NCBI GenBank assembly: GCA_014284505.1
Contig: JAAFYY010000002.1
Coordinates: 1 to 64,000 of the forward strand
From: Streptacidiphilus sp. 4-A2
GTDB taxonomy: Bacteria; Actinomycetota; Actinomycetes; Streptomycetales; Streptomycetaceae
DNA length: 64,000 bases
Direction: 5' to 3'
Positions 1 to 64,000 of the stretch are shown piece after piece. The notes beneath the pieces were generated by a model. The model saw nothing but the letters and a program-made list of their open reading frames with translations, had not been told where the DNA came from and did no database searches. Numbering within the stretch: position 1 is the stretch's first letter; each line of letters begins with the position of its first letter. The position numbers and the translations under genes are program-made.

Positions 1-783
1 GCGCTGGACCTCGGTGGGAAGGGCGGCCCACAGGACGGCGGAGCGCAGCAGCGGGTGACGGAACTCCACCACCGGTGGGGTTGCCCCGACCGTCAGCACC
101 CGGGCGCTCACGGCCGGCTCCAGGGCCGCGGCCGGCAGCTCCGCGCCGTGCGCCGCCGACGCCGCTCCGAGGATCTCCCCGAGGTCGTCGCTGTCGTCGA
201 CGGCCGCGGCCAGCAGGACGGCCCGGGTGGCGGCGGCAGGCCGACCAGCTCGGGACGAACGCCCGCCGCAGCCGGACAGTGGCCGGCAGCGCCGCGAACG
301 GGCGGCCCGGGGCGGTGGCGCACGGCCCTGGACGCCCCTCCTCGCAGGAACTGCTCGCCGAGCACCACCCGGCGCTGTCGTTCTCCACGCGCCTGCGGGT
401 CGTCGAGGCATCCGCCGGCAACCCGCTCGGGCTGCTCGAACTCCCCACCGCCCTGGCAGCCGCCGCACCCGCCCCGGGCCGCCGTTCGCGGCGCTGCCGG
501 CCACTGTCCGGCTGCGGCGGGCGTTCGTCCCGAGCTGGTCGGCCTGCCCGCCGCCACCCGGGCCGTCCTGCTGGCCGCGGCCGTCGACGACAGCGACGAC
601 CTCGGGGAGATCCTCGGAGCGGCGTCGGCGGCGCACGGCGCGGAGCTGCCGGCCGCGGCCCTGGAGCCGGCCGTGAGCGCCCGGGTGCTGACGGTCGGGG
701 CAACCCCACCGGTGGTGGAGTTCCGTCACCCGCTGCTGCGCTCCGCCGTCCTGTGGGCCGCCCTTCCCACCGAGGTCCAGCGC
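1..783. repeat. Inverted duplication, arms 1-316 and 468-783
   Basis: Bases 1-316 are the reverse complement of 468-783, so position p pairs with about 784 minus p. The loop of about 150 bases (317-467) is single copy. The arms differ only by one-base length changes in G runs (near 230 and 300) and I found no substitutions. The right arm lies in the sense orientation inside a LuxR-family regulator and the left arm is an antisense copy of the same codons, so the regulator is cut off at the junction. This is typical of a fold-back read at a contig end, although a real inverted duplication is possible. Confidence 0.93.
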
Positions 784-2511
784 AACCACGCGGCGCTGGC
801 CGCGATGCTGCCGCAGGAACCGGACCGGCAGGCCTGGCACCGCGCCTGTGCGATCATGCGCGCGGACGAAGAGCTCGCCGTCGAACTGGGGCAGGTGGCC
901 GCACGGGCGCACGGACGCGGGCCATGGGGCTGGCTCTGGCCGCCCTCCAGCGCGCGGCGCAGCTCACCGCCGACCGCGCACAGCGCGGTACCCGTCTGCT
1001 GGCGGCCGCCGAACTCGGCTACGACCTGGGCCAGGCCGAACTCGCCCGGTTCCTGCGGGCCGAGGCGGAGTCCCTGCCGCTGGGGCTCGCCGACCGTTCC
1101 CAGGCCGTCTGGCTGCGTGCGGTGTTCAACGAGGACCGCCCGCCGAGATCGACGGACTGCCGGGGCTGATGGCCCTCGCCGAGCAGAACCTGCACGCGGG
1201 GGACACCCGGCGGGCCCAGCAGATGCTGCTCCTCATCGCCCGGCTCTGCTGGTCGGTGGAGGCCGGGCCCGGCCTGCGGAGGGCTGTCGACGACGTCGTC
1301 GCCCGGCTCGGTACCGGCCCGGACGACATCGCGGTGACCGCCCTGACCGCCCTGATGTCGCCGGTCACCGGCGGCGCCGAGGTCGCCGGGCGGCTCGCGG
1401 ACTGGGATCCGGACGGCCGGGAGCTGGGCGAGCTCTGGCTGGCCTCGGTCGCCGCGTTCGCGGTCGGCGAGTTCGCGCGTGCGGAGGACCTGGCCCGGGC
1501 GACCAGCGATGCACTGCGCCGGAAGGGACACGTCGGGCTGCTGGTCCGGCCTGGTGCTGCGCGCCACGAGTTGCGCGTACACCGGTGACGTGGGGGTTGG
1601 CGCCGCGGCTGCGGAGGAGGCGAGCCGCCTCGCGGAGGAGAGCGAGCATCCGCTCTGGTGCGCCGGTTCCTACTTCTCCGTCGCTGATGTCGCGGCTGTG
1701 CGCGGAGACGTCGGCCTGGCGGAGGAGATGGTCGACCGGGGCGCCCGGGTGGCCCACGCGTCGAACAACCGCGCGTTGGTCAACGGGGCGCTGCACGCCC
1801 GCGGCCTCGCCGCCTTCGTCGATGAGCAGTACATGGCGGCCTTCGAACTGATGGCGCAGATGTTCGACCAGGACGGCCCGACGCACCACCCGGCCCGGAA
1901 GTACTGGCTGCTGCCCTTCGTCAGCGAGTGCGCGGTGCTCAGCGGCGAGTCCGAGCGGGGCCGGGCCCTGCTGGCCGGGTTGCGCCCGCCGCCCGGAGTG
2001 GTGCTGGGGCCCGAGACCCGCTGCGGCATGCTGTACGCCGAAGCTGTCCTCGCCGAGGACGGGGACGCGGCCGAAGCCTTTCAGGCTGCCTTCGCCGGCG
2101 GCGTGGCCGAGCGGCCGTTCCTCGGGGCCCGGTTGCAACTCGCCTATGGCGCGTGGCTGCGGAGACAACGGCGTCCGCTGGACTCGCACGGCCCGCTGCG
2201 GGCGGCGCTGAGCACCTTCGAGAGGCTGGGCACGAAGCCGTGGGCGATCCGGGTCAGGCGTGAGCTGGAGGCCGCCGGGGTGGCCGAGGTCGAGCCGGGC
2301 ACGGCGTTCGCCGGCGAGGGCTGGGAGATGCTCTCACCCGGGAACGCCAGATCGCCCGGATGGCGGCCGAGGGTCTCGGCAACCGCGAGATCGGCCAGCG
2401 GCTCCACCTGTCCCCGCGCACCGTCGGGACCTACCTGTACCGGATCTTCCCAAGCTCGGCATCAGCTCCCGCAGGCAGCTGTCGTCGGTACTGGGGGCCG
2501 AGTGCGCGTGA
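317..2511 (+). CDS. LAL-type LuxR transcriptional regulator, 5'-truncated, frame-disrupted
   Basis: C-terminal three quarters of a large ATP-binding LuxR (LAL) regulator. Visible parts are the end of the AAA-like domain (ASAGNPLGLLELP, near 410), the characteristic FRHPLLRSAV motif (near 720), a long helical TPR-like middle section and a C-terminal LuxR helix-turn-helix (GNREIGQRLHLSPRTVGTYL) ending at 2511. The Walker A part is missing because the inverted duplication begins at 317. Protein similarity moves between frames near 540, 930, 1138, 1550, 2335 and 2455, each consistent with a one-base change. It converges with the next regulator, whose stop is 87 bases away. Members usually control a nearby metabolic or antibiotic cluster; the target is not visible here. 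Confidence 0.85.
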
Positions 2512-2597
2512 CTCAAGCGACCGCAGTCATCTGACAGATGCCGCCGCCGGCGGCGTGCTCCAGGCTGGGACCACTGCACACGGTGCGCCCGTCCGCC

Positions 2598-5373
2598 TCA
2601 CGGCGGGTCCGCCGCGAGCCGGGCCGTCAGCTGGCTCCGGGAGGTGATCTGGAGTTTGGGGAAGACCCGGTACAGGTGCGATCCCACGGTCCGGTGTGAG
2701 AGGAACAGGCGATCTCCGATCTCGCGGTTGGACAACCCCTCCGCGGCGAGCCGGGCGATCTGCAGCTCCTGGACGGAGAGCAGCTGGAGCGCGGCCTGGG
2801 CGGGGGCGTACGGTCGCTCGCCGGAGGCCCGCAACTCGGCGCCGGCCTGTTCGGCCCAGGTGACGGCACCGAGCAGTTCGAAGGCGCTGTGCGCCGAGCG
2901 CAGCTGCTCGCGGGACTCGGCCGTGCGCCAGCGCCGCCGCAGCCAGCTCCCGTACGCGTGCTGGACGCGCGCGCGGACCCAGGGCCAGCGGAGAGGTCGG
3001 CGGCGAGTCCGGCCAGGTAGAGGGGTTCGGCGTCGGCGTCGTCGGCCAGCACCGCGCGGGTGTAGAGGAGGTGGACGTGCAGCAGCGGCGCCGGGGTGAC
3101 CCGGGCGACCTGCTCCATCCGCGCGAGCACCGCGCGGGCCTCCTCCCTGCGGTCTACCTGCAGCGCGGCCTCGGCCAGGAACATCAGTCCGCTGAAGCAC
3201 TCGCGCTGGTGGTACGCCGGATCAGCCGGATCGAACAGCCGGCGCAGTTCCGCATAGGCCTCGACGTGGCGGCCGGCCGCCGTCAGCGCGTAGCCCCGGC
3301 CCAACTGGACGCAGGCCAGCAGGTTGTTCAGCCCGCCGACCTGCATGGACGCCTCGGCCTCGGCGGCGTAGCGCAGTGCCCCCCGGTGTCCCCGCGCAGG
3401 CCCAGTGCCCAGGAGCTGTTGACCAGCATCCCGGTGGTCCACATGGGCTGCCCGGTCTCCTCGGTGATGTGCAGGCCCTCGGTCGAGTTCTCCGCGACCC
3501 GGTCCCAGTAGCCGCAGTCCAGTCCGATCCGGCACAGGATGCCGAGCACGTGCGGCAGCAGCCCGAGCTTCCCCTGACGCCGCAGCTGGTCCTCGGAGCG
3601 CCGCAGCAGGTCCGCGGAACGGACCTGGTCGCCCACGGCGTGCGCGGCCATGCCGAACAGGCGCAGCGCGTTGGCGTCGGTGACCTGCTGGAGCGGGATC
3701 CGGGAGAGTTCCGCCATGACCACTTGGCCGCGCAGCACCGGTTCGGCAAGGGCGAGTACGGCCACGCGGCGCGGATCGTCCGCGGATCCCCGCAGCTCCT
3801 CGGTGACCGCACGACGCGTGCGGCGGCGTCGGGACCGGCGTCGGCCCACCAGCAGCGCAGCGCGGCCCGAGCAGGAGGTTCAGGCAGAGGTCGGACTCTC
3901 CGTCGGCCACGGCCCGCTCGGCGTTGTCGCAGAGGTCGTCCACGCGTCGCGCGTCCCCGGGGACACCGTCGCTGAAGATCTCCCGGAGCCATTCGCGGCG
4001 GGCCTGGTCCAGTGGTGCGAGGGGGATGCCGCAGGTGGCGGTGAGCAGTCGGTCGACCAGGTCCGCCCTGCCCAGGTCGAAGGCGTGCTCGGCCGCGAGC
4101 AGGAGCCGCCGGACCCGGCGGGCGGGGTCCTGAGTGAGCTGCGCCGACCGTTCGAGCGCCTGGATCGCGGACACCGGGGATCCGCGCCGGAGCGCGGTGC
4201 GGTGGCTGGCCTCCAACTCGTCGGCCACCTCGTCGTTCAGGCCCTCGATGGCCTGGGCCCGGTGCCAGGTCCGGCGGTAGGGCTGGTCGAGCAGGGCGTC
4301 GGCCAGAGCCGCGTGGGCCGCGCGCTGCCGGGCCGCGGGCTCGGCCTGCTGCACGGCGGAGCGCACCAGCGGGTGGCGGAACGTCACCCGTCGTCCGTCG
4401 AAGAGCAGCAGCCCGGCGTCCAGTGCCGGGTTGAGGGCGTCGACTCCGAGTGGCTCGCCCGCCAGGCCGGACGCCGACTCCAGGATCTCGGAGGCGTCGC
4501 CCTCCGCGTCGACGGCGGCGACGAGGAGGATGTCCCGGACCGCCGGGGCAGGTCCGCGGTACGGCCGGCGAAGGCGGCCTCCAGCCGCTGGTTCAGCGGG
4601 ACGGCTTCGGACGGGGGCCGCCCGGCCGGGCCGCGGTCGGCACGCCAGGCCAGCGGGAGTTCCACGAGTGCCAGCGGGTTGCCCTGGGACGCCCGCAGGA
4701 TGCGCTCGCGGTCCCCGACGCTGAGCTCCCCGGCATGGCGGCGCAGCACGTCCCGGGCGGAGCCGGCGTCGAGCCCGCCCAGTACCAGCTCCCGCAGTCC
4801 GGAGGTGAGGAAGGGGCCTGGATGGTCGGAACGGGTCGTGGCGACGACCACGACCGGGTCGCCCTGGACCCGGCGGGCGACGAAGGCGAGGGCGTCCTGG
4901 CTGGCCTGGTCGAGCCACTGGACGTCGTCCACGGCGACCAGCAGCGGACAGTCCGCGGCGGCCTCGGTGAGCAGGTTCAGCGTGGCCAGCGCGATCAGGA
5001 ACGGGCCGGGCACAGCACCGGAGTCCGGCCCCTCGGACGCGTCCGGTCGGTCGGGGACGCCGAGGGCCGACCGCAGCGCCCTGCGCTGTGCGGCCGGCAG
5101 GCCCTGGGCGCTTCCCAGGACCGGTAGCAGCAGTTGGCGCAGACCGGCGAACGGAAGCCGGCTCCCGGACTCGACACCCGCCGTCGTCAGGACCTGCAAC
5201 CCGCACTCGCGGGCCGACTCCGCGGCTGCCGACAGCAGCGTCGACTTGCCGATCCCGGCCTCGCCGACGATCACGGTCGCACCGCCCCCGGCGGCCACCT
5301 CCTGGATCGAGGTCCGCAGCAGCCGAAGCTCCGCCTCCCGGCCGAGGAGGAGAGGTACGGGCACAGCGGTCAC
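2598..5373 (-). CDS. LAL-type LuxR transcriptional regulator, frame-disrupted
   Basis: Full-length LAL regulator of about 925 residues. It opens with MTAVPVPLLLGREAELRLL, carries Walker A GEAGIGKST (about residues 37-45) and Walker B LLVAVDDVQWLD, then FRHPLVRSAV, a long TPR-like region and a C-terminal LuxR HTH (SNREIGDRLFLSHRTVGSHL). The frame changes near 4550, 3850, 3375 and 3000, with protein homology resuming each time. ATP binding by the N-terminal domain is expected to gate DNA binding by the C-terminus. It is transcribed in the same direction as the next LAL gene upstream (stop at 5571), and the two are paralogous in every domain. No inducer or target can be assigned. Confidence 0.9.
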
Positions 5374-5570
5374 TCGGGAACCCGATCTCGCAAGCGACAG
5401 GACGGCGGCGCGGACCGCTCTGTCGCAGGTCAGCAGCCAGGCTGCAGTATGCCCCAGAGCCGGAGGGCACCGGTAGGTACCCCGCGAGCACCCGCGGGCA
5501 GCAAGGCTTCAGCCGGTGGCGGAGCGGGGAGGCTGACCGGTGGTCACGTCCGTTCGCAGGTGGCGCCCGC

Positions 5571-8470
5571 TCAGTTGACGGCTGCGTCGTCGGCCGGCGC
5601 CAGGTGTTCCAGCGCCTGTCCGAGGGCCGCCCGGGAGGCGATGTTGAGTTTGGGGAAGACCCGGTAGAGGTGGGCGCCGACGGTACGGTGGGAGAGGTAG
5701 AGGCGCTCCCCGATCTGCTTGTTGGTCATGCCTTTTGCCGCGAGCAGGGCGATCTGCCGTTCCTGCGGGGTCAGCACGGCGTCGTCGTCGGACGCGCCGT
5801 CCAGGCTCGCACCCGTGGCGCGCAGTTCGCCTTCGGCCCGGCCCGCCCAGGTCAGAGCCCCAGACCCTCGAACGTGTCCAGGGCTGCCCGCAGCTGGGTG
5901 CGCGCGTCGGAGAGGTGGCGGGCCCGGCGCAGCCAGCCGCCGTAGCAGAGCTGGACCCGCGCCCGTTCGAAGGGCCAGCGGCTGGTGCCGGGATCCGCCA
6001 GGGCATCCGCGAAGACCTGCCCGGCCTGGTCGCCGTCCCCGGCCGCCAACGCCTCGGCGGCGCGCGTCAGCATTTCCATCCGGGGGGAGACCTGGTCGAG
6101 GCCGACCCGCCTGGCGGCGGCCGCGCATGCCTTCGCCTCCTCGGTACGCCCGGTCCGCATCGCCGCCTCCACCAGGTCCATGACCATGGCGGCGACGTAG
6201 GGGACGCGGGGATCCGGCCCGCCGAGCGGTACAGCGCGCGACGTCAGCCCGTAGGCCTCCTCGTAGTTGCCCTCGGAGAGCGCGAGCAGGGCGCGTGCGT
6301 GCAGGACTGCCGCTGTCGCCAGGCCGACCCGGCGCGGACCGGCCCAGGCCGCGATCTTCTTCGCCATGTCCTGAGCGGTGGCGGCGTCCCCCCGGCAGGC
6401 GGCCAGGAGCAGCAACTGGCAGCGCAGCGCCCAGGCGTAGAGCTGGTAGTCCGCCTCCTCGGCTAGGGCCAGCCCCTCCCGGGCGTAGCCGCTGCTTTCC
6501 TTCCAGCTGCCGGAGAGCCGGGCTTCGACGGCCAGCAGGAGCAGGCAGCAGAGCCGGCTGGACAGGGTTCCGCCGCCGCGCTCGTGCTCCAGCGCGGTCC
6601 TCAGCCGCGACCGGCACTCGTCCAGGGCGTCGATCTGCATCGCGGCCAGGCCCAGCCGCGGCGGGAACCAGTCCTGCCGACCCGGGGCGGATCCGCTGAG
6701 CTGCTCCCTGATCCGGATCCGTACGGCCCGGGACTGCTGGGCCGTGTCCGTGAACACCGAGCAGTACAGAGCGAGGTCCGCCGACACGCCGCCCGCGTGC
6801 CGCCGCGCGACGGCGTCGAAGGCGTCCCACAGGTCACCTCGCCCCCCGAAGCAGCAGGCGAAGAGGGTGGTGTACAGAGCCTCGTGCATACCCATGAAGG
6901 CACTGCCGCCGGGTTCGCCGCCGGGTCCGTCATCGGAGCCGCCTTCGGGTCCGCGTTCGGAGCCGCCTTCGGATCCGCCGTGTACGGCCTGCACTAGCAG
7001 CCTGTGCGCGGCGCCGACGTCGCCGTCGCGGTGCAGTTGCAGGTACGCAGCTGTGATCCGGGCCCACAGGAGCGGCTCGGGCACCGTGCCCGCGCGCGCC
7101 AGACATCGGCCAGCAGCCTTTCGGCGTGGCCGAGCTGGCCGTTGAGACTGGCGCCGTAGGCGGCCTTGGCCAGCCTGCTGACCCGGTCGTCCTCGGCCGG
7201 GCTCATCTCCGCCGCCCGAACCATGGTGTTCACCGCGTCGAGGCCCCGCCGCGTCCGCAGGCCCGCTCAGCAGCTGCCTCCAGTGCCGCTGCCACTGTCT
7301 CATCGGCCTCTACCGCAGCCCCTGCCAGATGCCAGGCGCGGCGGTCGGGGTCGTGCGTCAGGCACTGGGCCAGGGCGTGGTGCGCCTGTCGGCGCAGCGG
7401 GAGGGGCGTCATCTGTACGACCGCCGACCGGATCAGCGGATGGCGGAAGGTGATGCGGCCCTCCTCCAGGCGGATCAGGTCGGCCAGTTCGGCCGCCGCC
7501 AGGGCCTCCGCGTCCCAGTCGTCACCGGCCGCGGCCCGCACCATGCCGACGCTGCCCGAGCCTTCGAGGGCGGCCAGCAGCAGCGTCCGCGAGGTGGCCG
7601 TCGGCAGGCTCAGAACCCTTTCCGTGTAGAGGAGCCGGAACCTCTCGTTCAGCGGCAGCGAGGCGGGCAGCGGCTCGCTGCCGCTGAGCTGCCGACTGCC
7701 GAGCGAGGACGTCAGCTCCCGCAGGGCGAGGGGGTTGCCCCTGGCCTGCTCCAGCAGCGAACGCCGGACGGAGGCGGCGAGGGTGGGGTGGCGGCTGTCC
7801 AGCAACCGCCCGGCCGCGGTCCGGTCCAGCGGTTCCAGGTCCCGGACCGGGATACGGGTCTGCTCGAACTGGCAGGTGTAGCCGGTGCACGCCGCGGCCA
7901 GGATGACGGTCCCACCGGGTTCGAGCCGGTGCGCGACGAATCCGAGGATCTCCGCCGAGGAGCGGTCCATCCAGTGCACGTCGTCGATCAGCAGCAGCAT
8001 GCGGGATCCCGCGGCGGCGTCGAACAGCGCCAGCGTGGCCGTCGATACGGCCAGCCTGCCCGGTGGCGTCCCCCCGCCCTCGCCGAACACCCGGTTGAGC
8101 ACGTCCCGCTCACCCGGCTCCAGCCGGCCGGTGAACTCACGCAGGGGACGCAGAAGCTGGTGCAGTCCCGAGAAGGGGAGCTCGGCCTCGCACTCGACCC
8201 CGGCCACCCGCAGCACCCGGATGCCGGCCGCGCGCGCCCTGGCAGCGGCCTCGGTCAGCAGCGCGGACTTCCCGATCCCCGCGTCCCGCGGAGCAGCAGC
8301 ACCTGGCCGTACGGGCCGCGGCCGTCCAGTAGGGCCGCGATGTCGTCCAGCTCCCGTCGGCGGCCGATCAGGCCGGTTCGCGTTCCGCGCGTGTCGTCGG
8401 CCGGGTGTTCCGCGGTCACCGTGTCGGGTGTGCGGGTGTGCGTCTGCGCGGGCAGCGTCTCCGTACTCAT
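5571..8470 (-). CDS. LAL-type LuxR transcriptional regulator, frame-disrupted
   Basis: Third LAL regulator, about 960 residues, starting MSTETLPAQ at 8470. The Walker A region is broken by a frameshift near 8280. Walker B reads LLLIDDVHWMD, followed by FRHPLIRSAV, a helical repeat region and a C-terminal LuxR HTH (TNKQIGERLYLSHRTVGAHL). Further frame changes lie near 7235, 7100 and 5865. An unusual glycine/serine/glutamate-rich insert (GGSEGGSERGPEGGSDDG, near 6900-6985) interrupts the helical region and is absent from the two neighbouring paralogues; it is probably a flexible linker. The gene is separated from the GMC oxidoreductase by about 600 bases that contain only a possible small ORF. 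Confidence 0.9.
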
Positions 8471-8642
8471 GTCGGTTCTGGCCTCTCTCCCAGGTGGCGC
8501 AGGCACCCGTGCGGCGTGCTTGCGCCGGGGGTGACCTGCACGTTCATTCTGCTGGGGCGGCACAGAACGGCGCGTGCGTCATCCGACTCAATCGACGCCG
8601 CGGAGGAGGTGGCCTGAACGGCACCTCAGGGGGGCACGACGG

Positions 8643-8769
8643 TTACCGGCGTCCGGGGCGATGGCTCAGACCGAGGTACCAGGGCGCCGTCCGGGAGCGC
8701 TTCCGGGAGGCCCGCCTCTCGGCGGAGAAGCTGCTCAGCACACGGGTGAGGATCCTCTTGACGCTCATG
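8643..8769 (-). CDS. Possible small basic peptide, 41 aa
   Basis: An ATG at 8769 is preceded by AAGGAAAAG at good ribosome-binding distance and opens a 41-codon frame ending in TAA. The predicted peptide starts MSVKRILTRVLSSFSAERR and is strongly basic, with no cysteines and no transmembrane segment. I recognise no family. It lies alone between a LAL regulator and a GMC oxidoreductase. The ribosome-binding site is the main support; chance is a real alternative. Confidence 0.3.
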
Positions 8770-9079
8770 TGTCTTTTCCTTGCCGGGATTCCCGGTCCCG
8801 GTCCCGGTGCGGGGTGCGGGGTGCGGGGTCGGGTCCCACGCAACCGGACGGCCGGCACGGCGGGCAAGGCCTGGTGCGTGAATTGCCCGGACGGTCAACG
8901 GACATGGGCCTCGGGGGTGGAGACTGCCTTTTCCCCGCCGGAAGTGGATCCGCGTCGAGCACCGGTTCCACTGCCGGATTAGCGTGAACCGAAACGGCCG
9001 GTCCTCGGAGAATGCCCAGTTCCAGGCAACCGGAACACGGTCGCTCGTACACCAGTTATCGAATTCCAAGGAGACATCT
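8770..9079. other. Intergenic region upstream of the GMC oxidoreductase
   Basis: About 310 bases with no convincing gene. A GC-rich block of short repeats of the type GGTCCCGGTGCGGGGTGCGG lies at 8795-8830. The right end holds the ribosome-binding site AAGGAG at 9068-9073 for the GTG start at 9080. The promoter of the oxidoreductase gene is presumably here, but I could not pick out convincing -35 and -10 boxes. Confidence 0.5.
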
Positions 9080-10696
9080 GTGACTTACGACTACATCGTC
9101 GTCGGCGCCGGAAGCGCCGGATCCGTGCTGGCCGGTCGGCTGTCGCAGGACAGCACTGTCCGCGTGCTGCTGCTGGAGGCCGGTCCGGCCACCGGTCCGG
9201 CCGCCATGGCTGTCCCGCCCGCCTGGCTGGAACTGCTCGGGAGCGAGGTGGACTGGGGCTACGTCACGGTCGCCCAGGCGGGCACCGGCGACATCAAGCA
9301 CTTCTGGCCGCGCGGCAAGGTGCTCGGTGGCTCCAGCAGCATCAACGCCATGGCGTTCGTGCGCGGCGACCGTGCCCCGTACGACGCGTGGCAGGCGTCC
9401 GGTGCGACCGGGTGGGGCTATGACGACCTCCTGCCCTACTTCAAGCGCAGCGAGACCCGCCGTCGGACGCGACTCGGCTCTGCGTGGCACGGACGGCCCC
9501 CTCCAGGTCTCACCGGTGAAGAACCGTCATCCGCTGGCGCAGGCGGTGTTCGACGCGGTGCTGGAGGCCGGCTACCCGGAATCCGATGACCCGAGCGGTG
9601 CGCGGCCGGAGGGCGCGGGCTGGTACGACACGAACATCGTCGACGGCACCCGGCAGAGTGCGGCCGACGCCTACCTGCTCCCGCACCTCGACCGGCCGAA
9701 CCTGACCGTGGTCACGGGCGCGCACGTGCGACGGCTGATCGTGGACCAGGCGCGCTGCACCGGAGTGGAGTACGAGGTCGACGGTGATCGTCGACAGGCC
9801 GGCGCGGAGCGGGAGGTCGTGCTGAGCGCCGGTACCATCGGCTCCGCGCAACTCCTGCTGCTGTCGGGGGTGGGTCCCGCCGACCACCTGGAGGAGCTGG
9901 GGATCGAGGTCCTGGCGGACCTGCCAGGAGTGGGCGAGAACCTGCAGGACCACATCCAGGTGCCGGTGGTGTACCGCTCGACCCGGCCGGTCCACCCCGG
10001 CGAGAACAACCACGGCGAGATGCTGGCGCTGCTGCGCAGCGTCCCGGACGCCGCCGAGCCGGACATGATGGTCTACCCCGTCGACATGCCGTACGCCCCC
10101 GGCGCCGACGACCTGCCCGAGCAGGGCTACACCGTGATGTCGGTGCTCTCCCGCCCGCACAGCCGGGGGACCCTGCGGTTGGCGAGTGCCGATCCGTTCG
10201 ACGCGCCGCTGATCGACCCGGACTACCTCGGCGACGACCGCGACCTGGAGACGCTGGTGGCCGCGCTGCGGGTCGCCCGCCGCATCGGCGAGGCCTCGGC
10301 GCTGGCACGCGTGCCGCGCGGTGGCGGGCGCAGGAGGCGGTGCCCGGCTGCGACACCGCCAGTGACGAGGCACTGCGCGCGTACATCCGCAGGACCACCG
10401 GCACCGAATGGCATCCGGCGGGCACCTGCCGGATGGGCACCGACGCCCTGTCGGTGGTCGATCCCGAACTGCGCGTGCACGGCATCGCCGGCCTGCGCGT
10501 CGCCGACGCCTCGGTCATGCCCGTCGTGCCGTCCACCAACATCAACGCGGCCGTCATCGCCATCGCCGAACGGGCAGCGGAGTTCATCAGCCGGGCACGG
10601 CCGACTGACGGCCGGACTGCCGACCGGACTGACGGCCGGACACAACGGCGTCCGGGAACCGCTCGTCGGAGCTGTTCCCGGACGCCGTTGTGCTGA
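9080..10696 (+). CDS. GMC-family FAD oxidoreductase (choline dehydrogenase-like), frame-disrupted
   Basis: Glucose-methanol-choline oxidoreductase of about 520 residues. The GTG start at 9080 follows AAGGAG by six bases and places the FAD dinucleotide-binding motif VVGAGSAGSVLAGRLS at the very N-terminus, as usual. The second GMC signature (GKVLGGSSSINAMAFVRG) and the C-terminal catalytic block HPAGTCRMG with STNINAAVIAIAERAAE are present. The frame shifts near 9465 and 10310. These enzymes oxidise alcohols to aldehydes on FAD; the substrate is unknown and the usual betaine-aldehyde dehydrogenase partner is absent. The reading frame as given runs through a terminator hairpin, so the true stop may be near 10608. 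Confidence 0.88.
10641..10692 (+). terminator. Strong intrinsic-type hairpin after the GMC gene
   Basis: A perfect 19-bp stem (10641-10659 with 10674-10692) surrounds a 14-base loop. The stem has no long T tract, as is common in streptomycetes. It lies between the convergent GMC and cupin genes and could stop transcription from both sides. Confidence 0.85.
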
Positions 10697-10824
10697 TGCG
10701 TCAGTTGCATTCGGCCGCGACCGGCCGCAACCCCGCAGCGGCCGAGCGAGGCGGTCCGGACCGGCACGCGCCGGAGCCTGCGGTCCCAACTGCACTGCCC
10801 CGCCCGCTCAGCCCGCTCCGCCGG

Positions 10825-11329
10825 TCAGAGCGAGATCGGCGGGCCCAGGATCTCGATTCCGTGACTGCGGGCCAGGGCGCTGAGCGCTGCCCGGTCGATC
10901 GGCGGAAGCTCTCCCGGGGCGGCACCGTCACGGGCGAGGGTGTACCGGCGGCGCGGACGAAGTCCTCGAAGCCCGACGGGGTGTGCATGGTCAGGAACCG
11001 GGCCTGCGGGCTGGTCACCACGAAGGCGTGCGGCAGACCGCCGCGGAGGAAGGCGACCGCCCCCGCCCCCGCAGGTGCTTCACGCCGTCCACCTCGACCC
11101 GCAACTCGCCTTCCAGGACCAGGAAGGTCTCGTCCGCGAGCTCGTGGCGGTGGAGCGGACTGGCATGGCCCAGTTCCTCCTCGTGCGACAGTACGGCGAA
11201 CTGGCCGCCGGTCGCCGCGCCGTCGAGCTTGATGTTCAGGAGCCCGCCCAGGAACAGCATGGCCTGCTGCCCTTCGGGGGTGGTGATCGTCGGACCGCTG
11301 GGGTCCTGCAACTTCTCTGAATAGGTCAT
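10825..11329 (-). CDS. Cupin-domain protein (quercetinase-like), frame-disrupted
   Basis: Small single-domain cupin of about 167 residues starting MTYSEKLQDPSG at 11329. The first cupin motif is clear: PLHRHELADETFLVLEGE supplies two histidines and a glutamate for a metal, followed by the glycine. The second half (AVAFLRGGLPHAFVV) supplies the later histidine in another frame after a shift near 11070, and a second shift near 10925 leads to the end SHGIEILGPPISL. Related proteins include quercetin 2,3-dioxygenase-like enzymes of actinomycetes. The substrate is unknown. It converges with the GMC oxidoreductase gene. Confidence 0.83.
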
Positions 11330-11781
11330 GCACTCCAGTGGACATGTGGCTGATGATCACGTCCAACACAGCTCTGATCTCTGTCCCATCGGACATCGCG
11401 GCGTTCCCTGGCGGTGACAACCGGCGGAGCGCGCAGGGCGCCGCGGACCGATCGGTGCCGGAGGCGCGGTGCTGATCAGCTTCGGACACTTCACCTGCGA
11501 CGGCTTCGGTCGCATGACCGTGGTCGTCATGGTCGTCATGGTCATCGGGGTTTGGGTGCTCCGGTCGTCGATCCGCTGATCCCTGGACAGTCAGACGACT
11601 GATGCCTGGCCCGCCCGGGCACCGCAAGCTTGATGTCAGGTGGGCGTCCCGAAGTGATCCGATGCACCGGCGCGGGCTTCGGACCACTTCCCGTCCGCTG
11701 CTTGGAGTGCGCCCCGCCTCCCCAGGAAGGGAGTACCCGCCTGATGTCGGCCGCGGTGCCTGTTCGAACCCTGGAGGACCA
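11330..11781. other. Intergenic region between cupin and WhiB-like genes
   Basis: About 450 bases with no supported gene. It must carry the divergent promoters of the cupin gene (leftward) and the WhiB-like gene (rightward). The right end contains GGAGG at 11773-11777 just before a TTG at 11782. A tRNA-like string at 11760-11775 was examined and rejected. Confidence 0.5.
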
Positions 11782-12051
11782 TTGAAAACGCAACGTGTTC
11801 CGCTGCTCAAGGTGTGGGAGTGGCAGGGGAAGCTGCCTGCCGCGGGATGGACGCGTCACTCTTCTACACTCCGCCCGGGGAACGAGGGCCCCAGCGGCGG
11901 GCGCGGGAAGGGCGGGCCCGGGTGGTCTGCGGGAACTGCCCGGTTCGCCGCGTGTGCGAGGCCTTCGCCCTCACCACGAAGGAGGAGTACGGCGTCTGGG
12001 GGGCTCACCGAGGCGGAGCGGGGGAAGCGCCTTGGGAGGAAGCGGTCATGA
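11782..12051 (+). CDS. WhiB-like (Wbl) iron-sulfur regulator, frame-disrupted
   Basis: Small Wbl protein of about 90 residues. The core reads ACRGMDASLFYTPPGERG, then VVCGNCPVRRVCEAFAL, giving the four cysteines (C, CxxC, C) that ligate a 4Fe-4S cluster, followed by the GVWGG turn and a basic tail LTEAERGKRLGRKRS. The frame changes near 11835 and 12000. The start is uncertain: TTG at 11782 with GGAGG four bases upstream gives a tryptophan-rich start typical of the family, while GTG at 11814 is in frame with the cysteine core. Wbl proteins act with sigma factors to control development or antibiotic genes; this one is not assignable to a named subclass. Confidence 0.85.
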   Translation: MKTQRVPLLKVWEWQGKLPAAGWTRHSSTLRPGNEGPSGGRGKGGPGWSAGTARFAACARPSPSPRRRSTASGGLTEAERGKRLGRKRS

Positions 12052-12411
12052 TCCTGACCAGCACGCCGCACAGGACACATCGTCCACCGAAGGACCAGGA
12101 GACCCGTACGTGAGCCGAACCGCCGATGCGGAGCAGGGCGGATGGAGGATGTACCCGCTCGGTCGCGGCCACGGCGGCCGGATCGCCGCCCGCGGCAACT
12201 CACAGCCGACGCCGGTCACCGCTCATGCTGCGGCGACCGGTCATCCCCTGTCGCTCAGCTGCGACCCCGGAGAGGAGCGGCTCCGGGCCGGCGGACCCCG
12301 CGAGACGTCCGACTCCGCCTCCCTCGTCCCGGGGCTGGAGAGCAGACAGCCCGGCCGGTGTCGCCCCCGCCATGTCGGACGCGTGCCGACGGAGCGAATC
12401 GAGCGGCTGAG
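12052..12411. other. Gap between WhiB-like and STAS genes
   Basis: About 360 bases with no supported gene. Open frames exist here but have no family resemblance. Part could be a longer N-terminus of the STAS gene, whose frame stays open back to an ATG at 12142. Confidence 0.4.
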
Positions 12412-12780
12412 TTGACCCGTCGCGACACGACGCACATCCCTGCTGACGTCTTCGCCTGCGCCGTGACCATCGACGGCCCCTTGTGCGTCATCGAACCGAT
12501 CGGCGACATCGACCTTTGTGCGCGCCCCCAGCTGTCCGGGGTGGTCTCGTGCATCCGCGCAGGCGTCCGAGAAGTCCGGGTGAACTTCGCTGGTGTCCCC
12601 TTCATGGACACCAGCGGCTTGGCCTTCCTGCACGACCTGCGGGAGCGCTGTCAGGAAACGGGCTCCCGGCTGTCGATCGACGGTCTGCGGTCCCAGCCGC
12701 TGCGGTTGTGCGTCCTGCTGGACCTCCTCCCGCCATCCGAGTGCCGGCCGTGGGGCCGTCCACCCGGTAGCCCGTCGTAG
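12412..12780 (+). CDS. STAS-domain anti-sigma factor antagonist
   Basis: About 122 residues from a TTG at 12412. The STAS fold is seen in GDIDLCARPQLSG, then VRVNFAGVPFMDTSGLAFLH, where the MDTSG serine is the site normally phosphorylated by an anti-sigma kinase (RsbW/SpoIIAB type), and then SRLSIDGLRSQPLRL. Such proteins release a sigma factor by binding its anti-sigma factor when unphosphorylated. No partner kinase or sigma gene is adjacent. The start is uncertain: no good ribosome-binding site precedes the TTG, and the frame is open to ATG 12142. Confidence 0.8.
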   Translation: MTRRDTTHIPADVFACAVTIDGPLCVIEPIGDIDLCARPQLSGVVSCIRAGVREVRVNFAGVPFMDTSGLAFLHDLRERCQETGSRLSIDGLRSQPLRLCVLLDLLPPSECRPWGRPPGSPS

Positions 12781-12878
12781 CCGTGGGATGAAATGCCCCA
12801 TCCCTCAGAGTACGTCGCGTAGTTGGGGGGCCGCAGGTGTCCGCGGCACCCAGGAGCCGTTGCGTGCGGGGTGCGGGG

Positions 12879-13277
12879 TCAGGCCTCCACGGCTTGGCCG
12901 GCGGTGATTCCGGCGGGTGTGCTGCGGAACCAGCAGGGTTCGAAGTGGTCCAGGGAGGTGAGGTCGTCCCACTCGCGGTCGACGCGGTTGAGGATCTCGT
13001 CGGGTTCGCCGGGCCAGTCGAGGAAGTCACCGGGGTCGTCCGTGGAGTTGGACAGTTCTCCGGCGCGCATGAGGCCTTGTGACAGCAGGAAGGCGCACAC
13101 GGCCAGGGTCTCGGTCTTGATGTCCTGGGGGCTCGGTGCTGTGCGGGCCTTCCACCAGGCGGCGGTTTCGCCTTCCACCAGCCGCTGGATGACGGTGAGG
13201 CCGACCCAGTCGTCGAGTCCCTGGTAGAGGACTTCTTCGACGACGGGGTGGTTGAGCGTGATCATTGTGCCTGTCAT
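12879..13277 (-). CDS. Hypothetical acidic protein, coupled second gene of a pair
   Basis: About 132 residues, start MTGTMITLNHPVVEEVLYQG, acidic and tryptophan-rich, no membrane segment, no family I recognise. Its ATG at 13277 overlaps the TGA of the upstream gene as ATGA, so translation is likely coupled and this start is preferred over the internal MITL. The small size, acidity and position directly behind a short protein with a secreted-toxin-like tail would fit an immunity protein, but that is inference. The stop is at 12879 and no other gene follows on this strand before the STAS gene. Confidence 0.6.
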   Translation of the reverse strand: MTGTMITLNHPVVEEVLYQGLDDWVGLTVIQRLVEGETAAWWKARTAPSPQDIKTETLAVCAFLLSQGLMRAGELSNSTDDPGDFLDWPGEPDEILNRVDREWDDLTSLDHFEPCWFRSTPAGITAGQAVEA

Positions 13278-13554
13278 CCCTTGGGGAGGTGGATCTTCCA
13301 GGTTTTGCCGTTTGCTGAGGTGGCGTCGATGTCGATGGTCTCGCCGCCGGAGCTGGAGGTGATGCGGTACTGGATGCGGGTGCCGTCGGAGCGCAGGTAG
13401 GAGGCTAGTTTCCCCCTGGGCCCGGTTGCGGGGCGTCATCGGTGAGCTTGGCCCAGATCGCGTCGAGGGCGTCCGCCGAGCGTACGGTCCGCACAGGCAG
13501 GGTGAACACGCTCGACAGGGCGAGACAGGGCAGCCGCAGCAGCATGAAGAACAT
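13274..13554 (-). CDS. Hypothetical small protein upstream of the coupled gene
   Basis: A short protein in two frames. It begins MFFMLLRLPCLALSSVFTL at 13554, which looks like a hydrophobic leader, and changes frame at the GGGGG run near 13405. It then ends in a beta-rich segment with YLRSDGTRIQYRITSSSGG and TWKIHLPKG, finishing with the TGA that overlaps the next ATG. The beta-rich end resembles the short C-terminal cassettes of secreted polymorphic toxins, but I cannot name a family. It could equally be the remnant of a longer gene, because the surrounding DNA is a scar zone. Confidence 0.4.
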
Positions 13555-13563
13555 CGTGCCGCC

Positions 13564-13596
13564 TGTCGGTCGACGATCTCCAGCCGTCGACCGACA
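13564..13596. repeat. Perfect 12-bp inverted repeat
   Basis: Bases 13564-13575 are the exact reverse complement of 13585-13596, with a nine-base loop. It lies upstream of the small coupled pair. It may be a terminator for something degraded to the right, an operator, or the end of a lost element. Confidence 0.5.
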
Positions 13597-14010
13597 CCCC
13601 TGAGTCTTGTGGTGCGCTTCGAGGGTCGGGAAGCACCCTGGCCTGGGTGGATGAGGTATTTGACACCCACAACGTGAGCGTGGGCTTGGTGACCTGGCGA
13701 CGGCTCGCATCAGCTGACGGCCGACGAGCCCGGCGCGATGGGCCGGTACGGCGCCGGCCGGTGATCCTCTCCTCCTCATCTGACGTGTATCGGGCGTACA
13801 TCGGCGCGGATCGAGCAATGATCTGTCGTTGAGCAGACCTTGCCACCATGGCTTCAGCAACCTGTACGACCGAGAGGGACAGAACGATGTCGAAGCAGCA
13901 GCCCACCCCAGGCCGAACCGCCCGGCGCTCCTCCCGCACCACCGGACTCGGCGTGCATGCCGCAACAACTTGATGTACGGCATCGAGGAAGTCCGCCCCA
14001 GGAGCAGGGC
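13597..14010. other. Degraded DNA upstream of the decarboxylase fragment
   Basis: About 410 bases in which no frame shows a recognisable protein. It sits between a small gene pair and a decarboxylase fragment, so it is probably the remains of rearranged genes. Confidence 0.4.
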
Positions 14011-14313
14011 CACGTCTACGACTTCCTCGCGCCCTGGAACTACCACGAGCTCCCGGAGGCTCTCGGCTGCACAGGGTGGTACACCGCCCGCGTCACCACC
14101 CTCGGCGAGCTCGATTCGGCACTGGCCACAGCGGTCAAGCACGACAACGGTTGCTGTCTCGAGATGATGCCGGGCCGCTCCGACATCCCCTCGTCACCAC
14201 CGGACGCTCAGCCGGACCTGCTCCACCGGAGCGCACCAGCCAATCCCGCACTGCCCGCGACAGCGTTCGCCGCCGCTGCGGAGGCTGTCAGCGGCGGCGG
14301 CCGGCTCTCGTAG
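14011..14313 (+). pseudogene. C-terminal fragment of a pyruvate/indolepyruvate decarboxylase
   Basis: The frame ending at 14313 reads VYDFLAPWNYHELPEALGC, then GWYTARVTTLGELDSAL and CCLEMMPGRSDIPSS. This matches the far C-terminal region of ThDP-dependent 2-oxoacid decarboxylases (pyruvate or indolepyruvate type), where an xAPWxYxxLPxAxGC stretch precedes the last helices. The N-terminal and ThDP-binding parts, with the GDGS motif, are absent, so this is a gene remnant. It marks the left edge of the large biosynthetic gene set. Confidence 0.7.
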
Positions 14314-14485
14314 CCAGGTCCTCATACGGTTGCGGTGGCGTCGGTTTTCGGCAGGCACAGTGTCGGGTGGAAGTGCAGTTCAGCGCCTGTCCGCGGCTTC
14401 GGACCCTGCGGTCCACGCCCTGGTATTCCTCATTTCTTGGCGATGTTTTCGCAACTGGCCCCGCACCGCGGAATGTGATGGAGAA

Positions 14486-15310
14486 ATGGTGGACCTGGAA
14501 CATGTCTTCTCTGCCTTTGAAGGCCAGCCCGTCGCAGCGGTCGTCGCCCCTTCGATGATGTTCGGCGGTGAGTGGTGGAAGGGCGATCGTATTCGCCTGG
14601 TCTTCGTCCGGGAGGGAGATGGCGTCCAGCCGTGCGCCGATGCGGACGGGTGGCAGCTGAATAAAAGCGTCTACCATCAGGGGCGGGCCTGCGAAATCGA
14701 GTACTGGTACAGCGGCGAGATCGAGGGTGCGATCGCCCGGGCGGAGGAATCGTCATCATCGGCAGCCGGCGGGGACGATATGCCGGCCTCGAGGACTCTC
14801 GCCATGTTCGACATTTTGATGCGCGGTGCCTGCCTGGCAGGGAATGAGCAGGTCGAGGCCTGGCGGGCGAGGCTGGCGCGGTCACATATTGCCGATGCCG
14901 TGTGCCGTACGGAGTTCAGGCAGGCCGGACGTCTTGTGGAGACGGCCATCTGTCTCCTCGCTGACGAGCTCCCCGAGCATGCGGTCATGCCGGCTGCGAC
15001 CGCGTTCGGTCACGCAATCGACGGTCACCTCGCCAGGAACGGCTACCTCATCCCATGCGCATCCGAACGGCGGCAGCGGTATCAGCTGCTGAGTTCGCAG
15101 ATGTCAGGCAGAGATCAGACGCTTTCTTTCGGGGATTACTGGAAGCTGCAGACCATGAGCGGCCTGGCGGAGGGCAGCTATGAAAGGTGGACCGTCCGGG
15201 CGGTGAACGCGTCACTTGCCATCATCGCCGCCGCGGACCTTGGACGTGATTTCGAGGGCCTGCTTGCCCTGTGGAGCACGGCCCATGCGGAAAGCGAAAT
15301 GTGCGGTTAG
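14486..15310 (+). CDS. Unknown protein, possible nucleotidyltransferase-like fold
   Basis: About 274 residues from ATG 14486 to a stop at 15310 in one uninterrupted frame. The N-terminal half has alternating strands (RIRLVFVRE, ACEIEYWYSG) that resemble the minimal nucleotidyltransferase layout, and the C-terminal half is helical. I see no clear GS...DxD catalytic set, so catalytic activity is doubtful and the fold call is tentative. The start is uncertain because the only Shine-Dalgarno-like GGAG is very close to the ATG. It is the first gene of the plus-strand set and lies 84 bases before the amidotransferase gene. Confidence 0.65.
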   Translation: MVDLEHVFSAFEGQPVAAVVAPSMMFGGEWWKGDRIRLVFVREGDGVQPCADADGWQLNKSVYHQGRACEIEYWYSGEIEGAIARAEESSSSAAGGDDMPASRTLAMFDILMRGACLAGNEQVEAWRARLARSHIADAVCRTEFRQAGRLVETAICLLADELPEHAVMPAATAFGHAIDGHLARNGYLIPCASERRQRYQLLSSQMSGRDQTLSFGDYWKLQTMSGLAEGSYERWTVRAVNASLAIIAAADLGRDFEGLLALWSTAHAESEMCG

Positions 15311-15394
15311 CTCGGCGGCGGCAGCTGGCCGGCAGGCGGTCAACGGCAGCGATCAGGTGAGATTCGGGCAACCGGGGGAACGGACCAGGTCAAG

Positions 15395-17187
15395 ATGTGC
15401 GGAATTGCGGGAATCGTAGGGCAGTTGACTCCAGAGCTCGATGCACAGTTGGCATCGATGGCAGACGGGCTCCGTCATCGGGGACCGGACTGTACTGCAC
15501 TGCTGAAGTCGGAGGAAAACCTTGCACATTTCGCCATGAATACCTTGGCGATTATTTCACCGGACGAATCGTACGGGCCCTATCGCGACCCGGAGAGCGG
15601 TGTGATGATCACGTTCAACGGTGAGATCTACAACTTTCGCGGCCTTGCGGAGCGCTGGGGCATCTCGATCGGCCGCCATGAGACGGACGCGCATCTCGTG
15701 CTGCGGGCCTACCAGAAGTTCGGCGACGCCTGCATCGACGAGTTCGACGGCATGTTCGCGCTGGCGATCTACGATCCCCGTGATCGGACGGTGATCCTCG
15801 CCCGGGACGGCTTTGGCGAGAAGCCTCTGTACTACGCAATGTCCGGCGAGTATCTGACCTTCGCCTCGGAGCTGAAGGCGGTCCAGCGGTTCAGTGAGTT
15901 TCCCGCGTCCATCCGTCCGGAGTGGCTGTCGATCGAAAATCTCCTCGATCAGGACACGCCGTACCCAGACATCAGCCTGCTCACGCCCGGGACCATGGTC
16001 AAGTTCAAGGTGGCGGGCGGGAGCACCGAGCCGATCACTCGTACCTACTGGAATCTCGCCAAGACCAAGAGCGAGGTCCCGGACACCTACGCCGACGCGC
16101 TCGATCGCTTCGAAGAGCTGATCCTGGCGGCTGCGAAGAGCCGGATTCCTGACACGAAGACGGCGATGATGCTCAGCGGCGGTCTGGACTCGGCGGTCCT
16201 TGCCTACTTGATCAAGCCCGACTATCTCGTCACGGTCCGTTATCCCAACGAAGACCAGTTGGACGAGCTGGACAGAGCGACCCTGGTCGCCGAGGACCTT
16301 GGGATGGACCTCATCGTCGTCGAGCCGACGCCGGCCGACTTTGTGACGCGGTCAGGCCGGATCATCGAATCCATCGACTATCCGCTCGGGAACGCAAGCC
16401 TCCTGTCGGAGTACATGGGCTGCGAGAGAATCGCGGAGACCGGCGCGCGGGTTGTCTTCGGGGGAACGGGCCCGGACGAACTGCTTCTCGGGTACGTGCG
16501 GCATTCCCTCCTCCTGGACGGCCCGGATGGGGTCGGCGAGATAGAGCGGCTGACGTCGTACGCCCGCATGACGCAGTCCTTCCAGGTCAGCATGGATCGA
16601 GGGCACTCGGCGGCTGAGCGGTACTCGACGCTGCTGCTGCGAGGTCCCGACCTGGATCTTCGGGTGCGACGGACGATCTATGAGTCCTTCAGGTCGGCGG
16701 GCAGCATCGACAGGGGGCTCAGCATCGCCGATCTGTCCGTTACCTTCCCCTCGCTTCTCCTGTCCTCCGACAAGATTTCCAGCGCATTCGGCCTCGAACG
16801 GCGCTCGCCTTACCTGGCGCGAGAACTGGCGGAGTACTGCTACGCGCTTCCGCTCGAGTACAAGCGCCTGGGATCCGGAGTGACAAAACGCATCCTCCGG
16901 GATCTCGCAGAGAGGATCGGAGTGCCCAGAGCGATCTGGGCGGATCCTGGAAAACAGGGATTCGCGTCGCCGGTGCCGAAGTGGCTGAACGGAGAACTCC
17001 ACGGCTGGTGGAGCGACCAGATATCCGAAGCAGTGGACGACGACCTGCTCCCTCCGCTGGCTCGTATCGCGATTCAGCGATCTCTGGCCGGGAGTGACAG
17101 CGACTTCGACCGCGACGGATGCAAGCGCTGTTCATCGCCCTGTGGTGGAAGCGGGTCTGCAGGTCAGCAGCTCAGCTCCAGCCGTGA
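15395..17187 (+). CDS. Asparagine synthase (glutamine-hydrolysing)-type amidotransferase
   Basis: Class II glutamine amidotransferase fused to a synthetase domain, about 597 residues. Cys2 (MCGIAG) is the glutaminase nucleophile. RHRGPD, FNGEIYNF and DGFGEKPLYY follow. The ATP PP-loop MLSGGLDSAVLAYL is near residue 260. The end MQALFIALWWKRV is typical but lies one frame over after a shift near 17118, so the apparent continuous frame into the next gene is an artefact. Enzymes of this family amidate carboxylates using glutamine and ATP; in antibiotic pathways the substrate is often not aspartate. The UDP-glucose dehydrogenase directly downstream suggests a uronic-acid carboxyl as substrate (inference). 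Confidence 0.9.
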
Positions 17188-17209
17188 CCCAGAAAGCCAG
17201 CAAGTCTCT

Positions 17210-18568
17210 ATGAAACGCGGGACGGATCCGTTGCCACCAGTCGGGAACCTCAATATCAGCGTGATCGGCACGGGATACCTCGGTGTCACTCACGCGGCGT
17301 GCATGGCAGAGCTCGGCTTCGACGTGCTGGCTCTGGATGTGGACAAGGAAAAGGTCGCCAATCTGGCAGCCGGCCGCCTCACCATCTACGAGCAGGGACT
17401 GGAGTCCCTGCTGAGCCGCAATCTCGGCAATGGTCGGCTTCGTTTCACCACAGACTACGAGGAGGTGGCCTCCTTCGGCGATGTCCATTTCGTGTGTGTG
17501 GGAACGCCGCAGCGGACAGCCGGCCGTGGAACGGACCTCAGCCAGGTCGAGAGTGTGATCAGGTCGCTCGCCCCGCACCTGGAACGCGAATGCCTCGTCG
17601 TCGGCAAGTCGACCGTGCCGGTCGGTACTGCGGAACGGCTGGCAGCTCTACTGTCGGAACTGGCGCCCGTCGGCGCCGAGGCGAAGCTTGCCTGGAATCC
17701 CGAGTTCCTCAGGGAGAGCTTCGCCGTCCAGGACACCCTGCATCCGGATCGCATCGTCGTGGGAGCAACCTCTTCTCAGGCAGTAGAGATATTGCGTCGC
17801 GTGTACGGATCGATGATCGAGAGGCGCACGCCGTTCATTGTCACGGATTTCCGGACTGCCGAGCTGGTCAAGGTTGCCGCGAACTCCTTTCTGGCGACCA
17901 AGATCTCATTCATCAACGCCATGGCCGAAGTCTGTGAGGCCGTCGACGCCGACGTCACGACGCTCGCGGAAGCCCTCTCCCACGACGAGCGCATCGGCGG
18001 CCGATTCCTGGTTCCCGGAATCGGGTACGGTGGCGGCTGCCTACCCAAAGACGTGCGTGGATTCATCGATCGGGTCGAGGAACTGGGGCTGAGCCGGGTC
18101 CAGTCCTTCCTCGAGGGGGTTGACCGGATCAACCTCGCACGCCGGGACCGGATTGTGGAGCTCGTGCGCGAGCAGCTTGACGGTGGTTTTGCGGGCAGGA
18201 CCGTGGCGGTGCTCGGAGCGGCCTTCAAGCCCAACTCCGACGATGTGCGCGATTCACCGGCCCTGGCGGTCGCGGAGTTCATCCGCAAGGCCGGGGGCCA
18301 GGTGAAGGTCTATGACCCGGAGGCCACGCACAATGCGACCAGGACCCATCCGCAGCTGAGTCATCAGAAATCGTTGCTGGAGACCGTCACGGGGGCCGAC
18401 GCGGTCCTGCTCCTGACGGAATGGGATGAATTTCGCAAGATGGAGCCCGACGGCCTTGCCTTCGCGGTTCGACGCAAGAACATCGTGGACGGCCGGAGTG
18501 TGCTCGATCCAAGCAGCTGGCGGACGGCCGGCTGGGATTTCCGCGCACCTGGAAGACCCGGGCACTAG
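17210..18568 (+). CDS. UDP-glucose 6-dehydrogenase
   Basis: Intact frame of about 452 residues from ATG 17210. The N-terminal NAD-binding motif ISVIGTGYLGVTHAACMAE and the catalytic block GIGYGGGCLPKDVRGF, with its thiohemiacetal-forming cysteine, are complete. NPEFLRES, the helix VKVAANSFLATKISFINAMAE and the C-terminal GAAFKPNSDDVRDSPA are also present. The family oxidises UDP-glucose to UDP-glucuronate with two NAD+. The gene starts 22 bases after the amidotransferase stop. No epimerase, decarboxylase or glycosyltransferase is visible in the set, so the sugar's destination is unclear. This is one of the few long genes here without a frameshift. Confidence 0.93.
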   Translation: MKRGTDPLPPVGNLNISVIGTGYLGVTHAACMAELGFDVLALDVDKEKVANLAAGRLTIYEQGLESLLSRNLGNGRLRFTTDYEEVASFGDVHFVCVGTPQRTAGRGTDLSQVESVIRSLAPHLERECLVVGKSTVPVGTAERLAALLSELAPVGAEAKLAWNPEFLRESFAVQDTLHPDRIVVGATSSQAVEILRRVYGSMIERRTPFIVTDFRTAELVKVAANSFLATKISFINAMAEVCEAVDADVTTLAEALSHDERIGGRFLVPGIGYGGGCLPKDVRGFIDRVEELGLSRVQSFLEGVDRINLARRDRIVELVREQLDGGFAGRTVAVLGAAFKPNSDDVRDSPALAVAEFIRKAGGQVKVYDPEATHNATRTHPQLSHQKSLLETVTGADAVLLLTEWDEFRKMEPDGLAFAVRRKNIVDGRSVLDPSSWRTAGWDFRAPGRPGH

Positions 18569-18628
18569 CCGACGCCGCGGAGAAATCCCGGCAGACCTCG
18601 CTCTTTCCACACCCCGAAGGAATTCGAC

Positions 18629-20142
18629 ATGCTTCCAGCTGCCAGTCGGCTCGACACCCTGATTCTCGAATCCTGCGCCGAGCATGCAGATCGAATCGCC
18701 CTCATCGATGATTCCGGTCACGTCACCTACGGCGACCTGGCGGCGAGGGCGCGCCAGATCTGCGAGGAGCTGCGCCTGGCCGGACACCGGCGGGGAGAGC
18801 CGGTCCTCGTCGCCGTGGACAATCAACACGGCGATATGGCGTGTCAGCTGGCCGCGTGGGCGGCGGGCGGCACCGTGGTGCCGATCCATCGGGGAGTGCC
18901 GGCGCCGCAGCTCGCGGAGGTGATGGGGCGGACCGGTTCGGCCTGGCTGTTGTGCGAGCCATCGCTTCTCCCCGCCCAGTGGGCCGGGATCCCGCGTGAG
19001 GCCCGGGGACGTGGGTGCACCGACTCCAGGTGTCGGGGGAGCCACCTGCGGAACTCGGCGCCGACGAGGCCCTGGTCATCTTCACGTCGGGTTCGACGGG
19101 AACTCCCAAGGGAGTTGTCCTGTCTCACCAGGCATTCACCGAGAAGCTCTCGGCCATCAACAGCGTGCTCCCTTTCTCCGCCGGCGAAGAGAATCTGCAC
19201 GTCCTGCATGCGAACTTCAGCTTCGGGCAATGGACCTCCCTGCTGACCCTTGCCACAGGTGGCACTCTGCGCCTCGTCCGGCGCTTCAACGCCGTCTCAG
19301 TGCTTCAGCAGCTGGTGGAGCACAGGGTCGCGAAATCCGCGGTGGTACCGAGCATGCTGCGGCTCCTCGTCCGGGAACTCGAGGACGAGGCAAACGGCGA
19401 GCTCGCGAAGGAGCTGGCGGAGAGGGGTTCGCCCGCTCTCTGGATCTCCGGAGGGGAACCGCTGTCCTCGGGGCTCGGCGGCAAGCTGCGGAGGCTGATG
19501 CCGGGTTCCGGAATGGCGGATGTGTTCGGGCTGAGCGAGAGCTCGACGTCGGATTTCATTCTCACCCCGGATCGCTATGACGCAGAGTCGGGAACGCTGG
19601 GCAGGCCCAGTCCCGGTGTGACCTACAAGGTGGCGGACGGCAACGGGGCAGAGGCCGGGCCGGGACAGGTCGGCGAACTCTGCATCTCGACGCCCTATCT
19701 GATGACGGGCTACATGGGTGATCCAGGCGCGACGTCCGAGGCGATCCAGGAGGGCTGGCTCCACACCGGGGACCTGGCGACGGTCGGTGCGGAAGACGGT
19801 CTCGTGAGGCTGGTCGGGAGGGCCAAGCACCTCATTTCCCGCGGTGGCATCAAGATTTCTCCGCTGGAGATCGAAGATTGCTTCTCGGCTCATCCAGAAT
19901 GCGTGGCAAGTCTTGCCGTCGGAATTCCCGACGAAATCATGGGCGAGCGTATCGAGCTGTTTTTCGTTGCGGCGCGCCAGCCGCTTCCGAGCGCGGACGA
20001 GCTTCGTCGCTGGGCAAAGTCAAGGCTGGAGGCTTACAAGCTCCCCGACATCATCCATTTTCTGGACGCGCTGCCCCAGGGGCGTACCGGGAAAATCGAC
20101 AGGATTTCCGCGCGGCGAATGGCCGAAGAGATCAGGGGATAG
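18629..20142 (+). CDS. AMP-forming acyl/aryl ligase, frame-disrupted
   Basis: Adenylate-forming enzyme of about 503 residues with start ATG 18629 after GAAGGA. The core motifs are FTSGSTGTPKGVVLSHQAF (P-loop), VFGLSESS, GWLHTGDLATV, VGRAKHLISRGGIKISPLE and the C-terminal PQGRTGKIDR with the catalytic lysine. A frameshift lies near 19005. It is a stand-alone enzyme with no carrier protein fused or nearby, so it may form a CoA thioester, load a distant carrier or make an amide directly. The substrate cannot be read from the sequence. Confidence 0.9.
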
Positions 20143-20146
20143 GAAA

Positions 20147-20976
20147 GTGACTCTGTTTGGCGTCTCGACCGGACTTCTCCCCATCGGGAGGATTTCGAGC
20201 AGTTGCTCGTCTACAATCCAGAAGTCATCGAGTTCTACAACTATCCGAGTTCCATGCTGGACCGGATCCGCGATTTCTGTGACAGTCATGGGATCAGGCC
20301 CGCGCTGCATACCCCGACGCCCTACGACGAGGACGAACCGCTGCGCCGGTTCGCGCCCACGGGTCCGGACGCAGCGGAGGCAAAGAAGGCGCTGCGCCTC
20401 GTCGAGAGGACAGTCGAGACCGCAGCGCGCTTCAACGCACTCCATGTGGTCGTGCATTTTCCGAGCCCGTACCCTCCTTATCCGGAGGAGGGGTTCCAGG
20501 AATTCTGTTCCGACTTCCTCGGGCAGCTGGACTCCTGGGTCGGCGAATATGGCGTGCCAATTCTCATCGAGAATCTGACGCCGCACCCGGCCCTGCACTC
20601 GCCCCAGCACTACCGGGATATCCTGCTGAGCCATCCGGCGCTGGGCTTCTGCCTCGATTTCGGCCATGCTCATCTACTGGGGGAGCCGGGGGCGCCGGAG
20701 AAATACGCCGAGCTCCTGGGCGAATCGATTCAGAGCATGCACATCTACAACACCTCCGTCGAAAGAAATCCGACGAGCGGGCACGAGGTCGGCACCCCGG
20801 AGCAGAAGGCTGCGGACGGGTTCCTCGAACTGGGGACGTTGATTCCAGCAGTGCTGAGGACGGCGAGGCCGGCCGCAGCGATTCTGGAATACAGCGGAAG
20901 GTCGATGGATCTCGTCGAGGCCGAAAAGAGTGCCCGCTGGATCCGCAATATGATCGTCAAGGCAAGGGAGAACTGA
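20147..20976 (+). CDS. Sugar-phosphate isomerase/epimerase-like TIM barrel, frame-disrupted
   Basis: About 275 residues in the xylose-isomerase-like (AP endonuclease 2) TIM-barrel family. It starts at GTG 20147 (VTLFGVSTGLLP), five bases after the previous stop. A frame change near 20195 leads to VYNPEVIEFYNYPS. Metal-ligand-type residues are seen in HVVVHFPSP, PILIENLTPHP, LGFCLDFGHAHL and AAILEYSG. Members isomerise sugars or act on inositol-type compounds. In this set it is a candidate sugar-tailoring enzyme. Confidence 0.82.
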
Positions 20977-20977
20977 A

Positions 20978-22405
20978 ATGGCGAATGCCCACCATGTAGA
21001 GCTTCTCGTGGCCGTTGCGACGGCCACGGGCGAGGACCGGCTCGGCGCGCTCAAGCTGCTGTCGGAAAGGACACAGCACCTGATCGACAAGACCGGTCGA
21101 GGGGTCGACCTGGTGGAAGCCGACCTGAGCAACCTCGACCTGAACGGTGTCGATCTGCGGAAGGCGACTCTGAGCCGGGCCCTGCTCCACGGAACCAACC
21201 TCTCGGGCGCGAACCTGGCGGAGATCACCATGGTTTGTCCCGGCATGGAGCGGACGAACCTGTCGGGTGCGAGCCTGCGTTCGGCGTATGTCCACGCCCT
21301 GGCGGCACAGACCTGCAAGTTCGACGGCGCCGACCTCTCCGGTCTCCGCGACGCCACAGGGACGATGTTCCACGGATGCAGCATGCGCGGGGTGGACCTG
21401 TCGGCCGGACACCTGGCGGGCTCCTTCTACTACCAATGCGATCTTTCGGATTCCTCGTTCGACAGGACGAACCTCCAGGGCTCGCTGATCAACGAGTGCC
21501 TGCTCGACAACGCGTCCTTCACGGACGCACGGATGGACCAGCTGTCCATCACCAAATCGAGCCTGCGGAGCACTGACTTCACGGGGGCCAGTGGCCGCAG
21601 CGTGGCGTTCCAGCGGCTCACCGCCAGCGACGGCCTGGTCCTCTCCGGCGCCAGCTTTCCGCTGCTGCGAATCGATTCGGTGCAGGGGTCGGGCTGGAAA
21701 GCCGTTCAGCTCTCGGCCACCGAGGCCGACCTCGTCGACGTCGCCGCGGACCAGGTCGACGCGAGGGGTGCCGACCTGGGCGGCTCCCGGATCAGGGGCT
21801 GCTCGTTCGCCGGCGCGGACTTCACCGGTGCGCAGTTCAGCGATGCGAAGATCAGCGCCAGTCGCCTGAGCGATGCGTCCTTGACCGACTGTCACGGTGA
21901 GAACCTGCACGTGGTCGAAAGCGATCTGGCCGGCGCCGACATGTCGAGCTTCATCGGCCGGTGCATGACCGTCCGGGACTCCAATATGGCTGGTGTCCGG
22001 CTTCGGAATGCCAATCTCTACCGGGCGATGATCACTGGCGATCCGCCGCGGGGCATGAGCCTGCGCGGCGCGGATCTGACCAATGCCACGCTCGTCCAGG
22101 CCTACATCGCGGCGGACCTGCGTGGAGCGCGGCTGGTCGGGGCGAACGCCGCCTACAGCCGGTTCAGCCAGTCGGACCTGAGTGGCGCGAACCTCCAGGG
22201 GGCCGGCATGTACCAGTCGACGTGGGTCAAGGTCGAGGCGCACGAAGCCGACGTCACCGGGCTCAAGGCGCCCATTTTCGTCGACAGGTGTCCTGGCCTT
22301 GCCACGGCGCTGGCGAAGGTCGAGGACCCGTCGGCACGGACGCTGGAGCAATACGTGGCCGGCTTCGCGAAGCTGTTGAAGCTCGGCCGCACCGGCTCGA
22401 CCTGA
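20978..22405 (+). CDS. Pentapeptide-repeat protein
   Basis: An intact frame of 475 residues built almost entirely of A(D/N)LxX pentapeptides, for example LVEADLSNLDLNGVDLRKA and GADFTGAQFSDAKIS, preceded by a helical N-terminus. The repeats should form a right-handed quadrilateral beta-helix. It starts two bases after the isomerase stop, so translation is probably coupled. Some pentapeptide proteins protect DNA gyrase from toxins (Qnr, McbG, AlbG) by mimicking DNA. This one is longer and irregular, so an immunity role is possible but unproven. There is no signal peptide or membrane segment. Confidence 0.92.
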   Translation: MANAHHVELLVAVATATGEDRLGALKLLSERTQHLIDKTGRGVDLVEADLSNLDLNGVDLRKATLSRALLHGTNLSGANLAEITMVCPGMERTNLSGASLRSAYVHALAAQTCKFDGADLSGLRDATGTMFHGCSMRGVDLSAGHLAGSFYYQCDLSDSSFDRTNLQGSLINECLLDNASFTDARMDQLSITKSSLRSTDFTGASGRSVAFQRLTASDGLVLSGASFPLLRIDSVQGSGWKAVQLSATEADLVDVAADQVDARGADLGGSRIRGCSFAGADFTGAQFSDAKISASRLSDASLTDCHGENLHVVESDLAGADMSSFIGRCMTVRDSNMAGVRLRNANLYRAMITGDPPRGMSLRGADLTNATLVQAYIAADLRGARLVGANAAYSRFSQSDLSGANLQGAGMYQSTWVKVEAHEADVTGLKAPIFVDRCPGLATALAKVEDPSARTLEQYVAGFAKLLKLGRTGST

Positions 22406-22535
22406 TCGTCACTCTTCCGTCGGCTGCCGTCCCGACGCGGTCGCCGCACACCGACCGTGCCGTCTTCGAGGTGGGACGACGGCGCTGCCCAGCCAGGCCT
22501 CGGAGCGGTTCATACATGTCAGAAGGAGCGAGACC

Positions 22536-23687
22536 ATGGAAATCACTGCCGATACCTGGGCTGCGGGGAGCGCGCAGCTGGCCGATGCCGGTGTGACGAT
22601 CGGGGCGAACGTACGCGTCAGCGTCGGCGACTTCACAGTCGGTGCAGGCGTGGTGATCCGCGACAATGTGACGATCGTCGCGGACAGCCTGGAGCTGGGC
22701 GACGGCGTGGTGATCGATGCCGGCTGCGATCTGCGATCCGGCAGGATCTCTCTCGGTCGCAGGACCGAGCTCCAGCGGAATGTCCGTGTGCTGGTCGCGG
22801 ATTCCTTCGTTGTGGCGGAGGCCGGCCGGGTCGAGCGCGATGTGTCCATCACCTGCCGGAGCTTCGAAGCAGGCCGGCTCCTGTACCTGGGCAATGACAG
22901 CTCGGTGGGCTATGGCGGGACGACCGCCTCGACCTCGCATGTCAAGATCGGTGACCGGGTTGCGATCGGACCGCATTCGATCCTGAACGCGAATGATTCG
23001 ATCACATTCGAAGACCAGGTCGGCTCGGGGTGCTACCTCTCGGTCTGGACACACGGGTTCCACTTCGGGCACCGACTGCTGGACGGCTATGAGGCAACCC
23101 TCGCGCCCGTGCACGTCGCACGGAATGCCTGGCTTGGCTACCATGTCACGTTGCTTCCCGGCACGACCATCGGCGAGAACACGATCCTCGCCGCCGGCGC
23201 CGTCGCGGCCTCGGACCTGCCGGCCAACGTCCTTGCTGCGGGTATCCCCGCGACGGTCAAGCGAGAACTCAGCGCGACCGTCATGAAGGACGACGTCGCC
23301 CGTGAGCGGATCGACGGAATCATGTCCGCCTGGGTCGCGGAGCTCGACTGGAAGGGATACAGCGCCAGGTTGATCGACGACGGCGTCGTCGAGTTCGAGC
23401 AGAGCCACCTGTTCTACCTGGACGCTCCGGGCACTGATCGCGGGGCGGCGGGGGAGCAGCGGAGGGTCGTCGTCCTCTCCCTGGAAGACAAGCCGCGCCC
23501 CGAGCACGGCGGTGACGGCTCGCTGACGTTCTTGCTCCGCTCGGGAGTGCTGATCGGCGAACTGGACGCGGTCAGTCATGACCTGCGGGACTTCCTGCGG
23601 AGGCACGCACTGCCCTGCGGTGACCAGCACTGCTTCGAAAGCCTTCCGAACAAGCGTTTCCAGAGGCTCGTAAATACCTTCGCCTAG
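22536..23687 (+). CDS. Left-handed beta-helix (hexapeptide-repeat) acyltransferase
   Basis: An intact frame of 383 residues after AAGGAG and ATG 22536. The first 250 residues carry [LIV]GxxxxI hexapeptide turns (VTIGANVRVSVGDFTVGAG, VKIGDRVAIGPHSILNAND, TTIGENTILAAGAVAASDL), ending in the NVLAAGIPATV motif of LbH acyl- and acetyltransferases. A separate C-terminal domain of about 120 residues has no resemblance I recognise. A candidate catalytic histidine is in WTHGFHFGH. It probably acylates a sugar or amine of the product. Confidence 0.88.
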   Translation: MEITADTWAAGSAQLADAGVTIGANVRVSVGDFTVGAGVVIRDNVTIVADSLELGDGVVIDAGCDLRSGRISLGRRTELQRNVRVLVADSFVVAEAGRVERDVSITCRSFEAGRLLYLGNDSSVGYGGTTASTSHVKIGDRVAIGPHSILNANDSITFEDQVGSGCYLSVWTHGFHFGHRLLDGYEATLAPVHVARNAWLGYHVTLLPGTTIGENTILAAGAVAASDLPANVLAAGIPATVKRELSATVMKDDVARERIDGIMSAWVAELDWKGYSARLIDDGVVEFEQSHLFYLDAPGTDRGAAGEQRRVVVLSLEDKPRPEHGGDGSLTFLLRSGVLIGELDAVSHDLRDFLRRHALPCGDQHCFESLPNKRFQRLVNTFA

Positions 23688-23748
23688 AGCTCATGGGTAG
23701 CGGAGCCGTTCGCCGGTGCGGTGAATCGATATGGGAGGCAGTAAGCAA

Positions 23749-24509
23749 ATGAACAGTACCGGTGGTGAGCAGGCGGCGGGTCTGCCGGCGGATCTCGACG
23801 GGAAACGTGATTTCGACCTGCGGTATCTGCAGCGCGATCCGGCGAGCAGCCACAGGCACTACTTTCCGTTCGCGGTCTCGCTCTTCGCCGAATTCGAGCA
23901 GGACGCCGAAGTGCTCTCGGTCTGTGAGCTGGGCTGCGCCAACGGCGCGTTCGCCGACTATCTGCTCGGCGGGCACCCGAAGACCGACTACCTGGGGTGG
24001 ACATTCACCCCGAGCTGGTCAGCGCAGCCGCGAAGCTGGTGCCGGGCGGCGAGTTCAGGGTCGGCAACGCGGTGGACACAGCGACCCTTCCCACGGGTCC
24101 TTTCGACGTCGTCTTCATGCTGACCCTGCACAGTCACTTCGATGATCCGGCCAGGTGGATCGACAGCATCGATCACCTTCTCGGTGAGCGCGGCAGGGCT
24201 TATGTGTTCGGACTGTTCAACCGCAGTCCGGTGGACGTCGTCATCCGGATGAATGATGTCGCGAACGGCACCGGTTGGCTCACCGGATGGAACCAGTTCT
24301 CGGAGGCGACCGTCGGGCGACTCGCCGCTGAGCGCGGTTTTGAGTACCGATTTCACGAGTACACACCGATTGCTCGGGTCGAGAAGGACGGCGCCGACTC
24401 CCTGCGATCGCACACCGTCTCGATCGACGGAAGCAGCGCATTGACCTTTGTCAACGGCTCTCAGATGCTCCACCGTTTCGCACTCCTGGAGATGAAGCGA
24501 TCATGCTAG
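23749..24509 (+). CDS. SAM-dependent methyltransferase, frame-disrupted
   Basis: Class I methyltransferase of about 253 residues. The SAM-binding motif I is VCELGCANGAFADYLL, followed by an acidic residue after beta-2 in VDIHPELVSAAAKL (after a frame change at GGGGTGG near 23994) and FDVVFMLTLHSHFDDP. The ATG at 23749 is preceded by GGGAGG; an in-frame ATG further upstream is less likely. The acceptor (O, N or C) is unknown. The stop overlaps the next start by seven bases, showing operon organisation. Confidence 0.87.
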
Positions 24510-25628
24510 TGCTCGGCGAACCGGCAATGGAGGTCATGGAACCTCTGGTGCGCCGGGTGAAGCAGGTCTGTGACCACTACCTTGCGCCGCGGGCGGAGGA
24601 GGTCGCGGCAGGCAGGGTCTCGCGTGCGGCCCTGGACGAACTGGCGGAGGCCGGCGTTTTTGGTCTCTCCGTCTACCAGCCGGCGGCCCCGTTCACCGCG
24701 GCGAATGTCCAGCGGGAGGTGACGGAGCTCCTGGCCGCGGCCGACGCCTCCACCTGGTTCGTCACGGCGCAGCACCACCATCCGCTGCGGGAAGTCGCCG
24801 GGGCCGACGGCCCGCGCGCGACCGCTGGCTCAAGGGGCTGGCGTCGGGCCGGCTGATTTCGGGCGTCGCGACGTCGCACCTGAGAAGGAGCGGCCCGCCG
24901 GCCGTCACCGCCGTGCGCGAGGGGAACGGCTGGCGGCTCAACGGCCGGATCGCGTGGCTGACGGGATGGTCGCTGGTCGATGTTGTCATGGTTGGTGCCG
25001 TGACGCCCGACGACGAGGTGCTCTTCGTCATGCTGCCCTGCAAGGAAGAGGGCGGGCTCACCAAGATCCAGGACCATCGGCTGTGGAGCATGGATGCCAC
25101 CAGCACGGTCGCGGTGGGTCTGCATGAGGTCCACGTGGGCGCGGACCAGCAGGTCGGCCTGTACCCGGGCGAGGTCTGGCGGCTTCAGGACATTCACCGG
25201 CAACCGAACGTGAATCCCGGAGTCTTCGGGACCATTCGTGCCGCCGTAGCGCTGCTCTCCCATGGCTCCGCGTCCTGTGGAGGGGATTTTCAGGAGTTGG
25301 CCGAGGCCCTCGCTGAGGAGTACTCCGCGCTGCGGAAGGAGGCGTACCGCCTCATGGACGAGGTCGAGCCGCACCGTGAGCTGGACTATCGCCTGCAGAT
25401 CCGGGCTGCGGCGCTGGAGCTCGGATGCCGCGCGTCCTCCGCGTGCATCGCCGCCGAGGGTGGCCGCGGGCTGGGCCGCGCGAGCCGGTCCGGCCGGCTG
25501 CTCGGCGAGAGCCATTTTCACCTGGTGCAGGCGCAGACCGCCTCCGTGCGCAGGGCGACCTCGCGTACGTACCTCGAGGTCGGCAACGGCCGGGAACTGT
25601 CCGTTTCCGGAACGGGACGGTTCGCCTC

Positions 25629-25632
<4 letters not shown>
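24503..25632 (+). CDS. Acyl-CoA dehydrogenase-like flavoenzyme, frame-disrupted
   Basis: About 376 residues with the order of acyl-CoA dehydrogenase and flavin-dependent monooxygenase domains: N-terminal helices (LDELAEAGVFGLSVYQP), a middle beta domain (LISGVATSH, NGWRLNGRIAWLTGWSLVD) and a C-terminal helical domain. The frame shifts near 24825. The catalytic glutamate of beta-oxidation enzymes is not obvious. Natural-product members of this superfamily often oxygenate or desaturate carrier-bound or CoA-bound intermediates. The gene overlaps both neighbours (ATGA with the aminotransferase). Confidence 0.83.
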
Positions 25633-26780
<1,148 letters not shown>

Positions 26781-26788
<8 letters not shown>

Positions 26789-27479
26789 ACCATCGCGAAC
26801 CGAAGAGCTGGCCAACAACTTGTGCCTCGTGCGGGAACGGATCGCGGCAGCGGCCCGGAGTGCCGGCAGGCGGGTCGATGAGATCACTCTGATCGGGGTG
26901 ACCAAGGGCTGGCCTGCGGACGACGTCAGAATCCTGCACGGTCTCGGGCTGAAACACTTCGCCGAGAACATCGACCAGCATGCCGCGCCCAAGGCTGAGG
27001 CCTGCCGGGACCTCGATATCGAATGGCACTTCGTAGGGCAGTTGCAGTCCAACAAGGCCGCATCGGTCGCGAGGTACGCCAGTGTGGTGCAGTCCGTGGA
27101 CCGCGCCTCCCTGGTGCATGCGCTGTCCAAGGCCGCGTCGCGGGCGGAGCGTTCCCTGGACTGCTTGGTGCAGGTCAAATTCGATTCCGATCAGGGGCGC
27201 GGGCGCATCGGTCGAGCAGGTCCTCGATCTCGCCGCGGCGATCGAAGCGGCCGAGGGCCTTCGGTTCACGGGCCTCATGACCGTGGCCCCATCGATTCGG
27301 CGCCCAGTGAGGTCTTCTCGCGGTTCGCCGACCTCTCCCGTTCCGTTCGGGCTGTGCACTCCGAGGCGGGGCTGATCTCGGCAGGCATGAGCGGAGATTT
27401 CGAGGAAGCCATCTGCGCCGGTGCGACTCACGTGAGAGTCGGCTCCGCTCTGCTCGGCGAACGGATCAAGCTCCGATGA
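26781..27479 (+). CDS. YggS/PROSC-type PLP-binding protein, frame-disrupted
   Basis: About 233 residues of the YggS family, a single alanine-racemase-like TIM barrel. PLP-lysine region: ITLIGVTKGWPADDVR. It continues with FAENIDQHAAPKAEA, WHFVGQLQSNKAASVARYA and AGLISAGMSGDFEEAI...THVRVGSALLGER. The frame moves near 27200 and 27290. YggS proteins maintain PLP supply and normally sit near cell-division genes. Finding one between an aminotransferase and an MFS exporter suggests a cluster-specific copy. Confidence 0.85.
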
Positions 27480-27495
27480 AAAGGATTCGATAAAT

Positions 27496-28820
27496 ATGGC
27501 AACGGTAAAAGATCGTGTGCGCATACGGTCGTGGTCCCTCAGCACGGTCAAATCGGCTGAGGACAGTCGGGAGGAAGGCGACTTCCGTCGGCTGGTCCTC
27601 AGCCGTGCCATCTCGATGTTCGGCAGCGAGGTCTCGGCGGTCGCGATTCCGCTGATCGCGGCGACCACGCTGGACGCTGGTCCGCGGGACATGGGCATGC
27701 TGACCGCCGCCGCCTTCGCGCCGAACCTCGTCCTGCCACTGCTGGCCGCCCCCTTTATCGACCGGATGAAGGAACGCAGGTCGGCGCTCATCCTGGCCGA
27801 CCTGATCCGGGCCGGCCTGCTGACGCTGCTCTTCGTCGCCGGACTGATGCACCAGCTGTCGCTGGGCCTGCTCTGGGCAGTCGTGCTTTCGGTCAGCGCC
27901 TGCACGATGCTGTCGGTCCTGGCGCGTTCCGCCTACCTGCCATGCCTGCTTCCCCCGGACAAGCTGTTCGCGCGAATTCCCGGCTCCGCAGCGCCGACGC
28001 CGTCAGTGAGGTGATGGGCCCAGGCGCCGCGGCTGGGCTGCTGGCCATCGCGGGCCCGGTCGGTCTCCTGGCCATCGATGCGTTCTCCTACGTCTTCTCG
28101 GCCGAGACGTTGCGCAGGGTGCGGTTCCGTGAAGAGCAGCGGACCGGTGGGACGACGGCGGACGGTGAGCAGCCGGAGAAGCCGAGCTTCTGGTCCGACT
28201 TCACGGTCGGGATGAGATTCATCGGGAAGACCCCTGGATTCCGGGGAATCATCGGTGGCTGGCGCACTTCAATTTCTTCATGAGCGGCCTGATGGCACTG
28301 TTCGTGCTTTACGCGGTCAGGGACCTGCATTTCAACAGCTCAATGATTGCGGCGTTCTTCATATTCACTGGAATCGGCGGGACCATTGGTGGGTTCCTGT
28401 CCTCGCGGATCGCGAGCAAGATGGGGCTCGGCACCGCGATCGTCGGCTCCTGCGGCTGCGCGTGCCTGGTCATGACGGGATTCGCCGCGGTGGACTTCGG
28501 CCCGGCGATCAGTTTTGCTGTTCTCGCCGTACTCGAGGTCCTGGGCATGATCGCGATCGTGGTCTTCGATGTCTGTGCGATCACGGTCTTCCAGATCGTT
28601 TCGCCGACCGACCTCGTCGCCCGGGTAACGTCCGGTCAGCTGTTTCTCACTCAGGGAACCCGGACCTTCGGCGCCTTGATCTTCGGTTTTCTGGGCGCCT
28701 GGGTCGGTTTTGCGGCTGGCGATGGGGACCGCCGCTGTGCTGAGCTTCGGGGCGATCTTCTGGCTGCTCATTCCCGGCGAGTTCAAGGCCAACCAGCGAG
28801 TTGTCTTCGTAAAGGAATGA
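27496..28820 (+). CDS. MFS transporter, frame-disrupted
   Basis: Major facilitator protein of about 440 residues. A cytoplasmic N-terminus leads to FRRLVLSRAISMFGSEVSAV and roughly twelve hydrophobic segments, for example LSLGLLWAVVLSVSACTMLS and FAVLAVLEVLGMIAIVVFDV. The intracellular loop FIDRMKERRSALILADL matches the MFS loop 2-3 pattern. The frame changes near 27965, 28258 and 28725. It resembles drug/macrolide exporters of the MFS_3 type and is the likely product exporter. Its TGA overlaps the HAD start as ATGA. Confidence 0.85.
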
Positions 28821-29497
28821 ATCCTATGGTGCTGCGCAAGAAAGCGCTCCTGATCGATGCGGGGGCGTTCTCATCCGGCCCGCGCTGACGACGGTCGAGA
28901 CCGCACTGGGGATAGGACCGGTCGATCCGGAGCAGTGGGACGCGGCCTACTATCGGGCCATCGCCGACAGGAGCCACGGGGCTTCTGACGGAGATTTCGT
29001 AGTGGACCTGCTCGCCGCGTTCGGAGTTCCGCGCGATCGCGCCACGGAACTGGCCGGCGACGCATTCGGCGAGAGGATGTGGAAAGAGCCGCGGGTCGTC
29101 CGTGAGGCGAGTGTCCTGCTGTCGCGACTGGCTGCGTCGGGCGTGTCCGTCGCCGTGGTCTCGAACAGCGACGGAACCATCGAAGAGACGCTGGGAAGCC
29201 TCGGCCTGTGCCAGGTCGGCCCAGGCCGGGGGGTGCCGGTCGCCGGAATTATTGACTCGCACGTCCTCGGCGTGGAGAAGCCGGATCCGGAGATATACCG
29301 AACGGCTCTGGATGTGTGCGGGTAACGGCATCGGAAGCGATCTTTGTGGGCGATGTCGTATGGAGCGACATCGAGGGTGCCGAGCGGATGGGAATTTCCG
29401 CCTTCACTACGACCCCTTCGGCTACTGCGGTTCCGTCGCCCACACCGACATAGGCCACCTTTCGGAGATCGAAAATTTTATGACGCCGGCCGGATGA
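28817..29497 (+). CDS. HAD-family hydrolase, frame-disrupted
   Basis: About 225 residues. HAD motif I is altered to LLIDAGGVLI (the second aspartate of DxD is replaced by glycine), motif II is VAVVSNSDG, the motif III lysine is in VLGVEKPDPEIY, and motif IV is IFVGDVVWSDIEGAERMG. Frame changes lie in the G run near 28865 and near 29322 and 29410. The first aspartate, which is the nucleophile, is retained, but the missing acid would weaken phosphatase turnover. It could be a phosphatase of a sugar or acyl phosphate, or a non-hydrolytic homologue. Confidence 0.8.
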
Positions 29498-29531
29498 CCC
29501 GGAAGGCGGTCCGGTCGAGGCCGTGGTCGCC

Positions 29532-29585
29532 ATGAATACCGGCACCATGCCCGAAGTCGAAATGTTCGCCGGCCGCAGCTGGTAG
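29532..29585 (+). CDS. Possible 17-residue peptide upstream of the ATP-grasp gene
   Basis: An ATG at 29532 opens a short frame encoding MNTGTMPEVEMFAGRSW and stopping 30 bases before the ATP-grasp start. It has no good ribosome-binding site and no known peptide motif. I list it because ATP-grasp enzymes can act on short peptides, but it may be nothing more than spacer. Confidence 0.15.
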   Translation: MNTGTMPEVEMFAGRSW

Positions 29586-29615
29586 GACGTCACTGCAACC
29601 AGATAGGGCAAAGTA

Positions 29616-30886
29616 ATGCGCACGATCTTCCGGCCGGAGTTTCGGGTCGGACCTGATTCTTGTGTTGGGCTGGGAGCCGCTGGTCGACGAGGCCTTCGTT
29701 GCTCTCGGCCTGGAGTACGTGCTTGTGGCGAAGGCGGACGAGTGGCTCGATGCCAACAACCGCGCCAAGGCGGCCCGGCTGATCCTCTCGGTCGCGGACT
29801 ACACCAGCGTCGAGCAGATCGTGGGCGCCGTCTGCCGGGCGGGGCTCGACCTGGGAAATATCAAGGTGGTTCATACCGGCGATGAATTCGCGGTGGTCAC
29901 CGGGGTGGTGCTGAACCAGAGTCTCGGCCTGAAGAGCCCGTTGACGATGAAATCTGCGACCGCGTTCCGGGACAAGTTCTTCCAGAAGAGAATTCTGCAG
30001 GCCGCCGATGTGCCGGTGGCGGCCAGCTTTCTCCTGGAGCGGCTCGACCTCCTCGACGAGGAGTCCGCGGGGACGTTTCCCTACCCGGCAGTCCTGAAGC
30101 CGGCGGCGGGAGCTGCGTCGCAGAACACCTCGAAGGTCGACAGCGCCGAGGAGCTCCTGGCGGCGGCGCGTGCACTGGTGGACGGCGGAGCAGGCGAGAT
30201 GCCGTTCGTCGTCGAGGAGTACATCGTCGGTAGCGAGATGCACATCGACGGTGTCATTCGAGAGGGCAGGGAGGTGCTGTTCGGCATCTCGAAATACACG
30301 ACCAACCCGCTGCACGCGCTGGGCGACGACATCCTGGGCTCCGTGATCCTGGATCCCGACGAGCACGCGGAGTACTACACCAAGGTCCGCGCGGTCGCGA
30401 TTCCCGCCCTGCGGGCTCTCGGCCTGACCGACGGTGTCTTCCACATGGAGATGTTCGACACCGAGTCCGGTTTCGTGTTCGGCGAGTGCGGAGCGCGTCC
30501 CCCGGCAGGTGGGGCGTGCGGACGGTGCGCCGGAAGTTCGGCATCGACCTTCCACAGGAGCACATCAAGGCGGCCTTGGGGATGCCTCCTGGTACTCCGG
30601 TGGTCTCCCCGGGCACGGTCGGCGGCAGCACACTGGCGACACCGGCCGGCCTCCTGCGCTCTCTTCCGGAGGAGGCCGAGGTCCTGCAGTTCGAGGATGT
30701 CCTGTACGTCTTCCTGAGGGTGCACGCCGGGATGGTGATGGGGACATGACGGAAGCCTCCGCGGCATGGCCGGGGTTCATCATCATGGAGAACGCCACCG
30801 AGAGCGGCCTGCGCAGCCGGATGGCGGAGATGGTTGCCTGGTTCAGGACCCAGGTGGTGGTTTCCCATGCAGACGCGTCTCGATAA
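29616..30886 (+). CDS. ATP-grasp ligase, frame-disrupted
   Basis: About 420 residues of the carbamoyl-phosphate-synthetase/biotin-carboxylase-like ATP-grasp superfamily. After a pre-ATP-grasp Rossmann half it has the usual TAFRDKFFQKRILQAADVPV and AVLKPAAGAASQNTSKV nucleotide loop, FVVEEYIVGSEMHIDGVI, and the metal-binding HMEMFDTESGFVFGECGARP. The frame changes near 29640, 30500 and 30745. Such proteins join a carboxylate to an amine through an acyl phosphate. It overlaps the LysRS-like gene by 20 bases, which suggests that the two products work together. Confidence 0.87.
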
Positions 30887-32342
30887 ATGCGCGTCGCTTC
30901 GGGCCGCGGGGCGGGATCCCTACCCTGCGGCGATGCCGACCAGTCACGATCTGGCGTCGCTGCGGGCGGAGTTCTCCGAACTGCCGCCTGACACCGCCAG
31001 AGGTGTGCGCGCCGTCGTCTCGGGCAGGGTGGTGGCTCAGCGGGCGCACCGCCGGCTCAGTTTCGCGGTCATCCGGCAGGGCACCGCCGAGTTGCAGCTC
31101 ATGATGGCCGAGGGCGCCTTGGCCGGGTCCAGTTGGCAGCAGTGGCGTGAGCTGGTCGACATCGGTGACCACGTCATGGCCGAGGGAGAAGTGATCACCA
31201 CACGCACTGGTGAACTCTCCCTCGCCGTGACGTCGTGGTCGATGCTCGGAAAATCGCATTCGGCGGCTCTCCGTACGGGTCCCGGGCGTCCCCCGGGTTC
31301 CCACCCGCGCTATCTGGAGATGGTCGCCGACCCGGCGAAGATACAGCTGGTACGCGACCGGGCATCGACGACCCGGGCACTTCGCGAGGCTCTGTTCGCG
31401 ATGGATTACGAAGAGATGGAGACACCGCTTCTGCAGGCGGCCGTGAGCGGTGGTTCCCGGCCCTTTTCCACCTGGATGAACGCCTGGGGAAGCGAGCTCT
31501 ATCTGCGCGCGACTTCGGAGCTCTACTTGAAACGTCTGGTCGCGGGAGGCATGGACCGGATCTTCGAGATCAACCGTGCGTTCAGGAACGAAGGCGTCGA
31601 CGCGCGCCACTTTCCGGAATTCACCCTGCTCGAGGCCTACACCGCGAATACCGACTACACCCACGGCGCGCTGCTCGCGGAAAGCCTGGTCCGTGAGGTC
31701 TTCGCCGCCGTGACGGAGCCCGGTGCCGGCGATTCACTCCCCGAGTTCCAGAGGGCGACCTTCGTCGACCTGCTCGCCGCCCATTGTTCGCTGGACATCG
31801 ACCCGGATTCGCCCTGGCGTGACCTCCGCGTCAAGGCGACCGCCGAGGGATACCCCGATGCGGCCGATGTCGACGACGAGACGTTCGCGATGAACCTCTT
31901 CCGGGAGGTCGTACAGCCGACGCTGCGGCGACCGACTTTTGTCTTCGACTTCCCCGAGAAGGCCGCCATCATGGCTCGCCGGAGCCGGCTCCGATCCCAC
32001 GCCGTGGAGTGCTGGAGCCTTTTCATCGCCGGTCTCGATGTCGGGCAGGGCTGCACCGAGCTGACCGATCCGATGGAACAGCGAGAGCGATTCCTGAGGC
32101 AGCAGGGCCGGTCCGACATTCCAGCGGAGACGCCCCGGCCGACCTTCGACGAGGAGTTTCTCGGTGCGCTCTACTGCGGGCTGCCGCCGCTTGGCGGACT
32201 CAGCCTGGGAATCGAGCGCCTGCTGATGGCTGTCAAAGGGGTGCAGAGCCTCCGCGACTGCCAGTCCCACCCGATCAGCAGACCGCGTCGCGGCCCGCGC
32301 GCATCGGGGTGGGCACCTTCCTGCGATGACCACGCGCCCTGA
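30867..32342 (+). CDS. Class II lysyl-tRNA synthetase-like protein
   Basis: About 491 residues in a single frame, long enough to retain the N-terminal OB-fold (VRAVVSGRVVAQRAHRRLSF) as well as the catalytic core. Motif 2 reads EINRAFRNEGVDARHFPEFT and motif 3 reads GLSLGIERLLMAV. ELYLKRLVAGGMDRIFEI is close to canonical LysRS. The motif 1 region and the C-terminus are more divergent, and the last 20 residues may be in the wrong frame. It could be a real LysRS paralogue, for self-resistance, or an aminoacyl-AMP or lysyl-transfer enzyme used in biosynthesis. Confidence 0.87.
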   Translation: MQTRLDKCASLRAAGRDPYPAAMPTSHDLASLRAEFSELPPDTARGVRAVVSGRVVAQRAHRRLSFAVIRQGTAELQLMMAEGALAGSSWQQWRELVDIGDHVMAEGEVITTRTGELSLAVTSWSMLGKSHSAALRTGPGRPPGSHPRYLEMVADPAKIQLVRDRASTTRALREALFAMDYEEMETPLLQAAVSGGSRPFSTWMNAWGSELYLRATSELYLKRLVAGGMDRIFEINRAFRNEGVDARHFPEFTLLEAYTANTDYTHGALLAESLVREVFAAVTEPGAGDSLPEFQRATFVDLLAAHCSLDIDPDSPWRDLRVKATAEGYPDAADVDDETFAMNLFREVVQPTLRRPTFVFDFPEKAAIMARRSRLRSHAVECWSLFIAGLDVGQGCTELTDPMEQRERFLRQQGRSDIPAETPRPTFDEEFLGALYCGLPPLGGLSLGIERLLMAVKGVQSLRDCQSHPISRPRRGPRASGWAPSCDDHAP

Positions 32343-32397
32343 CACCGCAGGAGTGAGTCTCCTTTCGGATCCTGCCGGGAGACCTTGAGTCGGACCG

Positions 32398-32418
32398 GTC
32401 CTCGGACGGTCCGAGGAC
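32398..32418 (+). terminator. Short hairpin between LysRS-like and CoA-transferase genes
   Basis: A nine-base-pair stem (32398-32406 with 32410-32418) closes a three-base loop in the 158-base gap. It may attenuate or end transcription before the CoA transferase gene. There is no T tract. Confidence 0.4.
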
Positions 32419-32500
32419 GCTGATCCACGGCGTTCCGGAGCTCCAGGCCGGACTTGAGCGCAAGAGCAAGGCGACACCTTCTCCAGATTAGGGAGTCATC

Positions 32501-33640
32501 ATGAAGAGAGGCCCGCTCGCCGGGATTCGAGTACTCGAATTGGCCGGCATCGGTCCCTGTCCGTTCGCGGCCATGCTGCTGGGTGATCTCGGTGCGGAGG
32601 TGGTCCGCGTCGATCGGATCAGTGCAGTTTCACAAGCTGGGCTGGGCGATGCGGACTTCACCAACCGCGGCAAGCGATCGATCGGCATCGATCTCAAGCA
32701 CCCTGAAGGACGTGAGGCGGTACTGAAACTGGTCGAGCAATCCGATGTCCTGCTGGAGGGCTTCCGCCCCGGGGTCACCGAACGTCTGGGGATCGGGCCC
32801 GACGTATGCCTTTCCCGCAAGAGACTGGTCTATGGCAGAATGACGGGCTGGGGCCAGGAGGGCTCGCTTTCCGGGAGTGCAGGCCATGACATCGGATACA
32901 TAGCGGTGACAGGAGTGCTGCACGCGATCGGCCGGTCGGGCGGGCCGCCACAGGTGCCGATGAACCTGCTCGGCGACTTCGCCGGCGGCAGCATGTACCT
33001 GGTCACGGGAGTGCTGGCCGCGCTACTTGAGGCGAACGTGAGCGGACGAGGTCAGACAGTTGACGCTGCCATCGTTGATGGAACGGCACATATCTCCACC
33101 TTCATCCACGGCTTGGCTGCTCAGGGCAAGTGGATCGACGAACGAGGCGTCAACGAATTGGATACCGGAACCCCCTGGTACGACGTCTACGAGACGGGCG
33201 ACGGTAAGCACGTTGCTGTTGGCCCCATGGAGCCTCAGTTCTACACGGAGTTCGTCCGTCTCCTCGGTCTGGCAGATGAAGATCTCCCCGACCAGCATGA
33301 CCGGGAAGGCTGGCCGGTTCTGCGCGCGCGCTACCAGGAGGCCTTCAAGACTCGTACCAGGGACGAATGGGCGAAGGTCTTTCTGCCCGGTGACTCCTGT
33401 GTCGCCCCGGTCCTATCCCTTCAGGAAGCCGTTGAGCATCCGTACAGTACAGAACGCGAAGTATTCGTCGAGCACGCAGGACACCGACAGCCGGCACCGG
33501 CCCCTCGCTTCTCACGAACCAAACCCGGCTTGCTCCGGCCGCCCGCACAGGCTGGAGCACACACCATGGAGATCCTTGGTGAGATCGGGATCGAGGATCC
33601 CGGAAAGATCCTCGACTCGGGAGCATTCGCACAGCGCTGA
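32501..33640 (+). CDS. CaiB/BaiF-type CoA transferase or acyl-CoA racemase
   Basis: An intact frame of 379 residues with GGGAG just upstream of ATG 32501. The N-terminal signature GIRVLELAGIGPCPFAAMLLG DLGAEVV with RVDR, then GRMTGWGQEG, GHDIGYIAVTG and MNLLGDFAGGSMYL, is typical of family III CoA transferases, and the GHD and GDFAGG blocks match alpha-methylacyl-CoA racemase. Such racemases invert the alpha carbon of a CoA thioester. Together with the AMP ligase and the ACAD-like enzyme it implies a CoA-bound acid in the pathway. Confidence 0.9.
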   Translation: MKRGPLAGIRVLELAGIGPCPFAAMLLGDLGAEVVRVDRISAVSQAGLGDADFTNRGKRSIGIDLKHPEGREAVLKLVEQSDVLLEGFRPGVTERLGIGPDVCLSRKRLVYGRMTGWGQEGSLSGSAGHDIGYIAVTGVLHAIGRSGGPPQVPMNLLGDFAGGSMYLVTGVLAALLEANVSGRGQTVDAAIVDGTAHISTFIHGLAAQGKWIDERGVNELDTGTPWYDVYETGDGKHVAVGPMEPQFYTEFVRLLGLADEDLPDQHDREGWPVLRARYQEAFKTRTRDEWAKVFLPGDSCVAPVLSLQEAVEHPYSTEREVFVEHAGHRQPAPAPRFSRTKPGLLRPPAQAGAHTMEILGEIGIEDPGKILDSGAFAQR

Positions 33641-33869
33641 ACAAGCTTGGGCCTTGACCTGTTCAGCCGGTGACAGCGGCGCCGCGCTTGAGGTTTGCAG
33701 TACATCACCGTCACCGACGGTGCCGTTGGGGAGTGCACCGCTTCGCGGCGATCCTGGGTTGACGCGCTCGGGATCGAGAACCCCCGGAGCTGCCCTCGTG
33801 CCCGTCTGACGGGGGAGCGGACCCCTATCCTGTTTGTCATCAACTGAACTGATCCCCAGGAGGCATGAC
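33641..33869. other. Intergenic region before the class I LysRS
   Basis: A 229-base gap with no gene. AGGAGG at 33858-33863 lies six bases before the GTG start at 33870. An ATG at 33865 opens only a five-codon frame and is rejected. A separate promoter for the LysRS gene is plausible. Confidence 0.5.
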
Positions 33870-35535
33870 GTGGCTGGCGTGAAGCAAGGCGATTGGGTGA
33901 CCGCGGCAGCGGACCAGGTCATCGCCGAGGGCAAACGCCGCGGGCACAGTACGCCTCTGGTCTGCGCATCCGGGATCAGCCCTTCGGGACCGATTCACCT
34001 GGGCAACCTGCGGGAGATCATGGTTCCGCACTTCGTCGCCGATGAGCTTCGGCGGCGGGGGTTGGCGTGCAAGCACCTTCTGTCCTGGGATGACTATGAC
34101 CGGCTCCGCAAGGTCCCGGCCGGTCTTCCGGCCTCGTTTGCCGAGCACATCGGAAGGCCGCTGACCTCGGTGCCGGATCCGTGTGGCGAGCACGAGAACT
34201 GGGCGGAGCACTTCAAGGTCCCGTTCCGGGCCGCTCTTGCGCAGCTCGGGGTCGAGGTCACTGAGGTCAGCCAGACGCAGATGTACACCTCCGGTGCGTA
34301 CCGGGAGCGGATCCTGCACGCGATGCGGGAGCGGGCTCGGATCGACGCCGTGCTCGGTCGGTTCCGCACCGCCAAGAAGACTGAGGCGTCCGAGTCCGTG
34401 GACGGGGACGAGGCGGACGGCCCGTCGGCGGGGCCGAGTACTACCCGTACAAGCCTTACTGTTCGGCGTGCGGACGTGACACGACGAGCATCACGTCGTT
34501 CGATGAGGGCACCACCAGGATTGAGTACTCCTGTCAGTGCGGCCACGCGGACGGCTTCGAGCTCGATCGGACTGACAGCGGCAAGCTCGTGTGGAAGGTG
34601 GACTGGCCCATGCGCTGGGCCTTCGAAGGGGTCACCTTCGAGGCCGGGGTGTCGACCACTCCTCCCCGGGGTCCAGCTTCACCGTCGGCTCGCAGTTGGT
34701 CCGGGAGATCTTCGGCGGGGAGCCGCCTGCTTACCTGGGCTACTCCTTCGTCGGCAGCAGCGGGTCGGCCAAGATGAGCGGCTCCGCGGGTGGCGCTCCG
34801 ACCCCGACGAACGCGCTGGAGATCCTTGAAGCGCCGCTGCTGCGGTGGCTGTACGCGCGGCGTCGGCCGAATCAGTCGATCACGGTGTCCTTCGATCAGG
34901 AGATCAACCGCCTGTACGACGAGTGGGACGCCCTGGGGCGGAAGATCGAGACCGGACAGGCGGAGCCCGGCGAGCTGGCGGTCCGGGCGCGCTCCGTCGG
35001 GGCGGCGACGCAGATGCTGCCTGCGACTGAGCGGGTGCTGCCGTTTCGCACGCTGGCCTCGGTCGCCGACATCACCACCGGGGACGAGGAGCAGACGCTG
35101 CGGATTCTGCGGGACCTCACCGTCGAGGAACCGCTGGACAGCCTGGATCAGGCCCGGCCGCGACTCGACCGGGCCCAGGCATGGATCAATGGGTACGTGC
35201 CTGCTGAGGAGCGGACTCAGGTGCGCGGCGAGCCTGACCTGGAGCGGTTGGAGCGGCTCACATCGGGGGAGCGTGAGTCGATCAAGCTGCTCCTGGACGG
35301 ACTCGACGAGCACTGGTCGCTGCCCGGGCTCACCACCTTGGTTTACGGCGTGCCGAAGCTGCAGGCCGGGTTGCCGCTGGATACTCCGCCGACGCCCGAA
35401 CTGAAGGCTGCACAGCGGGCGCTGTTCTCGCTGCTGTACACGCTGCTTGTGGGCAGGGAAACCGGTCCCCGGTTGCCCACGCTGCTGCTGGCTCTCGGCG
35501 CGGAACGCATTCGAGCGCTTTTGAGCGTGGCGTAG
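33870..35535 (+). CDS. Class I lysyl-tRNA synthetase, frame-disrupted
   Basis: About 555 residues of class I LysRS, unrelated in fold to the class II LysRS-like protein 1.5 kb upstream. The HIGH-type motif is ISPSGPIHLGNLRE, the KMSKS-type motif is SAKMSGSAGG, and a zinc-ribbon-like PYCSACGRDTTSI ... CQCGHADGF lies between them after a frame change near 34435. A second change is near 34665. The C-terminal helical anticodon-binding cage is complete to the stop. It could be the housekeeping enzyme or a resistance copy attached to the biosynthetic set. Confidence 0.9.
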
Positions 35536-35560
35536 CGCCGGCGACGGCGGGCGGGGTCAG

Positions 35561-35597
35561 GACGGGCAGGGGCCGAGCGATTGGGCCCCTGCCCGTC
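35561..35597 (+). terminator. Hairpin after the class I LysRS gene
   Basis: A perfect 14-bp stem (35561-35574 with 35584-35597) around a nine-base loop lies 25 bases beyond the LysRS stop, which fits the end of the transcription unit. Confidence 0.85.
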
Positions 35598-35739
35598 CAG
35601 CGCGATGCCCTGGCTGCGCAGTCCGTAGTGGACAGCTCGTATTTCTGTGTGATGACTTGCAGGACATTGTGTTTCCGCACCTGGTGACGGTGCTGGTGGA
35701 GGGCGGCGTTGTAGGTGTCACAAACCCCATCCGTGCTGA

Positions 35740-35931
35740 TTAGGCGGCATGTTGGTACTCGTACAGGATGCTGCCGGGGCACTCTCTTCGTTTGATGCTG
35801 AGCTGCTCCACATGGACTGTGTCAGTGATTCGGTTGGGGAGTGGGTGCAGCGGTGCGGCGGAGTTCAGGGCGCGGTCCAGGAGTTCTGCCCGGCAGGAGC
35901 GGATCCACCGTTCCACGATTGGGCATCGTTG
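35740..35931 (-). pseudogene. Integrase-core transposase remnant (IS481/IS3 type)
   Basis: The frame ending at 35740 reads VERWIRSCRAELLDRALN, then APLHPLPNRITD, QLSIKRRECPG and ILYEYQHAA. This is the C-terminal end of an rve-domain transposase with an internal deletion between the RSCR block, which carries part of the DDE core, and the tail. Only about 63 codons remain. It marks a former mobile-element insertion at the right edge of the biosynthetic set. Confidence 0.65.
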
Positions 35932-35935
35932 ACGG

Positions 35936-35978
35936 CTGGTGGTGCAACTCAACCGTGGCAGAGGAGTTGCACCACCAG
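35936..35978 (-). terminator. 15-bp perfect hairpin covering the stop of the next gene
   Basis: Bases 35936-35950 pair exactly with 35964-35978 around a 13-base loop. The leftward gene's stop codon (35949-35951) and last codons fall inside the hairpin. It probably works as a terminator, though overlap with coding sequence is unusual and may mark the junction with the adjacent element. Confidence 0.65.
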
Positions 35979-36578
35979 AACATCTTCGGGCAGTCCGAGC
36001 AGGTACCGGTCCGCAAGCGGCCAGTAGTCCTCCTCTGGGGAGGCCTGTTCCTGGAGGGGGCTCGGGTCCAGGGGGTCTGCCCATCGGCCGTCCAGGGTGA
36101 TCAGGGCATAGGTCGGGACGGCCAGAACCGCAGCTCTCTCGATGAACGCCGACCTGTCACCGGAGATTGACGCCTGCGGCTGCTCCTCCGTGGGGCTGTG
36201 CAGGTCCGCGGGGCCGTCCACGTGCGAAGCCGCCCAGGTGGCCGCGGCCCGTGCGGCGGCCGCCGCACGCATACCCTCGAAGTCGAGCAACCCTCGCGGC
36301 CCCCCGTCGCAGCGCAGCGGGCCTCGCGGGCGCACTTCCCCGCTCGGCAGCGAGGGTTCGAACAGGAGCCGCGGATCACCGTCGTACGGGGGGAGCGCGA
36401 CGAGGCTGTCATTGCTCGACATATGCCACCAATCCCATTCCCCAAAGGGATTGCAACCCTCTTTGCCGGTTTCCGGGTCGATCCGGATGTCATAAGGGCG
36501 CATGGCTGCTGAAATGGCGGCATGTGGATCGCCCTGGGCGGACGGATCGAGGCAAACTGTGACTTGGAACCTTGACAT
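35949..36578 (-). CDS. Hypothetical protein
   Basis: An uninterrupted frame of 209 residues from ATG 36578, preceded by GGGGAGA at five bases. The N-terminus is MSRFQVTVCLDPSAQGDPHA, and a notable tryptophan-rich stretch GEWDWWHMSSNDSLVALPPY follows near residue 45. An alanine-rich middle and an acidic C-terminus complete it. There is no signal or membrane segment and I recognise no family. It is the first gene downstream of the RHS protein but is separated by a strong terminator, so it is not an obvious immunity gene even though the position is right. Confidence 0.65.
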   Translation of the reverse strand: MSRFQVTVCLDPSAQGDPHAAISAAMRPYDIRIDPETGKEGCNPFGEWDWWHMSSNDSLVALPPYDGDPRLLFEPSLPSGEVRPRGPLRCDGGPRGLLDFEGMRAAAAARAAATWAASHVDGPADLHSPTEEQPQASISGDRSAFIERAAVLAVPTYALITLDGRWADPLDPSPLQEQASPEEDYWPLADRYLLGLPEDVLVVQLLCHG

Positions 36579-36662
36579 GCGGTCTCCCCGGGCATCGGCT
36601 GTCATGAGCATACACGCCCATAGTTCGTCCTGAATTATTCCATCGTTCTTCGGCGGGACGCG

Positions 36663-36692
36663 GGTGGGCCCGCTCCAAAGAGCGGGCCCACC
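36663..36692 (-). terminator. Strong terminator downstream of the RHS gene
   Basis: A perfect 13-bp stem (36663-36675 with 36680-36692) with a four-base loop lies about 30 bases beyond the RHS stop and well ahead of the next start. It should end RHS transcription. Confidence 0.88.
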
Positions 36693-36719
36693 TTCTTGAC
36701 TCCCCCTGGGTTGACCCTG

Positions 36720-39700
36720 TCAGCCCACTGGATCCGCACCGTCCTCACCGTTGAAGAATTCCACGTCGTCCGGAACGGTGTAGTCCTCCGGAATGTCGTT
36801 GTTCACGCTCGCTCCCACGTAGTCGGTCGTTCCCTGGATCGGGACCGTGACGTCCTGGGTGGCGTACACCGAGCCCATGGGGGCGCCGAGCAGGGTGTCG
36901 GAATTGACGAACGAGACGGCGCGGACGCTGTTAAGGCTCAGCTTTCCGCGAGGCGAGTTCCCGTTGTACAGGAAGTCGTAGAAGTCGTCCATGAAGGACC
37001 CAGGGTCCTCGCCGTTGTCGATGTCCATCACGACATTGTCGGTCTGCCGCTCAAGCGGTTTCTTGCTCCGGGGGTCCGGCTGGCCGGCTTTCTTGTAGAG
37101 ATAATCCGTGATATTGCGGAGGTTGGTGGACGTCACATGGTAGATGTCCCACGAGTCGGCACTCACCGGGACGCCGTCGACGAATGTCACGAGGAACATG
37201 TCGGGTGTCCGCGCGTTCTTCCTCGGCGTGATCGGGAGGAACATCTGCCCGTTCTGACTACTGAGCGACCCGTCGTAATCCAGCTGGTCGTTCAGGTACT
37301 GGAGAATCTGCTTCTCCTCGTCGTTGAAGGAGTTCGAGGAGACGACGTAACGTTGTTCTCCGATCTGCAGCTCGCCCGCGCCCTGCATGCCCTTCGCCAC
37401 TGCGGTGTAGGTGATGGTGTTCTGCTCGATCTCCTGGGCCTGGTGCTCTATCTCCTGCGGGGACGCGCAGCCGTCGTCGTCGCACACCATGTTGCCGGAC
37501 GGGTCACTGTGGGAGACCGGACTGTTGCCGGCGTAGTCGTAGCCCGCGAGTTGGGTCGGGTCGGTTCCTTCGAGCACCGGGTCGCTGGAGAGGAAGCGGC
37601 CGGTCTGGGCGTCGTACTCACGAGCCCCGAGGTTCTCCAGGCCGGTGGTGGCGTCGGCGGTGCCGCCGACGTACCCCTTGTCACCGGGCCAGGTCGTGGG
37701 GGCCGTGCCCCGGGCGCCTCCGAAGGGGAGGTACTGACGCCGGGTGACGTTCTCGGTCTGGTAATCGATGGCAAGAGTGTCGCTGCCCTGCTGGTTCGGG
37801 ATCAGATACTGGATGTCACCGGTGTTGGAACGCTCAGCGATGGTGGCGCCGGCGACGGTGTAGTAGCGGGTGCCGGTCAGCGACTGGCTGGAGAGGTTCT
37901 CCACGACCTGCGCGTCGCCCACGTACAGGGTGGCCTGATTGGGGTCGGTGCACAGGACCAGGTTGCCGTCGGCGTCGTAGAGGTAGCTGGTGGTGCCGGC
38001 ACTGGTCGCGTCGGAGGCGATCTTGCCCTGCGCGTTCCAGGTCAAGGTCTGGTTGCCGAGCGCCCCGCCACTGACGGCCGTGGTGTTGCCGTCAGCGTCG
38101 TAGGTGTACGAGGCCGTGTTCGCGGCCGCGTTCGGGCCAGTGGCGGTTGTGCTGGTGAGGGTGTGCGGCTGGTCCGTGGCGGAGCCGGCCGCCGGGTAGT
38201 TGTAGGTGGTCGTGGTGTCGTTGCCGGTGTTGCCGGTGGTGTCGTGGTCGGTCTGGTTCAGCCGGTCCCCGGCGGCGTCGTACGTCCAGGTCTGCCAGTA
38301 CGGGTTGCTGCCGCCCACCGTGCTGCTGTTCCCCGGGGCGGGGGTGGCGGCACAGTTGTCGGTGGCGGTCCACGCACCGCTGAGGCGCTCGGCGTAGTCG
38401 TAGCTGAAGCACTGGGTGTCGACGGTCGTGCCGCCGTTCTGCGAGTCGGTGGTCGAGGTCAGCAGTCCGGCGCCCTTGGAGACGGTTGAGTTGCCGTACG
38501 TGTAGCTGGTGTCGTCCACCACCGCCGAGCTGGCCGAGTCCGTGGTCTCCGCGTTGGTGACCATGTCACTTTGCGGGTCGTACGACAGGGACAGGTCGAC
38601 CCAGGCGGTGGACGGTCCCATCGTGTACAGCAGCGGATGCCCGTACTCGTCGTAGCCCACCGCCTGGGTGTACGTCCATGTCGTGGTTCCGGAGCTGGCC
38701 AGGCTGACCGGCTCGCCGTAGTTGTCGTAACCGGTGGTGAGGGTCTCTGCGGGCAGGCCGCCGGCTGCCGGGTCCTGTTGGGTGACCTGGTGGCCGGCCG
38801 TGTTGTAGGTGAAGCTGGTGGTGTAGCCGCCGGACGGCGCCAGCAGCGCCTCGTTCGACGGCAGGTTCGCCAGCGTGGTCTTGGAGGCGGCGACCTTGCC
38901 GAGCGAGGTGTAGGCCAGCACCGCCGAGGTGACCGACGCGCTGGTGGTGCCGAGCTGGTACGAGGTGGAGGAGGTCGGGTAGCCCTTCTTCAGGGTGTCA
39001 TACGTCCACGCCCCGATCTGGTCGGTTGCCGCCTCGGCCACGCTGCCCGTGGTGTTGTACGACGCCGTCTTCCGGCCGTCGAGGTCGTAGGTGTAGCTGA
39101 CCTGCTTGCCGTCCGCGTCGGTGGCCGAGAGCAGTTGGCCTGCGTTGTCGGAGGTGGTCGTGCTCGTGCCCGCGTCGGGGTCGCTGGCTGACGTCTGCTG
39201 ACCCAGCAGGTTGTAGGTCCACGACCAGGAGTTCCCGGCTGCGTCCTTCTCACCCACCCGGTCTCCGGCCGGACTGTAGCTGTACTGGGTGTCGGAGTAG
39301 TCCGAAGCCGGATCGTTGACCGGGTCCGCTGGCACTCCCACGTGGTACTGGTACAGATCCGTCAACTCGCCCCGTGCATTTGTGATCTCAGTCTGGGCGA
39401 CACCGCCGGCCGGGGGCACGGTGGTGATGGAGTCACCGCCGTAGCTGTAGGTGGTCTCCCAGGTCTGCGTCCCTGCCGCGTAGGCGACGTCGGCCGTCTT
39501 CCGGCCGGCTCCGTCGTAGCTGTACCCGGCCTCTGAGGGGATCTTGCCGTCCTGGGCCTGTACCAGGGTTCCGCTCGGAGCGCCGCCGGAGTAGTAGGGG
39601 GCGGTCGACTTCGCCACCTGACCGAGGGTGTTGTACACGGTGTCGGTCACGTCACGTCCGCCGTCGAGCGTGCCGGACTGGGTCTCCCGGACCCGCAGCA

Positions 39701-42700
39701 TGGCGTCGTAGAGCGTCTCCGAGGTCTGGTAGTTGCTCCCGTCGTTATCCAGGGTCTGCGCGGTGACCACGGAAGGCGCGCCGTTGGACACCGAGTAGCT
39801 GTACTTCGCCACCGCGTTGGCGATGCCTGGCTGGAACACGGCACTGGTCCGGCCGAGGGCGTCGTACTGGGCGCTGTTCACGTAGCCGGCCGCGTCGGTC
39901 ACCGACTTCTTGAGGTCCCGCGATGCGTCGTAGGTGGTCGTCACGGTGTGGCCGAGCGGGTCGGTGACCGTCACCGAGGTCGGCTCTCCCCCGGTCGCCG
40001 GGGTGTAGGCCGTGGTGGTCTTGCGGTTGTCCGCGTCCGTGATCGCGGTCGGACGTCCGTACTCGTCCACGGTCGTGGTCGCCATGGTCGCGAAGGTGGG
40101 TGTCGACCCGGAGTAGGAAACGACCTTCTGCACCATCGTGGCGTCGCCGACGGTGGGGGCAGCGCCGAAGGTGGTGGAGCCGTCGTAGAAGGTACGCGTG
40201 TCGGCGACCGCGTCAGCCGGCAGCATCGGGGTGGTGGAGCAGTTCACCGAGACGGTTCGGACCTCGTCGGGTTTGTCGAGAATCCAGGTGGTGGTGTTGT
40301 CGGCGTACGAGGTGGTGGTGCACAGGTCGTCCGCGGTGGTCGAGACGTCGCCTTGGTCGTTGACCTGGGTCACTCGGCCGTAGGAGTCGTGCGTGTAGTC
40401 GGTCTCCGTCTCCCGGGTCGTGCCCGAGGCCAGCGGAGTGTAGACCCGGGTCCGCAGATCGCCGGTCTGGAAGGCTTGCTGCGAAGGCAGCCCGGACAGT
40501 GCGTGGGTGGCTGTCGCGGACGAGGACCAGGGATCGGTGATGGTGTCGGTGACCACCTTGTCGGACCCGGCGCCGTCGTACACGACGGTCTCGTAGGTCT
40601 GGCCGGCGAACTGGTTCGAGTCGGTCACCGACGGGTCGTTGCGGGTGTCGGTGAGGGAGACCGAACGCGTTCCACCGTTGGGCAGGGTGTCGCCGTCCAT
40701 GCCGCGGAAGTAGTAGGTGTCGGCTTCGGTGACCGGGTCGGGGCTCGTGCCGGTGGTCACCTTCATGCCCTGGAACCCGCGCCACTGACCCCAGGTACGC
40801 TCGCTGGCGGGGGTCAGCGGGTTGTCGTCGTAGTGCCAGGCGGGGGAACCGATGGGGGTGTACGTGGTGGAGATGGTGTCGCTGACACCGCCACCTGTCG
40901 GGTCCTCTTGCGAGACCGCGGTCACAACGTACTTGTTGAACCAGTCCTCGATCGGGCGGTCGCTCCGCTCGGGGTCCAGTACGCCGGGTAGCACAACTGA
41001 GTGTTCTGGCTCGGGTCGCTCGGCGTTGAACTGCCGCAGGCGGCCGAGGAGTAGTCGACGCTGATGATGCCGCCCGACTCGGTGGTGATGGTGTTGAGCC
41101 GGTAGCGGGTGATGGGCGAGTAGCCGTCCGTCAGGTTGACCCGGTTCGACAGCGGTTCCCCGGAGAACGAGATCGGCGGCATGCTGATCGGGGCACTGGA
41201 ACCCCCCGCCGAGGTGTCCTGGCCGGTCCGGGTCAGCGTGGACAGCCACAGCGACGGCGTGGTCGAGTCACCCGTGGCCGGGAAGCTGTACTCGAAGGCC
41301 CAGGAGTCGACATCGGTCTCGGTGGTGCCGACCAGGGCTTGCGTCTGGATGCCGGTGAGTTCGTTCTCCGACCAGTATGACGGCCCCTGGCTGCTACAGG
41401 CGGCCCCGTTCGCACAGTTCTGATCGAACGGGACGTCGGGCCAGCTCGACGCCGTCGACGAGGTCAGGGTGGAGGTGGCGCAGCCGGTGGAGGAGGTGTT
41501 GCACCGGCCATCGTAGCTGAACAGCACCTGACCGGCAGGGCTGGTGGAGTACACCGATCCGTCGCGCTGCCCGTACTGGATCTTCGCCAGTGCCACGTCC
41601 CGGATGTACGGCGTGTTCGCGGTCGAACCCAGGTCACGGGAGTAGTAGTTGGTCGACGGAGTGTAGAAGTAGGACGTCACGTCGCCATGAGTGTCCTTGA
41701 CGTAGTCCAGCATCCATCGGTAGCCCTGCTGGCACCACGAGTTGGACCAGGTGGCGTTGTAGCACGGCTGGCCCGAAGCGGTTGCGTACACCGGCTCGGT
41801 CAGGACCGAGTTGGTCACCGCGTCACCACTGGCCCAGCCGGGAAGCTGGTTGAGGCCGAAGGTGTACTGCGTGCCGTCGTCGGTGGTGACCCGCCAGTAC
41901 TCGCCCTTCTGCGCACCGTTGGTGGCACCGGTCAGGTATTCGACCTTCTCGTCAGCGTCGTTCTGCGGATGCCACACACCGGTCGTGTCGTCCTGGACCA
42001 GCGTGGTCATCTGACCGTTCAACGACATCGACAGCTGGTTGTTCGACGACCAACACTGGTCCCAGGTCTGCGTCGAGCCCGAGGGGTTCTGGTGGCAGGA
42101 CTGGTACGAGCGCTCGATGAACGACTCTCCCAGGGAGAACCCGTCGCCCACGACAGGTGCCTGGTTGTTGGTCGACGACGTGAGTCCGTCGACCATTTGG
42201 GAGTCGTAGCTCAGCGACAGCTGCGGGGAGGAAGCCGGGCACCGAAGGCACGTTGAAGGGGTACGACCAGGTGAAGTCGTCGGCGCTACCGCCGGCCTGC
42301 CATGAACCCGAGGGTTTCAACGAGGTCTGCGTGAAGTCGCCTCCTCCACCGCCGGACGACGAGTCGGCCGCCAGCACCATTGTGCCGACGAGACCATGGC
42401 CTGGGTGCGCGTGCGGCTGGCCCCGGCCGAGGGGGTGATGACCGTCGAAAGCTGGTCGTTCTTCGCCGAGTCGATGGTGGTGAGAGGCGTCTCCACTCGA
42501 CAGGAACGAAGTTGAGGTGTCGTCAGAATGCAGGCAGGCATGGTCGCCAGGTGCAGTCGGGAGGCCCAGTCCCCGCCGTACGCGTCGGCGAAATCTGAGT
42601 AGTCCAGCGTCACCCGCAGGCGGCTGGAGCTCTCCGTCCTGGGCTTCACCGTCAACAGCACGCCGTGCACACCGGCCGTGACGGCTGCCTGGTGCGGCAG

Positions 42701-43141
42701 GACCGACACCGTCGCCTGTGCCGACGCTGTTGTGGTCGCGGTGGTGGCCGGGACCACGGAAAGCCAGACGGGCAGCTTCCCGGCCCGTGTCGCGGTTGTG
42801 TCCGCTTTGGCGTTCGCCGTCGTGTTCGCCGATCTCGTCCTGGCGGAGTGAGCGGGGGCCACCGCGGCGGGGACGGTGATGGTGGCGCTGCCGCTGGGCC
42901 AGATCGGTTTCGGCAGGTCGGCCGTGTGCAGCAGCTTCGGCGTCCGGTAGTGCGAGACGACCGCAGTGACTGGCACCGGGGTTGTGTGCGGCAGGCTCTG
43001 GGGCCGCTGGGTCTGGGCGACCGCGGGCACGGTCCCGAGCAGGCTGGTGGCGACCGCGAGGGTGATCACCGAGGCGATCGGCCGTGCCGTCGGCCTCGGT
43101 CCGAACCTCCCGCCTGTCGTCCGCGGAAGTATGTGTTTCAT
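36720..43141 (-). CDS. Secreted RHS/YD-repeat protein with C-terminal toxin-like domain, frame-disrupted
   Basis: About 2,140 residues. It begins MKHILPRTTGGRFGPRP with a signal sequence ending near VPAVAQ, then a repeat-poor N-terminal domain and a long YD-repeat array (TYDLDGRKTASYN, YSYDGAGRKTAD). The RHS core closes with GLENLGAREYDAQTGRFLSSDP and YDYAGNSPVSHSDPSGN, the usual hypervariable boundary. The tail of about 260 residues contains RTPDMFLVTFVDG, SWDIYHVTSTNLRNI and NVVMDIDNG, which recalls the RPD...W(E/D)xK...N...VVxD layout of CdiA-type tRNases, but with tyrosine where the catalytic lysine would be. Frameshifts lie near 42390, 42240 and 41000. No cognate immunity gene is evident. 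Confidence 0.88.
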
Positions 43142-43326
43142 GCGGTCTTCCCCCTGTGAGCGTGGAGTTCTTGATCTCGTGTCCGACGAGACGGTACCCG
43201 CCGGGCGGGTGACCGACCGCAGGGGCTTAAGAAGCGATTCCCAAACCGAGGGACACGACTGACACTCGAACTTCCGTGCCTATCAGGCTCGTTCGGGTGA
43301 TCGCTCCGCGGCCGGCGCATAGAAGA

Positions 43327-43380
43327 AGGGCCTCCTGCGCAGTTCGGTGATGTCGAGTCAACGAACCATCAGGAGGCCCT
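43327..43380 (+). promoter_or_regulatory. RBS-sequestering hairpin before the transposase start
   Basis: An 11-bp perfect stem (43327-43337 with 43370-43380) encloses the transposase Shine-Dalgarno AGGAGG (43371-43376), paired with CCTCCT at 43331-43336. Five bases later is the GTG start at 43382. Read-through transcripts from outside the element would fold this hairpin and translate poorly. Many IS elements use this sort of protection. Confidence 0.7.
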
Positions 43381-43381
43381 G

Positions 43382-44320
43382 GTGTCCCACTGTGCCGTGT
43401 TCGCTCCGTCCGCGTCCAGCTCCGGCATGTCGTGCGATTGCCTCGCACACCGGCTCGGGAATGCCGCTGACCAGCCCGACCGAACCCGCCGCTACGGCTC
43501 CGACCTGACCGACGCGGAGTGGGCGATCGTGCGGCCGCTGCTGCCGGTCCCGGCCTGGCTGAACGGACGCGGCGGCCGCCCGGAGGGCTATTGCCACCGG
43601 CAGATGATCGACGCCGTGCGCTACCTGGTCACCGAGGGCGTGCGCTGGGCCGGCCTGCCCGCCGACTTCCCCAAGTGGCGAGCGGCATACCGGTTCTTCC
43701 GCCGCTGGCGCGACAACGACTACACCAAGGAGCTCTACGGCCGACTGCGCAAGATGCTGCGCGAACTGGCCGGCAAGAAGGAAGAACCCACCGCCGCGAT
43801 CATCGACTCGCAGTCGGTCAAGGCTGACGCCACCGTCGGCGCCGCCACCCGCGGCTACGACGCCGGGAAGAAAATCAACGGCCGCAAACGACACATCGCC
43901 GTGGACACCCTCGGCCTGCTGCTGGCCGTGATCGTCACCGCCGCGTCGGTCAAGGACAACGACGCCGGCCGCGACCTCCTGGAACAACTGCGCGCCGAAC
44001 ACCACCGCATCACTCTGGTCTGGGCCGACGGCGCCTACACCGGCTGGCTGGTCACCTTCGCCCACGCCGTCCTGACCCTCGCGCTGACCGTCGTCAAGCG
44101 CAGCGACGACGCCAAGGGGTTCGTGGTGCTTCCGCGCCGCTGGGTCGTGGAGCGCAGTTTTTCCTGGCTGATCCGGGCCCGGCGGCTGGCCCGGGACTAC
44201 GAGACCCGCATCGACAGTGCCGAGGCGATGGCCTGGTGGGCCGCGAGCATCCCGGCCACCCGCCGCCTGGCCCGCTCCGGCCGACCAGCACCGCGCCGCG
44301 TCAAGCGGCCCGCGGCCTGA
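43382..44320 (+). CDS. IS5-family transposase, copy 1
   Basis: An intact frame of 312 residues from GTG 43382. The N-terminal DUF4096-type domain reads YGSDLTDAEWAIVRPLLP, and the DDE transposase core contains IIDSQSVKADATVG, RKRHIAVDTLGLLLAVIVTA, VWADGAYTGWLV and the C-terminal VLPRRWVVERSFSWLIRARR, with the catalytic glutamate in WVVERSF. The frame and protein are identical to the inverted copy at 63053-63991. Its last 20 bases overlap the convergent passenger gene. Confidence 0.95.
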   Translation: MSHCAVFAPSASSSGMSCDCLAHRLGNAADQPDRTRRYGSDLTDAEWAIVRPLLPVPAWLNGRGGRPEGYCHRQMIDAVRYLVTEGVRWAGLPADFPKWRAAYRFFRRWRDNDYTKELYGRLRKMLRELAGKKEEPTAAIIDSQSVKADATVGAATRGYDAGKKINGRKRHIAVDTLGLLLAVIVTAASVKDNDAGRDLLEQLRAEHHRITLVWADGAYTGWLVTFAHAVLTLALTVVKRSDDAKGFVVLPRRWVVERSFSWLIRARRLARDYETRIDSAEAMAWWAASIPATRRLARSGRPAPRRVKRPAA

Positions 44321-44781
44321 ACAGCCCTGGCCGCCCCTCGTCAACCAGCCCGCTCGACCAGCCGCTTCGCCGAAACCGCGCTGCCTGCTCCCGCGCATCA
44401 CTGGCTGACCAGCCCAGATGCTCGCGCATCGCCCGTGCCCGCACTCCGTCCGCCACCCGGCGGCATCCTCCTGGACCAGGGCCACGATCCGCGCGCACTC
44501 GGGCGGCAGCACCTCGATCCCCACCCCCTCGCACCACAGCGGGACCTCCACCCGCGGCCCAGCAACACCCGCGGCCGGCAAATTCACCGGCACACCGACC
44601 ACGACGGCTTCTCGGCCGCCTCAGCCAAGGCCACGACCGTCTCCTCGCGGGCGATAACCGCGCGCCGCGCGGCCTCATCCGCCTCGGCCACAGCAGCCTG
44701 AAGCCGCTCAACTCGGCCCGCAACTCCTCTGCCGGGCCAGCGCACCCGCTCGCGCCGCTCAACACTCCAGCACGACGGCAT
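44301..44781 (-). CDS. IS passenger protein, copy 1, frame-disrupted
   Basis: Convergent to the transposase and inside the inverted repeats. Comparison with copy 2 gives a protein of about 165 residues: an N-terminal coiled coil (RLQAAVAEADEAARRAVIA, about residues 25-65), a central segment VNLPAAGVAGPRVEVPLWCE, and a C-terminal basic, winged-helix-like end AMREHLGWSASDAREQAARF with ERGWLTEGRPGLFRPRAA. This copy has about a dozen missing single G or C bases relative to copy 2 and so cannot be read in one frame. The function is unknown; a transposition regulator or target-choice factor is plausible. Confidence 0.65.
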
Positions 44782-44895
44782 CCGCCACTCCAGCACGCCC
44801 CGCACCGACACGACGCTCCGAGCATGCCTACGCGACGGCCACACACCTCACCTGGGAAAACGTGACCCTACCTTCGGTTTGGGACTCGCTTCTAA

Positions 44896-45486
44896 GGCCA
44901 CTTGCCAGCCTTAACTTGGGTGCATCAGGCTATGTGCTGATCCATACCGACATTGGACGGCTTCGATCGACCGGCGACTCGGGCTCCGCGGGGTGGTGTG
45001 CGAGGTGCGACGAAGGCGTCGGATACGGTCCGAGCTCAGGCTCGGAGCTCCGCTGTTGTCTCCACCGCGTTGTTCGGTGTTGTCTCCCGGGGGTTTCGTG
45101 GCCGCGGATGATTCGACCAATGTCCGACTTGCCGGGTGCGTGAGTCGTGTAAGAGTGGATGTTCACCTGGTGACCGCCAGGTCTGGACTGATAGCTTCCC
45201 AGCACCGATCACTTGATCGTTTTGGTTGCTTGGGGGAGTGGGTGCGGTGGCTTGGGGGAGCTGGTGCCGTCGGCGTTGCCGCGGGCTCGCGATGGATGGT
45301 GGACCTCTCATCCCACTCGCGGGTACCACCTACGTGTCAACAGGTAGGCCCAGGACTACCGCATGCCTCCTGGTCATGCCTTGAGCTGTGGCATTCCTGC
45401 AGGGAGACGCTGCGGGTCGACGCCAGAGCTCGCGTGTTCACGGGGGACAGGGGGAGCTTCGTCCACGCGACGTGTGTCGGGTCTGG
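44896..45486. other. Gap between IS copy 1 and the beta-helix/PKD gene
   Basis: About 590 bases with no supported gene. It includes a short hairpin-like CCGAGCTCAGGCTCGG near 45030 and a tandem-like TTGGGGGAG pair near 45230-45260. Open frames here lack family resemblance and a convincing start. Confidence 0.5.
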
Positions 45487-48273
45487 TCAGTTGGTCGAGT
45501 ATCCCTCGATGTCCGCGGTGACGTTGACCGACCCGTGGACGTTGAAGAGTTCGGCGTGACCGTGGGTGACGGGTAGGTAGAGCAGCGTCGAAGTGGTCTG
45601 GCCCCGCATGAAGTTCAGCTCCGGACCGAGCGGCTGAGGCGATTCGTCGCCCCAGACACAGAGGTAGCCGTTGACGGTGGAGCCGATGGCGGTGACGTTG
45701 ACCAGTACCCCGGTGGCACCGGCCGGGATTCCGTCGACGCCGGCGACCTTGAAGCTCAGATCGCTGGACGGCCCCATCGGTGCTTTGCGCGCGCCGATGC
45801 CAGAGCGGGTGTCGAGGGCCCGGACCGGGGTGATCGCCGTCATCGGCTCGTTGAGCGGGTCGGTCGTCGGACCGAAGGCCTGGTAGAAGCCCTCCACCGA
45901 GGCGATCAGGTCCACCGAGCCGGCCTGGTTGAACAGCGAGACCCGGCCCTGTGCGTCCACCGGTACCACCACCGTCGCCGAACGGGTCTCGCCCGCAGTG
46001 AAGTTGAGGTTCGGGCTGTTCGGCCGGCTGCCGCCGGTCCGGTAGCCGGTGACGTAGCTGTTCGCCGTGGCGTCGGTCTCGGTGACGTCCAGGACCACCG
46101 CCGTCGCGCCGTACTCGGAGGAACCCGGGTAGCGCATTCCCGGCAGCGCCTGGAACGTGACGGACCCGCCCGGCCCGACTTTGCCGAGCCTGGGCAGGCC
46201 TTCGTCCCGGTTTCCCCTGGTGTCCAGCACCGGATGGAACTCGTCCCAGATGTTGGCGTCGTTCATCAGGATCGAGCTGGTCCCGGTGGGGGACGGTGCT
46301 GTACCCCTCGGCGTCGGCGATCATGTCCAGCGCGCCGGCGGAACTGTAGAGGTCCACGATGCCGTCGGCCCCCACGGGGACATCCACCAGGTTGGAAACG
46401 GTCTGCCCGGGACGGTAGTTGAGGCTGGTGGCGGTGGGGCGCCTGGCGCCGTCCGGGTACGCGGTGACGAAGCCGTTGCTGGTGGTGTCGGTGACGGTGA
46501 GGTTGAGCAGCACCGACGAGGCGCCGGAGAAGTACCGTGCGCCGTTCACCCGCAGCCGGACCACCTCTCCTGCCCGGACCTTCGCCTTTGCCGCGCCCAG
46601 CCCTGTCGCGGTGTCGAGTATGCGGGCGGCGGGGCTGATCGGCACGAACACCGGGCCGACGGTCACGTCGGTGCTGGCTTTGGCTGCGGCCGCCGAAGTC
46701 GGTCAGGGTGCTGCTGATGGTGTAGTTGCCGGGCCGGTCGTAGGTGTTTCGGCGTCCCCGCAGTAGCCGGGCTGAGTGACGACCGGTGAGCCGTCGCCGA
46801 AGTCGAGCTTGCAGGAACTGAAGTCGAACGGCGAGTCCGAGCCGCCGGCCTCCACGGTCACGGTGAGCGGGGCTTGCGGATTCTCTTCGCGCGCGGTGAT
46901 CTTGTCGACCAGGGGGCCGGGCGGGTTGATGCTGACGCCTACTTTGTAGACCCGGCCGGCCTCGGTCTCGGTGACGACATGGAAAGTGCTCTGGCCGCCG
47001 ACCAGTGTCGTGTAGGTGTGCCGCACGGAGGCCGCAGTCGTGGTGACGTCAGGGGTTCCGTCACCGAAGTCGAAGGTGCGGGTGACGGCAGTGCCCCAGG
47101 GGTCGACATCGCCCGAGGTGATGGTCACCGGATGGCCGACCTCGGTGTTCGCCGGTTCGGCGGTGGGCGCGTAGTACCGCAGTGGGTCCTGGAACTCGGT
47201 CGCTCCGCGGTCGTAGTAGCCGCTGCCCGTCCCCGTGTTGCGAACCAGTGGGTCGTCCACGCGCGGGCTGCCGTTGATGTCGGCCAGCTCGCCGGGGGCA
47301 TCGGCATCGGCCGAGTCGATGCCGGGGGAGCCCTCGCTGGGCCAGGGCACGTACCCGCCAGGACTGGCCTGGCCGGCGATGATGTCCTGTGTGCCCTGCC
47401 CGGTGGCGGTCTGGAAGCCGGTTGCGGTGGGGTACCCACCCCTGCCCAGTTGTAGAGATCGGCGCCGGGCAGCGGGTAGAAGAGGTTGTACCCGGACGTG
47501 GACTGGGCGGTGGAGTCGGCGCTGACCTGGATGTCGCCGCCGTAGACGACGTTGTTCTCGATGCTGAGGCCGGTTGAGCCGTCCGTCGCGGTGACTGCCG
47601 CCGGTGAGGAATGCCCGAAGGTATTGCTGGTGACGTCGGTGTCCGTCGCCCCGTCGAGGGCGATGCCGGTGGCGGAGTAGCTGGCCGGTTCGATCTGGTT
47701 GGTGGTGATGACCGTGTGCTGCGCGCCCGGTCCCACGGTGACGGCTGCGCCGTTCAGCGGCAGGAGATAGCTGCGACTCAGGGTTACGTCACTGCTCTGG
47801 CCGGAAACCGCCACGGCGGTGGCCCCCGCGGGAGCGCTGACGCGCAGGCTGTCCAGGGTGACGTCGCTGGAGTCCGCGACCGTGATGCCTCCCGCGGACA
47901 GCTCCAGTTGGAGACTGCCCAGTGTTATGTCGTGGGCGCCCTGGAAGGTCAGTTGCGGAAGGTATATGTAGTTCCCGCCGGTGATGGTGATCGGATCCCC
48001 GGGGGATCCCGAGGCGGTGATCGTCGTCGCCGGTAGGTGCCGCCGTCGGCGATCTGGAACGGTGTCACCGGGCTGGGCGGCGTCCGCCGCCGCCTGGATG
48101 GTGCAGGGCGTCGCCGCGGTACCGGTGCCTGCGGCGGTGTCCGAGCAGGCGGCATTGCGCACGTCGACGTACAACGTCGTGGAGTCGGCCGATGCGGTGG
48201 CAGTCGGCAGAACCACTACCCCCGCCGCCAACAGCATCACTGCTGCCGGTCCGGCAGCACGAGATCTGGACAC
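45487..48273 (-). CDS. Secreted beta-helix, PKD and LDTR-repeat protein, frame-disrupted
   Basis: About 928 residues. A signal peptide (VSRSRAAGPAAVMLLAAGVV ... ASADS) leads to a right-handed parallel beta-helix (SGGITVADSSDVTLDSLRV type repeats). PKD-like domains follow (FDFGDGTPDVTTTAASVRHTY and KLDFGDGSPVVTQPGYC). The C-terminus has three related repeats of about 115 residues that each open with RxLDT(R/A)xG and contain VxLNVTVTxxTxxGxVTxYPDG- and LNFxxGQTxxx-type blocks. The frame moves near 48075, 47440, 46720 and 46290. It is probably a cell-surface or exported carbohydrate-binding protein. The GTG at 48273 follows GGGGGAA. Confidence 0.83.
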
Positions 48274-48600
48274 AGTTCCCCCCTGAATTCCGCACTCCGC
48301 CCAACGCCCCGTCCGGCGCGGCGAGGAGCCTCGGCCGCACAACCCTACCGGCCGCGCCGCACCACCGAGCACCGGTCCGCGAGCCGGGGGTGAGGCGCGT
48401 GGGTACGGTGAGTTGAAGTCGACACGGGTTCTCGCCCCTGCGGCTGTGCGGTGACCGCCGTTCGGTGCCGTCGAGCGGTGCGTGTCGCGGTCCGCGTCTG
48501 GAAGGGCGGGGTGGTGCCTGCGTCGGCTTGCTGACGGGGTGGCGGTACGGGCTGGCCGGGGTTGGGGTGGGGAGGCGGGCAGGCGGCGTGACGGGACCGC
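48274..48600. other. Intergenic gap
   Basis: About 327 bases with no gene. It must hold the leftward promoter of the beta-helix gene and the end of the sigma-factor transcript coming from the right. No clear hairpin was found. Confidence 0.45.
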
Positions 48601-49476
48601 TCACGCCGGGTCCGGCAGGTTCATCCGTGCGAGCTTGGCCGGGTCGGCCACGGCCGTGATGGCGGCGATCCGGCCGTCGGTGACGGTGAATGCGAGGACT
48701 GAGAGCGGCGTGCCGTCCGCGCGCCAGGAGATGACTCCGGGAAGGCCGCCCACGAGTGCTGCCCGGCCCAGGGCGGCCGCGCTTGCGGCCAGTTGGGCGC
48801 CGGCGGCGACCTTGGTGGCGCCGAGGGTGACGACCACGCCGCCGGGGGTGTCGGTGGTGAGCCTCACCTCGGGTCGAGCACGCGCAGCAGACCTTCGAAG
48901 TCGCCACCGCGAGCCGCTGCCAGGAAGGCGTCGACCACCTCGCGCTGTTCCCGGCCCGCGCGGGCCGGCCGCTCGGTTGCCTGGACCTTTCTGCGGGCGC
49001 GGCTGGCGAGCATCTTGGTGGCGTCGGTGGACTTGCCGAGGATGCGGCCGATCTCGTCGAACGGCACCGCGAACAGGTCGTGCAGCACGAACGCCAGCCG
49101 CTCGCTGGGCCGGAGCGAATCGAGGACGACGAGGAGCGCGAGCCCGACCGAGTCGGCGAGCACCACGTCGTCGTCCGGGGTGGGGGCAGCGTCGAGCGTC
49201 ACCACGAGTTCGGGCAGGCGGTCGTCGTAGGACGCCTCGGGGCGGACCTGGCGCCACCGCAGGACGTCGAGGCTGATCCGGCCGACCACGGTGGTCAGCC
49301 AGCCGGCGAGGTTCTCGATGACCCCGTCCTGCGCGGGAGAGTCGAAGCCATGCCTCCTGGACCACGTCCTCGGCGTCGGCGTGCGAGCCGAGCACGCGGT
49401 AGGCGACCGCGCGCAGCCGGTCGCGCTGGGCCTCGAACGCCTGAGCCGCCGGGTCCGTCGAGCCGGTCTCGAACAT
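48601..49476 (-). CDS. ECF41-type RNA polymerase sigma factor, frame-disrupted
   Basis: About 290 residues starting MFETGSTDPAAQAFEAQ at 49476. Region 2 reads LGSHADAEDVVQEAWLRL, and region 4 reads LRPSERLAFVLHDLFAVPF with EIGRILGKSTDATKML. The C-terminal extension (VVDAFLAAARGGDFEGLLRVLDP, then ISWRADGTPLSVLAFTV) is the SnoaL-like domain that defines ECF41 and controls activity without an anti-sigma factor. Frame shifts lie near 49340 and 48870. The divergent carboxymuconolactone-decarboxylase-like gene is the classical ECF41 partner. Confidence 0.9.
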   Translation of the reverse strand: MFETGSTDPAAQAFEAQRDRLRAVAYRVLGSHADAEDVVQEAWLRLSRAGRGHREPRRLADHRGRPDQPRRPAVAPGPPRGVLRRPPARTRGDARRCPHPGRRRGARRLGRARAPRRPRFAPAQRAAGVRAARPVRGAVRRDRPHPRQVHRRHQDARQPRPQKGPGNRAAGPRGPGTARGGRRLPGSGSRWRLRRSAARARPEVRLTTDTPGGVVVTLGATKVAAGAQLAASAAALGRAALVGGLPGVISWRADGTPLSVLAFTVTDGRIAAITAVADPAKLARMNLPDPA

Positions 49477-49478
49477 GT

Positions 49479-49504
49479 TGTTACCTTCCCGAATCCGCTC
49501 CGTC
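49479..49504 (+). promoter_or_regulatory. Candidate ECF41 promoter
   Basis: TGTTACC at 49479 and CGTC at 49501, 15 bases apart, resemble the ECF41 consensus (TGTCACA and CGTC about 16 bases apart). The pair sits 55 bases before the CMD-like gene start. Two mismatches and the close position to the sigma gene's own start keep the confidence modest. Confidence 0.45.
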
Positions 49505-49558
49505 ATGGGTGATGACGGGCCCGGAGGGGCCCAGGTAACCACTGAAGGAGCAAGACTG

Positions 49559-50008
49559 ATGGAAGCACGTCTCAAGGGTGCGATGAACCCCGACCTGATG
49601 ACCGCGATCCAGCACCTCCACAAGGCGATAGCCGCCGGAGGTGTCGACCGGCGCCTGCTGTCGCTGGTCCACCTGCGCGCCAGCCAGATCAACGGCTGTG
49701 CGCCGTGCGTCTTCGCTGCAGTCTCGGGTGCGAAGAAGGCCGGTGAGACGGACGAGCGACTGCACCACGTGGTCGCGTGGCGCGAGACGCCGTTCTTCAC
49801 TGACGAGGAGCGGGCGGCGCTCGCGCTGACCGAGGCCGCCACCCGCATCCAGGACGGCGCCCCCGGTGTGACCGACGAGATCTGGGATGCCGCCGCCGGC
49901 CACTTCGCCGGGGAGCAGCTGAACGCGATCATCCTGGAGATCGCCATGACCAACTTCTTCAACCGGATCAACCACGCGATCCGGGAACAGGCCGGCACGT
50001 CCTGGTGA
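49559..50008 (+). CDS. Carboxymuconolactone decarboxylase/AhpD-family protein
   Basis: An intact frame of 149 residues after AAGGAG and ATG 49559. The CMD signature is SLVHLRASQINGCAPCVFAA, whose CxxC pair with the nearby acidic residues forms the AhpD-like redox site, followed by ALALTEAATRI. Proteins of this group reduce peroxides or act as alkylhydroperoxidases. The divergent ECF41 sigma factor is expected to activate it. Confidence 0.93.
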   Translation: MEARLKGAMNPDLMTAIQHLHKAIAAGGVDRRLLSLVHLRASQINGCAPCVFAAVSGAKKAGETDERLHHVVAWRETPFFTDEERAALALTEAATRIQDGAPGVTDEIWDAAAGHFAGEQLNAIILEIAMTNFFNRINHAIREQAGTSW

Positions 50009-50019
50009 GCCCACCCAAC

Positions 50020-50048
50020 GGGGCGTCATCCACGAGGGATGACGCCCC
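50020..50048 (+). terminator. Hairpin after the CMD-like gene
   Basis: A 12-bp stem (50020-50031 with 50037-50048) lies 12 bases beyond the stop and is extended by flanking complementary bases. It ends the CMD transcript and may also serve the convergent gene. Confidence 0.8.
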
Positions 50049-50182
50049 GGTGGGGGACGAGGGCAGGGAAGATGATGAAGCGTCATATCGGTTCAATGGA
50101 AGGAAGTTGGCTGGTTCCGGCGTGGCCGCCGGTGCGGGAGTCCCCCTGGGTGGCTGTCTTGTGACGTCTTCCGCATTCAGTG

Positions 50183-50613
50183 TCAACCGATCGCGGTGAG
50201 CAGCCAGGACCAGGTGATCGGTCCGACTTGTCCGTTGTCCTGGAGTCCCAGCTGCTTCTGCATGCAGATGACGGCGGCATTGGTCAGCGAACCGTCCTGG
50301 CCGTCGATCTGGAGTTCGTCGGGCCCGCCGCCGGTGGCGCACGGCGCGAACCCGATGTCGAGGAGGTCCTGGACCGCCGCTCCGCAGACTCCGCTGAAGC
50401 CGTACTGGACGGTGGTGGAGGGGACCTCCTCATCGGAGAAGACCGGGCTGGGCTGCTCGCCGTGGTTCAGGCAGAAGTCGACGAGTTGCACAGCCTCGTA
50501 GCCGCTGTAGTCGGTCGCGCTCGCGGTTGGCGCGAACGCGAGGGCCGAGGCAGCCGCTATCGCTATCGGAGGGCGAAGGCGGCCAGCCGGGAGGCTCGGG
50601 TGGAAGGGCGCAT
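50183..50613 (-). CDS. Small secreted protein with peptidoglycan-binding-like repeat, frame-disrupted
   Basis: About 143 residues. MRPSTRASRLAAFA leads after a frame change near 50570 to IAIAAASALAFAPTASATD, a signal peptide with an AxA cleavage site. The mature part has paired cysteines (DFCLNHG, GVCGAAVQDLLDIGFAPC, VICMQKQLGLQDNGQVG), and the ...VQDLL...GPITW pattern resembles a PG_binding_1 domain. It is probably a cell-wall-associated protein; the function is otherwise unknown. Confidence 0.7.
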
Positions 50614-50967
50614 GGCGGGTTTCCCCTTCTGGTCGACGAATTCGGTGGGGTGACGCCGCGTTGTCGAGGGATCATCCGGGAGGCTCGGGCCGCATGTCGG
50701 TGCGCGCGGGCGGGTGCCACGGAGTTGGTCTTCGGCGGACCGTGAGGTGGTTGATCCGGCTGCGTCGTTGATCGGGCCGGGCAGCGGGCTGAGCCGGACG
50801 GCTCGGCCCAGGGGAGCGATGCGGGTGACGGCCGCGGTAGCAGACCTCTGCTGACGTTCGTGTCAGCCTGCCTGCGTGGCCGTCAGGCCCTTGGCACGAG
50901 AGTCGGAGGGACCGCCGTGGGCGACCTCCCGGGGCCGGGCTGTCTGCCTGCCACGAGACCCGGACGG
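50614..50967. other. Intergenic gap
   Basis: About 354 bases without a supported gene, between two leftward secreted-protein genes. It presumably holds the promoter of the small secreted protein. A minus-strand open frame running through it is a shadow of the lipoprotein region. Confidence 0.5.
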
Positions 50968-51966
50968 TCAGGTCCTCGCGGTAGTGATGGCTGCTTCGTG
51001 GAGGACGTCCTGCCACTCGGTGAGAACGTGTTGCAGGCCGGCGGTGTTGGCTTCGATGAGTTGTCGCTGGTGACCGGCGAGGATTCGGGTGTATGTCTGT
51101 TCGTAGTCGGTTTTCTGTTTGCATGTCACGTCGATGGTGGCGACGTGCTTCTCGATCGGGGAGGGCGGAGGAAGTGCCGCGCCCGGCGGGGTGGGGAGGC
51201 CGCGTCCGAGCAGGGTCTTGTCCTGGGAGGCGGTCAATGGGTTCGGGTAGTCGTAGCCGGCGGCTTTCATGCACGTGCTCCACGCCGTGTTGGCGGCTTT
51301 GAGTCCGCTGTCCTGGCGGGTCTGGGTGATGGCCTGCAGGCGCAGGGTCTGGACGAAGCTGTAGGCCTCGGTGGCCTGGTCGATGTTCAGCGTGACCACG
51401 GCTTGGTGCAGGCAGCCGGTGGAGGTGTCACTGGGGGTGCCGTAGAAGGCTGTGAGCACGTTCTGGGGGACGGTCGGTGCGTGGGCTGTCGTGGTGGGAT
51501 CGGGTTCGGGCAGGCGGTATCCGTACGACCTGGCGTCGGCCAGGGTGGCCACGCCGAAGTAGACCAGTGGCGGCAGCACGGTGGGCAGGTAGTTTCCGCC
51601 CCAGCCGGCCGGTAAGGCCTGGCCCTTGCCGTGCATGCAGGACTGCTCGGTCCTGGTGATCGCGTGGAACAGCAGTGCCTCGTTCGCGGGTCGGCGTAGC
51701 CGTCGTAGGAGTCCAGGGGCAGGAGCATCGATCCGTCGGAGAACAGCTCGGCTCCTCCGCCCTGGTAGACCACTGAGAGGTTGGGCGCGCCGGGGCCGTG
51801 GCCAGCAGCGGAGCGGCCGCGGGCGGGCTCGTGGTGACGGGCGGCGCCGTCGCGGTACTGGTGCGGCCCCGGCGCAGCCGGCCAGGGCCAGGACGCAGGC
51901 GCCGAGGAAGGAGGCCAGGCGGACTGGCCGGAGGGCGGAGGGGCTCATGATGTCCACTCTTCTCAT
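50968..51966 (-). CDS. Putative lipoprotein, frame-disrupted
   Basis: About 320 residues. The start is MRRVDIMSPSALRPVRLASF or the internal MSPSA at 51948, with the lipobox LALAGC close behind, so export and lipidation are expected. After several frame changes between 51690 and 51900 the main frame reads NEALLFHAITRTEQSCMHG, then GYRLPEP, STCMKAAGYDYP and a helical cysteine-containing C-terminus. Conserved cysteines and an AAGYDYP-type block are shared with a widespread family of streptomycete lipoproteins of unknown function. Confidence 0.78.
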   Translation of the reverse strand: MRRVDIMSPSALRPVRLASFLGACVLALAGCAGAAPVPRRRRPSPRARPRPLRCWPRPRRAQPLSGLPGRRSRAVLRRIDAPAPGLLRRLRRPANEALLFHAITRTEQSCMHGKGQALPAGWGGNYLPTVLPPLVYFGVATLADARSYGYRLPEPDPTTTAHAPTVPQNVLTAFYGTPSDTSTGCLHQAVVTLNIDQATEAYSFVQTLRLQAITQTRQDSGLKAANTAWSTCMKAAGYDYPNPLTASQDKTLLGRGLPTPPGAALPPPSPIEKHVATIDVTCKQKTDYEQTYTRILAGHQRQLIEANTAGLQHVLTEWQDVLHEAAITTART

Positions 51967-52023
51967 CGCTGACGGCTGGCGGGGCCGGGCCGCCGCCGGC
52001 GGCCCGGCCGGTGTGGCAGCGGG

Positions 52024-52566
52024 TCAGTGCCAGAGCTGCCAGCTGTCACCGCTGTACTGGGTGTTCACGAAGACGTTCTGGCTGCGGAACAGGCCGTTTG
52101 CGCCGGGGCCGTTGCCGCCGTCCAGGACGTAGCCGCTCATCCAGTTGTGCAGGAGCCAGCCGCTACCAGTGTTGATCTCCAGCCAGTCCTGGTTGAGATT
52201 GCCGTTGTCGCCGGCGCAGCCGTCGACCCAGACGGTGCCGTAGCCGCTCCACTGTCGGCCGGCGTCCAGGCACGGGCCGGAGGATCCTCCGGCCCGTTCG
52301 AGCCAGGCGCTGTTGGACTGCTGCTGGTCGTACCAGTAGGAGTCGAGATACGTGCCACTGACGCTGCTGCCGCACACGCCCGTGTAGACGTCGTAGGAGC
52401 CGTCGCTGTCGTCCGACTTCAGGCAGCTCCCGGTCTTGGCGTTCGTCCAGGTGACCACGCCGTTCGCGAAGGCCGTGCTGACTCCGCCCAGGGTGACCGC
52501 GCCCAGGACGCTCGCGGTCACCGCCAGCCGTCCGAGACTCTTCGTGCGGCGTGAAATGTTGAACAT
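52024..52566 (-). CDS. Secreted ricin-type beta-trefoil protein
   Basis: An intact frame of 180 residues with AGGAGG nine bases before ATG 52566. The signal peptide is MFNISRRTKSLGRLAVTA ... STAFAN. The mature part has three QxW-like repeats, each with cysteine pairs and tryptophans (GSCLKSDDSDGSYDVYTGVC, GPCLDAGRQWSGYGTVWV, YSGDSWQLWH), as in a ricin B-type carbohydrate-binding trefoil. There is no catalytic domain. It is probably an exported lectin-like protein. Confidence 0.85.
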   Translation of the reverse strand: MFNISRRTKSLGRLAVTASVLGAVTLGGVSTAFANGVVTWTNAKTGSCLKSDDSDGSYDVYTGVCGSSVSGTYLDSYWYDQQQSNSAWLERAGGSSGPCLDAGRQWSGYGTVWVDGCAGDNGNLNQDWLEINTGSGWLLHNWMSGYVLDGGNGPGANGLFRSQNVFVNTQYSGDSWQLWH

Positions 52567-52777
52567 GTGTTGTTCCCTCCTGTTCGGCCGGCCATGGCCG
52601 ACCCGTCGACACAGGGCTCTGCCGCCACTCCCGTGCGCCACTGCCGCACGTGCTGGCTCTCCCTGGTCCGTCGATTGCGTCATCGGGGGTATCGTCTTCG
52701 CCGCCCGTCACGCGGAGATACGATCGGTGCAACATGACCTGGCGATGTCCGGGACCGGCGGGGATGACGAATTGAGC

Positions 52778-54937
52778 ATGCGTTTCACTTTGCTGGGCCC
52801 CGTGACAGTCACCATCAGCGGCCACACACAGGCCCTGCACGGGCATACCGCGAAATATCCTCACGGCCCTCTTGATCGAGGCGAACACGGTGCTGAGCGC
52901 CGAGCGGCTCGTCACAGCAGTGGGGCGAGGATCCACCGACCGCAGCCCTCGGGTCACTGCGCAACCACCTCGTGCGGCTGCGCGCCAGCTCGGGCCCGAA
53001 GCCGCGGCGCGGCTTCGCACCGTGGCACCGGGCTACCTCATCGAGGTCCACGACGGCGAGCTCGACGAACACGACTTCCACAGCCTGTGCCGACGCGGCC
53101 GCTCGGCGTTGCAGGCCGCGGACTGGGCGGCCGCGTCCGAGGCCCTGACCGCCGCACTGGCCTTATGGAGGGGAGAACCAGCGGGCGACACACTGTGTCT
53201 GAACGGCCCGGACCAGCGGATCGGGAGCCTGCTCGAAACACATGCCCAGGCCCTGGAGGACCGGATCGAGGCCGATCTGCACCTGGGCCGCCATCACGAT
53301 GTCCTCGCCGAGCTCAGCAGCCTCACCGCTGCACACCCTGCGGGAGACCTTCCACCGGCAGCTGATGCTCGCCCTGTACCGCGCCGACAGACAGGCCGAG
53401 GCGCTCGGCGCCTTCCAGAATCTGCGCCGGACACTCGTCGACGAGCTGGGTGTGGAGCCGTCCCTGTCCGTCCAACAGCTGCACTGCCGCATCCTCAGCG
53501 CCGACCTCACGCTCTCGGCCCCGCCATCTCCGTTTGCGGTCCCGGCCGCGGACGAGTCGCTCCTGTGCCCGTCCCAGGCGGCGCCTTCCAACGGGCAGGA
53601 CGCCCTTCCTGCCGGGGAAGCCGGAAAGGCAATCGCCGCGTCAAGGCCCGCCGCACCGCTGCCGACGGACGTCGCACAGCTGCCGGCGGCCGTTGCCGGA
53701 TTCAGCGGAAGACAAGACCAGCTCCTGGAGTTGACGGAGGGTCTGCAGGACTCGGGCAGCTACGACGGACAGGTCCCCGTCGTCGTGGTCACCGGTGGCG
53801 GCGGCTCGGCAAGACGGCACTGGCCGTCCATGCGGCGCACCGTATCGCCCGCCACTTTCCCGACGGCCAGTTCTACGCCGACTTCCGGGGTACCGATCGC
53901 GTGCCGCGCGACCCGCATGACATCCTGGGCGGCTGGCTGCGGGCTCTGAGGCAAGCTGTGGATCCGGCCGATGACCCGGAGGAGCGCGCTGCCCAATGGC
54001 GCAGCGCCCTGTACAGCAAAGGTGTCCTGCTGCTCCTGGACAACGTCAGGGACGCCGAACAGATCCGACCGCTGCTGCCCGCCACACCTGCCTGCGCGGT
54101 CATCGTCACCAGCCGTGCCCGCCTCGCGGATCTCCCGGCGCACGCGTACTCGCCCTGGGACCGCTGAGCGACGAGGAGCCCTGGAGCTGCTGGCGCACCG
54201 AATCGGGGCGGCCGGCTGGCCCGGGCACAGGCGGCAACCGACTGGTCCGCGTGCGGGGGATTCCGCTGGCGGTTCAGATCGCCGGAGCCCGGTTGGCCGC
54301 GCGCGCGGCCTGGTCGATCGCCGCCATGAGTGCCCGTCTGCGGGATAGCGCAGACGGTTGGACGAGCTCATGATCGGCGACCTCGCGGTGCGGGCCAGCT
54401 CCACATCAGCTACACCTCGCTCGGCCCGACCCCGGTCCCCCTCCGCGGCACGGGCTTTCCGTCTCCTGGGCCTCGCCCGGGGGTGGATGTCTCCCTGCCC
54501 GCACGCCGCCCTCTCGGCGCACCGGCACGTGCGGTGGAACAGGCACTGGAGGTCCTGGTCGACGCCCATCTGCTCCAGTCGCCCGCGAGGGTCGCTACCG
54601 TCTGCATGACCTGGTTCGCCTGTACGCCGCCGAGCTCGCCGAACAGCAGGACCCCCTGCGGGAGCGGGAGGGCGCCCTGCGCAGCATCGTCGACTGGTAC
54701 CTGGCCGGCATCACGGGCACCCTGCTGGGGCTGGGGTCCGGCGAAGCAGGCCGGTCGGCCGCCGCAGCCAGTGAACCCGGATCCCCCGTCAGCACCGCTG
54801 GAACGGCCGCAGCCCTGGCCTGGTACCGGCACGAGCGTGCGAACCTGGTCGCCGCCATCTCCTGCGCGGTCGACAGCACCCTGGACACGGCACCGCAAGG
54901 GGACACTCCTGGTAGCCGGCCCCGGGAAACCTCATGA
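52778..54937 (+). CDS. SARP/AfsR-type regulator with NB-ARC domain, frame-disrupted
   Basis: About 720 residues across many frames. It begins MRFTLLGPVTVTISG, a Trans_reg_C winged helix, then the BTAD region (ELDEHDFHSLCRRGRSALQA, WRGEPAGDTLC, LRETFHRQLMLALYRADRQ). An NB-ARC segment follows with GKTALAVHAAHRIARHFPDG, GVLLLLDNVRDAEQIRPLLP and ACAVIVTSRARL. The frame changes near 52855, 52930, 53335, 53810, 54165, 54240 and 54400. The protein ends after the winged-helix part and lacks the usual TPR tail, so it is shorter than AfsR. It probably activates a nearby secondary-metabolite gene set. Confidence 0.8.
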
Positions 54938-55210
54938 CCGAAACCGGACGCGATGCCGCCTGCGCGGCGTACGTCCAGGCCCGCCGCCCGTGGCCGCGGC
55001 GCAGCTCCCAGCCTCGGGTGTCTGATGAAAGCGGCCATGACCCGGTGGCGTCGGGACGCCTGGACCAGGGGAGGACCGTGGCCCTGCGGTGGCGGGGGAG
55101 CAGTGAGGACTCGCCCCACAGGAGGGGAGACCCTCCCCCGGCGGCGCTGGGGGTTGCGGCACACTGGGCGTGCGGCCGACGGTGCCGGACGGAAGTGGAG
55201 GCTGTCGCTG

Positions 55211-55989
55211 GTGAGCTGGATCGAGGCGGGCCGGGCCTGGGGCGAGCGGGCCACTGACTGGGCGTATCTGATGGAGCCGTATGCGCGGAGCGCGAATGAC
55301 GCGCTGTTCGACAGGGTCGGCGTCCCGGGACGCGGCTGCTCGACATCGCGTGCGGCTCCGGGTACGCGGCCGGTGTCGCGGCCGCGCGCGGGGCGGATGT
55401 GGCCGCCCTCGACGCCTCGGAGGCGCTGCTCACGATCGCGCGGCGCGCACTCCGGATGCCGAATTCCGGGTCGGCGACATGTACGACTGCCCTTCGAAGA
55501 CGGTCGGTTCGATGCGGCGACGAGCTTCAACGGGATCTGGAAGGGGTGCGAGGACGCGCTGCGCGAGGCCCGCCGGGTGGTGCGCCCTGGCGGGCTGGTC
55601 GGGTTCACGTTCTGGGGCTCGCCGAGACGGCTCGGCCTTCTGCCGTATTTCGCCGCGCTCATGGAGCTGTCTCCACCCAGCCATGTCGACGCCACCCTCA
55701 ACCAGGGCGACACCGGGCGGCCGGAGTCGCTGAGCAGATGCTCGCCGACGCCGGTCTGGAATACGTCGACCGGGGAACCGTGAAAGTCGTCAACGAGTGG
55801 CCGGACCTGGACCTGACGGTGCGGGCGCTCGCGTCGGCGGGGCCGTCCTGGCCCGCCCTGCGGGAGGTCGGCCACGAACGATTTGCGGACGCGGTGCGCG
55901 AGGTGGTCCGCCCCCTCTACACCGAAGGTCTCGGCGTCCGGATCGTCTCCGAGTTCGGCTGGATCGTGGGGCGGGTTGCAGGCGAGTGA
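55211..55989 (+). CDS. SAM-dependent methyltransferase, frame-disrupted
   Basis: About 258 residues of a class I methyltransferase. GTG 55211 follows GGAGG by nine bases, giving VSWIEAGRAWGERATDWAYL. Motif I is DIACGSGYAAGVAAARG, motif II ALDASEALLTIA, and the later RVVRPGGLVGFTFWG block is typical of UbiE/Methyltransf_11 proteins. The frame changes near 55325, 55450 and 55730. The substrate is unknown. Confidence 0.82.
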
Positions 55990-56117
55990 ATCGGCACAGG
56001 GTGCGGTCGGTGGTTCTGGATGTCGATGGTGCGTGGTGGCTGCTGTGATGCGTCGGGTGGCGGTGAAGACGGCGTCGAAGGGTGCGCGTCAGCTGACCTG
56101 GAGACCGACCGCCAGCG

Positions 56118-57227
56118 TCAGTTCAAGGACCCGGTGCGGCGATGCGAGATCCGGAAACAGTTCCGCAGCTGCGACATCCGGTACCGGACCGTCTGGGGAT
56201 GGACGAACAACGCCGCCGCCACCTCGTCCCGCCTGCCCTGGTGCAGCAGCCACGCCCGCAACGTCTCCTCCAGCCGCCGCGCGGTGGCGCCAGGCAAGGT
56301 CCGCAATGGTGCGAGGGCTCGGGCACGCAGGTCTGCGAACGCGTCCAGGTCGGCGCTCAGCACCAGCTCGGGCAGGTGCTCCTCGGTGTCGCGAATGTCA
56401 GCGGAGAGGGAGCGCGCGCGTACGGCTCGTGCGTACGAGGCGGACGCACGAGTCCATGGCCGGGCCGGGCCGACCACGGCGGCGCGGTCGGTCAGCTGCC
56501 GCAGCAGATGTGACCGGTCGGCATCGGGGACGAGCAGCACACCGGTGGCGTCCGGCAGGTCGTCGAGGACGAGGGTGCCTGGGTCGAGCGCGCGGTAGGC
56601 AGGCCGGGCCTGGGCGGTGGGCAGCAGGACCGCGGTCAGTGAGACCGGAGGCTGCCACCCGGCCCGCTGAACGGAGGCCAGCAGCACGTCCGGGCTCGCG
56701 TCGGCGAGGAGGTCGCGGGCCAGGTGTTCCAGGTGGGCGCTCGTGTGCCCGGCCCCGGGCGGCCAGTTCGTCGGCGTGGCCCGCGGCGCTCGCGGCGGAG
56801 AGCTCGTCGATGTAGGCGAAGGTCAGCTCGGCGAACTTGGCGACCTCGGCGGCTGGCAGACCCGCGGGTACGGCCCCGCCGCCAGGCAGCGCCAGGCCAC
56901 GCGCGCGCCGACGCGGTAGGCGCTGAGCAGGGCGTCCATCGAACGGCCGTCGCGCACCTCGCCGCGTCCCAGCTCGTAGGCCGCGTCACCGGCGTCGCCG
57001 CCTGTGGCATTCCCGCTCGCGAGGTCCAGGTAGTGCCCCAGAGCGGTGCGGACGGCTCGGCGAATGGTGCTGCCCATGCGGCCCGAAAGGGCGTTGGCGT
57101 AGGGAGGGACCTCGTTGATGATCGCCTGGACGACCTCGTCGGCGGTGGTCTTCAGCGCGGCCCGGAGCGCGGTGACCGTCGTCTCATCCAGGGCCAGCTC
57201 GCTGACCCTCCGGATTGCATGGCTCAT
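56118..57227 (-). CDS. PucR-family transcriptional regulator, frame-disrupted
   Basis: About 370 residues starting MSHAIRRVSELALDETTVTA at 57227. A helical N-terminal domain is followed by a GGDEF-like middle and a C-terminal HTH_30 (AAALFVHPQTVRYRMSQLRN) that is characteristic of PucR/CdaR-like regulators. The frame changes near 56870. It is divergent from the ferredoxin reductase and desaturase genes with an 86-base gap, so it most likely controls that operon. This arrangement is widespread in actinobacteria. Confidence 0.88.
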
Positions 57228-57313
57228 GTTTTGTTCCTTACGAACAATGCAGCCGACCAGATTTACGTCCTGCGGTCAGGACTTTACGCCTTGAGGCGCA
57301 GCAAGCTGGAGTC

Positions 57314-58368
57314 ATGACGAGCGCAGCCCTCCGCAGCAGGGCGTGGAAACTGCTGGGAATGGTCACGACGCCGCTGCTGCCGTCGGACTACCTCGACCTG
57401 GTCAGCCCGCTGCGTGCGGGCGCCGACCTGCGTGGGCGCATCGAGGCCGTGCACCCCGAGACGGGTGACGCCGCGACTGTCGTGATCAGGCCGGGACGGG
57501 GCTGGCGCGGCCACACGGCCGGTCAGTACGTGCGGATCGGGGTCGACGTCGACGGGGTGCGCCTGTGGCGCGCCTACTCCATCACCTCGCCCACAAACCG
57601 CCGGGACGGCCGCGTCACCATCACCGTGAAGGCGATCCCGGACGGCAAGGTCAGCAGCTACCTGGTCCGCAGGGCGAATCCGGGCACGCTGATCGAGCTC
57701 GACCAGCCGACCGGTGACTTCGTGCTGCCGCAGGCCAAGCCCGCCAAGGTGCTCTATCTGACGGCCGGCAGCGGCATCACGCCCGTGATGGCATGCTGCG
57801 CGACATCGAGTTCGACGACGTCGTCATGGTCCACTGCGCGCCACAGCCGCAGGATGTGATCTTCCGCAACGAGCTGCACGACCTGGTCGCGGACAAGAAG
57901 CTGCGGCTCATCGAGGTGCATACCGACACGGACGGCATGCTCGACATCGCCCGTCTCGACGAACTCGTGCCCGACTGGGCCGAGCGCGAGACCTGGGCGT
58001 GCGGGCCCGCGGGCCTGCTCGACGCCGCCGAAGAGCACTGGACCGAGCACGGCGTGCCAGAGCGCCTGCACACCGAACGCTTCCGCCCCGGCATCGTCGT
58101 CGCCGGCGACGGCGGTGAGGTCACGTTCAGCGTCACCGGCAAGACCGTCGACGCGGACGGCGGCACGCCGTTGCTGGACATCGGCGAGCAGGCCGGCGTG
58201 CTCATGCCCTCCGGGTGCCGCATGGGCATCTGCTTCGGCTGCGTCACACCGCTCAAGGCGGGCGCCGTCCGCGACCTGCGCACCGGCGAGATCACCGGGG
58301 CCGAGCCGGGCGTCCTCATCCAGACCTGTGTGTCCGCCGCGGCGGGCCCCTGCGACATCGAACGGTAG
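57314..58368 (+). CDS. Ferredoxin reductase with C-terminal [2Fe-2S] ferredoxin, frame-disrupted
   Basis: About 352 residues from ATG 57314. An FNR-type FAD domain (GQYVRIGVDVDGVRLWRAYS, with the RxYS motif) and an NAD(P)-binding domain (LYLTAGSGITPVM) precede a plant-type ferredoxin with SGCRMGICFGC and the later TCV cysteine. The frame changes near 57790. It supplies electrons to the membrane desaturase encoded immediately downstream, as in the Rv3230c-DesA3 pair of mycobacteria. Confidence 0.92.
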
Positions 58369-58375
58369 GAGCACC

Positions 58376-59491
58376 TTGACCGTCATCGACCCACTGCCCA
58401 CCTGACCGCGGAGCAGATCGATGAGCTCGGCCGCGAGCTGGACGCGATTCGCGACGAGGTGATCGCCGACCGCGGCGAGAAGGACGCCGCCTACATCCGT
58501 AAGGTCATCTCGGCGCAGCGCAAGCTCGAACTGGTCAGCAGGGGCGTGCTGCTGTTCTCGATCTTCCCGCCCGCGTGGCTGCTCGGCACCGCCGGTCTGT
58601 CCGTGTCGAAGATCATGGACAACATGGAGATCGGCCACAACGTCCTGCACGGCCAGTGGGACTGGATGCGCGACCCGAAGATTCACTCCACCACCTGGGA
58701 GTGGGATCACGTCTCGCCGTCCGAGCAGTGGAAGCACTCGCACAACGAGCTGCACCACACGTACACCAACGTGATCGGCAAGGACAACGACCTCGGCTAC
58801 GGCATCATGCGCGTCGACGAGGACCAGAAGTGGCACCCGTTCCACCTCGGCCAGCCGCTGTGGAACTTCATCAACGCCTGCTTCTTCGAGTACGGCATCG
58901 CGGCGTACGACCTGGAGCTCGGCAAGAACCTGCACAGGCGCCGCCGCAAGGACCCGGAGTTCCGCGCACGGGCCAAGGCCGTGGGCCGCAAGATCCGCAA
59001 GCAGGTGCTCAAGGACTATGTGATCCACCCGCTGCTGTCGGGCCCGTCGTTCCTCACCACGCTCGCCGCCACGTTCACCGCGAACCTGGTCCGAACATCT
59101 GGTCCCACTCGGTGATCATGTGTGGGCACTTCCCGAGGGTGTGCAGGTCTTCGAGCGCCGGTCGATCAAGGGCGAGACGCGCGGCCAGTGGTACCTGCGC
59201 CAGATGATGGGCTCGGCGAACATCAGCGGCAGCAGGGCCATGCACTTCATGACCGGCAACCTGTCGCACCAGATCGAGCACCACCTGTTCCCGGACCTGC
59301 CGAGCAACCGATATGCCGAGGTCGCGGTGAAGGTGCGCGCGCTGTTCGAAAAGTACGAGCTGGAGTACATCACCGGGCCGCTGCCCAAGCAGGTGTTCTC
59401 CGCCTGGCACAAGGTCTTCCGGCTCTCGCTGCCGAGCAAGAAGCCCCAGGTCAAGACGCCGGACCGCGAGCAGGAGCTCGTCGCGGCCTGA
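58376..59491 (+). CDS. Membrane fatty-acid desaturase, frame-disrupted
   Basis: About 372 residues starting at TTG 58376, with AGGAGC just upstream. Three histidine boxes bind the di-iron centre: GHNVLHGQW, HSHNELHHTY and HQIEHHLFP. Hydrophobic segments such as LLFSIFPPAWLLGTAGLSV flank them. The frame changes near 58393 and 59095. It forms an operon with the reductase and introduces a double bond into acyl-CoA or phospholipid chains. Confidence 0.92.
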
Positions 59492-59661
59492 TTCCCGCAG
59501 GGAGCCGACACGGGTTTCGACCTCGGTCCGTGAGGTCTTGGTGCCGGGTCGGTCCCGGGCGCGTGCGGGATGTTCCACACGGTGCCGAACGCCATCGGAG
59601 GCCCCCCGCGCGATCTCCCCTCGGACGCGCCGGTGACCCCTCGCGGACTAGGGTGTCGCGC

Positions 59662-60462
59662 ATGAGCCACACGCCCATCGACCCCGTCGCGCACAACCGC
59701 CTCGCCTGGGACCGCGAGGTGGAGCAGGGCAACGAGTGGTCGCGCCCGGTCGGCCCCGAGGTGATCGCGAAGGCGCGGGCCGGCCAGTGGTCCATCGTCC
59801 TGATCGGCTACGAGCCGGTCGACCCGGCCTGGTTCCCGCCGGACATCGCCGGTCGCGACGTGCTCTGCCTCGCCTCCGGCGGCGGGCAGCAGGGGCCGGT
59901 GCTGGCCGCGGCGGGCGCGCGGGTGACCGTCTTCGACAACTCGCCCCGCCAGCTGGCGCAGGACGAGATGGTCGCGGCGCGGGAAGGGCTCGACCTGCGC
60001 ACCGTGCTCGGCGACGCGCGCGACCTGAGCGCGTTCCCGGACGCCTCGTTCGACCTGGTCGTCCACCCGGTGTCCAACCTGTTCATCCCGGAACCGGCGC
60101 CGGTCTGGCGCGAGTGCCACCGCGTGCTGCGCCCCGGCGGGGCGCTGCTGTCCGGCTTCCTCAACCCGGACGTCTACCTCTTCGATGCCGAGCCACTGGA
60201 GGCGCGCGGCGAGCTGCTGGTGCGCCACCGCCTGCCCTACAGCGACCTCACCCACCTGGAGCCCGCCGAGCGGGAACGGCTGTGGGGCCTCGACGCACCG
60301 CTGGAGTACAGCCACACGCTCACCGAGCAGCTCGGCGGCCAGATCGCGGCCGGCTTCGCCATCACCGGCTTCGCCGAGGCGCCGCACCACTCGGACGCCA
60401 CCGCCGGCTGGCTCTCCGGCTACTTCGCCACGAAAGCGGTCAAGGCCGGCGCCGGTCACTGA
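59662..60462 (+). CDS. SAM-dependent methyltransferase
   Basis: An intact frame of 266 residues from ATG 59662 (MSHTPIDPVAHNRLAWDREV). Motif I is VLCLASGGGQQGPVLAAAG, followed by VTVFDNSPRQLAQDE, VLGDARDLSAFPDASFDLV and HRVLRPGGALLSGFL. It matches the ordinary class I methyltransferases of unknown substrate found throughout streptomycetes. There is no operon partner. Confidence 0.9.
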   Translation: MSHTPIDPVAHNRLAWDREVEQGNEWSRPVGPEVIAKARAGQWSIVLIGYEPVDPAWFPPDIAGRDVLCLASGGGQQGPVLAAAGARVTVFDNSPRQLAQDEMVAAREGLDLRTVLGDARDLSAFPDASFDLVVHPVSNLFIPEPAPVWRECHRVLRPGGALLSGFLNPDVYLFDAEPLEARGELLVRHRLPYSDLTHLEPAERERLWGLDAPLEYSHTLTEQLGGQIAAGFAITGFAEAPHHSDATAGWLSGYFATKAVKAGAGH

Positions 60463-60599
60463 CCCTTCACCGGCCGGGCCGAATCAGCAGCGGCGCCGGC
60501 CGGCGGCCGGGGCCCTGGGCGTGGTGGGCCCGGACGGTCGTGAGCTAGTGTCCAGCCACTGCGTGTCGTCGCCCGCTCTCCTGGGGAAGGGAACTCTCC

Positions 60600-60999
60600 A
60601 TGCTCGAAAAGCTCCTGCACCACAAGCTGCTGCACGAAGGCCTCGAGGGCAAGGGGGTGATCACCGCGCGGAAGCTCGGGCACCCATGACCGAGACCGGT
60701 GCCGGGGGCTTCTACATCGGGATCGAAGGACACATCACGTTCGACGACGGCACCCAGGCCGTCTTCTCCGCGAGAAGACTGGACCCCCACAAGCTCGGGG
60801 AACTCGACGTGGCAACGATCGTGCCGGTCCGCTACAGCGCGGACCATCAGCACGTGGTCCTGGACACGCCCAAGCTCGAGGCTCTGCGGACGGCGAGGAA
60901 GCAGGAGGCGGCCGGCTGGCCGAGCACAAGAGGCAGCGGGACATCGCCGCCGCGGACGCCAAGCTGGCCCAGGCAAGCAAACACCCCGACCACGGCTGA
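60600..60999 (+). CDS. Conserved hypothetical protein, frame-disrupted
   Basis: ATG 60600 begins MLEKLLHHKLLHEGLEGKG and, after a stop/start overlap at 60686, continues with GGFYIGIEGHITFDDGTQAV, VATIVPVRYSADHQHVVLD and, after a shift near 60915, RLAEHKRQRDIAAADAKLAQ. The pieces have the order of one actinomycete protein of about 130 residues: a small beta-barrel followed by a charged coiled-coil tail. The overlap could also mean two coupled genes. The function is unknown. Confidence 0.6.
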
Positions 61000-61925
61000 G
61001 TCCCGCGGCCTCAAGGGGCGGACCGCATGTTCGCGGTTGCAGCAAGGACTTTGACGGATCATCGAGCAGCTGCGGCAAGGGGCCCGGGCTGCCTGTTCGG
61101 ATATATCAGACGATTACTGACGGGCCGTCATAATCCAAAGGTGCCAATTTGCTGAACAATCAGGATTCGGGTTGAGGTTACTCTGTTGGCATGGTCGGTT
61201 CGCCTATTTCATGTGCGTTTGAACGAGCAGTGGGGACAGAGCCGGCGGTGCCCGGGATGACTACGAGTGCTCGGCCCGAGGGGATTTCACGGGTGTAATC
61301 GTGAGCGCCGGGGTGATCCGGCCGGTTCCTCGCGCGGTTGAGTTCTCCGCGCCGCAGCTCAACTCCGGTGACGTCATCACCGCCCGCCTCCCCACCGTGC
61401 ACGCGGCGGCCTTCGTCGCGGACGCGGGCCTCATCCTCGCTGGGTAGCTGTGCCGCCTGGACACCGCCCCACCTGCGGCATCGGGCTCGACGAGTTCCGC
61501 TCGGTGGTCCTGGGCGGCGCCCGCCCCGGGGAGTCGGACGGCGACTGCGCCCGCCGTACCGCCCGGTGGGCCCAGGCCCGGATCGTCCGACCTGAGGACG
61601 ACTTCCTGTCGGCTCCCTGGCCCTGCACGCCGACCGCCGGTCCGTCTCGTCGAGCATCTCTGGCTTGACGGGAAGGGCCGACTGGCGAGCCGTCGCCGCG
61701 CGGAAGGGTGGCTGGCGGCCTGAGAGTTGATCCTTGCCGCCAAGATCGGACAGCGCCTGGGCGGGTTCCGTGCTTCCGGTCCTTCCGGGTATCTGATTCG
61801 CTTTTTTCATGACATGCCCATTGCATATGTTCGGTAAGAGATGATCCTTCCGTCTGCTGGGCGCCCGGAGGTGGCTGTTAGTTTTTACAAGAAATACGAC
61901 CATCGTGTCTTCAAGGGGCGGGCCT
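61000..61925. other. Gene-poor region upstream of the RHS fragment
   Basis: About 926 bases. It includes AT-richer tracts at 61120-61200 and 61795-61890, unusual in this DNA and suitable for promoters. Fragments of plausible protein (GDVITARLPTVHAAAFVAD near 61370 and HLWLDGKGRLASRRRAEGWL near 61660) appear, but no complete gene can be supported; they may be decayed coding DNA. Confidence 0.45.
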
Positions 61926-62466
61926 GTGGCTTCCGGTCGGAACCAGAGCAGGGTCTTCGGTGACAGGCGCGGCGCGAGTCGGCGCAGCGGCACGGCACTG
62001 CGGAGCCTGGCGGCGGTGTTCACCGTCGTGGCGCTCACCATGGGCACCGCGCAGGCAGCACCCGTTGCCCACAGCCAGTCGCGGACCCCGGCGGTCATGG
62101 CCCGCACCGCCTCGATCCCGGTCGCCCCGGTGGTCTCGCACTACCAGAAGCCCCATCCCATGGCCGGCGTCCGCATCCAGCCACCGGTGTGGCCCACCGG
62201 GACGTCCACGGTGACGCTGCCCGTGAGCGCTACGGCCGGCATGGCCGACCAAGCAGTCGCGCAAGGGCACGGAGCAGCGGCTCCGACCGCAGCGCGGGCG
62301 GGAGCCCTGCCGGTGTGGATCGGTAGCCCGGCAGGCAACCCGGGCGGCGCCGCTGCCCGCTCCGCCTCCGCTGCTACGCCCTCGAAGGTGTCGGTGCGGG
62401 TCCTGCCCCGGGCCGCAGCCCAGGCGGCGGAGTCAGCGGGCTGCTGCTGACGGTCTCCCGGGCTGA
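61926..62466 (+). pseudogene. RHS-type secreted protein, N-terminal fragment interrupted by IS copy 2
   Basis: The GTG at 61926 has AAGGGG upstream and opens VASGRNQSRVFGDRRGASRR ... AVFTVVALTMGTAQA, a signal peptide. It then matches the N-terminus of the 36720-43141 RHS protein: VVSHYQKPHP, QPPVWPTGTSTVTLP, ALPVWIG and, after a shift near 62425, SGLLLTVSRAE. The match stops exactly where the inverted-repeat end of IS copy 2 starts (62467). The rest of the gene should lie beyond the IS, outside the window. Confidence 0.8.
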
Positions 62467-62582
62467 GAAGCGAGTCCCAAACCGAAGGTAGGGTCACGTT
62501 TTCCCAGGTGAGGTGTGTGGCCGTCGGTCGGTAGGCATGCTCGGAGCGTCGTGTCGGTGCGGGGCGTGCTGGGAGGTGGCGG

Positions 62583-63072
62583 ATGCCGTCGGTGCTGGGA
62601 GTGTTGGAGCGGCGCGAGCGGGTGGCGCTGGCCCGGGCAGAGGAGTTGCGGGCCGAGTTGGAGCGGCTTCAGGCTGCTGTGGCCGAGGCGGATGAGGCCG
62701 CGCGGCGCGCGGTTATCGCCCGCGAGGAGACGGTCGTGGCCTTGGCTGAGGCGGCCGAGGAAGCCGTCGTGGTCGGTGTGCCGGTGAATTTGCCGGCCGC
62801 GGGTGTTGCTGGGCCGCGGGTGGAGGTCCCGCTGTGGTGCGAGGGGTGGGGATCGAGGTGCTGCCGCCGAGTGCGCGCGGATCGTGGCCCTGGTCCAGGA
62901 GGATGCCGCCGGTGGCGGGGACGGAGTGCGGGCACGGGCGATGCGCGAGCATCTGGGCTGGTCAGCCAGTGATGCGCGGGAGCAGGCAGCGCGGTTTCGG
63001 GCGAAGCGGCTGGTCGAGCGGGGCTGGTTGACCGAGGGGCGGCCAGGGCTGTTCAGGCCGCGGGCCGCTTGA
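62583..63072 (+). CDS. IS passenger protein, copy 2
   Basis: The better preserved copy. From ATG 62583, with GGGAGG upstream, it reads MPSVLGVLERRERVALARAE and a heptad-like coiled coil for about 65 residues, then VPVNLPAAGVAGPRVEVPLW. One or two missing bases near 62850 break the frame before the C-terminal AMREHLGWSASDAREQAARF. The stop at 63072 overlaps the convergent transposase end by 20 bases. The family is unknown to me. Confidence 0.72.
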
Positions 63073-63991
63073 CGCGGCGCGGTGCTGGTCGGCCGGAGCG
63101 GGCCAGGCGGCGGGTGGCCGGGATGCTCGCGGCCCACCAGGCCATCGCCTCGGCACTGTCGATGCGGGTCTCGTAGTCCCGGGCCAGCCGCCGGGCCCGG
63201 ATCAGCCAGGAAAAACTGCGCTCCACGACCCAGCGGCGCGGAAGCACCACGAACCCCTTGGCGTCGTCGCTGCGCTTGACGACGGTCAGCGCGAGGGTCA
63301 GGACGGCGTGGGCGAAGGTGACCAGCCAGCCGGTGTAGGCGCCGTCGGCCCAGACCAGAGTGATGCGGTGGTGTTCGGCGCGCAGTTGTTCCAGGAGGTC
63401 GCGGCCGGCGTCGTTGTCCTTGACCGACGCGGCGGTGACGATCACGGCCAGCAGCAGGCCGAGGGTGTCCACGGCGATGTGTCGTTTGCGGCCGTTGATT
63501 TTCTTCCCGGCGTCGTAGCCGCGGGTGGCGGCGCCGACGGTGGCGTCAGCCTTGACCGACTGCGAGTCGATGATCGCGGCGGTGGGTTCTTCCTTCTTGC
63601 CGGCCAGTTCGCGCAGCATCTTGCGCAGTCGGCCGTAGAGCTCCTTGGTGTAGTCGTTGTCGCGCCAGCGGCGGAAGAACCGGTATGCCGCTCGCCACTT
63701 GGGGAAGTCGGCGGGCAGGCCGGCCCAGCGCACGCCCTCGGTGACCAGGTAGCGCACGGCGTCGATCATCTGCCGGTGGCAATAGCCCTCCGGGCGGCCG
63801 CCGCGTCCGTTCAGCCAGGCCGGGACCGGCAGCAGCGGCCGCACGATCGCCCACTCCGCGTCGGTCAGGTCGGAGCCGTAGCGGCGGGTTCGGTCGGGCT
63901 GGTCAGCGGCATTCCCGAGCCGGTGTGCGAGGCAATCGCACGACATGCCGGAGCTGGACGCGGACGGAGCGAACACGGCACAGTGGGACAC
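63053..63991 (-). CDS. IS5-family transposase, copy 2
   Basis: The 312-residue frame is the same as copy 1, with the DDE core blocks IIDSQSVKADATVG, VWADGAYTGWLV and VLPRRWVVERSFSWL all present. Its sequestering hairpin is cut by the window end at 64000. Confidence 0.95.
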   Translation of the reverse strand: MSHCAVFAPSASSSGMSCDCLAHRLGNAADQPDRTRRYGSDLTDAEWAIVRPLLPVPAWLNGRGGRPEGYCHRQMIDAVRYLVTEGVRWAGLPADFPKWRAAYRFFRRWRDNDYTKELYGRLRKMLRELAGKKEEPTAAIIDSQSVKADATVGAATRGYDAGKKINGRKRHIAVDTLGLLLAVIVTAASVKDNDAGRDLLEQLRAEHHRITLVWADGAYTGWLVTFAHAVLTLALTVVKRSDDAKGFVVLPRRWVVERSFSWLIRARRLARDYETRIDSAEAMAWWAASIPATRRLARSGRPAPRRVKRPAA

Positions 63992-64000
63992 CAGGGCCTC

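What the first reader, a model, noticed from the sequence alone, without database searches (positions are those of the whole stretch)
14486..33640. Undescribed biosynthetic gene set without NRPS or PKS modules
Sixteen co-directional genes with ATGA overlaps or gaps of a few bases combine amidotransferase, UDP-glucose dehydrogenase, AMP ligase, isomerase, acyltransferase, methyltransferase, ACAD-like flavoenzyme, aminotransferase, PLP protein, exporter, HAD, ATP-grasp, LysRS-like and CoA transferase. I do not recognise this combination from any described cluster. Base use is less GC-extreme than in the flanks, which hints at transfer as a unit.
Basis: partly seen in the sequence, partly recalled or inferred. 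Interest (0 to 1): 0.85.

Follow-up and report, generated by a model that had tools for sequence, protein, structure and literature searches.

The report
Gene cluster with two spare lysyl-tRNA synthetases
A bacterium of the Streptomyces family carries a rare gene set that probably makes a small molecule containing lysine, together with two extra lysyl-tRNA synthetases, one probably used to build the molecule and one probably protecting the maker; sister gene sets in other strains appear to do the same with histidine.

Summary
The gene set is real, but its coordinates and gene list need correction. It runs to 35535, not 33640. The missed last gene is a class I lysyl-tRNA synthetase (LysRS); the "LysRS-like" gene is class II. 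Several "ATGA overlaps" are frame breaks inside single genes, and housekeeping genes of this assembly (76.5% complete) are broken too.

The set belongs to a rare cluster family in Streptomycetaceae. Four core genes occur in 5 of 5 lineages: AMP ligase, TIM barrel, pentapeptide-repeat protein, methyltransferase. Three lineages are Lys-type: their class II LysRS-like proteins form one clade (100/100, long branches) with shared active-site-region changes. Two lineages are His-type: a HisRS-like protein plus a complete second HisRS, 26-31% identical to housekeeping HisRS.

Best model: the synthetase-like protein adds lysine or histidine to a shared scaffold (compare SbzA), the product inhibits the cognate synthetase, and a different synthetase protects the producer. 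This host's own LysRS is class II, 0 of 13 congeners have class I over the cut-off, and its only class I LysRS lies in the cluster.

Product, enzyme activities and resistance are untested. Ten paper searches found no description; no cluster database was available.

The parts
14486..15310 (+). Unknown protein; membership in the set uncertain
   Evidence: No Pfam or NCBIfam match; no match in the related clusters
15395..17250 (+). AsnB-type glutamine amidotransferase (end approximate; same open frame as the next gene)
   Evidence: TIGR01536 277.2 bits, cut-off 267.1; absent from the other related clusters examined
17250..18568 (+). Nucleotide-sugar (UDP-glucose type) dehydrogenase (start approximate)
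   Evidence: TIGR03026 431 bits, cut-off 189.8; 25-28% identical to the sugar dehydrogenases of the related clusters
18629..20142 (+). AMP ligase, core gene, one frame break near 19.0 kb
   Evidence: PF00501 in two frames; 58% to Mg1
20185..20976 (+). TIM-barrel protein of the sugar isomerase / endonuclease IV type, core gene
   Evidence: PF01261; 48-55% to three relatives
20978..22405 (+). Pentapeptide-repeat protein, core gene, 475 aa
   Evidence: PF00805; 62% to Mg1, 52% to G029 over the full length
22536..23687 (+). Hexapeptide-repeat acyltransferase
   Evidence: PF00132; present in 4 of 5 lineages
23731..24509 (+). Class I methyltransferase, core gene, one frame break near 24.0 kb
   Evidence: PF08241/PF08242; two frames against Mg1 and G977 homologues
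24503..25632 (+). Remote acyl-CoA-dehydrogenase-like protein, one frame break near 24.82 kb
   Evidence: PF02771 and PF02770 below their cut-offs; 54-58% to a G977 protein that matches ACAD chains at best E 5.8e-07
25629..26788 (+). Class I/II aminotransferase, one frame break near 26.29 kb
   Evidence: PF00155 in two frames; 63% to Mg1
26781..27479 (+). YggS-type PLP protein
   Evidence: PF01168; 51% to Mg1
27496..28888 (+). MFS transporter, in pieces
   Evidence: PF07690 in two frames, below its cut-off in each
28813..29600 (+). HAD-type hydrolase (end approximate)
   Evidence: PF00702, below its cut-off
29662..30834 (+). ATP-grasp amino-acid ligase type (end approximate)
   Evidence: PF13535; L-amino acid ligase 4wd3, E 1.3e-14
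30867..32342 (+). Class II LysRS-like protein with altered active-site region
   Evidence: 287.9 bits to TIGR00499, cut-off 427.6; clade and signature with G977 and G813
32501..33640 (+). Family III CoA-transferase
   Evidence: PF02515 259.5 bits
33834..35535 (+). Class I LysRS over three frames, the only one found in this genome
   Evidence: PF01921 pieces at 33891-34385, 34433-34645 and 34648-34965; first and last pieces 64-65% to a class I LysRS of a family member, with HLGN and KMSGS

Best explanation
This is a specialised-metabolite gene cluster, one member of a small family whose members share a core and differ in an amino-acid module. Shown by sequence: the shared core; a synthetase-like protein (LysRS-like here, HisRS-like in sister clusters); and a further, complete synthetase for the same amino acid that is unrelated to, or far from, the host's own. 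Inferred: the core enzymes build an amine-bearing, probably sugar-derived scaffold; the LysRS-like protein attaches lysine or a lysine analogue to it, from its adenylate or from lysyl-tRNA; the product inhibits ordinary class II LysRS; the MFS protein exports it; and the class I LysRS, of a different fold, keeps charging tRNA-Lys in the producer. His-type clusters would do the same with a HisRS-like protein and a divergent HisRS.
For: Core shared by 5 of 5 lineages. LysRS-like protein in 3 of 3 Lys-type clusters and in none of the His-type stretches searched; HisRS-like and second HisRS in 2 of 2 His-type lineages and in none of the Lys-type stretches. The three LysRS-like proteins form one clade, 100/100, and share GQGCTELTDP, NAW and R[AG]T, changed in 14 of 14 other LysRS at the first stretch. 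All of 3 His-type genomes examined have a housekeeping HisRS as well as the cluster one; 3 genomes without a His-type cluster have one. Cluster HisRS are 26-31% identical to housekeeping HisRS. The host's own LysRS is class II; 0 of 13 congeners have class I over the cut-off; the single class I LysRS of this genome is in the cluster. Precedent: the tRNA-synthetase-like SbzA moves isoleucine from Ile-tRNA onto altemicidin, giving an IleRS inhibitor (PMC6331615, abstract and passages).
Against: No product, activity or resistance is known. The HisRS-like proteins have lost the usual catalytic motifs, so they do not act as normal adenylating enzymes. The LysRS-like proteins keep the class II motifs and an OB-fold domain and could simply charge tRNA. 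G813, G977 and the His-type hosts have a class I LysRS outside the cluster, the likely background of their groups, so only the window's case is informative for class I immunity. The class I gene was found in no other cluster and might be an independent neighbour. The LysRS-like branches are long and the tree tool warns of it.
Confidence: 0.5

Rival explanations
1. Aminoacyl-tRNA-dependent biosynthesis whose product does not target a synthetase. The extra synthetases only supply or use lysyl- or histidyl-tRNA for the pathway, and immunity lies elsewhere, for example in the pentapeptide-repeat protein, as in gyrase protection.
For: A complete extra HisRS next to a HisRS-like protein without catalytic motifs fits a charge-then-transfer pair, as Ssp-IleRS and SbzA work (PMC6331615, passages). 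The pentapeptide-repeat protein is among the best conserved (52-70%) and its profile matches Qnr and MfpA chains.
Against: It does not explain why the charging enzyme is of the other LysRS class in a host with its own class II LysRS, or a divergent HisRS. Pentapeptide-repeat matches are general and prove no gyrase link.
Confidence: 0.25
2. A biosynthetic cluster in which the class I LysRS is only a neighbour brought in by an unrelated transfer; the class II LysRS-like protein alone is the pathway's enzyme or resistant target.
For: The class I gene lies at the cluster edge, after a 194-base gap, and is in no other cluster of the family. Class I LysRS is common in the family: 13 of 51 genomes over the cut-off, G000 included.
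Against: 0 of 13 congeners have it; same strand and low GC as the set; the His-type clusters independently carry a second complete synthetase.
Confidence: 0.15
3. A decayed or chance-assembled set of genes without present function.
For: Many frame breaks.
Against: Breaks occur likewise in housekeeping genes; completeness is 76.5% against 98-100% in the 13 congeners; order of eight genes, with one insertion each, is the same as in Mg1.
Confidence: 0.07

Closest known systems
SB-203208 / altemicidin (sbz) cluster of Streptomyces sp. NCIMB40513
   Same: A synthetase-like gene beside adenylate-forming enzymes in a roughly 20-kb cluster, the genome having another synthetase for the same amino acid; SbzA installs the amino acid and the products inhibit that synthetase (PMC6331615, abstract and passages).
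   Different: Ile and a class I synthetase there, Lys or His and class II-type proteins here; here the cluster also holds a complete second synthetase; GNAT enzymes, carrier proteins and cupin of sbz were not found here by Pfam.
Streptomyces sp. Mg1 / S. goshikiensis / ADI95-16 linear-plasmid clusters and the Streptantibioticus silvisoli cluster (annotated only by gene product names)
   Same: AMP ligase, TIM barrel, pentapeptide-repeat protein, hexapeptide protein, methyltransferase and aminotransferase; same order as the window in Mg1.
   Different: HisRS and HisRS-like protein instead of LysRS types; PIG-L and epimerase instead of AsnB; order rearranged in S. silvisoli.
Mycothiol ligase MshC with deacetylase MshB (recalled)
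   Same: A synthetase paralogue that acylates an amino sugar freed by a PIG-L deacetylase; PIG-L genes occur in 4 of 5 lineages.
   Different: No PIG-L match in the window's cluster; no cysteine or inositol genes seen; MshC is CysRS-like.
Paired class I and class II LysRS of Bacillus cereus
   Same: Both LysRS classes in one genome (PMC2916919, abstract in the listing and passages).
   Different: There the class I gene is under a T-box element; no biosynthetic cluster appears in the passages seen.

Membership tests
Shared-core cluster family (defined here) | AMP ligase, TIM barrel, pentapeptide-repeat protein and methyltransferase together | tested here: met
   All four in 8 of 8 loci, 5 lineages; in G813 the ligase and methyltransferase lie 12-17 kb from the rest
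Shared-core cluster family (defined here) | A synthetase-like protein in the cluster | tested here: met
   LysRS-like in window, G977, G813; HisRS-like in G029, Mg1, ADI95-16; not testable in the two 21-kb loci L017 and L018, though one search shows one in both genomes (G763, G764)
Shared-core cluster family (defined here) | A complete extra synthetase, distinct from the housekeeping one, in the cluster | tested here: inconclusive
   Met in the window and in His-type clusters; not in G977 or G813, whose class I LysRS lies outside the cluster
Genuine class II LysRS (TIGR00499) | Score over the curated cut-off | tested here: not met
   287.9 bits against 427.6
Genuine class I LysRS (PF01921) | Family match over the cut-off with HIGH- and KMSKS-type motifs | tested here: met
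   Three pieces over the cut-off; HLGN and KMSGS
sbz-type synthetase-inhibitor clusters | Synthetase-like enzyme transfers the amino acid to the metabolite | not testable with these tools
   Needs enzymology
sbz-type synthetase-inhibitor clusters | Product inhibits the cognate synthetase | not testable with these tools
   No product known
NRPS or PKS clusters | Modular synthase genes | tested here: not met
   No condensation, ketosynthase or carrier domain among the Pfam matches of the set

The most novel reading that the evidence does not exclude
A modular family of natural products in which the amino-acid head group and the target are switched together by exchanging a synthetase-like assembly protein and an immunity synthetase: a lysine series against class II LysRS, with the other LysRS class as immunity, and a histidine series against HisRS.
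Probability: 0.35. Interest if true: 0.88.

Novelty: new variant of a known kind. Interest (0 to 1): 0.72.

Why it matters
If true, this is self-protection by swapping in the other, unrelated class of an essential enzyme, and an inhibitor family whose amino-acid specificity is set by an exchangeable protein pair. It would give a genomic handle for finding LysRS- and HisRS-directed compounds. In the passages I saw of one review (PMC7916415) the natural LysRS inhibitor that appears is fungal cladosporin, and none appears for HisRS; the rest of that review was not read. It would also add class II synthetase paralogues to the enzymes that build small molecules.

Tried and rejected
Decayed cluster: rejected, because housekeeping genes are broken likewise. 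HisRS-like proteins as ordinary adenylating ligases: weakened by the loss of catalytic motifs. Bradyrhizobium sp. 187 plasmid as a member: of the core only the pentapeptide protein matched. Plasmid clusters of Streptomyces sp. MMBL 11-1, S. halstedii and NBC_00989 as members: they share a hexapeptide protein (36-39%) and weak PIG-L, epimerase (not tested for function) and AMP ligase matches, but no TIM, pentapeptide or synthetase-like match; the ACAD-type protein of S. halstedii (PF08028) is not detectably similar to that of G977. LysRS of Streptomyces sp. BHT-5-2 and of G387 as cluster-type LysRS: outside the clade or without the signature. G387 surroundings were fetched but not analysed. Cluster DNA against plasmids by megablast: no match. 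Ten paper searches: four gave no paper, six gave 1-3 papers, none on this combination as far as titles and abstract starts show. One search failed on a file path and was redone. One search used wrong reading frames and was redone, from which one near-identical row (HisRS-like of ADI95-16) was left out. No structure prediction, fold search, PHROGs or PADLOC search was run.
Full report
What is there. The window is the first 64 kb of an 86,441-base contig; the assembly's largest contig is 8.77 Mb. Flanking matches are a STAS protein upstream and an RHS-repeat protein downstream.

Frame breaks. Against homologues, the AMP ligase, methyltransferase, ACAD-like protein and aminotransferase change frame once and the class I LysRS twice. 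Of 19 congener ORFs tested on two regions of the main contig 13 matched, 9 of them in more than one frame; one of the 9 is antisense to another query. The genome's own class II LysRS is in two frames. Completeness is 76.5%, against 98-100% in the 13 congeners. I read the breaks as sequence errors and some 'overlaps' as artefacts.

A rare family. The hexapeptide protein led to genome G029, whose contig has the length of the Streptantibioticus silvisoli contig found by name. The pentapeptide protein led to linear plasmids of Streptomyces sp. Mg1, S. goshikiensis and ADI95-16 (7 records at 61%; 155 other matching plasmid records are under 60%, best Bradyrhizobium at 41%) and to contigs of S. goshikiensis JCM 4640 and strain CB00455. 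A TIM-barrel profile led to G813 and G977. Rarity, each sample drawn evenly from a larger group and with overlaps between samples: TIM barrel in 2 of 394 genomes of the family (E<=1e-12), 1 of 394 of the class (E<=1e-20), 2 of 392 of genus g9, by its size presumably Streptomyces (E<=1e-15), 7 plasmid records, all Streptomyces; pentapeptide protein in 1 of 396 of the phylum (E<=1e-40). Of the 11 loci, 3 are strong (52-62%); among the other 8, one search found pentapeptide matches in five, a YggS match in one and nothing in two.

Core and order. AMP ligase, TIM barrel, pentapeptide protein and methyltransferase are in 8 of 8 loci compared, 5 lineages; the hexapeptide protein is missing in G813, YggS in G029, the aminotransferase in G977 save a 54-residue match, PIG-L in the window. 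Order is the same in the window and in Mg1 apart from one inserted gene in each; in G029, G813 and G977 it is rearranged. AsnB, MFS, HAD, CoA-transferase and class I LysRS of the window matched none of the other loci.

Paired synthetases. Mg1-type and G029 clusters carry a complete HisRS and a HisRS-like protein; window, G813 and G977 carry a class II LysRS-like protein; neither kind matched in the other type's stretches. Cluster HisRS are 26-31% identical to housekeeping HisRS, which are 74-89% identical among themselves, and read RGLQYY where those read RGLDYY; the HisRS-like proteins have lost this motif and ERPQ. G029, G763 (S. goshikiensis) and G764 (CB00455) each have a housekeeping and a cluster HisRS over the cut-off and a HisRS-like protein under it; G000, G001 and G012 have one HisRS over the cut-off.

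The LysRS-like clade. The three proteins score 277-288 bits to TIGR00499 (cut-off 427.6). In a 17-row tree they form one group, 100/100; the tool warns of long branches (G813_like, win_like) and of unusual composition (G977_like), and the root is only the midpoint. All 3 read GQGCTELTDP; 14 of 14 other LysRS looked at read T or N for the Q and Y or F for the C. At the second stretch all 3 read NAW and R[AG]T; the 12 of 14 others where it was captured read NAY or NAL and RIA (17 of the loci then held). By recall of E. coli LysU these places line the lysine pocket; no call tested this. In 281 g9 genomes the profile of the three scores 878 and 864 bits for G977 and G813, both rows of the profile, and at most 452 for any other; that next one, G387, lacks the signature.

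The class I LysRS. Of 51 genomes 13 are over the cut-off, G000 included; of the 13 congeners none, G004 having one fragment under it. The host's own LysRS is class II and 92-97% identical, piece by piece, to three of four congeners (79-85% to the fourth). G813, G977, G029, G763 and G764 have a class I LysRS outside the cluster; G977 has no class II LysRS over the cut-off, G813 has one. So 3 of 3 Lys-type hosts have a class I LysRS, but two of the three are probably the background state of their genus; only the window's case is informative.

Working model. Core enzymes build an amine-bearing scaffold (inferred). The LysRS-like protein adds lysine or an analogue (inferred), as SbzA adds isoleucine to altemicidin (PMC6331615, abstract and passages). 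The product inhibits class II LysRS (inferred) and the class I LysRS keeps translation going (inferred); [quoted passage not shown] Shown: gene content, pairing, phylogeny. Not shown: product, activity, resistance. The HisRS-like proteins' lost motifs speak against a simple adenylating role and would suit transfer from charged tRNA.

Novelty. Ten paper searches found no description. The library lacks most subscription journals and no cluster database was available, so an existing description cannot be excluded. I file it as a new variant of a known kind: synthetase-linked biosynthetic clusters exist (sbz), but not, as far as I could find, with a shared core, an exchangeable Lys or His module and the other LysRS class.

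Noticed in passing
window 43373-44899 and 62460-64000: Two inverted copies of an IS (98.6% identical; DDE_Tnp_1 with DUF4096) enclose about 18 kb: a possible composite mobile unit next to the cluster.
   Followed up: no
window 56074-59497: A 3.4-kb stretch 95-96% identical to six large Streptomyces plasmid records, annotated in two of them as acyl-CoA desaturase and ferredoxin reductase: a widely shared mobile module.
   Followed up: no
window 1-315 and 469-783: A 99% identical inverted repeat right at the contig end; terminal structure or assembly artefact.
   Followed up: no
window 36720-41249: Large RHS-repeat protein on the - strand just downstream of the cluster.
   Followed up: no
L028 12481-15817 and G977:C1:245840-251550: An M16 peptidase, two uncharacterised proteins and three ABC exporter genes are shared by the His-type Mg1 and Lys-type G977 clusters (55-70%) but not found in the window.
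   Followed up: partly
L029 19878-22447 (Bradyrhizobium sp. 187 plasmid): The same pentapeptide-repeat protein (41%) beside a gene annotated pantoate--beta-alanine ligase, near IS21 and group II intron genes.
   Followed up: no
L041, L042, L043: Three Streptomyces linear plasmids share a conserved unnamed cluster: hexapeptide protein, AMP-binding protein, PIG-L, epimerase, aldo/keto reductase, trpD-like gene, GNAT.
   Followed up: partly
G813:C24:62257-70055: Urocanase and an aromatic amino acid (histidine-type) lyase near a Lys-type cluster.
   Followed up: no
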